Assembly (NCBI GenBank): GCA_036971475.1
Contig: JBAIZL010000001.1
Location: forward strand, 104,598,850 to 104,662,849
Origin: Prosapia bicincta
Lineage: Eukaryota; Arthropoda; Insecta; Hemiptera; Cercopidae
Length of the DNA stretch: 64,000 nt
Direction: 5' to 3'
Shown: positions 1 through 64,000 of the stretch, piece by piece
How positions within the stretch are numbered: the first letter of the stretch is position 1
Layout: every line of letters begins with the position of its first letter
Made by a program: the position numbers and the translations under genes
Notes under the pieces: model-generated
Databases searched by the model: none
The model's input: only the letters and a program-made list of their open reading frames with translations
What the model was told of the DNA's origin: nothing

Positions 1-87
1 TTTGTTTTTAAATAGAGAAATCTTCATTTAAATAAAATATTTAATAATATAAACCCCATTGTATTGCGTCTTAAGGAAATTATCATT

Positions 88-90
<3 letters not shown>

Positions 91-165
<75 letters not shown>
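91..165. repeat. (TA)n microsatellite next to a Penelope-like terminal repeat
   Basis: A long uninterrupted TA run followed by (ATT)n, immediately left of the Penelope-like inverted repeat that starts near 178. Similar TA runs border many other elements in this window. Confidence 0.95.
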
Positions 166-168
<3 letters not shown>

Positions 169-230
169 ATTATTATTATTATTACTTGTAAATAATTTTT
201 TTCACCACTAAGTGCAATAATTTTACTTTG

Positions 231-275
231 TGTGGTGAGGTACCTTTCGGTCACTTGACAATTGTCGAATCACTC
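231..275 (-). ncRNA. Hammerhead-like motif, family P1, minus strand
   Basis: On the minus strand: core TCGACAA, one extra T, a stem II pair partly eroded on its 5' side (TGTC against GACC), GAAA, then AGG/CCT closing a very short stem III. Stem I (GTGAT with ACCAC) has one mismatch. Probably a decayed copy of the motif at 618-659. Confidence 0.4.
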
Positions 276-280
276 CAGTG

Positions 281-322
281 GTTTTTCAACAATGGTCAAG
301 TGACCAAAAGGTACCTCATCAC
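281..322 (+). ncRNA. Decayed hammerhead-like motif, family P1
   Basis: Core TCAACAA, extra T, stem II GGTC/GACC with loop AAGT, AAAA in place of the conserved GAAA, then AGG/CCT. The change in the GAAA block should abolish activity. It is the upstream partner of the better-preserved motif at 618-659. Confidence 0.4.
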
Positions 323-411
323 ACAAGGTAAAATTATTGCACTTAGTGGTGGAAAAAATTATTTACAAGTAATAATAATAACTTCATAAAGTCAGTGCAA
401 CAAAAAAAATA

Positions 412-621
412 ATGGACAACGTGAAATACCACGATTTTAACACCAACCAAAGTAAACCACTCTACTGGAAATATCTTAACCTCAAAATCAAACTCCAGAA
501 TTGTATTAACAGAATAAATTTTAATAAAAAATGCACAACACTCAATATCATAACAAAATACGCTAAACTACACTTAAGAAATAAACAAAATACAATCATT
601 AACAAAGCAACAAAACAGTGA
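412..621 (+). pseudogene. N-terminal fragment of a Penelope-like reverse transcriptase ORF
   Basis: A 69-residue reading frame begins just after the pseudo-LTR. Its middle resembles the N-terminal region of Penelope-like polyproteins: a KYLNLKIKLQNC-type helix followed by residues rich in K, N and I. It then runs straight into a second copy of the 3' hammerhead/terminal repeat at 618. The whole reverse-transcriptase and GIY-YIG body is missing, so this is an internally deleted derivative with no enzymatic function. The assignment rests on its position between two P1 terminal repeats plus weak similarity, so it is tentative. Confidence 0.45.
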
Positions 622-659
622 TTCGACAATGGTCAAGTGACCGAAAGGTACCTCATTAC
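618..659 (+). ncRNA. Well-formed hammerhead-like ribozyme motif, family P1
   Basis: Every helix can be drawn. Stem I: GTGAT (618-622) with ATTAC (655-659), one G-U pair. Core: TCGACAA (623-629) plus one extra T. Stem II: GGTC (631-634) with GACC (639-642), loop AAGT. GAAA at 643-646. Stem III: AGG (646-648) with CCT (651-653). Predicted cleavage follows C654. Hammerhead variants with a reduced stem III are known from Penelope-like elements. Caveats: the core is not the canonical CUGANGA, and there is an extra base before stem II. Confidence 0.55.
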
Positions 660-824
660 ACAAGGTAAAATTATTGCACTTAGTGGTTGAAAAAGTTATT
701 TACAAGTAATAATAACAACTTCGAAAGGCAGTGCAACGGAAAAATAATGGACAACATGAAATATCACGTTATATATATATAGTTCGGCCGTATGTATATA
801 TACACGCATATATGCACACACGCA

Positions 825-826
825 AC

Positions 827-885
<59 letters not shown>
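825..885. repeat. (CA)n microsatellite
   Basis: A continuous CA run directly downstream of a truncated P1 terminal repeat that ends near 771. The open frames across it are low-complexity artefacts. Confidence 0.95.
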
Positions 886-887
<2 letters not shown>

Positions 888-1497
888 ATAAACTCAAAAA
901 GCTTCTTGAGTGAGAAGATAGTAAAACAGGGTATTATACTTCAAATATAAATCAACTGTAAATTTAAATACATGTTTATTTGATGTAATGCTCGCCATGG
1001 TTGATTTTTATTTTATTAGGTATTTTACTAGTTATTACAAAGGTATAAATGTCATCACATTCTTTTTAAAAATTTGCAATACACTTTTTACATAAGAATA
1101 TTACACCTTTTAAGAATATTTTAATTAATTACTTAATTAATTAATTTACATTCTATCATTAATAAATATTTTTGAATTTAATCTTTTATTGACTTTGAAC
1201 CTGTAATTAATTAATTGTATCATTTATACCTCTTTTATTCATATCTGTATGTTTAGACTTTCATTAATTACTTGCTTTATACTGTAAAAAATAATAATAC
1301 TTTCATGAATTTGTATTAATTATAAGATTTCACTAACTTGGATAACCTCTATATAAATAATTAATTTCCTTTTATTTTTAATTAATAATACTTATTCTCA
1401 TACAACATTTCTGAACAAATGCTTTAATTTATTATTAATATTTTTATATTATTATTATTCTTACTATCAACGTCATCTTTCTTTTGATTGTTTTTTA
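886..1497. other. AT-rich spacer, nothing recognised
   Basis: No coding signal, repeat pair or RNA motif found beyond general A/T richness and TTAATTAA-type runs near 1125-1145. Confidence 0.6.
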
Positions 1498-1498
1498 A

Positions 1499-2697
1499 TG
1501 CCCAAAATAACTGGAATTTGTTTGTTATAACTTTAATATTTTGGACGTTACTTTTATTTCCTTCAAAGTACTCCTCAATAAACAAGATTGCACAAATTTA
1601 AACATGTTTTCCACTTCTGGAAACAGATCTGGAACTCTTCTAACTTAATGCCTTGCAACACTTCTGTAGTTTTTTCTTTTACTTCTTTTATGCTAGTAAA
1701 ATGTTTTCCTTTGAGCTCTCGTTTCATTCGGGAAATTGGAAAGAAGTCGCATGGAGCAAGATCCAGTAAATAAGCAGAGTGGGGAATCAAGATCATGCTA
1801 TTTTTTACCAAAAATCGTCATACTGTAATGGAGGTGTGGGCGGTTGTGTTGTCATGAAGTGTCCATTCCTCCGCAGATCAGGGCGCTTGCCTGCCTGCAT
1901 CACACAAGCATTTTAGAACACCCGAATACAGTTCTTGATTTACAGTTTGACCTTGAAGTACATACTCAGAATAAACAATCCTATTAACGTCAAAGAAATA
2001 AATCAGCAATCTTTTCACGTTTGATCTCACTTGCCTTGCGCTTTTAGGTTGTGGAGATGATGGCAACATCAACTTGCTTGACTGCTGATTTTTCAACTTC
2101 CGGCACACTTCCACTCAATATCGATTTTGTTTGTCGGTGAGGATATTAGGAATGAACTTTGCCTCTATCCGATGCATTTGTAACTCTTCAGTGAGAATTC
2201 TATGATAAAAACTCCAAGAAATGTTAGTTAAATAAACAACCTTGTTAATTGTAGTTTGTTGGATGAGGAAAATCAACTCACGAACTATCGCAACATTTTA
2301 CTCAGTTTTTCTAAGTGAACGACGTCTAGGTCGAGGCAAGTTTATGATCGAATGTCACCATTTTTAAAACGTGAAAACTCCTCATAGATTTTTGTTCTGC
2401 TTATAGCATCCTCCATGTAAGGTGATTTTAACAAAACAACAGTTTCTGCTGTGGATTTCCTTAAGAGAAAACAAAACTTCACTGATGAACCTAGTTCTTG
2501 AAAACCACTCATCCTAAAAACTGTCAAATTAACTGCTAGCGCCTTCAATTAAAAGCTTCCACAACCAAACACAACCTCTCACAGCGATGCCTGCTGGCAA
2601 ACTGACTAATCAAGGTCACGTCTACTACCTGCTAGTGGAGGAAGTTGCTACTGAGACTAGTGAGCTCACAGCAACACGACTCTTAGTTATTTTTGGG
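1499..2697 (-). mobile_element. mariner-like DNA transposon (DD34D), about 1.2 kb, inactive
   Basis: The ends carry inverted repeats containing CCCAAAATAACT on the left (from 1501) and its reverse complement AGTTATTTTTGGG on the right (2685-2697). TA lies at both borders (1497-1498 and 2698-2699), as expected for Tc1/mariner target duplication. The interior encodes a broken mariner transposase on the minus strand. The length fits a complete element, so it was once full length. Confidence 0.8.
1575..2548 (-). pseudogene. mariner transposase, broken
   Basis: Reading on the minus strand, the N-terminal helix-turn-helix region (2342-2548) includes VKFCFLLRKSTAET and KIYEEFSRFKNGD. The central part (1878-2114) includes KSARQVRSNVK and the first catalytic Asp in YFFDVN. 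A HDN motif near 1845 supplies the second Asp. IPHSAYLLDLAPCDFF near 1750-1790 supplies the third, 34 residues after the second, which gives the DD34D signature of mariner. A TGA interrupts the frame between the second and third Asp, and the N-terminal and central parts lie in different frames, so no active enzyme is made. The RQVRSNVK and PDLAPCDFF-like blocks are family hallmarks. Confidence 0.85.
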
Positions 2698-2699
2698 TA

Positions 2700-3683
2700 T
2701 CTTATTGTACTTAGATATTTGTTGTTTTAAATTCCTTTTCTTATTCTTTAATAACTCATATTTACTTTTCTAAGCCTTGTCACAATCAAACTACAAGTAT
2801 TACGCTTTAAATTATAGTTTTCCAATAGATAATACATGACCCGCCTAACATAGACCCCACCCCTCCCTAATATCCATAAATCACAAGTCTGCAACAAAAA
2901 AATGCTTTAACAAAAGCATTTAGTAACAGATAAGCTTCATATATGAAACAGCAGTTTTAAAATGGATCAGCAGAGTAAGTTGCTCTAGGTTTTTCATTTA
3001 GCTATAAAACAATTACAATGAAATCTTAATAGTCTGGAATTATCAGGCAATCCCTATCAAGTGAGGCAGGGCCAGATTAGCAAAAATGGTGAGTTACTGG
3101 ATCATGGTATTTTTTTTAAAATTTATAATTCATTACATAAATAAAAATAAAAGGGTATATTTTGTTATCAAATGAAGAAGTTAGGACACTAACATAATGA
3201 CTACTTATTAATAGGTTATTGAAAACTACGTTAAAAACTTGTCTTTTTGTTTGTAAAAATACTGTAAGGTAAAATTCAAAACACTTTCTCACGCTTATAC
3301 ACTATACTTACTTGTTAAAACAAAAAGAAATTCAATTTAAAAATATTTGTTTCTAATTACAGTACTATAATTTTCATACACTATAATATGAACTTTAATT
3401 TATTATTTTCCTTCAGTAAAACTTGGATAATTTGAACTACTCAAGAGTTTTTCATTTTACAAAGTTATGTTTTATTGGCATGTCCAAGAAAAGCAAGTAT
3501 TTTTAGGTATGCCGTCGAAGAGAGGTAAAATTTTGGGTTACCTAAGACATCACTGTAGTTATATAATTTGTATAAATTGACTTCACTCTATGAAAGAACA
3601 GATCAAGCTGAACAAAATGAGCACTGCAATTATTAATATACTCATCTTCATTTCTGTTAGGAATATTTCTGTATGTTTGAGTA
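2700..3683. other. Spacer, nothing recognised
   Basis: AT-rich sequence without a supported gene, RNA or repeat. Confidence 0.5.
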
Positions 3684-3722
3684 CAGTTTTCTGCCACTCC
3701 TAACAATTCAATATTCTCTTCT

Positions 3723-3757
3723 GTTGACGCGTTTCAGAGTAATTCCATTTTCAAAAC
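3723..3757 (-). ncRNA. Hammerhead-like motif, family P4, minus strand
   Basis: On the minus strand: GTT before core TTGAAAA, extra T, an eroded stem II (GGA/TCT), then GAAACGCGTC followed by AAC. GTT/AAC forms a short stem I. Stem III is two base pairs at most (AC/GT). Confidence 0.4.
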
Positions 3758-3983
3758 TTAAATCGTACTGTTCGCTCAAACTTTGAGTTAGTCTTTATAT
3801 ACCGTTATATTTACAAGTACGTTATTCATGTGAGTTATATTTAAAAGTTTAAAATTATTAAGTAGTTGGATGCAAGAAGCAAGAGTAGGCATGCACCGAT
3901 AGGAACCGAGGTCTGAAAGTGGTGGGGGCGTGGCTAAGGGTATATAAAGACAAACTCAAAGTTTGTGCGAACAGTACAATTTA

Positions 3984-4020
3984 TATTTTGAAAATAGAGT
4001 TACTCCGAAACGTGTCAACA
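3984..4020 (+). ncRNA. Hammerhead-like motif, family P4
   Basis: Core TTGAAAA (3988-3994), extra T, stem II GAG/CTC around TTA, then GAAACGTGTC. It is the mirror partner of 3723-3757. Comparing the two copies suggests the parent had a fully paired stem II. Confidence 0.4.
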
Positions 4021-4705
4021 GAGGAATTCGTTAGAAATGGCAGAAAACTGTACTAAAAAATATAGAGCACTGCAATGTTATTAGCCACAAAACCAAGTTT
4101 TGTTTTGATGAGGAAAAGAGTTTTGGGGTCATTGTTTGCAATTGGTACACCCTAGGTTGGATGTGACTCATTGATTTCACAGTCATGTGTTACAACATGT
4201 AAGGATTATTCTCACAATTCATCTTTTCCAAGAATTCAGCAGGAATTTGTGCATTAGTTACTCTATACTCATTGTGTTAGTTTAAGAGTTAGTTTAATGC
4301 AATTGAGTAGACTATGATATGTAAAATTAGTCCAGATTTGTATATTGAATTGCAATTTTGGAACACATAATACAAATATTGTGTTTACTGTGCTTAAACA
4401 CTACAATAATGAGTTCAAGATGAAAGAGCAGTTAACTCTTCATCTAAATATGAAAGTTATTCAGCAGGCATGTCAGCTTAAAATATAGTGAACAAAATTG
4501 CGATATCAAAATCTATTGATAAGACAATTTAAATGATAAGCAGAAAATTCAAATTTTGAAGTATGATACAACTAATATATACAGGAAACATGTAAAAGAA
4601 CAACAAAATCTAAGCTAAATAATGTCAACGAAGCAGTTTTCTGATGGTACAAACAATAAAGTTCTTGAATTTTGTAGTTCATTATAAATTTGTGAAAACT
4701 TACTG

Positions 4706-4750
4706 AGACAGAATATTTTCGAACCCTATGTGCCAATCTTCATCAGTGTC
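4706..4750 (-). ncRNA. Hammerhead-like motif, family P5, minus strand
   Basis: On the minus strand: canonical CTGATGA (complement of 4740-4746), an extra A, a partly mispaired stem II region, GAAA (complement of 4717-4720), then ATATTCTGTC. This is the closest to the textbook hammerhead core in the window. Confidence 0.5.
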
Positions 4751-5219
4751 TTCTGCTTGGAGATGTCAGGTCAAGCGGTGGCGGTTTTAAAGGCAGGTTT
4801 TCGATAGTATCAAAGAGTATGTGTGATTTGTATTGTGTTTGTTCTTTTAATATGTTTGTACTTCATTTTTTTTTTTTTTCCAGGCGAAAAACCTATCAAG
4901 GTTATCATCGCTTGTACTTCATATTTTTGTGTGTCTGAAAATTTCATATTGTCGAGGAACATAAACAGAACACCAACTCAGCATTTTAAAATCACATAAA
5001 AGAAACAGGAAACAAATACACAGACATTTACCGTAACCTACAAATCCTTCACATCAACAAAATAGGACCACATCTCAACACACTAGAACAATATGAAATT
5101 TACAGACTCACAAAGACAAACATATTAAAGGAACAAACAATACAAATCACACATACTCTTTGATGCTATCAAAAACCTGCCTTTAAAACTGTCACCGCTT
5201 GACCCAACATCTCCAAGCA

Positions 5220-5266
5220 GAAGACACTGATGAAGATTGCCACATAGCGATCGGTAACTGTCTCAG
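5220..5266 (+). ncRNA. Hammerhead-like motif, family P5
   Basis: CTGATGA (5227-5233), extra A, six-base-pair stem II GATTGC/GCGATC (one G-T), then GGTAA where GAAA is expected, then CTGTC. Stem II is intact but the GAAA block is mutated. Confidence 0.45.
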
Positions 5267-5290
5267 CGAACTTCTGTTTCAGTAAGTTTT

Positions 5291-6320
5291 CACAAATTTA
5301 CAAAATTTAAAGTTCGGATAGTCATAAACTATTGTTAAAGTGATGAAATAACGTTCTGCTGGACTTGCTATTAGAGATATGGAAATTCAACTGGCAGCAA
5401 AATCATTTTCTACCAAGTTCATAAAACTTTCTTTGAAATAAGTAATAGACATGCTACATAGTACTTGTTTATATCATTCAATTTCACTATTTATATCAGT
5501 AAAACTTGTACCGTAGAAAACTCATTTAATTCAAAATTGTTATAATTTAGGCAACAGCTAAACCCCAATTCATAAAACTTTACAGTATCATTGAAAAAAG
5601 AGTCTCTTTTTTTAACGAATGATTCTGAAAATACTGTGTTTTGTAATTTTGTTCAACAGGAGGAACTTGGTATCAATGTTTTGTACAACGGCCTATTTAA
5701 TGCATTTCCCAAAAACTTCTAAAGTTCATCACTATAGTTAGGATTTCTAGGCTTCAGTATTCTTCTTTGGCGACTTATCTGTTGATAAACTAATTTGATA
5801 TGTATAAAAATACACAATAATAAAACAATCCACTAAAACAAAGTAGCTTAAAACATTATCTGGAACCAATTGTACAGGAGACTAGCAACCAAAACTGCAT
5901 CGGACACTCAGGCAAGCTTGTTTTAAAAAACAGACATTTCATTTAAAAGTGCCTTACCAAAACTGAAAGCACTTTCAGTGGTAGGTAGGAGGTATTAGAG
6001 AGGATAGTGTGAAACATTAAACAGTATTATGAATAGTAAAAATAATTTTATTAGGGCCTATGAAATTAGAGTTCTGGTATAAGTATTAAATCAATGCTTT
6101 TGATTTGATGGTGACAAGAGTCGCTGATCACTAATGAATATTAAAAATTAAAAACAAAGAAGATGTCCTGGAAGAGTTGAATTTATATACTAGGCTAATG
6201 CAGCTAATGTACTGGTGCTGCTATTGTGCTACGTTAAACTGAATACTGCCTCAATACCTACTGATGTGATGTTATTCTGATGATGCCAGCTGCTTATGGC
6301 AAAATAATACTCAAACCTTG
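5291..6320. other. Spacer, nothing recognised
   Basis: No supported gene or repeat pair; AT-rich, with scattered stop codons in all frames. Confidence 0.5.
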
Positions 6321-6800
6321 TAACGATTTTTTAAATATATTACCGCAAATAGTTCTGAGAGCAAACGGTTCTAATTGTCAGCGTGAGAGACTGACTGTTA
6401 ACCAATAATAAAACAGCTGACCAGGTAAAGTTTGATATTTCTGGTATAGTTTTAATAGGAAATAAAGGCAGTTGTTGAGAGGGACCCAGACTAGCGAGTT
6501 GAAAGAGATCTTCCTGGCAACCAATGGACTACATCCGTCTGAATGTTGGCTACCTGAGGAAACCCGTAAGAGTTAACACATAAGTAACGACTAACAACAG
6601 GTAAATGACTCATTTAATATTCTTTCATATTTTTTAATAATTCATAACTTTATTTGAATGCACTGCCCACGGCCCATAGATGGTTTTACGTCAGTTAATT
6701 GTACTCAACAGTATTTTAGAGTAAATATCACTGACTTCCGGTTTTATTAAATCCTCCGAAGGCGGTAGCGTGTCAAACTATACTGTAGTTATAAACGTTT
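6320..6800. repeat. Dispersed repeat family S, copy 1
   Basis: Shares long matches with the reverse complement of 53525-53985: blocks around CTGAGGAAACCCGTAAGAG, TTTATTAAATCCTCCGA and GAGAGGGACCCAGACTAGCG. It starts with TGTAACG, suggesting a non-autonomous or solo-LTR element, but no clean target duplication is visible. Confidence 0.6.
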
Positions 6801-7587
6801 TCATAGTAATAAACATTAGTTGTATTTTTTTCACTTTTATTAAGATCAGCCAGCTGACTACCCTTCTCTCACTATTAGATACTGTGGAAACAGGGCACAG
6901 GAGTTGTGGCGGACCAATATGTATAGCAACAAGGTCCAAACAACACTGAGTCATAGGACTCCCTCACCATTCTAAATGTCAAGTAGCCCACTCCACACTA
7001 GGCAAGTCTCATATAAGTGGTAATACAGCCAATTATCACATATTAATATACGTTTAACAGTAAAGGGGTAGCTCAGGTAGAATCAAATTATTATAAATGT
7101 ACTTATAACTCATTTAACTTCATTTACTATATATTAACAATACAAAACATCAATTTATTACATTGTTGGTGAGCATATTTATTAACTAATACAGTATGGT
7201 ATTATAGTGATTATTATGGGTTTGTAAACATAAAATGACATTTTACTTTGCATTTATAGCAGGTAATAGACACTTTATGTTTGCACAACGTGCTCCCAAC
7301 AAAAACAAGCTGTTGCGGTAATACAAAAAAGTGCAGAAATACAGTTGAGCTCACGGACGACTTCAAGTTTAGGTGAGGAAAGATACCACTAAGGTGAGCA
7401 CCTAGGTTAGGTTAGTTTTTGTTAGGTTAACATATGTTTGCCGTTAAAAATAACGTCAGATTCATGTTCAGCAAGGTCAAATTGATCAGGAAATATAAAT
7501 TTTGTCAATCGGAGCGTTAATCACTGATCTTAATAATTACAAAAAATTAACATCTGTATTTTTGTGAAATTAACTTTTGTGAAAAAG
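6801..7587. other. Spacer, nothing recognised
   Basis: Contains a short GTTAGGTTAGG-type run near 7400 but no supported gene. Confidence 0.5.
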
Positions 7588-8100
7588 GTTTAAATGCATA
7601 AGCTCGACTACCGATATTTTGGAAAATTGTTCAAAACTACCAAATGGGAAGATATCCACAAGATTTTTTTTTTATTGACCTAGGAAAATAACTTTTTTCA
7701 ATTCAAAGTAGGGTAAACAATTCAGTTCAAAAGTAAAGTTGTGAATGAGCGCGGAGTGATACAAATGTTTTGTGACGTTACAGAGCTGAGCATTAGGTTA
7801 TGCGCTTCGGCCGCAGTACGTCACACAACCTTATGTGTGTAGATATTTGAGAAACAACGTTTTGGCTTAACTTTTATACACACATTTAAATATACTTATA
7901 AAGTCTCCAGTTAGGATATATTTGGTTTTAATTTTATACATTACCTAAATGTTACATTTATACAATTACAACCAAATAAACTGAAAAAAAGTAACTTTCC
8001 TAGGTCAATGAAAAAAAAATTCTTGGGGATATCGTCCTATTTGGTGGTGTTACACAATTTTCCAAAATATCGTAGGTGGCCGCGCTTATGCATTTTAAAC
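7588..8100. mobile_element. MITE with long terminal inverted repeats (family M1)
   Basis: Left arm from AAATGCATAAGC through ATATTTTGGAAAATTG to the AGGAAAATAACTTTTTTC block is mirrored on the right, ending in GCTTATGCATTTT. Arms are roughly 120 bp. The interior has no transposase. Related copies lie at 31026-31870 and share GCGGAGTGATACAAATG and the TTGACCT block. Confidence 0.7.
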
Positions 8101-10657
8101 GTGAAAAAAGTTGATATATAAGAAATTTATCTTTTTTATCATAGTATGAAATTTAAGGCAATGACATCCTCAAGTCTCATAAAAATTACTAATACCATTA
8201 TATCAAATAAAAATAAAAGCCCATTTTATTATGAACCTTTTAAAAAACGGCTATTCAGGCTGAAAACTAATTGATTACATCATTATCCTAAAGCACTCAA
8301 ATGACATTAGTTTGCATATAAAACTTTTAGTGTTAATGTGTTAATATTAAATCATGAAATGCATATCTTGAAATGTTAAATTTTAGTCAAAATACTTTAT
8401 AGAATATTTACCAACTAGTATTTCCTCACAATTCAATAATAAATTTGTACTTACTGTTAAATATCATGTAGTATTATTACAGCAACAATACTTTAATCGT
8501 CCTTTTTAAAACGGAACAAACTAATAATAATTTATTTTATTTGTGCTTTTCCTATTGTTCATGTATTTATTATTGACAGGTTGACACAACACAGATCAAA
8601 GATTACCCAACGTACAAAACACGGTTCCAAAATTAAAGAGGGACAAATTATTAAACTGAACGACTCTTCGTTCAGTCTAGTGTTAAGCGAAGTCATTCTT
8701 TTTCATTATTTTTAATTTTTGATCGCTTATTTTTGAGGACCTATTCCTAGTTCATTGTGTTTTAAAAATTTCAAAATAGGTTTCATAAAAAATTCCAATT
8801 TCTATACTATATTCTTCGTTTAAGTTTAAAATTAAGTGACAGACGGTGTATACTACAAAATTTATTTCATTTTCAGGTCATGAAAAAAAAACTTATAAAA
8901 TTTTAAGAATATAGTTCATTTAACTTTCAAACTAAGGGCATCGCTGATATTTTTTTACATTAATACAAACTAGTGCATTATATAGAGCAGTGTTTCCCAA
9001 ATGTTTTCAGCCAAGAAACACTATACAAACAACCTGTGGTCCTGGCTCGCCTAAAATTAATTTCTGGATACTCAGAAGGGGGCATGAAATGTAACATCCA
9101 CGTTAAATAGAAAATCGGCTCTCTCCTATTAACAAGAGTGCAGCATTTTTTATTGTTGATTAGCTTGTTGCTAGGTTTAAAATGCAAATCGATCTCGATT
9201 TTATCTTCCGTCTCCAGACGAAAGCTTTCCCAGTCAGTCCTGCTACTAGCCAACTTGGAAGCCAACTTTTGTGACAGGAGGCCTTCGCTAATGTTCGGAT
9301 AGCTTGCAAGCTGTTAGAGCTGAGCAGCCTTTTGGCCTGATGAAGCCTGCTGCCGACAAAAAATCAATCGCCTGTGAGTTTACTGGTATCAGTTGATCTG
9401 TAGATTGGCCTTCCAGTGGATTAGAGTTACAATTTCGTTGGCATTCAGCTTCATACAATGTCTTTCCTGAGTGAGTTATTAGAAAGGAACCCTAAAAAGT
9501 GTGTTTTGCGTTGAAATCAGCACCCATCAGAGACAAGCGAGCAAGGCTGGTGAAAAGCTGAATTTAGTTGTCTCTCTGCAGAGGGGGATTCCTAATCTTC
9601 GGATATACAAGGATCGTAGAGAATTGCATTGCGGCAAGTTGTATCCCCAGATCATGAGAATTGTTAAGACTATTCTTTATTATCACTGCAGACCTTCATC
9701 TGGATATTCCTGATGAGGGTTGTTTCAGTAGACGTCAAAACCCCATATTTCGATCGAATTTTGTTATGTAAAATGTGTCTCAGACAAAAGAAATGTGCCA
9801 ATGTATACAATTTGAAAAAAATTATTTAAATTCACTGCCCTTCCTCTGAAAACTGTTGGCGTTCCATGTGGCTATTCATAGGTCATATGGTATTTTCGCT
9901 TGCAAAGGCCTTATTTTCTCATTGTTTTCTCTCTCTAGCCCATTATTAAGCCTGTTTGATATAATTTTGTTCATTTCGCTCTTCTCCTGTAGTCAATGAA
10001 GGATTTGAGCAGATTGTTGTTCTAAATATGAGGCTTCGTCACCTTTGTATAATTCAGTTTTTGAGGATTTTGTGGCTTTCACTTGAGCGAATGATTGTTC
10101 ACCAAACTTTGTTTCACTTGAACATGGGTTTAATCTAGGTTTCCTTTTATTTGGAGGCTATGCTTGGCTTAATTTTCTTATCCAATTTGTTTGCTGTTTG
10201 CAATTCTTTGTGTTTGAAGATCTTTGTTGACTTCACACCTTCTCTAGTTGGCCGGGTGCACCTTTACAATTTATTCACTTTGGCACAGTCTGTCTACTAA
10301 CAGTACAATTCTTTGTGAAGTGCTTCCCAGCACACCATGCTTCCCAGTAGCACCTTCCCTTCGACAGTAGGCTTGAGTATGATTAAACCTTAGCATCTTT
10401 TGCACTAAGGGATTGACCTTACATTCTTCACCTGTGCTTCTAATTTAACCCCAATGTGAAGGATGATGTCAAACACTCGTTTTGTGTCTTCCTACTTATC
10501 GAATGTGAGCATGAACAATGAGATTCCGAACTTATTCATCACTCCCTGCATCTGCTATATTCATGTTATCCTCTCTATTCCATGAGGCGTGAAATCCTCT
10601 AACCATAGCTCTCAGCGGCCTGTCATTCTTATCTCAACTCATTCTTAGTACAAGTAA

Positions 10658-10662
<5 letters not shown>
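8101..10662. other. Long spacer with weak traces only
   Basis: No gene is supported. At 8985 a CAGTGTTTCCCAAA sequence resembles a hAT terminal repeat, but no matching right end was found. CTGATGA-containing stretches near 9339 and 9708 recall Penelope-like 3' motifs but lack a clean stem II and GAAA. Short open frames here match nothing I recognise. Confidence 0.4.

Positions 10663-10726
<64 letters not shown>
10663..10726. repeat. (TA)n microsatellite
   Basis: Uninterrupted TA run. Confidence 0.95.
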
Positions 10727-10729
<3 letters not shown>

Positions 10730-11707
10730 CATAAAGTACGAGGCTTTAGATTATATTCAGTTAGTTGCTAAAATAATCATCTGTAGAATTAAGCAAGGAA
10801 AGACACAAATAGTTTTCTAGTGCGGACAAAGCAGGTACCATGTCATTATCCTTTTCCAGGAAAGCTATAAGTTGAGTCCGGCAACCATAGACAATAGAGA
10901 AGGATCCATAGTGGTTAAGACGGAAAATCCAGCGGCCGATATAGCCTGGGAAAATAACCGTGTACCGTTAGGTTAAGCTAATTGTAGAACTGTGGGAAAC
11001 TTACAAAGAACATTTGTGGTAGTGGGAGAGATTAGGGATTTCATAAAAACTAAATGATCGGGAGAAGTTAGGAAGTTTGAGGAGAGTCTCAGAGAGAGGA
11101 AGACGGATTGGTGGGGTCCAGGATGTAAGTGTTGTAAAGGGAGAAATTGATTAAATTAGGTAAAGAGCTTATTTATAAGTAAAATTTAAAAGTGCGACGT
11201 AAAAGTTTTTTTTGAAATATAAAGTAAGTTTTTTTTTGTGTGTCAGGATTTCAGGGACTCTTCAGAACAATAAGTATTATTTGAATATAAGTGTAGCCAA
11301 CAGACATCTATCTTTTAGTTCAGAACAAATTTTAATTTCATCAAAATTTATAAAAATTATTCTAGTTTCACCATTTCTAATTTAAAAGCAAAGTTCCCGT
11401 AATAGCGACCCGAGAGCAAGAATAAAATTTTAATACTGTTTTTTTTGTTATGTTATTTTATTAGAAATCTAAAGCCTCAGAAGTCCACCTTTTATCATTG
11501 TAATATTAGTTAAGATATCAATCCTGTCACTGCAAAATATTAATATAAATTTGGAATAATGTGTAGAGTTAATTGAAGAGAATAAATGCAAGTGATGTTT
11601 AAAAATTGATAAGATTGTTAATTCTTTATAAACCTGAAGGTGTGGCATTAATAGGTAAGGTAAATAAATAACATTTAAAAATAAATTTAATTATAACAAA
11701 AGTTAAG

Positions 11708-11712
<5 letters not shown>
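10727..11712. other. Spacer, nothing recognised
   Basis: A moderately G-rich stretch at 10800-11160 looks unlike its surroundings and could be transposon-derived, but no coding frame or repeat partner was identified. Confidence 0.4.
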
Positions 11713-11767
<55 letters not shown>

Positions 11768-11903
11768 AACATTTTGGAATAGCAAGTAAGAAAGGCACTA
11801 TGTATAATATAATATAAATATGTAAGTAAATTCAAACCATAAAAAACCAATTATTAAGGAAGAGAAAAATGTAAACATAACCTAAATTGGCAAAATTGTA
11901 ATA

Positions 11904-14396
11904 CAGTCGGCGCCGCTTATTGTGATCACGGTTAATGTTATCATTCGGTTATTGTTATCGTTTCATTGAAAAACAAACACGGACGTATATTAATACATTG
12001 TAATTAGGCCGCTTATTGTAATCATCTGTTCGCTTATTATTATCATTTAATTTGCCATTAAAAATCATATGCGTCAACGTATACTAGCACAGACCAAGTA
12101 AAAATGTCTACAAAGTAGTGTAAACAGCACGTACAACACACAATGACGCCCAATTCATAGAATGTTTATTTTTAGAATGACAGAAATACTTTATAACGGT
12201 TTCAGCACTTAGCACAGTTCTCAGAATGTCTCCCTTACTCTTTGTTTACGCAAACACCCTAGCCTTGCTGAGTCGACTTTAGTTGTTTGTTAACATTAGT
12301 TGATGTTACTACTGAACCATTTACAGTACAGTCCTACTGTATTTTTTAACAGTGAATTTTTATGAAGTTTATTACAGTATTTCAGTGTGACTTTACATAA
12401 CTTAATTTTTAAAGATCTTTTTCGTTTGTTTTGTAGAGTTTAGTGTCACTTGAAGTTTCAAAGGACAGTATAGCAAGATGTCCGAATCTCAAAAGAAATG
12501 ACGCGATTTAAGTCTTAAACAAAAACTTGATATTCTAGATAGGTACAGTAAATTACCAAAAATGAGTCAAAGAAACGCTGCTTCTCATCTTGGCATTTCT
12601 CAACCTCTCTTATGTAAAATATTGAACAACAAAGAAAAAATCTTGTAATTATCAAAGTGTAATGCAAATGTTGACAACAAAAGACATCGTTCTGGGAAGG
12701 ATCCGCAAGTGGAATCAGCTTTGAAATTGTGGTTTAAAAATGTTCGCGAAAAAGATGCTCGAGTTGACGGCCCACTAATGCGTCTAAAAGCTGAGGATCT
12801 TGCCAAAAAAATAGGAAAACAGGATTTTAAAGCCACATATGGATGGTTCAATCGATGGAAGAAAAGGGAAAACATTGTTTACAAAAAAACGTGTGGTGAA
12901 AAAAGAAATGCTGATTTTGTTGGAGCTGAGGACTGGTTACAATACGAATGGCCAAAGATTTTGGCCGAGTATTCTCTTAGCTGCATATACAATGCAGATG
13001 AAACAGGACTTTATTATCGTGCTTCACCCGAACATACTTAGTTATTTAAAAATTAAAGTGCTAACGGCTGTAAAATATGTAAACAAAGAGTAACTGTTTT
13101 GTGTTGTGTTAACATGGTTGGTCATAAAGAAAAACTCTTAATTATCGGTAAATCTAAAAATCCACATTGTTTTCAAGGTATCAAATGCTACTGGTTGAAT
13201 ATCATTCAAACTCCAATGCTTGGATGACATCAAAAATTTTTAATGAATGGCTGACTAAATGGGATACCAGCCTCAAACGCAACATTGTCCTTCTACTAGA
13301 CAACTGCACTGCACATAATGGCATAAGCACTACGCTAAAACACATCAAAGTGATTTACCTTCCGGCCAATACTACATCAATTAATCAGCCATGTGACCAA
13401 GGCATAATTAAAAATCTCAAAAGTTTTTATCTGCGTGCTAGAATTATAGAAAATATGGATGAATTTCAAACCCTTACCTCAAATGAATAGGCTAAAAAAA
13501 CTTCTTTACTCGATGCTATTCATCTGATAGCAAAATCTTGGAATGAAGTTTCTGAAAAAACTGTGAAAAATTGCTTTAGAAAAGGTGTTTTTTTTGTTGA
13601 AGAAAATCAAGAGCAAGCTACATCTGAGGAAGACTCTGAAGAGAACTTGAAGCCTTTCGATTTGTCCTTAAAAGAATATACTGAGTGGATGGAAGTTGAC
13701 GATAGTATTGAAACAGCAGCGGAAATGACTGAAGACGATATTTGTGAGGTAGTTGCTTCAACATCAAAAGTTACTGAAGAAGAAGAAGATGATGACGAAA
13801 ATGATAAATGTGTACCGCAAAAATCTAAGCAGGAGGTTCACCAAGCTCTTGAGATTCTAAGGCAGTTTGTTCAACAAAAAGCAGAAAATTTCAACAAACA
13901 TTATGAATATGAACAATTTATAAACAATATTTTACGAGAAGACTACAGACAGTCACATATAGAGGAATTCTTCGAGAAAAAGTAAATGTAAATTTGAAGT
14001 GTAAATAAGATTGAAGTGTTTTATAATGAAGTTGTATGTGTTAAAATGTTTTGATCAAGTGTTTTACGTAGTTCTATATACTGTATTTTTTCAATTATGC
14101 TAGATTCAGTGTTTAAAAAAAATCTACAGTGGAATAAAATAAACTGACAAGAAATATGCCCACTAATTTTAACAAGTAGAAAACTAAATTACAGAAATTC
14201 TACTACTGTACATAAAACAGTCCGGAATAGCATCAAAATTTGGTAAGTACAGTTTAATTATAGTTACAGAATTAGAATTACTTGATGTAATGATACAGTA
14301 GGTTCAATCCAGTACGGCTGTAGACTACATCGTGATTAAGCGTTCGGTTATTGTTATGCTTCTGACAAATATGATCACAATAAGCGGCGCCGACTG
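11904..14396 (+). mobile_element. Tigger (pogo superfamily) DNA transposon, 2.5 kb, inactive
   Basis: Perfect-looking terminal inverted repeats start CAGTCGGCGCCGCTTATTGT at 11904 and end with the reverse complement at 14396, bordered by TA on each side (11902-11903, 14397-14398). Subterminal repeats of CGCTTATTGTAATCA type recur at 12010-12060 and 14340-14380. The interior carries a CENP-B/jerky-like transposase with stops and a frameshift. It sits inside the family R solo LTR and is therefore younger than it. Confidence 0.92.
12478..13985 (+). pseudogene. Tigger/pogo transposase, broken
   Basis: Starts at ATG 12478 but meets TGA seven codons later. It continues in frame with a pipsqueak/CENP-B-type helix-turn-helix (SLKQKLDILDRY, HLGISQPLLCKIL), a second stop near 12646, and a Tc5/CENP-B second DNA-binding domain (12709-12900, WFKNVREKD, YGWFNRWKKR). 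The DDE core follows: first Asp in YNADETGLYYR (about 12990), second in LLLDNCTAHN (about 13300), third in QPCDQGIIKN (about 13395). A stop near 13039 and a frame change separate the first Asp from the rest, and a TAG lies near 13488. The acidic C-terminal tail (13563-13985) is open. DDD spacing and TA targets are typical of Tigger. The lesions make it inactive. Confidence 0.88.
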
Positions 14397-15634
14397 TATT
14401 TAATCACAAATTTAGAACAATAACCACTGTAAAACAAACAATATAATAGAAACAATTTAATGTGTAACAGTTTAAAAAGAACACTAAAACAATGTAAATA
14501 AAAAGTAAAAGCCTTTAAGTGTTAAGAAAAGTGAAACCAATTTAAGAAGCACAAAAGTTGACCAAGACAAGTAGACTAGCGCATTGTGAATAGATCAACT
14601 GATAAATTTAAACTTAGTCGGAAGAAATAATATATAAATGCGGTCACCTGCAAAAAATTAAAATCTAGTTATTAAGAACATGAAATGTACAAAAGGCAGT
14701 GAATACAGCATCCGTAAAGCCGGTAACAACAATTAAAAAAAGGAAATAGTTTGTTCTAGTCATTTTAAAAGCGTGGCTTACCGTCGTTTTCAGTTCTACA
14801 CACCTACTCAAGCAAGACAGATGTGTTTCAGAATTGGCCAACAAAATTTAACGAATTCAACTTAGTGCGGGAGTGTTAGTCTCGAATTAAATTAACACTA
14901 CAGAATACTTTCAAGAAAATAAATTAAAACTATTTATTTAAAAAGATATTATTAAATATTTTGATAAAATGCTGAAAAGAGGAATCTGCAATCTAAGACA
15001 CTTAAGTATCTAGGCTAGATCCATTACTACATTTTGAAATTTTGCAACCAGACATTTATAAAAGAAAAAGAACCAGTGAATTAATTATAAAATTAAACTA
15101 TAAAAGAAAACATTTAGAAAGAATATTAAGAAACAATTTTACCTAGAAATAAATTAATTTGTAACATAGTTTATAACATTTATAGATTAGATTTTTTTTT
15201 TTGTTCTTGTACTTTAGAGTGCCAAATAAGACTTCAGTATTCAAAAGTTAAAAGCCACCAGATAACCCGAGATTAGGAGAGCTTGTGTTAAACCTGAAAT
15301 TAAAATCAATTTAGGCTAAATTAAATAAAAACTGTTGCTGCCCAAAAGAGAAATACAATATAGAATAATAAGAATTACAATAATAGAGGAAACGAATAGT
15401 AAATTTGTAAAACTTTAAAAAAAGAAAAAAATTTGTAATTTATTAATAGAACTTACAATTGTTAAGAAAATGTTTTAAATGATACATTAAACTTGATATA
15501 AAAAGAAAGCTCTAGAAAAGTTATTTATCTTAAAATAAATTAGAAAAGTTACTAACCTACCTTGATTGAAATTAGAAATTATTGAAAGAATACATTATAA
15601 AGATTCATAATAATTGTAATAAAAAAAATTGATT

Positions 15635-15637
<3 letters not shown>

Positions 15638-15678
<41 letters not shown>
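15638..15678. repeat. (TA)n microsatellite, right flank of solo LTR A
   Basis: TA run continuing the tract split by the solo LTR insertion. Confidence 0.9.
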
Positions 15679-15681
<3 letters not shown>

Positions 15682-16189
15682 GGTTTTGACACCTAGTTAA
15701 TTGATGACAAACTAATTGATAGATTAGTAAATCTTTCCCCCGGAGGACCATTCGTTCTAAGTACAACGAGAAACGAGCAATGATCCTGAGTAACAAAATA
15801 AATTTTTAGGATGAGGTTAGCACTAAGTCTTATCAATATACTGCTTACCCAGATCTGCACACACTAGTCTTTCAAGCACTTCCAAGGGCTGTTCACAATA
15901 CTGTAACACTTAATGAGGATTAAAATATATTAAAGCACATGAGTTCTTAAGGATGAGTGCACTCATGAAATTAAATGAGTTTACATACACAAGAAAGTGT
16001 ATAGTATTACACTCGCGGTTGACACGATGTTTAATTTATAACAAATATCGTATAGAAACAACGCATTGTAATATCATAGTCAAGTACAGCGAACGACAAA
16101 GCTTTATTACAATGAAGTACCAATGTCAGGAGGTCAATGAATAGTTAGGAGGTTGATGGAACTCAAACAAGGTTATTTACAGGTGTGCA
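15679..16189. other. Spacer, possibly BEL/Pao-flanking
   Basis: No gene recognised. It lies between solo LTR A and the 3' part of the BEL/Pao remnant and could hold its LTR, but no duplicate copy is present to prove it. Confidence 0.3.
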
Positions 16190-17461
16190 GACTACCTGGT
16201 CTTCATTAAGTGGAGTGGAGTCATTCATCCTTTGACGGTGTTGAGTAGGTAAGTATGGGGTGGACCAAGACTTCCAGAAGCGGTTAGACATCTGCTGAAG
16301 AAGTGACCATCGTGATATGAGAGGTAGTTCCTTGATCCAATCGGTAGGACAATACAGTAGCGGGTGACCGATTAGATGTCGTGGAGTAAGAAAGGATGAG
16401 GATTCGCTAGGGAAAGAAAGAAATTAGAAGACGGTTCGGCCGTTGAAAATGCTTAAATTTGATGAAAGGAGTGGTTTAGTGGAGAATGATGAAGTCTACC
16501 GCCCACCCTGAGCAGTCCGGAGGGGTCAACTTGGGGTGTTGAAGGGCGAAGAGAATCCGTGATATGGTTACTTGACTGAAATCTTCTTAAGGTGTCACGA
16601 ATTGTGGTAGTTTTGCGTAAGTCTTCATAGTGTTGAGCCTTTTTATTTTTTGCAGATGACTTCTTTGATCTCTCTGGAATGGTGTGTGTAGTTATTACGT
16701 GCGGCTAACATTGTAGTGCGGTTGACGATTGAGGTGGTCGGGAAGTGACCCCGAGATAATCCATCCGAAGAAGGTGTTTAGGGCAGAAGGTTGACCTTTG
16801 ATGATAGTTCGTGTTCCATTGACAAAACTATGGGTGAAGATGTCAGTTTCTAATATTAAGTAGATGAGAGCAGGAATGTCGAAGTGAGGATCAGTGAGCG
16901 GTAAATATCTATAACATGCGCGTATATCTGATGATAGTGCGGTTGATGGAAGAGGGTCAGTGATGTGAGGTAGTACTGCAGCTTCTACATTAATTTTGAA
17001 ATTTCTGTCATGTCTAGAAGATATTTATAGAGACACATATTCTGAAATACGTGTGGTGTTTGACGCGACACCGATCAAAGAGAAATTTGTTTACCGAGTA
17101 GGCAAGCTCAAAACTGCGGTTGCGGTTTTTGTAATGCCACATACTTGACTGCCTGGGTCAATGATTGCTCGAAGGATATGAGGATTTCCAAAATGATCAT
17201 TAACAATGACCTGATCAGTGCCCAAAAAGGCGGAAGCAGCATTAAGGTTAAAGGAGGGGGCGCGCGAATTTCCATTTGTGGTTGAATTGTTGAGGTTGCT
17301 GGTTGAGCTTAGGTGTCGATGCATGTAATTTCGCTGTTCTGAAGCTGAGTTGGAGTCATGTAACAAGGAGTAATGATTACCATTACAATGTTGACAAGTC
17401 TTGGATGATTTGCACATGTTTTCGTAGTGGATGCTGAAACAATTGAAACATCTCTGCATTT
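16190..17461 (-). pseudogene. BEL/Pao retrotransposon gag-pol remnant with large internal deletions
   Basis: Reading on the minus strand from 17459: a zinc-knuckle-like block (CFNCFSIHYENMCKSSKTC, then QHCNGNHYSLLH), and a linker ending in a protease-like LRAIIDPGSQVCGIT (about 17130-17180). Then come an AALSS/FGWIISGSL block typical of the BEL protease-RT junction (about 16750-16800), PSGLLRVGGRLHHSPL from the integrase zinc-binding region (about 16480-16540), and finally WSLLQQMSNRFWKSWSTPYL near the integrase C-terminus (about 16240-16310). The reverse transcriptase, RNase H and most of the integrase are gone. The collapsed order matches BEL/Pao colinearly. Confidence 0.7.
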
Positions 17462-17492
17462 GTCGTATAGACTTGTAACAACGTATATATAT

Positions 17493-18395
17493 TGTAATAT
17501 TTTATAATAATATATTTAATTTTATAATTTTTTGAATAATCTAAATATATTTCTTTATAATAACACAAAATTTAATAATACTAATCTTTAGAAAATAATA
17601 AATTGCTGGGCGCCTTAATAATTCGATTAATTTTTGTTTAATTTAGTTTTTTTAAAAATCATATTCTAGTTACAATATTTTTTTAATACACTTTCTCCAT
17701 TTCCTATTAGTTAAACATCACAAGACCCCTTCTTTCAGGTTATTCGGTGGGTTATTATGACAAATTAAAATTTGGTTTATGCAATTAATGTTGTAATAAG
17801 TTTTATAAAAAAAACGCCTAGAACTAAAGTTTTTAATTTTGAATTTACAATATAATAATGTACAATCTTTTCTTAAATTTAATTACCTATCTGACATTTA
17901 ATGTTTTTGTCCAAATTTCTAGCCTTTTAAATTTATTTCTATAAACAAATCTTTCACCACTATTTTTTTTATGCTTGAATTCTTCCTTTAAATAAAATTT
18001 TGGCCAACTAAGTTTTTTGCTTCCAGTTCCAATGCAAGCTTCTCTAACAATGATTTTTTTTAATATTAAAAATTTCTACAGCCAAGAATAAAACTTTGTC
18101 AATTGTTGAAACATCTGTTATTTTACCAACTGATTATTTGATCTTCATGTCCTTACCTGGACAGTTAGGTTTTATCCTCTATACAATAATTTTTAGGTCT
18201 TGTACATTTCTATATTTGGAAAACATCAGCTGTTTCATAATTATACTAGCCGCTATCTTGGTTTTAATATTTTATAATTTTTTTTAGGTTATGGCTCCAT
18301 TGTTTACAATTTCTTTTTTTTCATCCATTTTTAATTTACTTCTATTATATTCTGAATTATTGTTATTTATTACTTTTGTGTTTTTATATAAAAAC

Positions 18396-18400
<5 letters not shown>
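17493..18400 (-). mobile_element. Solo LTR, family R, copy D
   Basis: In the minus direction the sequence from 18400 to 17493 matches family R. The last about 230 bp match copy E at 29925-30226 closely (CTAATAGGAAATGGAGAAAG, AACAAAAATTAATCGAATTA). A CCACC-ATAACC block near 17740 matches copies A and B. It is bordered by ATAT on both sides and by a (TA)n tract at 18402-18449. It lies just upstream of the BEL remnant in the same orientation, but its own ATAT flanks suggest a separate insertion. Confidence 0.55.

Positions 18401-18401
<1 letters not shown>

Positions 18402-18449
<48 letters not shown>
18402..18449. repeat. (TA)n microsatellite between solo LTR D and a Penelope-like 3' end
   Basis: Uninterrupted TA run. 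The Penelope-like P1 terminal repeat starts immediately to the right. Confidence 0.95.
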
Positions 18450-18452
<3 letters not shown>

Positions 18453-19612
18453 ATTATTTGTTAACTGTAAACAATTATTCCGCCTAGTGCAATAAATCTT
18501 TTCCTTATGATGCACCTTTCGTTCACTTGGGCATTGTAGAATCATTGAATTATTATTATTTTTTTTTTTAAGTCGTTTTCCGCTTCTGATGTCGTTTTCC
18601 GATTGGTATCTGTTGACATCAGATGAATTTCGTCGTGTTTTCTATGTATGATGTTTTTGAAAATTATGCCCTATGTGTATGATGTCTTTTGGTTAATTAG
18701 GTTATTGTGTTTGTTTTTATAAATGTGGTATTTTTCTAGGGAGATTAGTTCTTTAGGATTATTATTAATTTCAAGTATGGTAGGATATTTTTTGTAATTT
18801 TTTATTGTATGGTTGTGTGGTATTAGATGTTCTGCTACAATTGATGCATTTTTATTATTAGTTTTCAATGCTCTGAAAATCTTAATTAAAGGATCTAGAG
18901 GTTTTTCCTATGTAAAGTGAGTTGCAGACTTTACAGGTAATTTTGTAGATTCAAGATAGGTTATGTTTTTCCGTATTTATTTTGTGGTTTGTGTTGTTGA
19001 GTTATTTTGTTATTTTGGTTTGTATGTGGGTCTGTAGTGTTCTTTATTATATACTTTTGTTATTTTTTCTATTTTGTTGTTGGTGTCCATTACATTTCAG
19101 GTGGAATCTTTATTTTTGTTTTTTTGTTTCGTTTGTAGTGTTGTGTTGAGGTTAAGTTTTTTGTAATTTTATTGTATATGTTTTTCTACAAGTTATTTGT
19201 TGGGTTCTTTTTCTATTGTTATTGTTTTAATGTTGTCTAATTCTGCATTTAATTTTTGTTTGTTATCTTGTGTGTTTATTGCTCTATTTATCACGCTACT
19301 GTAAGTTTTAATTTTGTGTATCCAGACAGGGTTAGATTTTTTATGTATTGTGGGAAGTTGGTTTTTTTATGTACTGTGGTTTCTATTTTATTATTCATAT
19401 TTGATGATTCTTGATTTCATATTTGATGAATATTTTATTATTGTCGATATTGAATGTTATGTCAAGAAAGTTAATTGTTCTGTTTGTTTATATTTCACAT
19501 GTGGATTGTAAGTGTTTGTTATACGCATTTAGTTTATTTAGTATTATGATGTCGAAATCTTGTTGCTGTTTATGACGAGCTGGTTGTAAATTACAAATTA
19601 CACTTTTGCTAT
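18450..19612 (-). pseudogene. 5'-truncated Penelope-like element (family P1), minus strand
   Basis: On the minus strand, from about 19560: end of the reverse transcriptase (INFLDITFNIDNNKI), a degenerate middle, then a GIY-YIG endonuclease remnant (CKVCNSLYIGKTSRSFN at about 18890-18950, ALKTNNKNASIVAEHL, SLEKYHIYKNK with the conserved Glu). A hammerhead-like motif (18508-18546) and the P1 terminal repeat follow, ending at (TA)n. Many stops and shifts. The 5' part of the reverse transcriptase is missing, and the truncation point abuts the opposite-strand PLE at about 19613. Confidence 0.75.
18508..18546 (-). ncRNA. Decayed hammerhead-like motif, family P1
   Basis: On the minus strand: ATGAT before TCTACAA, extra T, eroded stem II (GCCC/GAAC), GAAAGGTGC, then ATCAT. 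Stem I ATGAT/ATCAT is still perfect. Its place right after the GIY-YIG remnant ties the P1 repeat to Penelope-like elements. Confidence 0.45.
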
Positions 19613-20955
19613 TAAAGAACACAATAGATCTAGTAAACAAAATAAAGAACATTGAAATCCCTCATAACTCAACCTAGGCATAGTTTGACATCACAAACCT
19701 ATATACCAATATCCCAGTCACAGAAACACTAGACATATTATGAGACAATCTAAGACTTAACAACACTCCAGAAAAAATCACAAAAGAAATCATACACATT
19801 TTGAACACCATTACACAACAGAACTACTTCACTCACAACAACAAATATTACACACAGAAACAAGGCCTACCAATGGGTTCACCGATTTCAAGCATTCTCG
19901 CAGAAGTATTCCTACAACACATAGAACAGAATAATATCATAAATAACAACAAACACGCAGATAAGGTAATATATGGGCACAGATATGTAGATAATATAGA
20001 TATGCAGACGTTATAGTACTATCCTGAGGAAACATATCCTGAGGAAGACAATGCCAACAACTCCAAACACATACGTATAAACAAAATACACAAAAATATC
20101 AAGTTCACTGCAGAAGTTGAAAACAACAAAACATTGAATTTCTTAGACATCACCATAACAAAAAATCAAAACAAACATAAATTCAACATATACCGCAAGC
20201 CAACTATGACAGACACATTGATACAAAATTCATCGAATCACCCAATACAGGTACAACATAAACACGCAGTATTCAAACATTTACTACACAGACTAAATAA
20301 AATACCTATGTCCACAACTAACTACACAGAGGAACTAAACACAATCAAATATTTAGCCCTCAAAAATGGATATGCCAATTTCTTAATAGACAAACTACAC
20401 AGAAAAATACTCAACAAAAATAGTAACAACAAAAACACCCTCACATACATAAACAAACTCACAAATAAGATAGCGCACCAATTCAAAAAAGCAGGATACA
20501 ATGTAGCTTACAGAATAACAAATAAAAGCCAAGCAGCTATCAGACACAGCATTAATAACAATACCAACACATACAATAACCCAGGAGTATACAAACTAAA
20601 ATGCAACAACTGCAATAAGTTCTATATTGGACAAACATGCAGATCTTTTGCCGAAAGATGTAAAGAACACAAAAGGGTACTGCACACTTCTATTGAATCC
20701 ACCTTCGCAAATCACCTCATGGACACTAAACACTCATGCAAAAGTATGGAAAATAACATGAACATCCTCCACACATGCAAAAAAGGTCATAAATTAAACT
20801 CACTAGAACAGTTTGAAATATATAGACATAGCAACACACATAAAAGTGACATCTTAAATGAACAAACTTGGCACAGATCACACATACTTTTCGATCACAT
20901 CACTTCTAACTTTCAAAAAGATGGTACCGAGGAAGCACAACAGCAGCATTCCTAG
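19613..20955 (+). pseudogene. Penelope-like retroelement polyprotein: reverse transcriptase plus GIY-YIG endonuclease, 5'-truncated
   Basis: The coding remnant starts inside the reverse transcriptase: FDITNLYTNIP near 19690, QGLPMGSPISSILAEVFLQ near 19865-19920, and the polymerase box read as YVDN instead of YVDD near 19987. A stop follows at about 20014. The frame from 20134 is open for 273 residues: NFLDITI and IYRKPTMTDT (RT thumb), then a GIY-YIG domain with GVYKLKCNNCNKFYIGQT, the catalytic Arg in RSFAERCKEH, and the Glu in LEQFEIYRH. It ends SHILFDHITSNF-rich at 20955. This RT then GIY-YIG order defines Penelope-like elements. The Asp-to-Asn change, the stops and the missing 5' half make it non-autonomous. 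Confidence 0.9.
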
Positions 20956-20967
20956 CGGCAAAAATAC

Positions 20968-20993
20968 GAGGCTGAAGAAGTCGTAAGACGAAA
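20968..20993 (+). ncRNA. Hammerhead-like motif of the PLE (family P6), split by a MITE
   Basis: Only 12 bases after the PLE stop codon: GAGG (20968-20971), CTGAAGA (20972-20978), extra A, stem II GTC/GAC with GTAA loop, GAAA (20990-20993). The complementary half of stem I, CCTC, is at 21712-21715 on the other side of the 703-bp MITE, so the motif was complete before that insertion. Confidence 0.6.
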
Positions 20994-21135
20994 ACGTTTA
21001 GTAGACATTCCCCAGCTAGGATCTTCCATCAACGCGCATGCGCAACCTTCAGATCGGCTCCTTGAAAGGGAAGAGAATGTAGGGGGAGCGATGAGCCACG
21101 ATGTAATAAGAGAAACAGTATCAACAATAACGGTA

Positions 21136-21208
21136 GAACCTCGTGGCCTAATTTGTAAGGTACAGGCTCACTAATCGGAAATTTCGGGTTCAAATCCCGA
21201 ACTTCGAT
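21136..21208 (+). ncRNA. tRNA-like segment (Pol III A and B boxes), probably tRNA-derived
   Basis: TGGCCTAATTTG resembles an A box and GGTTCAAATCC fits the B box. The T-arm is a perfect five-pair stem, TCGGG/CCCGA, around TTCAAAT. A T run follows at 21214, as in Pol III terminators. The seven bases on each side do not form an acceptor stem, so I do not call a functional tRNA. It may be a SINE head or tRNA pseudogene carried by the MITE. Confidence 0.4.
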
Positions 21209-21365
21209 TTCAATTTTTTTCTTAAAGCATTATAGTTTCAATTAATCTTATTTGTTTTGATAGGTTAGGTTAGGTATTATAAAAAATTTATAAATGTCTT
21301 TTGAATAAAAATGGCAAAGTTAAATTTAATTTTTACATAGTGAGTTTTCTTCCTTTTATACCTAC

Positions 21366-21610
21366 ATTAAAATATACGTATGAAGTATCCAGTCAGGATA
21401 GATTAGGTAATAATTTTATTCAAGATTACTATCTATTTTTATTAAAATATACGTACGCAGGATAGATTTGGTAATAATTTTATACAGAATTACTATCTAT
21501 TTTTATTAAAATATACGTACGAAGTATCCAGTCAGGATGGATTTGCTAATAATTTTATTCAATAATAATATCTATCTTTATTAAAGTATATTTACGAAGT
21601 ATACTACTTC
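21366..21610. repeat. Short tandem array inside the MITE
   Basis: Three to four diverged copies of a unit containing ATTAAAATATACGTACG, GAAGTATCCAGTCAGGAT and GGTAATAATTTTAT, the middle one shortened. Confidence 0.7.
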
Positions 21611-21715
21611 CCCCACTGCTGCAGTAAACCCTACATCGCTTCTTACCTGTGACGTCACGCGCTTGCGCATTGATGGAAGATCCTAGCTGGGGAAGGTCTA
21701 GTAAAACGTTTCCTC

Positions 21716-22262
21716 CAAGTGTAAGTTAACAATTAACAACTTTTAGTTAACAAATGTCGGGTCGCAAGTAATAGCAAAACCAAAACATTGAATATTTACT
21801 CTAACAGAGGTAAACTGTAAAAGTTTTAATTAAAATATTATATAATCTCTCCTACATTTATATGTTTAATAAGTTATAAAAGTACAATTAATAATTTATA
21901 CTAATATCAAGAATTATTGTTCTATGTATAAGTTTCATAGAGTGGAAAAATAGTAATAGATTTTGCTGGCAGTGAACGAATGTTTATAAGTCACTGTTTT
22001 TACAATTTTCATTTCCTGGGGATATTGTGCGATAGGGAATTAGAACATTCCTTGGCATATAAGAAATGTTTTCTATATAATATTATATTGGCTGTGGAAG
22101 ATAACTGTTTATTAACTTTTATGTAGGACTATTTTCTGGCGCGAAGAGAAATTATGTTTTCTTCCGCGGAACAATATCTCTTTCATCAAAAGATTTTAAG
22201 TAACGTAGGAACAGTTATATTTTCGTATTAGTTCTTCTCTGTGAAAACCAATCGATATGCAG

Positions 22263-22266
<4 letters not shown>
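21716..22266. other. Spacer after the PLE 3' end, nothing recognised
   Basis: AT-rich, no gene. Ends at the (TA)n tract that received the errantivirus. Confidence 0.5.

Positions 22267-22330
<64 letters not shown>
22267..22330. repeat. (TA)n microsatellite, left flank of errantivirus
   Basis: TA run; the matching right flank is 29760-29851. Errantiviruses of this group favour ATAT/TATA targets. Confidence 0.95.
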
Positions 22331-22332
<2 letters not shown>

Positions 22333-22619
22333 TTACGTGTTATATTAAGCACGAAAGGGTTTTAAAAATGATCTTTATTTTTACAAACCTTTGAATTTAA
22401 TAAACAATTAATTTGGAAAACTGTTACATAAATTATACTTAATAAAACAATACAATTGATATGCACTCAATTGGAGTGGAAAACGTCTGTGCGATACAGA
22501 GGCGACTTACACACTGCCGGGGCTCTGTTCTCACCACCTATATAATACAAAAGCTGCGTAAGCAGGAATTTTCCTAGCACGCATTTAATTATGAAATGTT
22601 CACATAAAATGTTCATATA
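22331..22619 (-). repeat. 3' LTR of the errantivirus
   Basis: Identical to the 5' LTR except for three substitutions (near 22359, 22373 and in the GGGGCTCTGTTCTC block). The env stop codon falls inside its first bases, as often in this group. Confidence 0.92.
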
Positions 22620-24174
22620 ACTCCTCCATCCCTAAAGAAAACTTCGGGGGTTGGCGAAGTTTCGGCATCGGTCGAAGTCCTCTTCATCTTCTTGATGAGG
22701 GCGAAGTATATAAGGCTGCTGAATACGCCTCCGTAAAGGGCAATAGTCCAGATACTGATATGGTGGGTTATTTCCATAGTTGGATCAATTCTTGAGATGG
22801 TTTCCGTGTTTATTTTGTCCAACTCTAGGCGTTTAACGTTTACTGAGAATTCTGGCATTTTACTCATTGAAAATTGTAGTTTGGACGTGTCCATGAAAAT
22901 AGGATGGCCTCCCGAAGTTGTTGATGTATGGCTCAGTTTCATGTTGTTGAAAAAGACTGAATCATTATTAGTTTTATCAAATATATGCCTTGAAGGGTGA
23001 CGGTGGTAGTTGCCTTGCGATTGGTAATTTCCAGAGTCTGCTTGTTGGGGAAGGTTGCAAGGTAAAGGTTGATTTCTGGGATCCAGTTAATTAAGTTGTC
23101 TGTAACTTCCAATGCAGTATATTCACAGTTGCTGGCATCGTTGTTCCTGATGATGTACACTTCACAGTCTAATTTATGGTGTGTTAAAATGTCGAATGAG
23201 CAAAAGTATATGGAATCGGTTTTACAGTTACATTCATTGTCCAAACCTAATATTACAGAGTTAGACACTAATATGTACCTTACTTTTGGTATAATTGTTA
23301 CATAATCTGTTTCATATTTTGTGGGTATAGAGTGTAATTTATACAATTTAAATTGAGTTTTTTCTACAATGGGTAAATTTATAAAGTATACAATCCTTTC
23401 AGAATCTAGTTTACAATTAACCTTAATCAGGTTCTCTGATTCCCACATATTTTCCATTTTAGGTTCTAAAGGTAACCTCTCTGTAATATTTATAAATTTT
23501 GTTTATTTCTTCATATAATTCTTGGGTTGAAATAACACTAGGGTGTACAACACCTAGTTTACAAAATGTAAGAGAATTTTCTAAATCTGTGATTACCTGT
23601 AACATCATGTCATATAAAATGTTCAATTGATTTAGAATACTTCTAAATTTTTCTAGTTCAACAAAGTCATTTACATTACTATTCACAATACTTAACTTAT
23701 TTTTTAATTCTATAAAATTTTCATCAATTACAATAAAAGTTTTATTTAATTCTTTCATAATATTATTACTAAAGGAGTATTGAGATTCAATTTGATAATT
23801 AATTTTAATTTGCTCATTTTCAATATCTTTAATTATTTTGTCATATTTTTTACCATCATATGCATCTAAATTGCCTGTTAAAGATTTGATAACGGATCCT
23901 AGTCCGTCTATAAGACCTCTTTTTGTTCTTTTGTTACCATTCTCTTACAATTGTAGCAACTAGTTTCAAAATTTTGCAATACATCATAATAATAAGCATC
24001 AATGTTATTTAAATGAGCAACTAAGTTTCTTACATTAAAATAGTGGACAAAGGTATGGTAGGAAGATTCTAATTTGACCGGCCCAAGGTCTATTGGGATT
24101 ATTCCGAGGTTGTTGTTGACTTCTCTGATCTCTGCTGAGTCGGTGGCTGTGCCAATGACGAACAGGAGGGACAT
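22613..24174 (-). pseudogene. env: Errantivirus env-like gene, broken by several frame changes
   Basis: This is the third gene of the element. In other errantiviruses it encodes a membrane glycoprotein related to baculovirus F proteins. Visible pieces in order: an N-terminal segment with a hydrophobic start (23908-24174), a stretch with an RTKR-type furin-like site next to a Gly-rich segment near 23895-23925, a helical segment (23459-23758), a Cys-containing ectodomain part (22939-23457), and a C-terminal part (22613-22942) with one clear transmembrane segment (ISIWTIALYGGVFSSLIYFA) and a short charged tail. The pieces lie in at least three frames and are interrupted by stops, so no full-length product is made. 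It is probably expressed from a spliced RNA when intact. I describe the breaks only. Confidence 0.8.
22620..22634 (-). promoter_or_regulatory. Polypurine tract
   Basis: On the minus strand AGGGATGGAGGAG lies immediately upstream of the 3' LTR, the expected site and composition for plus-strand DNA priming. Confidence 0.7.
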
Positions 24175-24209
24175 GGAAAATTATTTTGAGCATTAATTAC
24201 ATTTTTTAT

Positions 24210-27200
24210 CTACTTAGGCCTTTTAATTTTCGAAAAATATATCTTGTCTTTTGTGTTATGATGTCTAGGCTTTATTTTACCAGTTTTTCTTTCCTTGTTT
24301 ATTGAAGCTATCTCTTCCTTGCTATATCTGTTTTTCGTTTTGCTTTGTTTCTGAACTGACTTTATATAAACTTCAGATGGTATTTCTGGAAGTGGTTCTT
24401 TGTTTACATTCTTTTTTTCTAAAACTTTATCTTTAATTCTTTGATTGCTATCCCTAATGTTTTCGTAAAGTATTTTTGTCTTTTCTTTATGGTTTAAAAC
24501 GTAGTCATTTACAATTTGTTTTTCTAAATCTATATCTAATAAATTGTTTGAATTTATGTGTCCAAATAAGACTTCGCACGGCGTTAATTTTGTGACTGAA
24601 TGTATGCTATTGTTATAGGCTACTATAGCATATTTAACTTTCTTAATTATACTGTCTTTTTTAAATTCGATTTGATTATTTAACAGCCTTATGTGTTCTA
24701 TTAAGGTGGAATGAAATCTTTCACATAATCCGTTTGATTGGGGGTTTTGTGTGCTGATAAAGTGAATTTTGATTTTATGCAGGTCTAGTATCTCCTTTAC
24801 AATTCTGTTATTAAACTACATTCCATTGTCTGAAATAATAACTGTTGGTAAGCAGAAATGCATGAAGTAATCTAATAGCTTGTCTGCAATCTCTGTAGCT
24901 TGAGAGCTTCCCAGGCGATAAACTTGAGCATATCTAGTGAAACTGTCAACAATGCTGATAAACGAATTCTTCTCCAAAGAGATAGTGTCAACGTGAATTA
25001 TCTGGAATGGTCTCGCAGCTGTTGGTGTCAAGTTCATTTCCAGCTGTAAGGGAATTCTGTCGTATTTGGTTCTTTGACATATGTCACACTGATTTATGAA
25101 ATTTTGGATTAGTGATTTTAAATTAGGCCAATAATATCTTCGCTTAATTTGTTCGTATGTTTCCTGTATCCCACGGTGATTGGTTTTGCTAACATGATAA
25201 TTACTTATCGTTTCTAAGGTATCTTCTTCCGAAGTTAGGTCTAAGAGTTTGTTATTACACTTAACTAAATTTAGTTCAGTTTGTTTGAAATTTTTGGCTA
25301 TGCATGATGCAAATTTCTCATAAAAATCGTCTTCAAAATATAGATTATATTTTATTTTGGGTACCAAATATGATTTTACAAAATTAACTATGTCTTCTTT
25401 AAAATTATTTTCTGATATTTCGACTATTAAACGAATTTTTGAAGTTCCGAATAGTTTTATAATTTTTACTTTCTTTGGCTCATATTTTACTAATGATAAA
25501 AATATTTGATTTTTTCCAAAGTTTACAGGCTCGTTGGAAATTGGTATTTCAATTTGGGTGTTCCCTTCAAAATTGGAGTGCACGGTTTGACTGTCACTTT
25601 CTTGATCGTACTCTAAGTTGGCATTATCTGTTGCGTCGAGTTGTACGACCATAGATTCACTATCTTCATTTAGTTCCGGGAAGTAACGATTCAGTAAGCC
25701 GGCTGGAGATAATTCAAGGTCTGGTTCTACAGTGTGTTGGGTGTTTGTTGACCTTTTATCAGTAACATTCAATTGTATCCTAGACAATGCATCTGCATTT
25801 TGATTTAGTTTGCCTTTTTTGTATCTTATGTCATAATCATATTCTTCTAATTTTAATCTCCATCTTTAAAGTTTGGAATTTGGTTCTTTAAGTGAAAATA
25901 ACCATTGTAAAGGTTTATGGTCTGTATAAATTTAAAATTTTGTCCCAAATAAATAAGGCCTGAAATGTTTGGTGGCCCATACGATCGCTAATAATTCCTT
26001 TTCAATCGCGGAGTAATTAGTTTCGCTGTCGTTTAAAGTTCTGCTGGCATACGCTATAGGAAGGTCTTTTCCATTTTTGTCCTGGCTTAAAATTGCTCCT
26101 AGTGCAAAATTACTAGCGTCAGTCGTTAGAGTAAACTCCTTTTCAAAATCTGGGTATTGTAGAAGGGGCTCGTTAGTCAATATATTTTTACATGTTTCAA
26201 AACATTCTATAAAGTCTGGATTTTCTATGTTTATTTTTGCATTTTTCTTTAAACAGTTAGTAAACGGTTTTGTTATCTTGGCGAAGTTTTTAATAAATTT
26301 TCGATAATAGCCTAATAGTCCTAAAAAGCCTTTAATTTGTTTGGTGGTTTTAGGTATTGGGTAGTCCTTGATTGCCAAAATCTTTGCTGGGTTAGGTTTT
26401 ACGCCATCTGGTGTCACAACATGTCCCAAATATGCCACTTCTTTTCTTAAAAATTCTGTTTTATCCAGCAGTACTTTAAAGTTGGCTTTGCGTAATCTGT
26501 CGAAAACTTCTTTAAGTCTTTGTATATGTTCTTGGAGGCTAGTAGAATAAATTATAATGTCATCTAAATAAACTAAACATGTTTCATTTTGGATGCCTCT
26601 CAGAATATTATTCATAATTCTTTGAAATGTAGGGGGGCTATTCTTTAGTCCAAAGGGCATTCTTAAAAATTCGTAGTGTCCCGTTTCTGTTGAAAACGCT
26701 GTTTTTTCTATGCTATTTTTATCCATTTCTACTTGGTGAAATCCTGAGGCTAAATCTAAAGTTGTAAAATACTGAGATCGTCCTAATTTATCTAATATGT
26801 CGGTAATGTTTGGCAAAGGAAATTTATCGTCAATTGTTTTCTTGTTTAATCCTCTAAAATCTATTACTAATCGAAATTTTCTTTTGCCAGAAGCGTCTTG
26901 TTTTTTGGGTACAATCCAGACAGGAGAGTTCCATGGAGAATTTGAAGGTCTAATAATTCCTTGTTCAAGCATGTCCTCAGTTTGTTTATTAATTTCGTTC
27001 TTGTAAATCTCTGGATATCTATAATTTCTAGAGTATACGGGAATTTCATCAGTAGTCCTAATAACATGTTTTATTTGGTTGGTAAAAGTTAAATCGTTTC
27101 CCTCAATATGGAATAAATCTGCATAATCTTCTATTAAACTTGTTATAGCGGATTTTTCTTCCGAGTTCATATGTTCCATTCTAAATTTTGATAAATCTAA

Positions 27201-28033
27201 ATTTTTTCTTCTCGATTTTTTTTGTTTATAATCTAATAAATTGAAATTAGCGTTCGTTTGCATTGCATCAGGTTTAAGGATATTGTATTCTTCTAAAGAT
27301 TTTAATTCTAATGGTTCATTTACTGTTAATTCTACATTTACTTCTGTGTTGTTTATTATAGGGCAGTAGGCTTCTCCCTTGTGTACTGAGACTATACACT
27401 GCGGAATTTCTAATCCATTAAAGTGTTTGTATGGTAAGAGTCATTCTCCATCTTGAATATTTTGTATTCTAAAATTAATCGTTCGGCTAGTGCGGGCTTG
27501 TATAACATAACTTGTTCCCTTTTTTGCTTTCTGTTCCTGACATTCGCTTCTATTATTATTATTATTATTATTTTGTTCTTCTGTGTTAAAATATTTAATC
27601 GGGATTTGCTTATTGCGAAATATTAATTTATCATTCACAAAATTTAAATTAATTTTTAATTCTTTTATGTTATCTAATCCAAGGAGTAAGTCAAAATCTT
27701 TATGGAAATCAAACAAATAGAATTTGGTTTTGTTTCTTTTCCTAAAAGTGGTAGCGTACAACTGTATTTTTCTTTTGATACTCCATGAGCTGTACTCACT
27801 TCAAATGGTTCTTGTTTTAGGGTGTTTTTGAAAAATTGGAAAGCTATTGATTTTTTTATAAATGATCTCGTGCTTCCAGTGTCAATCAGCATCTTTAGGT
27901 TGGTCTTGGGATCGTGGATGTACGGTAGTTCGTTTGTGTTGTCTTCGATATGCATTATGGAAAATGTCTTTTTATTGTGGTTAGTCCTAAAAAATGATTT
28001 TGGGTATGATTGTCCTCTTGAGTGAATCCGCAT
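24210..28033 (-). pseudogene. pol: Errantivirus pol (protease, RT, RNase H, integrase), interrupted
   Basis: Overlaps the end of gag in the -1 frame, the usual gag-pol arrangement. Domains in order: aspartic protease with LIDTGSTRSF (about 27870-27895); reverse transcriptase (about 26570-27060) with [25 protein letters not shown] and the catalytic box [10 protein letters not shown]; RNase H with [13 protein letters not shown] and a TDHKPL block; integrase with a His/Cys zinc region (HRGIQETYEQIK, CDICQ), IIHVDTI, IISDNGM, and the DDE Glu in QSNGLCERFHS (about 24720). The lesions are a frame change within the protease part (27674-27761), TGA at 27441, TAA at 25932, TAA at 25866 and TAG at 24816. 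The frame otherwise stays constant to its natural end near 24210. Catalytic residues are retained. Confidence 0.92.
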
Positions 28034-29052
28034 GCGTTTTCCTCTTGCGTGGAATCATCATAGTCTATGTAGCTGTCAGGGTCCTCTTGCGGTTCATAAT
28101 CCGTTTGTTCGGTCAGATAAGAGTTAGTCATCTGTTCAGTCAATCGATTCATAGTTTGATCGTAATTTTCTTCTTTTATTGGTTTCCCTGTCATCTGATA
28201 AAGTCTATTTTGTCTAATTGTGTTCCCTGTTTGACGTGTGGAAATGCTCATTGGTTCTGGTTCAAATTTTTGATGAACTTTTAATGGTGTGTAATTGTTA
28301 GACTGTCTTGGTTGTTGATTTTGCTGTACGCATAAGTTAGGTTTAGTAAATTGGTTAGGATTACTTTGGTAGTTTGGCCTATAATTTTGGAAGGTTTGCT
28401 TGTTATTAAGGGATTTGCGAATAAGCGGGTATTGTGGGGCCCTAGGTGGAATGTTCTGTTTAATATTTTGAAATAATTTGTTATTTTTAAATTGAAAGTC
28501 ATTAGTAAGCATGTTAAATGCTTCGCTAAGAGAATCTGGATTTTTTGTTCGCATTAGCGATCCTACGGGTTCATGTAAACCTCTAAGGAGAACTCTTAAC
28601 CCTAATTTCTGTACATATTCTATCAAAACATCTTTGGCCAATTGTCTTTGAGGCTCTTTATTAACAAAACATGAAATCTGTAAATTTAATAGTTTTTGAA
28701 TTCTCTCATAAAATTTAAAAGGTGATTCGTTATTTTCTTGTTTTAACTCAGCCATTTCTAAATTTAAAGTAAAACAATCTCTTTTGTCTGAATAGCTGGT
28801 TAATAATACTTTTTTAATCTCATACCAATTATATGAATTTGAGTTTACTACCATTTCTAATGCTTGGCCTTTTAACTTAGCTAGTATAGAAGAAAATAGA
28901 TATTCATTTTGAAAATCCTCTGGATTTTCGTTTACATAAAACTTATTTACTACTTTATCACATATTGAAATAAATCTGTTTAGCATAGTGGGCTCTCCAC
29001 TATACTCAGGAATCATATCAAGATATTCCTTCTTTAATGTTGGCGTTGCCAT
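27955..29052 (-). CDS. gag: Errantivirus Gag, open reading frame intact
   Basis: A 365-residue frame starting MATPTLKKEYLDMIPEYSG about 400 bases after the primer site. The first two thirds are alpha-helical, with a capsid-like region (about residues 10-190, containing YNWYEIKKVLLTSYSDKRD and ESPFKFYERIQKLL). The tail is Asn/Gln/Pro-rich and lacks a CCHC zinc knuckle, as in Gags of the 17.6/297 group. It packages the element RNA. It is the only undamaged frame in the element, and pol follows by -1 frameshift in the overlap. Confidence 0.88.
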   Translation of the reverse strand: MATPTLKKEYLDMIPEYSGEPTMLNRFISICDKVVNKFYVNENPEDFQNEYLFSSILAKLKGQALEMVVNSNSYNWYEIKKVLLTSYSDKRDCFTLNLEMAELKQENNESPFKFYERIQKLLNLQISCFVNKEPQRQLAKDVLIEYVQKLGLRVLLRGLHEPVGSLMRTKNPDSLSEAFNMLTNDFQFKNNKLFQNIKQNIPPRAPQYPLIRKSLNNKQTFQNYRPNYQSNPNQFTKPNLCVQQNQQPRQSNNYTPLKVHQKFEPEPMSISTRQTGNTIRQNRLYQMTGKPIKEENYDQTMNRLTEQMTNSYLTEQTDYEPQEDPDSYIDYDDSTQEENACGFTQEDNHTQNHFLGLTTIKRHFP

Positions 29053-29458
29053 TTTAAAATATTATTTTCTTTAAAATAATAAAATTAAAAATCAATTATA
29101 TAAAATTAAAAGTATTTACTCTACTTTTCTTAATTCTATATCTTAAGATCTACTTACAAGTTGATCCAAAATACTTTGCTCATTTGAACAATTTTCACTT
29201 TTCACTTACACGACATTCACTCGTGCTCTTAATAGATATTCGCTCTATTAAGTGGTTGTAGATATTCAATCTACTAAAGTTTTCTTGATGTCGTTACAGA
29301 TATGCGCTCTGTAACGAATCGAGTTTTTGCAGTATCTCGGTTAACGATTGAAATCGAAAAAATTATGTTCAATAATTCTTCCGAGATGTCCTACCAATGT
29401 TTTCCTCAATTAACGGTTAAAACCGACGGACGCTATATTCACTAACTTCCTTGAGGTG

Positions 29459-29475
29459 TCCTACCGACTGCGCCA
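29459..29475 (-). promoter_or_regulatory. Primer binding site, tRNA-Ser
   Basis: On the minus strand TGGCGCAGTCGGTAGGA directly follows the 5' LTR. It is complementary to the 3' end of insect tRNA-Ser (ending ...ACCGACTGCGCCA), the primer used by 17.6/297-type errantiviruses. Confidence 0.85.
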
Positions 29476-29764
29476 GTTACGTGTTATATTAAGCACGAAA
29501 GGTTTTTAAAAATGATTTTTATTTTTACAAACCTTTGAATTTAATAAACAATTAATTTGGAAAACTGTTACATAAATTATACTTAATAAAACAATACAAT
29601 TGATATGCACTCAATTGGAGTGGAAAACGTCTGTGCGATACAGAGGCGACTTACACACTGCCGGGGCTCTGGTCTCACCACCTATATAATACAAAAGCTG
29701 CGTAAGCAGGAATTTTCCTAGCACGCATTTAATTATGAAATGTTCACATAAAATGTTCATATAT
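29475..29764 (-). repeat. 5' LTR of the errantivirus
   Basis: Near-identical partner of 22331-22619. The outer edge merges with (TA)n, so the exact border and target duplication cannot be fixed. Confidence 0.92.
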
Positions 29765-29806
29765 ATATATATGTTTATATATATATGTATATATATGTAT
29801 ATATAT

Positions 29807-29851
<45 letters not shown>
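29760..29851. repeat. (TA)n microsatellite, right flank of errantivirus
   Basis: TA-rich run with TATATG interruptions. Confidence 0.95.
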
Positions 29852-29855
<4 letters not shown>

Positions 29856-29924
29856 GTTATTATTTATTTATTCTGAATTTTATTATTGTAATATTTTTAA
29901 CAATATTATATTATTATTTATTTA

Positions 29925-30226
29925 ACGAAATTAGGAAATAGAGAAAGTGTATTAAAGGAAATATTGTAACTAGAATAAGATTTTAAAAAACTAAATTGAA
30001 CAAAAATTAATCGAATTATAAGAAAGTGTTTTATTTATTACTAAAAATGGTAAGTAATAAAAAATAAAAGTAATAGGAATCTACATTTTCTGTTAGGATT
30101 ACAATTATTTTGTCATTTTATCTGGAGCAATTTATTATTTTCTAAGGATTATTATTATTAAATTTTGTGTAATTATAAAGAAATTATTTAAATTATTCAA
30201 AATTATTATAAAAAAAATATTACAGC
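29925..30226 (+). mobile_element. LTR family R, copy E (3' end only)
   Basis: Matches the reverse complement of 17485-17711 over almost its full length, ending in AATATTACA like the other family R copies. The left part of the LTR is not recognisable. Confidence 0.55.
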
Positions 30227-30829
30227 ATATATATAACGCAATTAATTAGCAACTCTTTTAACTTTAACAAATATCCTTCGACACACAAAGGAATTTACCA
30301 TAACTTGATGACTTATTAACATTCGTTAAGTAGTAGATCTTTTTAATGGATGTAAATAGTTTTTTTTATTTGTGGTTTTATTTTAAAATATTTCATATAA
30401 ATAATGTTTACCGATAATTTGGGATATAATATTTTGGTTGGATAAGTGTTGTGCCATACCAATATTTTTAAAGAATTTTCCCATTTGTAAATTCAGTACT
30501 CATAACTGACATTTTAATTGTTTGCTGGGCAAATTTTGAAATGTAATACAATTATAAGTAACATAGTTCGAAAAATATTACTTTACTTCTATGTTGAAAA
30601 ATTACAAAATTATACTTAGTTATGAAAGAAATACTAATTGTTAATGTTTTTAATTATTAAGGTTGCTGTGCAATATTAATTGAATATATATAGTAATTAT
30701 TTACTTTCAGTCTGTTTCCTAATAATTGGGAAAGCAGTGTACGACAAGATGTTTTGTACGTAATAATTTTCATTTAGAAGGTTGGCTACATGTTCTTTTT
30801 TAGCGGCAGAATCCTATATATGCAGGTTA
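30227..30829. other. AT-rich stretch upstream of the zinc-finger gene
   Basis: No gene recognised. May include the promoter of the zinc-finger gene. Confidence 0.3.
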
Positions 30830-30946
30830 ACTGTAAATAGGTGTGTGTAGAATTTAAGTGCAATAATTTCTGTTTTGTGCGTGAAATAGTGCGTGTAAGT
30901 GAATTTCGTGTGTGAAATAGTGTCAGTAAGTGATTGTTTGCTTCTG
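30830..30946 (+). other. Possible non-coding first exon of the zinc-finger gene
   Basis: A TATATATG sequence near 30816, then GT-rich sequence of 5'-UTR type ending CTG|GTAAGTAG at 30946/30947, a strong splice donor. The nearest good acceptor is TTTTCAG at 32266, 51 bases before the ATG at 32318. Inference only; no transcript evidence. Confidence 0.35.
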
Positions 30947-31025
30947 GTAAGTAGTTTTAATGCGGGATTTTAATAAATCTTTGTGTGTGGTGGAGGGTTA
31001 GTTAACGTTGATTTTTGCTATTTCT

Positions 31026-31870
31026 GGCACCTACGATATTTTGGAATATTGTTCAGAATCACGAAAAAATACGATATCCACGCGAAATAATTAGTCAAAG
31101 CATAAAAATTAGTGCAAAATGTTTTCTTCTCGGAGCCCTAAGATAGGTATATAAATATTGTGTACCGTGACGTCAGAGACATTTGTATCACTCCGCTCCT
31201 ATTCACAACTTGTGCTTCAGCCAAAAAAATTTCCCTTACTTTAAACTAAAAAAAAATAACTTTCCTCAAAGCAAAAAAAATTTTTTTTTGTGGTTATCGT
31301 ACCTTTTCGTGCTTTTGAACAATAATCCAAAATATCGTATGGGGCCGCCCTAATAAAAAAACTACCGAATTTTTTTAAATTGACCTCGGAAAGTTACTTT
31401 TTTTCAATTTAAAGTAGCGTAAAAAAATTCAGCGCAGATGTAGAAGTTGTGAATAGGCGCGGAGTGATACAAATGCTTCGTGATGTTACAACTGTATTTC
31501 AATGTATAAAATTAAAACCAAATCTAACCTGACTTGACACTTTTTAGGTATATTTTAATATAGGTATACAGTATTGTATAAATTTAAAACAAATCTATCC
31601 TAACTGGAGAAGTTGTTTCTCAAATACTACACACGTAACGTTGCGTGACGTACCACGGACAATGCATACAACCTTATGAGCAATACTGTGACATAAGTAT
31701 CACTCCGTGCCTATTCACAACTTCTACATCCGCGCTGAATTTATTACCCTACTTTAAATTGAAAAAAAGTAATTTTCCCACTTCAATTAGAGACAAATTC
31801 TTGTGGATATCGTCCAATTTGGTGGTTTTGAACAATTACCCAAAATATCGTATGGTGCCGAGCTACTGCA
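31026..31870. mobile_element. Compound M1 MITE: two adjacent or nested copies
   Basis: Contains three M1 ends: CGATATTTTGG-type at 31035, CCAAAATATCGTA at 31330 and CCAAAATATCGTA at 31840. The segment 31026-31345 is a short copy. 31380-31870 resembles the copy at 7588-8100, with GGCGCGGAGTGATACAAATG at 31456. It lies in the presumed first intron of the zinc-finger gene. Confidence 0.6.
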
Positions 31871-32317
31871 TTTCAACCCAGTATTAGTTTAATTATTACT
31901 TCTTCGAAATGTTGTATATATATTTCTGACATGATTGATAATATAAATGATCCCATGGGGAGGCCAGTTGTTTGCTAGAACAGGTCATTACCTGCTTAAT
32001 TAATAACATTATATTAAGTAATTGCTTGCAGAGTTTTTGTTGTCTGAAATATTTTGGGTTATCATTATGATGAGGGACTACTGCTCCGATTGGCGAAATT
32101 TTAATTTTTCTGATCAATTTGACCTTGCTCAACACGAATCTGAAGTTTTTTTTCGTAATATATTGTCTATGTACTTCTTTAATAATGAATTGTTATCTAA
32201 AGTAGTAAGTAATAATATTACAGTTTAAAAAAGAAGATGTAAAATATAATAGTTTTAAATTTTCAGGTAACCTGTGACAACAGTTATCTAAAATTGGAAT
32301 AACAAGAAGAACTTAGA

Positions 32318-33535
32318 ATGTATTCAGGCTGTGATATACCTGTAATGGATTACAATACTAGTAACCAGAATGCAGATACAATATGTAATTACGCATCTGT
32401 AATGTCTGCACCGGTGGTGACTATTAAGAAAGACACCAATAAAGTATTCAAATGCAAACAATGTCGCTATGTAAGATCAAAGATATATGAACTAATAATA
32501 CATTTGAAGAAACACATTCATAAAAGACTGTATAAGAGTTCAACATCATACTTAACTACATTTAAAAAATACTTTAAATCCCACTCAGTAGAAAAACCAT
32601 ACAAACATTTACAAAATGATTATTCAGGTAATCAGTCAGGCCATAATAAAGTATATATGTTTGAATATTCCAGTGAAAAACCATGTAAATGTTCACAGTG
32701 TTATTATTTAACTTCAGGAAAAAAAGATCTTATTAAATATATCCATACCCATTCTGCAGAAAACCCATACAAATGTTCACAGTGTAGTTATTCAGCTTCA
32801 AGAAAAGGAAGTGTTATACATATGCATATCCATTCTGGTGAAAAACCATACAAATGTTCACACTGCAGTTATTCAGCTTCATTAAAAGGAAATGTTATTA
32901 CACATATGCGTATCCATTCTGGTGAAAAACCATACAAATGTTCACAATGCAGTTATTCAGCTTCATTAAAAGGAAATGTTATTACACATATGCGTATCCA
33001 TTCTGGTGAAAAACCATACAAATGTTCACAATGCAGTTATTCAGCTTCATTAAAAGGAAATGTTATTACACATATGCGTATCCATTCTGGTGAAAAACCA
33101 TACAAATGTTCACAGTGCAGTTATTCAGCTTCAAGAAAAGGAAATGTTATTACACATATGCATATCCATTCTGGTGAAAAACCATACAAATGTTCACAGT
33201 GCAGTTATTCAACTTCAAGTAAAGGAAATGTTATTACACATATGCGTATCCATTCTGGTGAAAAACCATACAAATGTTCACAGTGCAGTTATTCAGCTTC
33301 AAGAAAAGGAAATGTTATTAGACATATGTGTATCCATTCTGGTGAAAAACCTTACAAATGTTCACACTGCAGTTATTCAGCTTCAAGAAAAGGAGATGTT
33401 ATTACACATATGCGTATCCATTCTGGTGAAAAACCATTCAAATGTTCACAGTGTAATTATTCAGCTTCAGTAAAAAAATATCTTGTTAAACACTTGCGTA
33501 CCCACACTGGTGAAAAACCATACCAATGTTCATAG
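32318..33535 (+). CDS. C2H2 zinc-finger protein with near-identical tandem fingers
   Basis: A 405-residue frame. Likely a nuclear DNA-binding protein; its target is unknown. Finger 1 (residues about 43-67, FKCKQC...HLKKHIH) is divergent, followed by degenerate finger remnants (about 70-135). From residue about 150 come ten fingers in a 28-residue, 84-bp period with the linker HSGEKPYKCS. Most have the helix LKGNVIT or RKGNVIT, and three consecutive fingers are identical. One finger (SVIHMHIH) lacks one residue of the usual spacing. The last complete finger is more diverged (SVKKYLVKHLRTH). The frame ends at TAG 33533-33535 exactly where the Gln of the next SQC is expected, so the stop is probably a nonsense mutation; finger coding continues behind it. 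A splice acceptor at 32266 precedes the ATG. Confidence 0.85.
   Translation: MYSGCDIPVMDYNTSNQNADTICNYASVMSAPVVTIKKDTNKVFKCKQCRYVRSKIYELIIHLKKHIHKRLYKSSTSYLTTFKKYFKSHSVEKPYKHLQNDYSGNQSGHNKVYMFEYSSEKPCKCSQCYYLTSGKKDLIKYIHTHSAENPYKCSQCSYSASRKGSVIHMHIHSGEKPYKCSHCSYSASLKGNVITHMRIHSGEKPYKCSQCSYSASLKGNVITHMRIHSGEKPYKCSQCSYSASLKGNVITHMRIHSGEKPYKCSQCSYSASRKGNVITHMHIHSGEKPYKCSQCSYSTSSKGNVITHMRIHSGEKPYKCSQCSYSASRKGNVIRHMCIHSGEKPYKCSHCSYSASRKGDVITHMRIHSGEKPFKCSQCNYSASVKKYLVKHLRTHTGEKPYQCS
32765..33505 (+). repeat. 84-bp tandem repeat encoding zinc fingers
   Basis: Nearly identical units containing TGGTGAAAAACCATACAAATG recur every 84 bp. Nucleotide identity, not just protein identity, is very high, pointing to recent unequal exchange or gene conversion. 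Confidence 0.9.
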
Positions 33536-33621
33536 TGTAATTATTCAGATTCAGTAAAAGAATATCACTAAACACTTTTAAATGTTTTAAACTCGCCTAT
33601 AGTAGCACTTACTTTGTTTGT

Positions 33622-33663
33622 TGAGGACGGCCGTTTCGGGAGATGTGTCCCTTTGTCAACTCA
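33622..33663 (-). ncRNA. Hammerhead-like motif, family P2, left arm
   Basis: Mirror of the right-arm motif: on the minus strand TGAG, TTGACAA, A, GGGA/TCCC stem II, GAAAC-GGCC-GTC, CTCA. Confidence 0.6.
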
Positions 33664-33692
33664 GACCGTAACTCAACTCAGGAGTTACAGTC

Positions 33693-33734
33693 TGAGTTGA
33701 CAAAGGGACACATCTCCCGAAACGGCCGTCCTCA
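33693..33734 (+). ncRNA. Hammerhead-like motif, family P2, right arm (best formed in the window)
   Basis: Stem I TGAG (33693-33696) with CTCA (33731-33734). Core TTGACAA (33697-33703) plus extra A. Stem II GGGA/TCCC. GAAA at 33719-33722. Stem III AC/GT around loop GGCC. Predicted cleavage after C33730. All three helices pair without mismatch. It differs from canonical CUGANGA by U at position 3 and A at position 8. Confidence 0.6.
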
Positions 33735-34059
33735 ACAAGCAAAGTAAGTGCTACTATAGGCAAGTTTAAACCATTTAAAAGTGTTTAGTGATTACTAGTA
33801 GCTCACGCGAAGATGGAATCAACAAATGTTAAAAGGATATCTTATTAAGCATTTGCATACCCATTCTGTTGAAAAACTGTACAAGTATTCACAGGAGAGT
33901 TATTCAGATTAAGTTGAAGGGCGTCTTGAAAAACAGTTCTTTCTTACTCATATTATTATTTAGAAGTGGATATTATGTGACATAATATTTGTTTAAATAT
34001 TATTTCTCATATTTCACATTCCGTTGCATTGACTTCTTAGAGTTAGTATAAAGTAATTG

Positions 34060-34200
34060 TAAACAATTATTCCACCTTTAAGTGTAATTAATTTTTACCT
34101 TGTGATGAGGCACCTTTTGGTCAGTTGACCAAAAGGTGCCTCACCACAAGGTGAAAAGTGATAGCACTTAATGGTGGAATAATTGTTTACAATTGATATA
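34060..34200. repeat. Palindrome of family P1 Penelope-like 3' ends
   Basis: GTAAACAATTATTCCACC on the left is mirrored by GGTGGAATAATTGTTTAC on the right. The centre, around TTTTGGTCAGTTGACCAAAA, is two fused truncated hammerhead-like motifs. Followed by (CT)n and (TA)n. Confidence 0.7.
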
Positions 34201-34206
34201 TAATAA

Positions 34207-34279
<73 letters not shown>
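34207..34279. repeat. (CT)n-(TA)n compound microsatellite
   Basis: CT run then TA run directly right of the P1 palindrome. Confidence 0.95.
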
Positions 34280-34282
<3 letters not shown>

Positions 34283-34363
34283 GTTTGTGGTTGAATATTT
34301 TCATAAACAAGAATATATAATTTTTTATTTTTCTTAATACACTTTCACATATCTAAATATGTG

Positions 34364-34402
34364 AAGCTTTTTGCTGATTTGCACTATCAGCATTCTCAAA
34401 CT
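34364..34402 (-). ncRNA. Hammerhead-like motif, family P7
   Basis: On the minus strand: TTGAGAA, extra T, perfect six-pair stem II GCTGAT/ATCAGC, AAAA where GAAA is expected, then AGCTTC. About 200 bases downstream of the GIY-YIG remnant. Confidence 0.45.
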
Positions 34403-35240
34403 TACTAGTAATACATAGTTCCACGACTATATTTTGACTGGCCATATAATTGCACTATGTCCAAAGGATCAGCAAATGCTATCTTATCTGCTTAATTAAA
34501 AAACTGCCAATACTTTCTATTTATTTTATTTTTTATTTTTAAGATATCACTAAGATATACCAAAAATAGTGTAATGTTTTGATTTTCTTCTTAGTTTGTC
34601 CTACATATTATTTTTGACACATTGTACATTTGATACTGTAAATACTACTCATATCCAGTTTATTAAATTTAATATTTGTATTTAATATATTATTTATTTT
34701 ATTGTTTGTGTGAAAAGCTAGTTTGATATTAGTGTCTTTAAGTAATTTTACAACTGATTTAATTTCAAATCGGTAAATATGAATTTGAACCAAATGGTTT
34801 CTTTAAGAATTGTATAGTTATTTTTGTTTATATTATTTTATCTAATGTTTTAATTGTTTCATTTATTGATTGTTTCTTTTTATATCCATTTTTTGATGCT
34901 ATTTGTTATATAATATTTATTTCTTTTAACTTATTTTTACGATTTAACGGAATTTTATTCTTGCTATATAATAAACTATATAAACCTGTTAATTTTTTAT
35001 TATGTCGATGGTTTGAGTAGTTAGGTATTATTTTATCTGTTTTGAGTAGGTTTCCTGTAAATTGAAAAAAAATATTTAATATTTTCCTTATAAATAGTGA
35101 TATTTAAAAAAAATATTGCATTATGTTTTTCAATTTCATATCTAAACTGTATTTTATTGTGTATATTATTTATGTCTTTAATTATTAGGTTTAGATTTGC
35201 AGCATTGTTTGTGGAAATCCACACATAATGATATATGCAT

Positions 35241-36383
35241 TGTAACACATTTTAGATGGTGTTACATATTAAAAATAAGATTCAGAAAACAAATGTGAAT
35301 TAATTGCAAAATGTAACAATAATAAATAAGTATATACAAAATTGTGAATTTGTAAAAATTTAATCTATGGAGAATATTGACCTCTAGCAAGTAAATCTGA
35401 AACTAATAATATGCGCAGATCGGTGCGCGGTAATTAGGGTGGAAGCGTGCTAGCCATGATTAAACTCTCTCGATATAAAAATGTAGCCGGGGACGCACGT
35501 CTCTAAAATCGAGGAGCAAAGAAATGAATTTATTTTAAAAGTGTAAAGTTATTTAAAGTTTTATTTTGTTGAAGTAATGTTACGTATAGTATATTTGTGT
35601 AAAATCTCTGTCTCGTCCAAACCATGGAGCCAGCTGCACGTGCATTAAGATAGCAGAGCGAGGAAAAGTTTAATTTTTTTAAAAGATGTAACAGTTTCTT
35701 ATATTTTTTTTGTTTAGTAGATGAAATGCTGCGTTACGGTACAACGCCGAGACCGAATTCATAATTATGAGCGAGATGACACAATCCGCAGAGTCAGGGA
35801 ATCCAAAGAACAAGGCATGGCTTCACCAGTTGTAACAAAAACAGATACGTTGTAAAAAATTAAGCAGTTTAGTGAACAAGTTGCGAATTTAACTTTTTAA
35901 ACAGTAACCATTTAAAATTTAAAACTTCAAACGTTCAATGCTGTATTTCTTTTATTAATAATGTATTAAATGTAATTTTTTGGCATCATGTTGTAGATTT
36001 TTGTAAGTTGAAATTATAAAGTTAAATATAAAATGAACAAGCAAAGAAAACTCGAAAAAAGGGTCATTTCTCAGCCATAAACTTGTAGAGAGTAAAGCTT
36101 TAAATAAAAAAAATTATTCTGTAAAATTTATAAAATATGTAACTAGCATAGTATTTCTGTAATATGTTTGTTTTATGATCTAATACATTTTTCTCAATAA
36201 AGTAACATTGATTGTTTGAGTTAAAAATTTGTGAGTTGAATTATTTAACGAACAGATAATGCTTGCATTTCAATTAAATTTGACATTGCTGGTCAACTAA
36301 TTATTTATGTAACTAAACCACTGCAATATTTAATATCAGCCTTAATTCCTCAGGGATTAAAGTTTAAAATAAAATATGTTACA
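35241..36383 (+). mobile_element. Solo LTR (family F) with perfect 4-bp target duplication
   Basis: Starts TGTAACA (35241) and ends TGTTACA (36383); GCAT flanks both sides (35237-35240, 36384-36387). Inside are a TATAAAAATG promoter-like sequence near 35486 and AATAAAG near 36197, the regulatory signals expected in an LTR. No coding region. It interrupts the P7 Penelope-like reverse transcriptase just after the catalytic box. Confidence 0.75.
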
Positions 36384-37009
36384 GCATATCTGCATATATA
36401 CAGTTATATAATCCATGATCTACATATCTGTAACATAGTCCATTGTTGTCATATTTTTTAATAATTTTAATTAATTTTATCGCCAATAAGCCTATATTGT
36501 AAAAATATTTCGGGCAAGATACATGGCAGAGGTGAACCCATTACCAAACCATCTTCTTGTCTGTAAATTTTATTATAGTAAAAGTAGTTTTGATTTAATA
36601 TTGTTTTAACTATATTAATTATTTCGATTATTTCTTTTTTATTTATTTTATATAGTATTAATTTGTTTTGTATTATTTTATATGTTTCATTTAAAGCTAT
36701 ATTTGTATACATGTACCTTGTATTGAATAATACTAATCTAATTTCATTGTTTATTTTTATGTTTTGAATTTGGTCTATTAAGTTATAAGTGTTTTTTTAT
36801 AATGTGATTATTTTTCAATTTCATTTTATCTTAAAATTTTAAAGCTATTATTTTGGATATTTTATAAGAAGAGGCACTTTTAAAATTAATAAGAGGCCTA
36901 GTTGGTTTATTTTCTTTGTTTAATTTTACAATTCCGTTTAGTGATGGTTTTTTCAGGTTGTTATTTATAATATCATTGTTGATTTCTGGATTAAACAATA
37001 CATATGAGT

Positions 37010-38215
37010 TGTAACATTTTGAAGTAGTATATATATAAAAGGTACTTACAAAATAAGATAAATATATATAAATAAATTCAGTATGTAAAAAAATTACTAA
37101 AATATACCAGTAACGAAATGTAAACATAACCTAATTTCACTTGTGTAGAAAATGCACATGGCCACATTTTAGATCTAATCACAAGATTTTATATAAAAAG
37201 AAAAAAAAACACACAAATCACTATTTATAAGAAAATGTATTAGAAGTAATTAATAGATAACAATTTGAATAGAACAATAGAACGATATAAATACACTTAA
37301 AACTTTCAAACGGCAAGCTAGTGAAATGTTCTGAAGTAAACAAGATGGGAGAACGAATTTGTGGAGTTGCGTGCGCATTGACCGGCAAAAGATATTCGTT
37401 TTAAATATTTCTCGTGGAGATATAATCTAAAACAGTTTGGGAAATAAGATTTAAATGCAATTGTTTTGCAAAGAAATTTAAGTGCAGTTGTTAAGAAGAA
37501 GAAGTGTATCAGAGGCGGTGAACATGACATCCGTAAAGCTGTTACAAGGAATAAACGAGAAAATAGCGGAAATTGACGACTTGGCCATTTTATTGCTAAA
37601 AAGGGAGCGTCAGTTAGTTGGGACAGAGCATTTGAACGAGGCAGACGTGTTTCAGAATTGGCTGTAGAAATTTTATTTTTTTAACTGGTGCGGAAAGTGC
37701 AGTATCGTATTCAAATCATAATTACAGAATAACATTAAGCCAAATCATTGAACTGATCGATTAAGAAGACATTATTCAGGAAATTATTTAATTAGAAACC
37801 AAATAACTTGTAAAAAAATTTTAGCTTGTAAGAATTGTAACTTAGATATTTTTTTGAAAGTGCCAACTCAAATTTTATTATTCAAAATTTAGAAAACCCA
37901 CCTATTAACCCGAGATAAGGAGAGCTCAAGCTCAATTTAAAGTAATTAAATCAAATTCAATTAATATTAAAATTTATAACTAAACTTCTTGCTGCCATAA
38001 ACAAATTTTAGATTTAGGCTAATAAAGCTTAATTTTTGTAATTCTTTGTGGATGAAATAAGACTTTGTAATTAGTAAGTGACATTATAAAAGAAAATAAG
38101 GAATGTCATATTAAGATATTAAAATTTTTGTAACAAAAGCAGCATTGAATCGTTATTTCTTTTAACTTATAAATTTTTATTAAGACTTATAAAAGAGAAT
38201 TTACCAATTATTACA
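37010..38215 (+). mobile_element. Solo LTR, family R, copy B, with perfect 4-bp target duplication
   Basis: Starts TGTAACATTTT and ends ATTACA; GAGT flanks it at 37006-37009 and 38216-38219. Shares AAATGTAAACATAACC (37109-37125), GACATCCGTAAAGC, GTGTTTCAGAATTGGC and AACCCGAGATAAGGAGAGCT with copy A. A 61-codon open frame at 37482-37667 lies in it but has no recognisable domain. Inserted in the P7 reverse transcriptase. Confidence 0.75.
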
Positions 38216-38605
38216 GAGTTTTTTATAATATATTTTTTTTTATTCATTTTGATATTTATCAGTAGAGTTTTTTATAGCTCTATAAAGTTATCATAAATAC
38301 ATTTTTCATTTTTGTATATGTATTCTTGTTTATTAATTACCACTATCACATTACTTTTGTCAGATTTCATTGTGCATAAGTTATTAATTTCTAATTTCTG
38401 TTAAAGGTTACAAAATTGTATGTATTGATTCTTATTTTGATAATTATATTCTTTTATGTTTTTTGATTAATTTATCTATTTCATTAGTTGCCTGAATTCT
38501 TATTTTTTCTTGTTAATTTCCTTTTAATTTATTTATAGCAATTTCTGTAAATACTATAATATTATTTATATCCTTATTAATGTTTTTCTTAATATTTACT
38601 ATATA

Positions 38606-39790
38606 GTAGAACCCCTCAAATTCGAACCTCAGAAATCCGAACCCCTCGAATCCAAACATGATTTGATGAAAACGAAATTTTAAAAAAGTATCTAAAATTT
38701 AATGGAGTTTGCTGCTTATGTAAAACAAGACTGAGATGTGCAATATATCGGAATTGACACTGTAAAAACATGATATATTACGAAGGCCTATACTGTAGTA
38801 CTGTATCACTTCATTAACATAGAATTTATTGGCAATAAAATAAAAATAAAAAAATACAAACACTAAACTATGTTTCACTTGAAAAGAAAAGACACAGACA
38901 CTAACTATATTTTTCACTTAAAATCAGTAATCTTCATCTGGTGAAGTGATGTAAACCTTCCCGAGGATGCGATATTGAGCCCCCGTCGCATTAGCATAAC
39001 ATCATTAGGTATTGCAGGTGCATGTGTTCTACGTAACGCAATGCAATGTCGAAAGCAGCAACAGCATTGGCATGAGTAACAGCCTTTGTAAAGGCATCTT
39101 TTCCCTCCATATCGCTATCTGCTACACTGCCATCATGTTGGTCCTGGGTTATAGAGACCATGACATGATCGGTATATTCTTCATTGTTATCTAGTGCTGT
39201 CCACTCTTCCCGGTAACTTTCTTCAGCATCTTCACATCCTGGTACTCTTTGAATAAGAGCTGAAGGAGCTCAGTTTCAACATCCCTTGTTCTAAGTGGTG
39301 TTTCCACAATCGAGGCTAGGCCAGATCTTCTCTCAAGATTTCTGTAGTAAAGTGTTCCTGATATTATTCCAGGATTCAGCTACCCAAAATTACATTCTTT
39401 ATTGTAATCGTCTAAAGTTTTTCTAGAATAGAAAGAGAACAATCTTCTTCAATTAATGTTTGCAGAAGCTTTTTTCTGTAGCTCAGTATCATGTTCTGCA
39501 GCACCTTGATCCATAGGCTGAAGCAACAATGTCACGTTAGGTGGGAGAAAAATTGCTTTTATGTCTTTACATACCAACTCCATGTCTGAAGGATGTGAAG
39601 GAGCATTGTCTATCAAAAGTAGAGCTTTTGGTGGTAGTCCATTTTTTTCATTAAATTTTGTTATTGAAGGAACAAATTCATTTTTTAACCACACCTTGAA
39701 AATATTACCAGTCATTTATACTGGACATGTTCTCAAACATCACTGTTGTATTTAATGATTTTGTTAGATTTTCATAGGACCTTGAGAATT
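38606..39790 (-). pseudogene. Tigger/jerky-type transposase fragment
   Basis: The minus-strand segment 39449-39715 encodes WLKNEFVPSITKF, NGLPPKALLLIDNAPSHP (second catalytic Asp) and AIFLPPNVTLLLQPMDQG (third Asp), standard jerky/Tigger blocks. Weaker homology runs on toward 39000. A terminal-repeat-like sequence AGAACCCCTCAAATTCGAAC at 38609 marks the 3' end. The N-terminal DNA-binding part and first Asp are absent; the left half of the element is lost at about 39790. Confidence 0.75.
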
Positions 39791-40347
39791 ATACTAAATT
39801 TCTAGTACGGGTAAGAACACAAATGATGTCATAGAGGTTTATATACACAATAAATGTTAATATATGAAAGTGCACATTCTTGAACCATGAAATGTCCCAT
39901 CCACTATTGTCCTCATCATTGTGATACAAGATTTGGGTGCACCCAGTTCGCTCAATACACATTGGATAACTACACAAGGAAAAGAGTTTACATGTTAATG
40001 AAACTAGTCAACGTCTTGTACTATTAACTACAAAAATAATATGTTGGTTTGTCTGATAATGTCTGCGCCACATGGCAGGAGAAAAGGAAATAGTACGAAA
40101 GAATACTGCATAGTATATTGATATAATACAATAGAAAACTATGTCACGCAGAACACAATGGGAGAGAGTTGGGAATATATCAAAGTCTTTTATAGAACCA
40201 ACAAAAAAAATACTGATCACTCAAGGGGAGACTTCCGGCTAAGATCGATTCTTGCATAGAACTAATTTGTTAATTCTTGTAAAGGTCAAGGATCAGCTGA
40301 TAACAGTAAACTCCCTCTCTGAAGCATTTACAACTTGGATAGGGAGT
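39791..40347. other. Spacer, nothing recognised
   Basis: No supported gene or repeat. Confidence 0.5.
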
Positions 40348-41364
40348 TTAACATGTTCAGCACAGCTAGCGTATCGGCATGCTCTGGTTTCCTTTACGAC
40401 AGGTGTGCTCGCCGCTTCTTTTTTAAAAGACGCTCACTCCCAGGCTAATTAAAACTTCTCTAGTGTTCATAATTATTTGTATAAAGGTTTGGTTTTTATG
40501 TCAGTGATTCAGAAGAGTTTGGAAAACATAGTGCCTGAGTCGTTTTTAAATCCGACCATCCCAAGTTAACTTTTTGATGCTTCAATTGAAACAATGTTTC
40601 AGGGAGTTTTATGAACAGATTTAATTTGGTTTAACTTTTATATTTTAATGTTTTTTTTTTAGTTTAAACCATTAATACAGCAAAATATCTGTTGAAAAAA
40701 CCATAAAATAAACTAAGCTTTTTGAACTAACACAAGAATAAATAACTGTCCTGTTAGAGTGAATGAACTTACTCAAGGTGGGAACAGACTACAGTAAATA
40801 TGAGTCATTGACAAAATGCTTGGACGCCCAAAAACCTAATGTGTCATTATAAGATTGTAGTAAATAAGTGTCAGCTAATCTCGGCTATAAATAGTCTCGA
40901 AGGTGACATATGCATTATCTATGTCTGCGTTTACATTATCGATCTTTATCGCTTTGTGAAACACATGACACAAACATTCTGAGTTAAACTTTGAGTGGTT
41001 AATTTTAGTATGTAGTATATTTTAGTTGTAGTACTTTAGATTTTTATGTAAATTATCTTATTTATTGAGTTTTATTATTTGTCATACAGTATTTTATCAT
41101 TTGTATTTCTTTTTTTTAATTGTGACCCGATAAAACAATATTTTAATGTCTAATACACTGTTTTGATGTCCCCAACAAACCTGTATATGGTAGAAATAAA
41201 ATTATTGAGATGAAAACAACAAACACGATAATTAGATGCAACGACGAGCTATGCAATCCGCATAGCATTTCAATAATTCCACTGCTGTCACATGTGGAGT
41301 TAACAAAAAAGCAGACACTAGTTTGATGAGATCTCCAATATCGCCGGCGTGTTGAATGTGTTTA
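40348..41364 (+). mobile_element. piggyBac-type MITE, copy 1
   Basis: Left end TTAACATGTTCAGCAC and right end GTGTTGAATGTGTTTA mirror each other. The interior matches the reverse complement of 55577-56640 over about 1 kb (TCGGCATGCTCTGG, AATTTGGTTTAACTTTTATA, CGGCTATAAATAGTCTCG). TTAA borders identify the piggyBac type; the right one is mutated to TTTA. No transposase. Confidence 0.75.
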
Positions 41365-42430
41365 TATTAACCTTTTCCTTATTAGGAATGATACATAACA
41401 ATTACAAAAACTTAGTTTTTGAGTATAACATATTTTGAAGACAAAACTAACTTGTACCTATTAGTTTTAATTTAAGAATGAATTATTTTAAAAAAACCAT
41501 TTAAATTTAGTGATAAAAGTAAGAAACAAAACATAAATCTTATATTTTATTTAGGAAGATGTGGTTGTTAGGAATAAACTTCACAGTATGAAAGTTAAGA
41601 TCAAACTTTACAAAATGATCTTAACTGGGATCATTTCTACAGTGATGTAAGTACCTATATCAAGATTTCTACGATAGCACCAATATCAATAAACCATTGC
41701 ATCCAAGACAGGCATTGATTCTTCGCTGCCACATTGAATTCATTTATTAACCAACTCAATTTTACCATAAACATTTCAGAATGAAATCCTATTTCCATCT
41801 TTACCAAACCAAACTCTACTGGCTTTTAATTCTTCACTCTCCAATTTGTCTGAAAATTTTTATACCTTTACTTGCTTACAGGAAGGTTTTGTTCATGAAT
41901 TTGATTAAATCATTTTAAAAACACAGTGGTCTAGTTGAGCATGATGAGTTGCTTTAACTAGCTTTCAACAATTGTTTTTCTGATCCCCCTTTCAGAATAT
42001 TGTAGTTTCACAAGTGATATATTAGTTTATTGCAATTTTACTTTAACTTTTGAATCAATTATTAAAATCCAGCAGTATGCTCTATACTAAGCCAACATAA
42101 TATCACTAAAAACCTTTAACTAAAACAATTTTGGCAGCTAAATTAAACCACTGTTTCAAACACTCTTACTGGATGTTTATTTGATAACTCAAACTCTGTT
42201 ATATATTTGAACCTGCTTGTAAAGGGATGGACATTATGGAACAGTACCTTAAAACATTTTTGCATAGAAGGATAGAGGAGATAATGCTATTTATGCCCTG
42301 CATTAAATCTTGGTATCAAGTACTGTAAATTTGTCATAGTCTCAAACTACACGTTACCTTTAGTATCATACAAGTACATTTTAGGTAGGTTATAAAAGAG
42401 AGATTTATAAGATGAATAGTGTTCAGTATG
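41365..42430. other. Spacer, nothing recognised
   Basis: AT-rich, no supported gene or repeat. Confidence 0.5.
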
Positions 42431-42802
42431 CTATAGTGCAGTGTTTTTCAACCTTTTTCATGACACGACCCCCTAGTATCAAAACCATTTTTCGCGACCC
42501 CCTGACCCTTTTTTTCATATATGCTAGAAATATGTAAATTGTAATCCATACAAAAGTTGTATGCATTTGCGTTATTAGGATTCGGATCTAGATATATAAT
42601 TAAGAACGTAAAACACATCATTTTAAGTCGAATACATAGAATTGATAACTCACAAACAAACATATTGTTACGGCCGAGCCTACCAGCGCCATCTGTTGGT
42701 AACACTTGGAACTACTATGAAAGGTCCAGGCAGAAGGTTTGAGACATTTCGTTACGCTTCGAGATGATTCTCCCTCTCGTTAGAATGCACTGGCAGACGG
42801 CC

Positions 42803-42810
42803 TATAAATA
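42803..42810 (+). promoter_or_regulatory. TATA box in the hAT 5' region
   Basis: TATAAATA in a GC-richer context, about 165 bases upstream of the presumed transposase ATG at 42968. Confidence 0.5.
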
Positions 42811-42967
42811 GGGTTGTCTACCGTGGCCACGCCAGTTGAAGCAAGCCACGCGTTAAACTCGGAATCAAGACCGCCGATGAGTGGAAACTATTTATTTATT
42901 AATATTGTAGTGAAACTACAGTATTATATGGAATTAGTGTGTCAATTTAAGTGTGTTATAATTGAAA

Positions 42968-44804
42968 ATGGATAAATTAATGAAAAGATCATCAGAACCA
43001 TCAACTTCTAGCGGGAGTAGTGGACGACAAACGAAAAAAAACGTATGTTTGATGACAATTATTGAAATTTGGGTTTACTGTGATTGAGAAAAAAACCTCA
43101 GTGCATAATTTGCTTTGAAACTTTGTCAAGAGAAAGCATGAAGCCATTGAAGTTGTTACGCCACCTAAACACAAAACATCCTAATGAAAAAAATAAACCC
43201 TTGGAATTTTTTGACCGAAAATTAAAAGCTCTTGAACATAAAAAAACTGCCATAGTACAAATGTCCAATCTAAATGAGAAAGCATTGCTCGCTAATTATC
43301 GAATAGCTTTTCGTGTGGTTAAAGCAGGAAAACCTCACACTGTTGCCGAAAATTTGATTTTACCAGTGGTTTTAGATATAGTAGAGGTTATGTTTGGCAA
43401 GCAAAAGGTCGAAAAGCTCAAAAGTATACCTCTCTCTGACAATACCATTCAACGCAGGATAAGCAATATGGCTACTGAAATTTGTGACCAGTTATAGAAA
43501 AAATAAACAAAAGTTCTTTTGTGTCGTTGCAATTTGATGAATCAACGGATATTGCGGGATGTACGCAGTTTGTAGCTTATGTGCGTTTTGAATCCAGTGA
43601 AAAATTACTGGAAGAAATACTATTTTGCAAGGCACTTCCCAGGAATACTACAGGTCAGTGCTTGCTTGACATGTTCCTTGAAGCTACGCAAGATATGAAT
43701 TTCGATTGGGCACAAAAATGCATTGCTATTTGTAATGACGGAGCAAAATCCATTACTGGTGCGAAGAGTGGATTTATTGCTAGACTGAAAGAACATATGC
43801 CAAGCGCTTGTTGGATGCATTGGTTTCTCCATCACCAAGCTCTTGCAGCCAAAACCTTGCCACAAGAATACAGTCAAGTACTAAAATATTATTATTAAAA
43901 TTGTAAATTCTATTAAAGGAAAAGCATCGCAGACTCGATTGTTTCGAATCATTTGTGAAGATATGGGGGCAGTCCACCAACATTTGCTTTACCATACAGA
44001 GGTTAGGTGGTTATCAAAAGGCAAAGTACTGACCAGAGTTATGGAACTTCGTGCTGAACTATTAGTATATTTACAGCAAGCCAAATCAGATTACTCTGAA
44101 TTCATTTCTGACCCGGAATTCCTTTTGAAAGTGGCTTTTCTTTCTGACTTATTTCTGCATTTAAATAACTTGAATAACAGTCTTCAAGGGCGGGATGAAA
44201 ATGTCATCACAGCAAAAGACAAACTGCATGGCTTCATAAAAAAATTAAATTGTTGTCATCATCTATAAATGAAAAAAAACTTTGATTCATTTTCTTCAAC
44301 ACAGTCTTTCATTGAAGAAGTCGGAAGTGAGATAAACATCAATTCATATATATCTGGTATGAAAATGGTGTTAGATAATTTGAAGAAAGAGTTGTGTCAG
44401 TACTTCTCAGTGCAAGAGATATCGGATAACACTGGGGGAAAGATCTTAAATCCGTTTTTAAATGCAGCTATAAATGAGGCAAATTTAGCAACTAAGTTCA
44501 AAAGAGAATCTGCTGGAATTATCTGCTGACGGGATGTTATACTTGGAATTCAAGTCTCAAAGTTTGGATACCTTTTGGTTAAAAAGAAAAACAGAATACC
44601 CTGAATTAACAATCGAGGCTTTGAAGTGTCTGATTCCATTTTCTACCTCGTACTTGTGCGAGTTAACATTTTCATCAATGGCCCACAAAAAGTAAAGAAA
44701 GAAATGGCTTAAATTTGGAAAACGATTTAGTACTTAAAGTTACAAAAACGGATCCGCAATGGGAGAAATTGATTGAACAAAATCAAGCGCAATCTTCACA
44801 TTAA
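42968..44804 (+). pseudogene. hAT transposase (ZBED5/SCAND3-like), broken
   Basis: Starts MDKLMKRSSEPSTS and loses frame near 43040. A BED zinc finger follows (43084-43180: CIICFETL ... LLRHLNTKHP). The RNase H-like core has LQFDESTDIAG with the first catalytic Asp (about 43530), CNDGAKSITG (about 43735) and CWMHWFLHHQALAAK (about 43810). The helical region (43939-44530) includes VRWLSKGKVLTRV. The C-terminal dimerisation region is near 44610-44800 (EALKCLIPFSTSYLCELTFSS), ending LIEQNQAQSSH at TAA 44802. Lesions: frame changes near 43040, 43500, 43900 and 44530, and stops at 43495, 44266 and about 44690. Order and motifs match hAT elements domesticated as ZBED5/SCAND3 in vertebrates. Confidence 0.88.
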
Positions 44805-45169
44805 AATATACGAATAGTCGAAGAATTATTTTTTAAAATTTGTTTGTATAAAAGTATAAATAAAGATAAACATAAACTTTATAAAGTAAAATAGTATAAT
44901 GGTTATCATTTTGTCAACTTTTTCTTAATATATCTATCTTGTTAAAATTTATTGATTTTTTGTTACTGAAATACCTAGTTCTCTCGACTTCTTGGCGACT
45001 CACAGGTTGAAAAACACTGCTATAGTGTGACAACACTGCTATATATAACACTGCTATATAATAGCGCTTTATTTGGATTATAAACATATGAACTACCTAT
45101 ATTCATCCCACTAATGTTATCTTTACAAGGTACATTCATGCAAATGTTACATTGACGTTTTTTGTTTTG

Positions 45170-45175
45170 TTTATT
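45170..45175 (-). terminator. Likely polyadenylation signal of MED24
   Basis: AATAAA on the minus strand about 200 bases after the MED24 stop codon and 150 bases before the hAT border. Other AATAAA-like words occur, so the assignment is probable, not certain. Confidence 0.4.
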
Positions 45176-45371
45176 TATATTTACTATTTAGGAATAATAT
45201 CTTTAGTCAACAATTCAATGTTTGTAACTCAATGTAGATTTGATAATAATAATTATATTTCTTGAAAATTGAAGGAGCAGTATATGTACTGAGCAAATAA
45301 TGTAAAAAGTGTTTTACTGAACATAAAAATTTGTTTCTACAACATTGTAAAACATTAAAATGTGGCATGGT

Positions 45372-45518
45372 TTAAGAAATCTGTTTCATTGAAAGATTTC
45401 TCAAAAGACACAAGTCTCTGGCAGTTGCTTTCCTTCCATCTGTTGTGCCTAGATCATAGAGACGGAGGATTAGATCTGTGGTGAATAAATCTGGTAGTGC
45501 TTTAACTAAGCATGGAAC
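45372..45518 (-). CDS. MED24: MED24, last coding exon
   Basis: After acceptor CTTCTAG the exon reads VPCLVKALPDLFTTDLILRL, YDLGTTDGRKATARDLCLLR, ending at TAA (45372-45374). It joins the previous exon (ending ...MPTTL) at a codon boundary across an 8.7-kb intron. In human MED24 the C-terminus has the same layout: a hydrophobic helix, then DLSLPLGRQVAAKAI. The protein is a tail-module subunit of the Mediator complex, which links transcription factors to RNA polymerase II in the nucleus. Confidence 0.8.
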   Translation of the reverse strand, partial: VPCLVKALPDLFTTDLILRLYDLGTTDGRKATARDLCLLRNLSMKQIS

Positions 45519-46106
45519 CTAGAAGGACACAAACTATTAAATACTTTAAAATTAAATGTTTATTTTAAATACAAAGTTTCTACAAAAAAAACAAAACAAA
45601 AATGATATCATTATAACATGCGAGAATGTTGGAAACTATGTTTGTTGTGCTTATAATCTCATACTTACTGGCCATTACAATTTATTTTTGGAGAGGAACA
45701 GATTAAAATGTATTCATTTTAGCTTAATAAATTATAAAATTGAATGTTTAAAAATAATCTACATTAGGACTGTTTAAAAATTCCAACCTAATAAAAAAAA
45801 TGCCATTAATGAAATATAAATTCACGGAAAATGAAATATTTATTTCTAAAAAATACACTTATACACACAAGAGTGCTTATTTGAATGAAAATAATATTAT
45901 CTATTTTACAAAGGTGATGATTATAAATGTCAAATTAATTGCATATTGTTTTAAGCAATTAGAATTTTCTAAACCAACTAAGAAGAAATTTGGAACTAAA
46001 ATAGAAGCAATTACGACCAACAAATATTAAAAATACAGAAGACAAGAATTTCAGTCACCATAAAAATGCTTGTTCATTGATATGGTTGAAAACTAAGCAA
46101 TCCCTG
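45519..46106. other. MED24 intron, nothing recognised
   Basis: AT-rich. Short open frames here show no domain. Confidence 0.5.
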
Positions 46107-46504
46107 TTAACACTGGAGTACTCTCTTGGACTACTATTGTAGTGCATTTTTTTTTCTACGGATGTTGACTAGCTAATAACTTTATATTATGGTTAATGGT
46201 TCTTAAAGAAGTATAAATCATGTTTATATAGAAAATAACATTTTATTTTATAAAGAATTAATACTAACATTTTTACTCCAAAATATGATCACTTTTTTGT
46301 AGTTATATGCAGGTTTTCAAATAAAATTAAAAATATCTGTTATTAGTTATAAATCTTTCATTTTATATTATAAAAATCATAAAAACAGATGAGTAAAAAC
46401 AATACTTGTTACGCGAGTACTCGCATGGACTACAATAGTAGAAACTTGAAAACCCAACACCTCTGGACTACAATAGTAGACTACGGGAGCACTCCAGTGT
46501 TGAG
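46107..46504. mobile_element. Small piggyBac-type MITE
   Basis: TTAACACTGGAGTACTCTC at the left is mirrored by GGGAGCACTCCAGTGTTGA at the right; TTAA is kept left and mutated to TTGA right. CTACTATTGTAGT-type palindromes occur near both ends (46130, 46425, 46467). No coding. Confidence 0.65.
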
Positions 46505-47092
46505 GAATAATCACTTTTGGGGATAAAAGGTATTTTCATATACAAGAAGGAAACTAATTCATAAAAAATCAACACAGAATTAAATGATAGTTGTCAAATA
46601 TTTTATTGCTCATAGCTGGAGATATGGGACAAGTCCCACTTTCATCATGAAAGAAATTTCAAACATTTTAGTATTACAGCTCTTTTATATAAATCTGGAT
46701 TCAATGGTATATTACATATGTGTACTTAGCTGGATTATTTCCTTTGGGTTTAACTGAGAACTAAGATTTACACTGAAAATCCTCAAACTAACGAAACCTA
46801 GAATAAATGAAAGATTTATTGAACAACTACTTCATTTTATAATATTCCCAAAAACACGGTTATAAGATAAACATAAGAAACAACAGCTGATTTTGTAAAT
46901 ATATTCTGCTTTATGTCCTGTTTTAAATTACTATCTTCAATTTCCCTTTATAGCAGAAAAATACTGTATTTATCTTTAACTCCATAATGCAATGAAAATT
47001 GTTTTTAATGTATTTATTTTCAGAAACAGCACATAACATATAGATTAATATTTTGTTTGTTACGTGGCCAAATACAGTATATTCTCTCTCTT
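46505..47092. other. MED24 intron, nothing recognised
   Basis: No supported feature. Confidence 0.5.
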
Positions 47093-47105
47093 ACACACAC
47101 ACACA

Positions 47106-47160
<55 letters not shown>
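47093..47160. repeat. (CA)n-(TA)n compound microsatellite
   Basis: CA run then TA run, directly left of a P1 Penelope-like fragment (47185-47262, minus). Confidence 0.95.
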
Positions 47161-47161
<1 letters not shown>

Positions 47162-47509
47162 ATATTTTATGTTGTCCATTATTTTTCCGTTGCACTGACT
47201 TTATGATGATATATTACTATTGTAAATACTTTTATCCACCACTAAGTGCAATAAGATAAAATTATTAAAATTATATATATATATATTATGTTTTCTTGTT
47301 TAATAATTTAAAACAACATAGGTTGTTCAAATACATTGTTATTCAAATACAAGAATATTTATTAATTTATATTCAAAGCTTTTTGTTGGTAAACAGTACC
47401 AACATCATCAGGAATGAAAATTACAATAATGTAAGCTATAGGCCTAAAACATATGTTAATTTAACACATTTATCACATAACTAGTTAAAAAATATCACAT
47501 ACAATATAT

Positions 47510-47640
47510 AGTTATTATTGTTAATTGTAAACAATTATTCAACCACTTAGTGGTGGTATAATTGTTTACAATTAACAATAATAACTTTATAAAGTCAGTG
47601 CAACGGAAAAATAATGGGCAACAGGAAATATCACGATAAA
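47510..47640. repeat. Short palindrome of family P1 plus pseudo-LTR tail
   Basis: ATTGTAAACAATTATTCAACC is mirrored by GGTATAATTGTTTACAAT, followed by the P1 landmarks AAGTCAGTGCAACGGAAAAA and GAAATATCACG. No complete hammerhead remains. Confidence 0.65.
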
Positions 47641-47700
47641 GGTAAATGGAGTTGTTAAAAATGGTAGAAGTTAGGGGGAAGGTAGAATGAGTTTTATCTG

Positions 47701-48240
47701 ATGTTGAGGTTAGAAGGCTCTCTAGATTTGGTGTACCACTGGTATGATAACTCCCATCTTCTCAATTCTGAAAGGTTGAAAGAGACCTATATGCACGTCC
47801 CAACAAATAGTTTACATAGCCTATTAACCAATGTGGACTTCAAGATTCAAGGTCATCATACTTGTACATCAAAAAATGTAATATACCAGTTGCAATGTAA
47901 ATTTTGCCCGGCACAGTACATAGGCCTTACCATGGATGGTCTAAGCATCAGAATGAATGGCCACAGACATGACGTTGGAACCATGAACATAGACAGGCCA
48001 ACTGCTCAACACGCTGCTAGTCACAAAATCATATCTTTCAATGATTGTTATACCACCAAAATAATTAAGGCCCTCCCGCCTGATTGCAACCCTTCAGAAT
48101 TGAGATGGGAGTTATCATACCAGTGCCTCCTAACCTCAACATCAGATAAAACTCCTTTTACCTTCCCTCTATTTTCTACCATTTTTAACAACTCCATTTA
48201 TCTTTCTTCTGACAGAATATTAATATCTAGTTTCAAATAA
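47701..48240 (+). pseudogene. Penelope-like GIY-YIG endonuclease domain, 5'-truncated
   Basis: A 179-residue open frame. The first about 30 residues are translated from the inverted arm and are not authentic. From about residue 35: GIY-YIG half-sites as VIYQLQCKFCPAQYIGLT, then SIRMNGHRHDV (Arg and His of the active site) and SELRWELSYQCL (the conserved Glu). The reverse transcriptase half is absent. The frame is open but lacks its own start and partner domain, so a function as such is unlikely. Confidence 0.75.
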
Positions 48241-48330
48241 TCAATATTTATACAAATCACATACATCACTATATCATAAACTATAAATCTGTGACATTTG
48301 GATATTTATACACATCTGTGGTTCACTTCA

Positions 48331-48355
48331 GTTTTTTTTTTTTTTTTTTTTTTTT
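48331..48355. repeat. poly-T tract before hammerhead-like motif
   Basis: An unbroken T run. Confidence 0.9.
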
Positions 48356-48395
48356 GATTGACAAAGATCATTTTTGATCGAAATATTTCAATAGT
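48354..48395 (+). ncRNA. Hammerhead-like motif, family P3
   Basis: TTGACAA (48358-48364), extra A, perfect five-pair stem II GATCA/TGATC with loop TTTT, GAAA, then TATTTCAA. TTGA before the core can pair with TCAA after it as stem I. Stem III is minimal. Confidence 0.5.
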
Positions 48396-48500
48396 GTGTT
48401 AAGTTTTTTAAATGTCTCTATTCATTTATTTCCAAGAGATTGCAGTTTTGGACTATTGCCATTAGGTAAGTCTGCCAGTCTCCTATCTAGTCTAAAAATT

Positions 48501-48504
<4 letters not shown>

Positions 48505-48559
<55 letters not shown>
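48505..48559. repeat. (TA)n microsatellite, left flank of solo LTR C
   Basis: TA run; the matching tract on the right is 50036-50081. Confidence 0.95.
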
Positions 48560-50133
<1,574 letters not shown>

Positions 50134-50394
50134 TGTGTGTTCATATATGAACAGAGGTATAGATTTTGAACTTAGAGATGAAACTTATAGATAAAATCAA
50201 TAATGATTTTATCTTTATATCAATGACACATACACACACAAATATACATTAGTATACACTTATATATTTTATGTATAAGTTACACTATTTTTTAAAATCG
50301 TTGTGGTAGGCAGGAAACGTCTGGATGTAGTGGCAGCACTGTAAAATTTCTATGTGCATACATTGATCGATCGGGGAGTCAGGCTGCAATCACT

Positions 50395-50618
50395 ATGGAA
50401 ACTCAACTTGTTCCTATTGCAAAGTTCAGTGTTATTCGTTTTTTAACATAAAAATAAAAATGCGAGTTGTGTAGTTTTTATGGTGAAGACGTTATGCCAA
50501 GGCCAATTTTTTCTCATTGGTGCCAGTAATTCATTGAAGGGAGAACAATATTACACAATAATCAACAAAGTGGCTGCCTTTTCACTTCCTACCCACTGAC
50601 TGTTGTTGAAGATGTCCC
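50395..50618 (+). pseudogene. mariner transposase N-terminal fragment (second mariner family)
   Basis: Translation shows TQLVPIAKFSVIRFLT, then a stop-containing gap, YGEDVMPRPIFSHWCQ, FIEGRTILHNNQQSG and VVEDVP. These match the N-terminal helix-turn-helix region of mariner transposases (YGEDxMSRxxVxxWCxxFxEGR). The catalytic part is missing; Penelope-like P2 sequence begins soon after 50618. Confidence 0.6.
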
Positions 50619-51100
50619 AAGGGTCATTGACATCGATAGGCTCCAATAGCTTATTAAAAATCCTTTCCTACATAGATGTAACATCCAACCTACAAATTCT
50701 TCATAAACAACACAGAAATAACCAACGTTACACAACCAAATTTCGTAATACGAAATATAAAAACATTTCAAACTACACCCTACATACGTACTCAACACAC
50801 AATTACATTTTAAATCTTACACTCGTTTTGACATCCTAACTCCTAATGCTCACAAAATACACTCACACCCCTACCATAATATCCCACCCCCACCATAATA
50901 TCTCACCCACCCTAACCTACAAAAACCTTGAGATCAGTTATGGTCTGAGTTGACAATGAGACACGTCTTCCAAAACGGCCGTCCTCAACAAAAATAAGCA
51001 AGTGCTACTATAGGCAAGTTTGTAAAATATTTACAACTGTTTTAGTGAAAACTAGTAGTTCAAATGAAGATGGAATCAACAAATATAGAAAAATATGTTG
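50619..51100 (+). mobile_element. Penelope-like family P2 3' end
   Basis: Contains the P2 hammerhead-like motif in decayed form (50946-50987: TGAG, TTGACAA, eroded stem II, CAAAACGGCCGTC, CTCA), then CAAGTGCTACTATAGGCAAG and GAAGATGGAATCAACAAATA, shared with 33730-33830. The open frame before it (50603-50839) may be a PLE C-terminus but has no clear motif. Confidence 0.55.
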
Positions 51101-52918
51101 ATCAATTAAATATAAATAAACTAAATACAGTAATAATTATAACAGGAGCAAAAGCAAACCTGTCAGTTTTGAGCTTTTCTGCTTAGAGGCGGTGAACCAA
51201 GGCTAAACAATTAATAGAAAATTATGTAAGGCATATTCCAAAATTACCAGGAATTGGACATAAAGAAACAAAAATTAACACAACAAATAATAAAAGAAGA
51301 TTAGATAATATAAGGTTATAAACAAACCTCAAATAAATAGTAAAAAAGGAAGGGGAAATAAATAGTAAACGAATAAATTGGGAAAAAATTATTTAAATAA
51401 AAATGGCCAAAGGATGAAGCAAACTATATTATATAAATTAGGGTATATATCTAATTTGTGTTTTATTGCTGGTGAGAAAGCCACTGAATTAGTTTAAAAG
51501 TTAATATATTGACAAACATATTTGAATTAAACAAAATGCTTTACTAAATCCATTAAATATGTAAAACCAAAATTATTCAAGAAAAATTCAAAATTTTGAA
51601 TAATTAACCAAAACAAAAGAAAGATTAAGTGATTAATTAAAAAAAAACAAGACCATTCATCAACAGATTGTAAGATTTTAAAAAACGCAAGAAATTTAAT
51701 AAAAATTTTAAGACTTTCTGTTTAATTTTGGAAGAAACATTTTGAATAATACAAATCTGAAGAACCATGTTGGATAAAAACTGAGAAGCTTCTCAACATA
51801 AAATAACTGACTAGGACAAAAATTATTGGGTTGATGTGGATTTTATTTAATTTTAATTTAATCAAGTTTAATGTTACTCAAATACGAAAAACAGTGTTAT
51901 CAATAAAAGGTTAGGTTTCTGTATGTAATAACTTACAATGGATAAAATTATAAACCTTGAGGATAAATAGAGAGTAGCAATAACGAAAGTATTCTACCAA
52001 ATAATCAAAAGCATAGATTACGATGTTCACTTGAGAAGCAAATACAAAATGAGAAACCTCAAGAATTTATAGAATAGAAAATACAATATTGATATGTGTG
52101 AGATGTATAAGATATTGGTGATTTCTCATAAATGCTAGATTGAAATATTTTAAAAGTGTATTGGCTTAAGCTTTAAAATTATTCTCCACATAAATCACCA
52201 TTTAGACAGATCCAAGTAGAGTGAAATTAAAAAGTTTAAAACAGGTGTACAAAGTTCTGACTAAATGCTTAATTTAAAAAAATAACAAATCAAAATAAAC
52301 TCGTAAATGTGAAAAATCTAAATTTTAATAATTATTTTAGAGTCTAATTGTTTACATGAAAGTAATAAGTAATATAAGATTAAAAGTCAACTGGTTGAAT
52401 AACGTTTAAAATAATCTAAATTAATTCATATTTACACTTCCAGAAATATAGGATAGTGTAAAAAAAGTTGATTTTCAAGACAAGTATAATTTATTTATTA
52501 CAATCTTTGGCAATGTTTCAAAAACGATTTTCTTTTCCTTCAGGCAAGTTTTGCTATATAGACATATTGATTAAGTTTTTTCTGTACTGTGTCAATATGT
52601 AAAAGAAATACTTCAAATTTTCAACATCCCATTTAGAGTTTCTGCTTAGATATTGACATTTATTGTTTTTTTTTTAAATTAATATACCTTTTTATATAGT
52701 TGCAGCATTCACATTCATATATACTTATGATCTTTTTAAAAAAGCTTTTCATTTTTACTATCCGCTGTGGAATATAGGACAAGATCATTCGAACAAAATA
52801 AGCAGTTATAAATCTAGGTAGTTAAGAATGTGCAAGGTTCATATGCCGAAAGAAGCAGGCAATTGTTGTCCAGTATTGTAATGATGTTCTAGAGATTTAT
52901 TAAAAACTATTTCGAATC
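51101..52918. other. MED24 intron, nothing recognised
   Basis: A-rich on the plus strand with stops in all frames. No repeat partner in this window. Confidence 0.5.
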
Positions 52919-53290
52919 CTATGTGTTTTGGTTTGCTGTATAAAATACAAAGCATCTGACTTTGTCAGAAAGAGCAGGTTCCCCAACCTGAACAAAAAGG
53001 CTAGAGATTGTGTATGAACTAGAAACTCTAGTAGCAACTCTAAGAGCAGAGTGATACACTACATTAAGAGTTTTCATAACATTTGACTGTTCTATATGAC
53101 TTTTAGATGAATAAGATATACAACAGTAATCTATGCACGATATATAAAAATATGTGATAGAAGCAGATAAATACAAATTCTCTCTGTTCTCCAAATAGTA
53201 CCACCAAGTACTCTCCACATCTCAATATCTTGTTGCATCTAATCTTCAAATCATGCACAGGAGGGTTCCATAAGAGTGAGTTCATATAAA
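52919..53290 (-). pseudogene. LINE (Jockey-like) reverse transcriptase C-terminal fragment
   Basis: On the minus strand in two frames: WNPPVHDLKIRCNKILR (about 53220-53280), then CIDYCCISYSSKS, LNVVYHSALRVATRV and ISSLFVQVGEPALSDKVR. These correspond to the RT thumb/C-terminal region of Jockey/I-type LINEs (HLKxKxxKALxxL, LDYGxxxYGSA, LDxVHHxALRLATGA, SLYVEAGEPPL). 5'-truncated, frameshifted near 53110-53215. Confidence 0.75.
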
Positions 53291-53524
53291 ATTTTTTTTT
53301 CAAATAGAAGATCTAAAAATATAACATTATCTTAGTTTGAAATTGCAACACATCACAACAGAGGAATGGGCTCCTGGTGTTGCTTGTGATGGCCAAATGT
53401 TATACACTGGATCTTCGAAGTAGGAAACTTGGAAACCTGTAAATTATGAAATTTTTTTATTTCTGTTTATTACTATTTGAAGAGATTTCCCCACTGCTGC
53501 CATACTTTCAACAGCCACATATAT

Positions 53525-53985
53525 ACCAAAATTGTATATAGTGACACGCTACTGTCGTCGGAGGATTTAATAAAACGGGAAGTCATTGATATTAACTCTA
53601 TAACACCGTTGAATACAATTAACGGACATAAAACCCTCTAAGGGCAGTGGACAGTGCGTTCAAATAAACATATGAATTATTAACAAATATAAAAGAATAT
53701 TAAACGAGTCGCTTACCTGTTGTGAGTCGTTACTTATGCGTTACCTCTTACGGGTTTCCTCAGGAAGCTAGCTTTTGGCCGGTGCTGTCCGTTGGTTGCC
53801 AGGATGAACTCTTTCAACTCGCTAGTTTGGGTCTCTCTCAACAACTGTACTTATTTCCTATTAAAACTATACCGGAAATATCGAACTTTACCCGGTTAGC
53901 TGTTTTATTATCAGTCAGCAGTCGGCCTCTCACTGTGACAATTTCAGAATTATTTGGCGGTGATATATTAAAAAAAAACGTTACA
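53525..53985. repeat. Dispersed repeat family S, copy 2
   Basis: Inverse orientation relative to 6320-6800. Ends TGTATATAGTG and AAACGTTACA, which would suit an LTR-type element, but no target duplication is visible. Confidence 0.6.
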
Positions 53986-54276
53986 ATAGAGAACAATCGA
54001 CTGGAGACGGGTAAGAATATCATGCATATCATACGATTCTGTGGAATATTATTTTTTTTTAGTTCATAGGGATTATTAATTACTTCAAACACGCTTTGTG
54101 TAAACTTACAGACTTTGTCAGTAATTATTATAATCAAATGAAATATTTTCATTAACTTTAAAAGGAGAAAAACTGTCTGAACTTATATCTTTTAGTTAGA
54201 GAAAAACATATTTAAAACAATATTTTTACTGAATAATTTTTAAACACTTTTTTCACAGATACATTCTGTAACTTAC

Positions 54277-54564
54277 CAGTGTTGTAGGCATACTATGTAA
54301 AACTGGCCGAGCTCTATCCTTTCCACAACGTACCACATACTCAAGAAAATGAAATACAAAATGTGTCTGTTGGGTTACATAGGAAGTCCGTTCTGCAATT
54401 ACTGATAATGCTTTAAACACTTGTTTCAATGCTGAAGAAAGAGGTTCTTTAAGAGGAGGCGTGGTCGGAGCATTTCCTGTAGAATTGATAAATAATAATG
54501 AAGGTTCTGAAGTTGAAGAGTCCAAGCGAAGGATCTTGTTTGCAGGACAAAGGTCTTCCAAATC
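54277..54564 (-). CDS. MED24: MED24, internal coding exon (96 codons)
   Basis: Between acceptor TTTTAG and donor GTAAGT the exon reads DLEDLCPANKILRLDSSTSE, then PPLKEPLSSALKQVFKALSV, TQQTHFVFHFLEYVVRCGKD and ending MPTTL. This aligns with human MED24 DDVQPSKLMRLLSSNED ... RDPLNRVLANLFLLISS ... PHTQFVQWFMEECVDCL ... VLQFMPFTTV. Length is 288 bp, phase 0 on both sides. No stops, unlike the surrounding transposon fragments. Confidence 0.85.
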
Positions 54565-54879
54565 CTAAAATAGTGCACACACTTCTTATGAAATATATTA
54601 AAATGACACCTAAAATATAAACTCACTCAAATACTATCACCTTCAATGTATGATTAGGCATTTCAGCAGATTGTTAACAGTCATCATTATTTAACTTGTA
54701 TTGCAGTTAGGTGCTATGCATTAATTGATTACTGATTTAAGAACTTCTCCTAGAAATGACTTTTCAAAAGCAGAATTATAGGAATATTTCATGATTACTA
54801 AACTATAATTAAAAACAAGTTGGGTAGCTTATCACAGATCATGTTCTTAAATTCTCAAAAAGGGGATATAGGTCTAATA

Positions 54880-55100
54880 GGGGAGAGCTTCATCAGTGTT
54901 TTCTGCTTGGAGTTGTTGTTAGGTTAAGTGGTGACGGTTTTAAAACCAGGTTTTCGATAGTATCAAAGAGTATGTGTGATTTGTATTGGGTTTATTCATT
55001 TAATATGTTTGTATTTCGTGTGTTTGTAAATTTCATATCGTTCTAGTGTGTTGAGATGTGGTCTTTTTTTGTTGATGTGTAAGATTTCTAGTTTATGGTG
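54880..55100 (-). mobile_element. Penelope-like family P5 fragment, third copy
   Basis: Matches 4735-4870 on the same strand: TTCATCAGTGTTTTCTGCTTGG, GTTTTCGATAGTATCAAAGA and GTGTGATTTGTATT. The CTGATGA core is present but the rest of the hammerhead is lost at the left border. In a MED24 intron. Confidence 0.65.
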
Positions 55101-55576
55101 ACAGGTACAGTATTTTTTGTTTTCTTATAGAACAGATAAATTTTGTCCTCAGTGATAGAATTCAGTATGTTAAAATAAACAATAGCATGTTCACAAGAAT
55201 AAATGTTACTTCAGAAGTAGAACTGGATATATATTTTAGTACTATCGAGGTTTGAGAGAAGAGAGAAATAAATATTAAAACAGAGGACCGGAAGCAGGTT
55301 ATGCATGTACTTCAGAGTTTTATACTCAAGTGTAAAGTTGAGAGTAAATGAGGTGGCTAATCTTGGTGAGAATGTTTGAATTTTCTGAAGTAGAGTAGAG
55401 TGGAGAATCATTTCACTTACAAAACACACAAACACTCACACAGAGGCATACATACACCTGAAAAGTTTTAAAAAATTCACATATATTTACATGTATGAAA
55501 AATAGAGAATTAGACAAATTTAGTTAATCGATATTAGTGAGAGAGATTGAACAAATGTTAACATGAATAAACCTGA
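55101..55576. other. MED24 intron, nothing recognised
   Basis: No supported feature. Confidence 0.5.
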
Positions 55577-56640
55577 TTAACACTTTCAACACGGCGGCGA
55601 TATTGGTGATCTCATCCAACTACTGTCTGTTTCTCCTTAACTTCCAGCTCTGACGGCAGTGGAACGCCATGCGGGTTGCAGAGCTTGTCGTAACATCTTA
55701 TTATCGAGCCCATTGTTTTCATCTCAATAATTTTATTTCTAACATATACATGTTTATTTGTGACATCAGAACAGTGTATTAGACTCTAAAATATTGTTTT
55801 ATTTATCAAGTCACAATTTAAAAAAAGAAATACAAATGATACATTACTGTATGACAAATAAGAAAACACAATACAAAAGACAGAGAAAAAAAGAAAATTT
55901 ATATACAAAACTAAAGACCCTACTACTAAAATATTTTACATACTAAAAAAAGGCACTCAACGTTTAACTTGGAATGTTTATTTCTGTTTGTGCCAAGTGT
56001 TTTGGAGATCGTAAAGTAAACGGAGACATAGATAATACATATGTCACGTCCGAGACTATTTATAGCCGAGATAAGCTGACATTTGTTTACTATAATCTTA
56101 AGCTGACACATTAAGTTTTCGGGCGTCCAAGCATTTTGCAATGACACAAATTTACAATAGCCTGTTCCCACCTCGTGTTGGTTCATTCACTCTAATAGGA
56201 CAGTTATCATTTATTCTTGTGTTAGTTCAGAAAGCTTAGTTAATTTTTAGGATCGTTATTTTTACCGAATATTTTGCCACGTTAAATGGTTCAAACTAAA
56301 AAAAAACATTAAAATATAAAAGTTAAACCAAATTAAATCTGTTCATAAAACTCCCTGAAACATTGTTACAGTTGAAGCATCAAAAGTTAAATTGGGATTG
56401 TCGGATTTAAAAATGACTCAGGCACATTATTCTCCAAACTCTTCTGAAGCATTGACGTAAAAATCAAACCTTTATACAAACGCGTATCGACAGTAGAGAA
56501 GTTTTAATTAGCCTAGGAGTGAGCGTGCCGGTGAGCTTGCCGTATCTAAGAATATAGGCTAAGAGCGCACAGGTATGCTCTCTGTACCTCGTAAGGGAAC
56601 CCAGAGCATGCCGGAATACTAACCGTGCTGAAAGTGTTAA
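55577..56640 (-). mobile_element. piggyBac-type MITE, copy 2, with TTAA at both ends
   Basis: TTAACACTTTCAACACGGC at 55577 is mirrored by CCGTGCTGAAAGTGTTAA ending at 56640. Inverse orientation to copy 1 at 40348-41364. No transposase. Better preserved at its ends than copy 1. Confidence 0.8.
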
Positions 56641-57457
56641 GATGGTAACATTTTGCCATTGCGTCTTTCTGAGACTTCATCTTTCTGTTTGAAAAAATAA
56701 TAACTTAAAAGATGAAGAGAAAATGAAATGACTGATGATCAAGAAAAAAACCTTCTTGGTTCTCTAAGTGTCTTTGGAAAGGGAGCATCAGTTGTCAAAG
56801 AACACCATATGATGAAAGGAAAAGACAAGGTCTCAATGGTTCAGTGTATATAAGAAAAGGAAGAGTTTTAATACAAGTTTACTTAATTTCATTAAATGTG
56901 GCATCATATTGTCCAAAGTAAAGTGATTAATAGGTAATAAAGAGTGATATAATTGATTTGAAGAATCAGTCAATAATAGAGGAGATAAGTAGAGTTTGAA
57001 TGAAAATAGAATTACAATCTTTGGAGGGGCAATTACAGTTTTTTGAGAAGCAGTCTAATTAGGTCATTGTCTAACATTTCACACCTAACATAGATGACCA
57101 TAGCACAACATACATCAAGCTTTAAAACTATAATTGAGTAATGAGAGAGAATGGTAAAACTTGAGAGCCTTGATGAGAATGAAAAGATGTCAATATTTTG
57201 AGACACCGTGACAACTAGTCATCCCAAGAGATATCTTTATCTTTCACCTGTCCATAAATATACATTAACAAATATGTTAAATTATGGGGAAGTTCTGAAA
57301 CCCTTTTTATGCTTAAAACATGTAGGAAGTTTTAGACTTTAAAATCATAGATTACATGTAGACTTTGGAAATTATGTACCTATAACTATGTACATATAAA
57401 CACTCACTTAGTAGAATAATGTAAAATTAAAACAGATACACAATACAAAAAAATTAC
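56641..57457. other. MED24 intron, nothing recognised
   Basis: No supported feature. Confidence 0.5.
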
Positions 57458-57593
57458 ATCACTATCCATTTGTCTTCGAGATCTTTTCTTTGAGTTTTCT
57501 TTAACCTTTCCTTGTGATATTGAGGCAGCAAAGATACAATATGCACATAGCTTTGCCAGTGCAGAAGACTGTGGATCGACTAATTCTTCACTT
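57458..57593 (-). CDS. MED24: MED24, internal coding exon
   Basis: Acceptor GTTTCAG, donor GTAATT. The split first codon (CA|A) joins the upstream exon in phase. The exon encodes SEELVDPQSSALAKLCAYCI, FAASISQGKVKENSKKRSRR and QMDSD. In human MED24 the matching stretch is DPPGTALAKLAVWC followed by the basic RQKKRHRED patch. 136 bp. Confidence 0.82.
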
Positions 57594-59290
57594 CTGAAAC
57601 CATTGGTTAAAAAAAAAGATTTGTAATAAACAGTAAAAATATAACTTTTAACAATTCTTTTATTTCAACAAAATTGAAAATGATTTATATCTTAATGTGA
57701 TTGAATTAAAAAAGTGGTTCTTGAATTTTCGTTTATAAATGTAATTAGAGTGGAGCTTATTTTGGTAGTAAAGATTAGAAAGCACTATTTATGATAAAAC
57801 CTGAATAAAAAAAAGTCAACTATTTCAAACATTTTTATATAGTTCTTAGAAGCACAATCTCAGAATCAAAGTTATAAATATTATATTAAAAAACTGTTAA
57901 GAACTACTCTTATGTAGCAGAAAACCAGGACTTCATTGGGGAGACTGTTTTGAAAGATATCATACTCTGCAAAACTACAAATAAGATAATAAAATCATAT
58001 AAATACTGTATTACTAAATAAAAATAGCTTAGTTTACTAAGATCATGTAAGAGCAAACAAAGTTTCCCATAAACAATAATTCAACTTGCAGGTGAGGAAT
58101 TTGTCTTAATTTAATTACAAGTGGGGAAGCAAAACATGTTAAAAAAATCCGAGTGCTAAGGGTTAAACCTTCCTTTATAGGAAAGTTATTTTTACTGATG
58201 GTTTGAAATTGGACATTGCTATTACATAAGTTTTTATGCATTTCCAAAAAACCTAAAAAAGGTTGCCCTCAATTTTTACAAATTTTTTGCCCTCTGAATT
58301 TTTTTTACAGTTAAACTCAATATTGAGAATGTAACTGTTTAGAGAACTCTTTATAACCTTCAAAGCTTTAATTCCATATTTTGCCTTTACTTTCCGCGTT
58401 CTGACCTTTAAAAGTGTTCTTCAGGCTATTTCGTACAAGTACTCTAAAAACCCTTTATTTGAAATTTTTTGTTCAATCCACAGGCTTCAATTACAGGTTG
58501 TTGGGACACCATTTTGTTAGGTGTATAATCATTTTTCTGCAGTTTATAGGGAAACACAAAAGCAGATGAAACCATGATATTAGTTACTCGTATCATTATT
58601 TCTAGAATATGTGTCAAAACATCTGATTTTTTTGTAAAGTTAAATATGGACTATTATGTAATTAGAATAAGAAATGAAGAAATTTGTAACAAAGTGTGGG
58701 ACTGTACTTCAACGATTTTGTTTTACATGGTACTTTTGGATGAACATGGGGGTAAGCCTTATTTCTGTAACCAACACTAAAATACATTGATTTTTACATA
58801 ACAAATTATGACTAAATGTTCCTTACTTCAAATCCCATTCATTAAATTTACAAGAACTTCTACACAATTCAATTCGAATTCAGTATTTTGTTTGTTTTTA
58901 ATAACATTTTGTTATTAAAACATTTTGAATATATATGTCTTATACATGTTGTATTTGGTTTAGTTATAAGTCCGGCATTGTCTTGTAGAAGAGTGTAGGC
59001 ATGTTCTGTACAAAAAAATTGTCTGATGTGATAATATAAACTGTCAATCCTTCTATATCCATTCCAATCGGTTTAATGAATGTCAGTTCTACTTAATTTT
59101 CAAATGAAAGGAGCTCTGTCAATGCACTTTGTCCATTTACATAAGGAATATTACAGACTATCGCAAAACGATGCAAAAATAAATATCTTCAGTTGCATTT
59201 TGATAGTGCAGTACGCCTTGTTTTTTAGAATACGATGGGAGTATGGACAGCTTTTCATAATACATAATACTAACCTGTAATACTATTGTA
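57594..59290. other. MED24 intron, nothing recognised
   Basis: AT-rich. Short open frames at 58029-58247, 58574-58780 and 59080-59280 show no domain. Confidence 0.5.
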
Positions 59291-60812
59291 CAGTGAAACC
59301 TGTTTAAGCCGGAATCCATTGGGACCGGCATTTTTTTCCGTCTGACAGGTTTCCGGCTTATACAGTAGTAGTGTACTGTATGATGGTAACATCACGAAAC
59401 GTTTGCCGAGTCTATTTTTAGCGTTGAGGTGAGGGTAGGCCGTGGGGATTCTTAGCTATAAGACTATTATTTCTACTGATCAGCTGTATGGCGCTGTACC
59501 AACACCACATAGATAACGGACAATTAATTGTCATCGTGTCTACATTTGTTCTAATACAGTATTTAATTAAATTATTTATTTCCAATTAAGTACTGACTGT
59601 TTATTTCCTACAGAGATAACACTTCAACATATAAAGCAAGTGTATTTAAATCACAAGAAAACTATCACATTTTAATGTCTAAATAAACGTCATTCAACAG
59701 TAATATCGGTTATCTTGATTGCCTAATGACAGCCCGTAGCCTGTGCCCTGTGACGTCACAACTCGCAAACCTTGTTTTCTAGGTGGTGTTGGCTAAGCAC
59801 ACTACAGAAAATGTTAAAACCTACATTACATAATAAAAATCTTACCTTTTAATGCAGCATCCTTTTATCCTTCTCCACAAAACATTTTTAATAGAAAACA
59901 CTAAAACTATAAAACTAAAACACTTATACTTCTCCACAAAATTTATGAATTAATGATGCAGTTTATTAAAAACTATATTTTACTTCTTACTGTATTTAGG
60001 CTAAATACTGTACATAGTAGGCTTACGTAAAAATAAAAGAAAATCAAGTAGGCTTGAAAAAAATCTAGCATTGACTATTGTTTTAAAAGGTTAGTTTATT
60101 TGCTTGTGTTTCAGTTATTGTTTTTAGTTGTAACAAATGGTGACGCATTTCCGGGCTGTTAATACGTACCGTGAAATCTTCTAACTCACAAATTTTCATT
60201 AAAGCCTTGCCAAATGTTTTTATTTTGTTTTATACGACGGGTCCGTCTTCAATTTCTTCTCTTTGCGCATGTTTTTTGGCTTTTAGAACAAAGCGGTCTC
60301 TCGCCTTTCAATATGTCAATCAATATGTCTGGCTGTAGATGTTTGTAAACCATTCATTACGTTATCTTGAAGGAAACGAGTGCTGACACATAGCCTATCG
60401 TAAATTATGGATGTTTGTATACCATTGTGTTATCTTGTGCATATCAGCGATCCTTAACGTTGTTACAGAATTCTCAGAAATACATACGATCCGTTACAAA
60501 AGCAGACCTATCTGTGAAGGTTGATATGTTGAAAAAATATATTATAAACTGTATTTTATCTAAACGGAAGTCATTGTAACTTTATATTTTACAGCATGTA
60601 TATGATCAGATTTTCCGGCTTATGCAGAACTAAGACGTAGTAAATACGTATCACTCGTCCTTTTGCTTATTCCGTTTCCGTATTAGACAGTTTCCGGCTT
60701 ATAAAGGTTATTAACCAGATAAATTAAATAGGTGACTGTCGGGACTTTTAAAGTTTTCCGCGATAGATGGGATTCCGCCTAACACAGGGCCCGTCTAAGA
60801 CAAGCTTCACTG
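59291..60812. mobile_element. Non-autonomous pogo/Tigger-type element, 1.5 kb
   Basis: Starts CAGTGAAACCTGTTTAAGCC and ends with the imperfect mirror GTCTAAGACAAGCTTCACTG, TA on both sides (59289-59290, 60813-60814). TTTCCGGCTTAT recurs at 59350, 60613 and 60691 as subterminal repeats. No transposase frame. Inserted in a MED24 intron. Confidence 0.8.
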
Positions 60813-62230
60813 TACCATATAGTTAGCATATTACAATATAAAATAGTAACTTACTGTATATTGTTACAATATTCTAACATTGTATACTTGTTAACACTTA
60901 ATAATGCCTATGTATGTACTAATTGTTGATTTCGATGTTTTATATTAAAGATATATTTTTTTTAAAAATATAGCCTTACATTCAAGTTGAGAATAGAAAC
61001 AAATAATGTTTCAATATTTATATAACTTTTTTTGACATTGGGAGAAAATGATCATATTCAAATTCATAGGAAGAAAATATGATTATTTTCTTCAGTAATA
61101 AGAAAAGTATATTATTTTATCAGACAAAAAAAATCGATGTTATTTTATTCTAATACAACCTTTTCAAAACTTTCAGAGTTATATGACACCAGTTTGGCCA
61201 ATGTAGGGAGCTGTTTATGTAACAACTGCATCAGCTTCTACATTGACCATAAAACAAGTTCTTATACAAACCATGTATCCAATTCTGTTAGTATGAGAAT
61301 TTTGCCGCTACTATCTTTATTCGGTATAACTTTTAAATATTATAATGCAACAGAAAATGTTTTGAGCCAAATGATTTTTAGTAATTATTTTATTTATTTA
61401 TTATTTTTTTGGAGTAAAACAAACTGAGACAAGTTTGTGAAGGAAAGTATTAGGGGCAAAATATTGTTTGAATACAGAGAGAGAGATATGATGTATTTGT
61501 TCAAAAATATTTACATCAATGTTTTTTGAGAAATGCAGTAGTTGGCCAAGCCTTGTGAAATATTCTCACAATTAGACAGCTCTTGCTTAATTTTGATCTA
61601 ACTTTTCAATTTGTTGCGAAAAAATGGTGCCTGCTGCAAGTTCTGCGCCATATGGGTACAACAAATCTTGACTAACATCTCAAAAATGGCACTTGCCTTG
61701 CATTGTTTATATTCCTCAAGCCCTAAAGCAAACGTAATGCAATATAGGTTATGTCAACTTGGATGAAATATGTCAATAACAAAACAGAAAAACAGTCCAT
61801 GGAGTGAGACACAAGACTTATTCTAGAAATCTATTGATATAACTGAAAACTTTATTAAATTATGAAAGAATATAGTTATTTTTTGGGACAGGGAGCATGT
61901 GTTTCAGGTCAATTTCATGCAATGAGGCTCAACAGCAACTCGGAGTAGACCAAATAATTCTAAAGAATGGCACAATTCTAAAAGAATGAAACTGGAAGCT
62001 TGTGCACAAAGTAGGCTCAATTTGTGGGCTGATTATATATAAAATAGCTTTAAAATACGCAAAGTAATTCTCATAAGTGTGCATATCAAATGTATATCAT
62101 ATATTCCCCTTTCAATTATATAACGGAATTATGTTGTACATTTTTAGAAATTTTAATACAAAATTTCTAAAACTGGCATAGTTCTTTACAAATAAATTTA
62201 CTTCAGAACATAAAGACTCGTAAAACTCAC
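60813..62230. other. MED24 intron, nothing recognised
   Basis: Contains a 96-codon open frame at 61137-61427 without any recognisable domain; I do not call it a gene. Confidence 0.5.
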
Positions 62231-62370
62231 TGAAGTGTATTGTGGAGATACTGAGGTAGTACATGCAGTAACAAGCTTAAAGAGCAACTTTCTATATCTA
62301 GATGAAACATTCCCATCACTAAGTCCACAGCTCTATCGAGGTCATCTTTATACCTGAGTTTCAGAATCTC
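62231..62370 (-). CDS. MED24: MED24, most upstream exon in the window
   Basis: Acceptor GTTGCAG, donor GTGAGT. Encodes EILKLRYKDDLDRAVDLVMG, MFHLDIESCSLSLLLHVLPQ and YLHNTLQ. In human MED24 the matching segment is KELLKETRKEHTLRAVELLY then SIFCLDMQQVTLVLLGHILP. 140 bp; the two leftover bases join the next exon as CA|A. The preceding exon is expected to lie to the right of 64000. Confidence 0.82.
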
Positions 62371-62454
62371 CTGCAACATTTTGTCTTTGTCAAATGATAT
62401 GTTTCACTTTCAAAAGAATTAAGTATACTTCAATAAATATTTAGATTTTTTGGA

Positions 62455-62675
62455 CTAGGAGACTGACAGACTTACCTTGGTAAGAGTCCACTCTGTAGTC
62501 TTGAAATAGAAACACATAAAAGCACTTAAACAATGATATATTTCAACCACACAGTGGTCTTTGTCAATCGAAGGGAAACATTGTTTAAGTGCTTTTATGT
62601 GTTTCTATTTCAAGACTACAGAGTGGACTCTTACCAAGGTAAGTCTGTCAGTCTCCTAGTCCAAAAAATCTAAAT
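62455..62675. repeat. Inverted repeat of Penelope-like family P3
   Basis: Arms about 62455-62535 and 62578-62662 are near-perfect mirrors (GACTGACAGACTTACCTTGG on the left, CCAAGGTAAGTCTGTCAGTC on the right). GGTAAGTCTGCCAGTCTCCT at 48466 downstream of the P3 hammerhead shows the family. The loop contains a minus-strand hammerhead-like motif. Confidence 0.7.
62536..62572 (-). ncRNA. Hammerhead-like motif, family P3, minus strand
   Basis: On the minus strand: TTGACAA, extra A, six-pair stem II GACCAC/GTGGTT (one G-T), GAAA, TATATC. Same core as 48354-48395 with a different but still complementary stem II. Confidence 0.5.
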
Positions 62676-63619
62676 AATCTTTACCAACCAAAACTAACCT
62701 AAAAAATATATAAATATATAATCAATAAATATTTACTTAGAGTAAACTAAATAAACAGATTTTGCTTGTTCCTTTAGATTATAAAATTTTAAAAGGAACA
62801 AATAATAACCTTAAACTTCATTATGTCTTATTTATAAATGAATGAAATTTATTGGATTTAGTATGAGGCTTACATTGACAATAATAGGATCAGTCTTTAT
62901 AATTAGATACTAGATACACAAGATAAAAGAAAAAAAATTAAAACACTGAAAATATTTCTGATAAAAAATATCACCTTTTGTTAATCAGACAGAATAAATG
63001 AAAGGAAGTAAAAATTGAAAATGTTATAGAGTTTTTTTCACTTTGACATGTCTATTTCATAGACAGACAGGATTAATACCAGAAGGTTAATCTGCTAATG
63101 TACTATCTAATTTAATAAATTTTAAATAAGCTTTCTGGTCTACCAAAACTAACCATATAAACATGAGCAATACATAAAAATTAACCTAATATTAAAATAA
63201 ATTTATTGAAAGTAGCTGTATAGAAGCTGAATATAATGTAATGTATCTCTTTGTTACTACATGAATTTCATTGATTCAAAAATTTTTATTGTTGAAAACA
63301 TTTAAAAGTTCTATAATAGAGATATGACTTATTCATGTAGAAAATTATCCTACATTTAACTGTTTCTTTTACGATTATATTAAAAAACTACTATGAACAA
63401 GGTTAGGCGAATGAGTGAATAACAACAGCCCTTTTAATTCTGGGCAAAAGCAAAACCTATAAGACAATGTGGCCAGGCAAATTCTCATAATGCAATAGCC
63501 AATCATCACTTTTTCTATATATCACTTGTCTTCAGATTCATATTCTACTGTTCAGTGTTTGATTACTTTTTCATTTTACAACTTTTTCCAACAATGGTTA
63601 TTCAAAGAGAAATGTCTCA
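62676..63619. other. Probable MED24 intron, nothing recognised
   Basis: No exon with MED24-like coding was found here. Confidence 0.4.
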
Positions 63620-63880
63620 ACGTGGAAATTATAAAACTTTATTACGTCGGTTAAAAAGTATGACATTCTACAATGGTTACATGAAGGTAAAAGGTTAAGC
63701 TAGCTTTAGAATTCAGGATTCCTAGAACGGCTGTAAATGACATCAAGAAAAATGGGAATAAAATTAAAGAGTTTATTGCAAACATCAAAATTCTCTATGG
63801 AGAGAATAACAAACAAAAAAGAATGACAACACCCATTCACGTTCAACTTGATGATGCGATGTTTATCTTGTTGTAATTAA
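63620..63880 (+). pseudogene. Tigger/jerky-type transposase N-terminal fragment
   Basis: In two frames: VKKYDILQWLHEGKRLS, then ALEFRIPRTAVNDIKKN, GNKIKEFIANIKILYGEN, KRMTTPIHVQLDDAMF. This is the psq/CENP-B helix-turn-helix of jerky/Tigger transposases (EFGIPxSTVxDIKKN, KIxxF). A stop and frame change lie near 63705. The rest of the enzyme is absent before the window ends. Confidence 0.65.
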
Positions 63881-64000
63881 GAACTATACTGGAGGCTAAT
63901 TGCATTTTTAGTGTTGCGTAATAGTGATGTTTTTTGGAAGACATAAATCATCTAAGTACAACATTTATTACATTACATACCTATTTATGTATTTATGTGC

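Follow-up and report, generated by a model that had tools for sequence, protein, structure and literature searches.

The stretch of Prosapia bicincta DNA considered here (the window: 64,000 nt of GCA_036971475.1, contig JBAIZL010000001.1, positions 104,598,850-104,662,849, forward strand) raises two questions: whether its hammerhead-like motifs belong to Penelope-like retrotransposons, and whether the joint state of core positions 3 and 8, C-G in some families and U-A in others, reflects selection on a folded RNA.

Motifs in the window and in the scanned DNA

A sequence-only reading had listed eight places with such motifs. Core motifs were found at all eight, with positions 3 and 8 in the states claimed, but complete small type I hammerheads are present at only three; the remaining five are imperfect, four lacking a stem or GAAA in their window copies and one having a weak stem I (Table 1). 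Stems I and II, a GA..A core and GAAA occur in the order expected of a hammerhead, together with a short self-complementary stem III and a UH triplet; the full layout begins with stem I and the core, continues with one extra base, stem II and GAAA, and closes with the short stem III, UH and the 3' strand of stem I. The extra base lies between A9 and stem II, stem III has no loop of its own, and UH occupies the cleavage position. Stem III is self-complementary in differing sequences (GGTACC, GGCGCC, CGGCCG, CGCG, ACGT and AGCT), and in complete copies the stem sequences differ yet remain paired.

Table 1. Hammerhead-like motifs and associated features of the window (positions of the window; "unlisted" marks copies absent from the sequence-only reading).
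Feature	Position	Strand	Core	Other parts
P1, complete	618..659	+	TCGACAA 623-629 (U3, C4, A8)	stem I 618-622/655-659; extra T 630; stem II 631-642; GAAA 643-646; stem III GGTACC 647-652; UC 653-654
P1, two decayed copies, facing, unlisted	231..323			within inverted repeat 173-269 / 285-381
P5, decayed	3723..3754	-	TTGAAAA	stem II with mismatched pair; left arm of inverted repeat
P5, decayed	3988..4020	+	TTGAAAA	stem II with mismatched pair; right arm of inverted repeat
F8	4706..4746	-	CTGATGA	GAAA retained; mismatches in stem II
F8	5227..5266	+	CTGATGA	GGTA replaces GAAA
Penelope-like reading frame	20017..20955	+		includes a GIY-YIG endonuclease region; P6 core follows after 16 nt
P6	20968..20993	+	CTGAAGA 20972-20978	extra A; 3-bp stem II GTC/GAC; GAAA; 3' stem I strand unpaired
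P2 inverted repeat	33564-33674 / 33682-33792			two 111-nt arms, 96% complementary
P2, complete	33622..33663	-	TTGACAA	mirror of 33693-33734 (+) in opposite repeat arm
P2, complete	33693..33734	+	TTGACAA 33697-33703	extra A; stem II GGGA/TCCC; GAAA; stem III CGGCCG; UC
P7	34364..34402	-	TTGAGAA	extra T; stem II; AAAA replaces GAAA
F11, unlisted	about 47378..47411	-	CTGATGA 47405-47411 (C3-G8)	AAAA for GAAA
Reading frame upstream of P3	47686..48240	+		weakly similar to Penelope proteins; without Pfam match
P3b, complete	48354..48391	+	TTGACAA 48358-48364	stem I TTGA/TCAA; extra A; stem II GATCA/TGATC; GAAA; TA; UU
P2, decayed, unlisted	about 50946..50990	+	TTGACAA	AAAA for GAAA
P4	62536..62572	-	TTGACAA	stem II and GAAA kept; stem I weak, about 3 bp; between 98-nt arms 62438-62535 / 62579-62676, 100% complementary

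A strict scan of the window yielded five matches, namely the four copies given as complete in Table 1 and one A-rich match with another, non-hammerhead core; the reversed window, used as control, yielded one match, which had no hammerhead core. When the scanned DNA was 264 kb (the window and 20 stretches of one contig, each of 10 kb), the strict scan gave 22 matches versus 4 in reversed sequence, and one extra base combined with C3-G8 or U3-A8 occurred in 15 of the 22 and in none of the 4. Regarding the relaxed scan of the same 264 kb, one extra base before stem II gave 40 matches versus 8 reversed, two extra bases gave 18 versus 9, and no extra base gave 18 versus 23, i.e. no excess. Genome-wide, the P1 scaffold was found at 9,535 places and the P3 scaffold at 585, whereas the patterns read backwards were found at none.

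A search of the window returned no match to the Rfam hammerhead models at the gathering score or at E values up to 10. Because the loci holding C3-G8 copies were missed as well, Rfam was set aside as a membership test; in their present form its hammerhead models do not cover the Penelope class found here. A MAFFT alignment of twelve motifs displaced P1 by two columns, and counts were therefore made by position, without a covariance model. Cofolding produced a dimer hammerhead for F10 and for both copies of P1, only partial forms for P2 and P3, and a partial form for F9 with stem II shifted into the core; P4 and F8 adopted other folds and no dimer hammerhead.

Association with Penelope-like coding sequence

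Penelope coding sequence was found upstream of P1, P4, P6, P7 and F8, with weak similarity for P3. F9 and F11 yielded one distant Penelope match each and P5 only a marginal, distant one (E 0.006); for P2 and F10 no Penelope-like coding sequence was matched upstream. The GIY-YIG region of the reading frame preceding P6 scored 20.8 bits in Pfam, slightly below the cut-off of 22.6. Together with the scans, these matches bear out the proposal of hammerhead-like motifs with a reduced stem III in Penelope-like elements. A search of viral contigs found no related Penelope locus.

In a rough tree of the RT/endonuclease region, built from short and broken rows, P1 grouped with P4 (0.905) and P7 stood beside F11 (0.728). 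It hints that U3-A8 lies on more than one branch, and so weakly suggests more than one independent change between families.

State of the 3-8 core pair

In each of the twelve sets, with P3 taken as two, positions 3 and 8 are usually either C-G or U-A, and U3-A8 is the usual state of whole families here. This agrees with what had been read from the letters: families have either C3-G8 or U3-A8, and one extra base precedes stem II. That base is not tied to the U3-A8 form; it is common to all sets seen, C3-G8 families included.

Among the P1 copies listed with letters (81 of the 9,535 places), U3 occurs in 81, A8 in 80 and C4 in 78, while all other sets have U4. U4 is conserved in the general hammerhead core. 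Position 7, which is free in known hammerheads, is constant in 80 of the same 81 copies; being as uniform as positions 3 and 8, it indicates that P1 displays recent amplification and not measured constraint.

Both core states occur on the P3 scaffold, where the 585 places comprise 165 with C3-G8, 230 with U3-A8 and 11 with C3/A8; U.G at 3-8 was seen in 12 of the 58 copies read. The joint change at 3 and 8 had been taken to suggest selection on the fold. Within these 58 copies, the association between positions 7 and 8 (0.63 bits) exceeds that between 3 and 8 (0.34 bits); position 7 is unpaired, so the 3-8 association may reflect descent, and the core forms track subfamilies defined by their flanks. 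Selected covariation at 3-8 beyond shared descent is not established.

Nor is the U3-A8 form itself a novelty: according to the available text of Perreault et al. 2011 (PMC3088659), C3-G8 to U3-A8 covariation occurs in natural hammerheads, with activity in vitro. The motifs described here resemble those in the joint change at the core pair; that text gives several examples of U3-A8, whereas in P. bicincta it is usual for whole families of retrotransposons, and copies with U.G share the scaffold. Minimal type I hammerheads are likewise known from Penelope-like elements (Cervera and de la Pena 2014; Lunse, Weinberg and Breaker 2017). Compared with these motifs as portrayed in the accessible parts of citing papers (PMC7761336, PMC6155905, PMC7229834), the features here are several U3-A8 families, one of them also with C4, and one extra base in all sets. 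The swap to U3-A8 and Penelope hammerheads are thus both already known, and what remains of interest is the great abundance of the U3-A8 families, the C4 of one of them and the constant extra base.

Origin and possible function of the motifs

The reading considered probable is that Penelope-like retrotransposons carry these motifs as copies of a small type I hammerhead, which would cut as a dimer and has either C-G or U-A as the 3-8 pair. The motif would lie in the pseudo-LTR of the element and beside the point where its coding sequence ends. Two motifs, in tandem copies of one transcript or in two transcripts, would pair through their palindromic stem III and cut as a dimer, perhaps aided by the element's protein, and this cutting would trim tandem transcripts into units starting at stem I. 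The core pair would have two interchangeable Watson-Crick forms; in P3 the change probably passed through the U.G state, after which each form may have been amplified and inherited within its own subfamily. In favour of this reading are the excess over reversed controls, the preference for exactly one extra base, the Penelope coding sequence upstream, the varied palindromic stems III, the dimer cofolds of P1 and F10, the shared P3 scaffold with rare C3/A8, and the published activity of U3-A8 and of the lizard double change. Weighing against it are the stronger 7-8 association in P3, the uniform position 7 and the C4 of P1, the incomplete or different cofolds of the other families, the missing Rfam match and the dispensability of cleavage for insertion of the lizard element in vitro.

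Another close comparison is the lizard Penelope element PAc, for which the accessible text of PMC11167929 describes a hammerhead likewise adjoining the ORF-pLTR junction. There, C3G or G8C alone abolishes cleavage, which returns in part when both changes are combined; RNA of the pLTR-ORF junction is bound by the element's protein, and insertion in vitro does not require cleavage. It differs in having C3-G8 and in that its cleavage is demonstrated, only with protein present, whereas the motifs described here are known from sequence.

It is unlikely, though worth weighing, that the motifs are passenger relics, the U3-A8 families deriving from active C3-G8 hammerheads with cleavage lost and the uniform cores reflecting recent amplification and shared descent. 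The stronger 7-8 association in P3, core forms that follow flank subfamilies, the equal uniformity of P1 at free position 7 together with its C4, and the several window copies without GAAA or a stem would all fit such a history. Against it stand the joint change of 3 and 8 in all twelve sets, the differing stems that stay paired in complete copies, the rarity of C3/A8 in P3 and the in vitro activity of U3-A8 hammerheads elsewhere, as described in the available text of PMC3088659.

More speculative, and rather improbable, is a separate, protein-dependent Penelope lineage comprising the cores that combine U3-A8 with an extra base, P1 and its C4 foremost among them. Its naked RNA would cleave little or not at all and its ribonucleoprotein well, and the core would be free to drift along C-G, U.G and U-A, the fold being kept in place by the protein. 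A fold of ancestral hammerhead shape that is retained for another use, e.g. to let the element's protein recognise its RNA, is very unlikely: it would suit the junction binding and the protein-dependent, dispensable cleavage of the lizard system (PMC11167929, in the part available), but complete copies retain the parts that cleavage requires, namely GAAA, UH and the 3' strand of stem I. Chance matches in AT-rich DNA have a negligible probability as a general explanation. Loose matches do exist (as in the scan without an extra base, and in one of the five strict window matches), but the excess with one extra base and the genome-wide counts stand against it; for P1 and P3 a chance origin is excluded by these counts, while an isolated decayed site, for example 34364-34402, could still be a chance match.

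One genome holds thousands of U3-A8 hammerhead motifs, a large C4 family and both core pairs on one scaffold. If the motifs cleave, they would provide a natural set for testing the variability of the hammerhead core and its compensation by the Penelope protein.

Hammerhead layout in the window and a wider sample

The eight places where the sequence-only reading had put hammerhead-like cores of Penelope-like elements were each inspected directly in the window sequence. The layout scan required stem I followed by a 7-nt core (G5, A6 and A9 fixed; positions 3, 4, 7 and 8 left free), then one extra base or none, stem II, GAAA, 0 to 13 nt, U-H and the 3' strand of stem I. Beside the four matches tabulated below, a fifth was A-rich with a core of another kind; the reversed window, scanned likewise, gave one match, without a hammerhead core.

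Features located in the window (positions in nt; strand where given)
Position	Strand	Feature	Details
618-659	+	hammerhead layout	layout scan, U3-A8, P1
33693-33734	+	hammerhead layout	layout scan, U3-A8, P2
33622-33663	-	hammerhead layout	layout scan, U3-A8, P2
48354-48391	+	hammerhead layout	layout scan, U3-A8, P3b
33564-33792, 34039-34210, 62438-62676		head-to-head palindromes	Penelope pseudo-LTR sequence
22613-29061	-	Gypsy-like element	reverse transcriptase and RNase H
12649-13041, 43084-44268		Tc5-type transposase DNA-binding domain	and broken transposase-like frames (by eye)
32303-33560		zinc-finger-like ORF	84-bp repeat array, 10.6 copies; immediately precedes P2 palindrome

For the wider sample, twenty 10-kb stretches were drawn from the contig that carries the window (four adjoining the window, sixteen at round coordinates; 264 kb with the window). 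A strict scan allowing 0 to 2 extra bases yielded 22 matches versus 4 in the reversed sequence, and a single extra base combined with C3-G8 or U3-A8 occurred in 15/22 and 0/4 of these, respectively. The relaxed scan gave 40 matches with one extra base (8 reversed), 18 with none (23 reversed) and 18 with two (9 reversed). The 3-8 states of the 40 were TA 16, CG 6, AG 5, AA 4, CA 3, AC 2, TT 2, AT 1 and TG 1; each state occurred at most twice among the 8 control matches. Five more 10-kb stretches were scanned without a reversed control. The motifs had been rightly recognised as those of Penelope hammerheads. The extra base, singled out earlier together with the U3-A8 core, stands as a single-base class feature here by the relaxed-scan counts, but is independent of which 3-8 pair is present; it was A in 56 of the 58 P3 copies read. 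The pattern CTGANGA-N(4-12)-GAAA was found at 66,937 places of the 2.2-Gb genome versus 31,425 for the pattern backwards, which roughly indicates that C3-G8 motifs are numerous.

In the neighbouring elements, the Gypsy-like element has ORFs resembling gag, integrase and an envelope-like protein, and a Pfam search with the first broken transposase-like frame gave no match.

Families, core states and predicted folds

Families were defined by BLAST of the sampled sequence with flanks 3' of stem II, the core being left out, which resulted in eleven families and, with P3 split into P3a and P3b, twelve sets; the names differ in part from those of the earlier reading. The claimed U3-A8 state is real and abundant, being usual in P1 (TCGACAA), P2, P3b and P4 (TTGACAA), P5 (TTGAAAA) and P7 (TTGAGAA). 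C3-G8 is usual in P3a, F8, F9 and F11 (CTGATGA) and in P6 and F10 (CTGAAGA). P5, P7 and F10 are represented by one locus each and P2 by two. Deviating copies included one CTGATAA and one TTAACAA in P4, TCAACAA or TCGGCAA in P1, and one F8 copy in which the core was lost.

P1, P4, P6, P7 and F8 have Penelope coding sequence on their upstream side, P3 has a weak similarity there (E about 2e-4), and F9 and F11 have one more distant match each; none was found upstream of P2 and F10, and only a marginal match for P5. The P6 frame has 26 relatives in the protein database and a GIY-YIG match of 20.8 bits, just below the Pfam cut-off of 22.6.

Stem III is a short palindrome or near-palindrome. In two-strand cofolding, both copies of P1, and also F10, came out as the dimeric hammerhead. 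Stems I and III paired in F9, with stem II displaced into the core; P2 and P3 formed stem II along with the palindromic stem III but only an incomplete junction, and P4 and F8 adopted other folds. Inverted-repeat arms enclose or contain five of the eight inspected loci, one arm pair being 100% complementary over 98 nt. Weak miRNA-like Rfam matches on hairpins of the pseudo-LTR palindromes are probably false.

Covariation or descent at positions 3 and 8

Family-specific scaffolds were searched genome-wide. That of P1, with the entire core free, was found at 9,535 places (0 backwards), and core letters were counted by eye in 81 copies among the first 100 places listed. The core was TCGACAA in 73 of the copies shown, with T at position 3 in 81, A at position 8 in 80, C at position 7 in 80 and, despite the 9,535 places, C at position 4 in 78 (seen at 618-659 and elsewhere). 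Known hammerheads leave position 7 free and normally have U at position 4. As position 7 is as constant as 3 and 8, the P1 uniformity reflects recent amplification rather than measurable core constraint.

The P3 scaffold, with T4, G5, A6 and A9 fixed, occurred at 585 places (0 backwards): C3-G8 165, U3-A8 230, C3/A8 11 and other states combined 179. Among the first 100 places, position 8 was G in 56, A in 43 and T in 1 (counted by eye), and comparison of the place lists gave C3 in 21/56 G8 and U3 in 43/43 A8; the remaining 35 G8 were assigned U3 because all 12 non-C3 G8 copies read had U. C/A was observed 0 times versus about 9 expected under independence (Fisher p 1.6e-6 for 3-8, relatedness of copies not corrected for). 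Letters were read for 59 copies (40 hand-picked loci, i.e., 9 odd, 15 TGACAA and 16 TGATGA; 14 from the list end; the window; and the sampled locus L013), and one, a junction without a core, was dropped. The remaining 58 comprised U-A 32, C-G 13, U-G 12, U-T 1 and C-A 0, proportions which do not represent the genome, as the sample was stratified.

The asymmetry between U.G, common among the copies read, and C/A, which is rare, fits a pair changing via wobble; a fixed order of two changes within one lineage would be expected to leave the same asymmetry. In the P3 flanks, C3-G8 copies mostly carry one version and U3-A8 copies another, and U3/G8 copies occur with both. Mutual information among the 58 copies was 0.63 bits for 7-8, 0.34 for 3-8 and 0.34 for 3-7, and with a P3 flank insertion 0.26 bits for position 3 and 0.20 for position 8. 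Positions 7 and 8 are unpaired yet share 0.63 bits, so that subfamily descent alone yields an association at least as strong as that at 3-8. Across the sets, positions 3 and 8 change jointly, and a rough tree hints at independent changes on more than one branch. Selected covariation at 3-8, and with it the proposal of selection on a fold, is not established from these sequences.

Relation to known hammerheads

Penelope hammerheads with little or no helix III were already described (PMC7761336, PMC6155905). Covariation from C3-G8 to U3-A8 is on record for several natural hammerheads, and such ribozymes had been shown to be active in vitro (both PMC3088659). Work on a lizard Penelope element (PMC11167929) reports that C3G or G8C abolished cleavage and the double change partly restored it, that cleavage requires protein, that insertion in vitro proceeds without cleavage, and that a start codon lies at the start of stem II. 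In P1 at 620-635, and in the sampled copies L025, L031 and L032, extra base T and a stem II starting with G make A9-T-G spell ATG. By analogy with the lizard element, a start codon at this place might have left the extra base as its trace. The literature search found no mention of U3-A8 in Penelope elements or of the extra base; two key papers lay outside it, so neither is claimed as unpublished. The motifs are real as predicted Penelope hammerheads, and their U3-A8 state is abundant here and known in kind.
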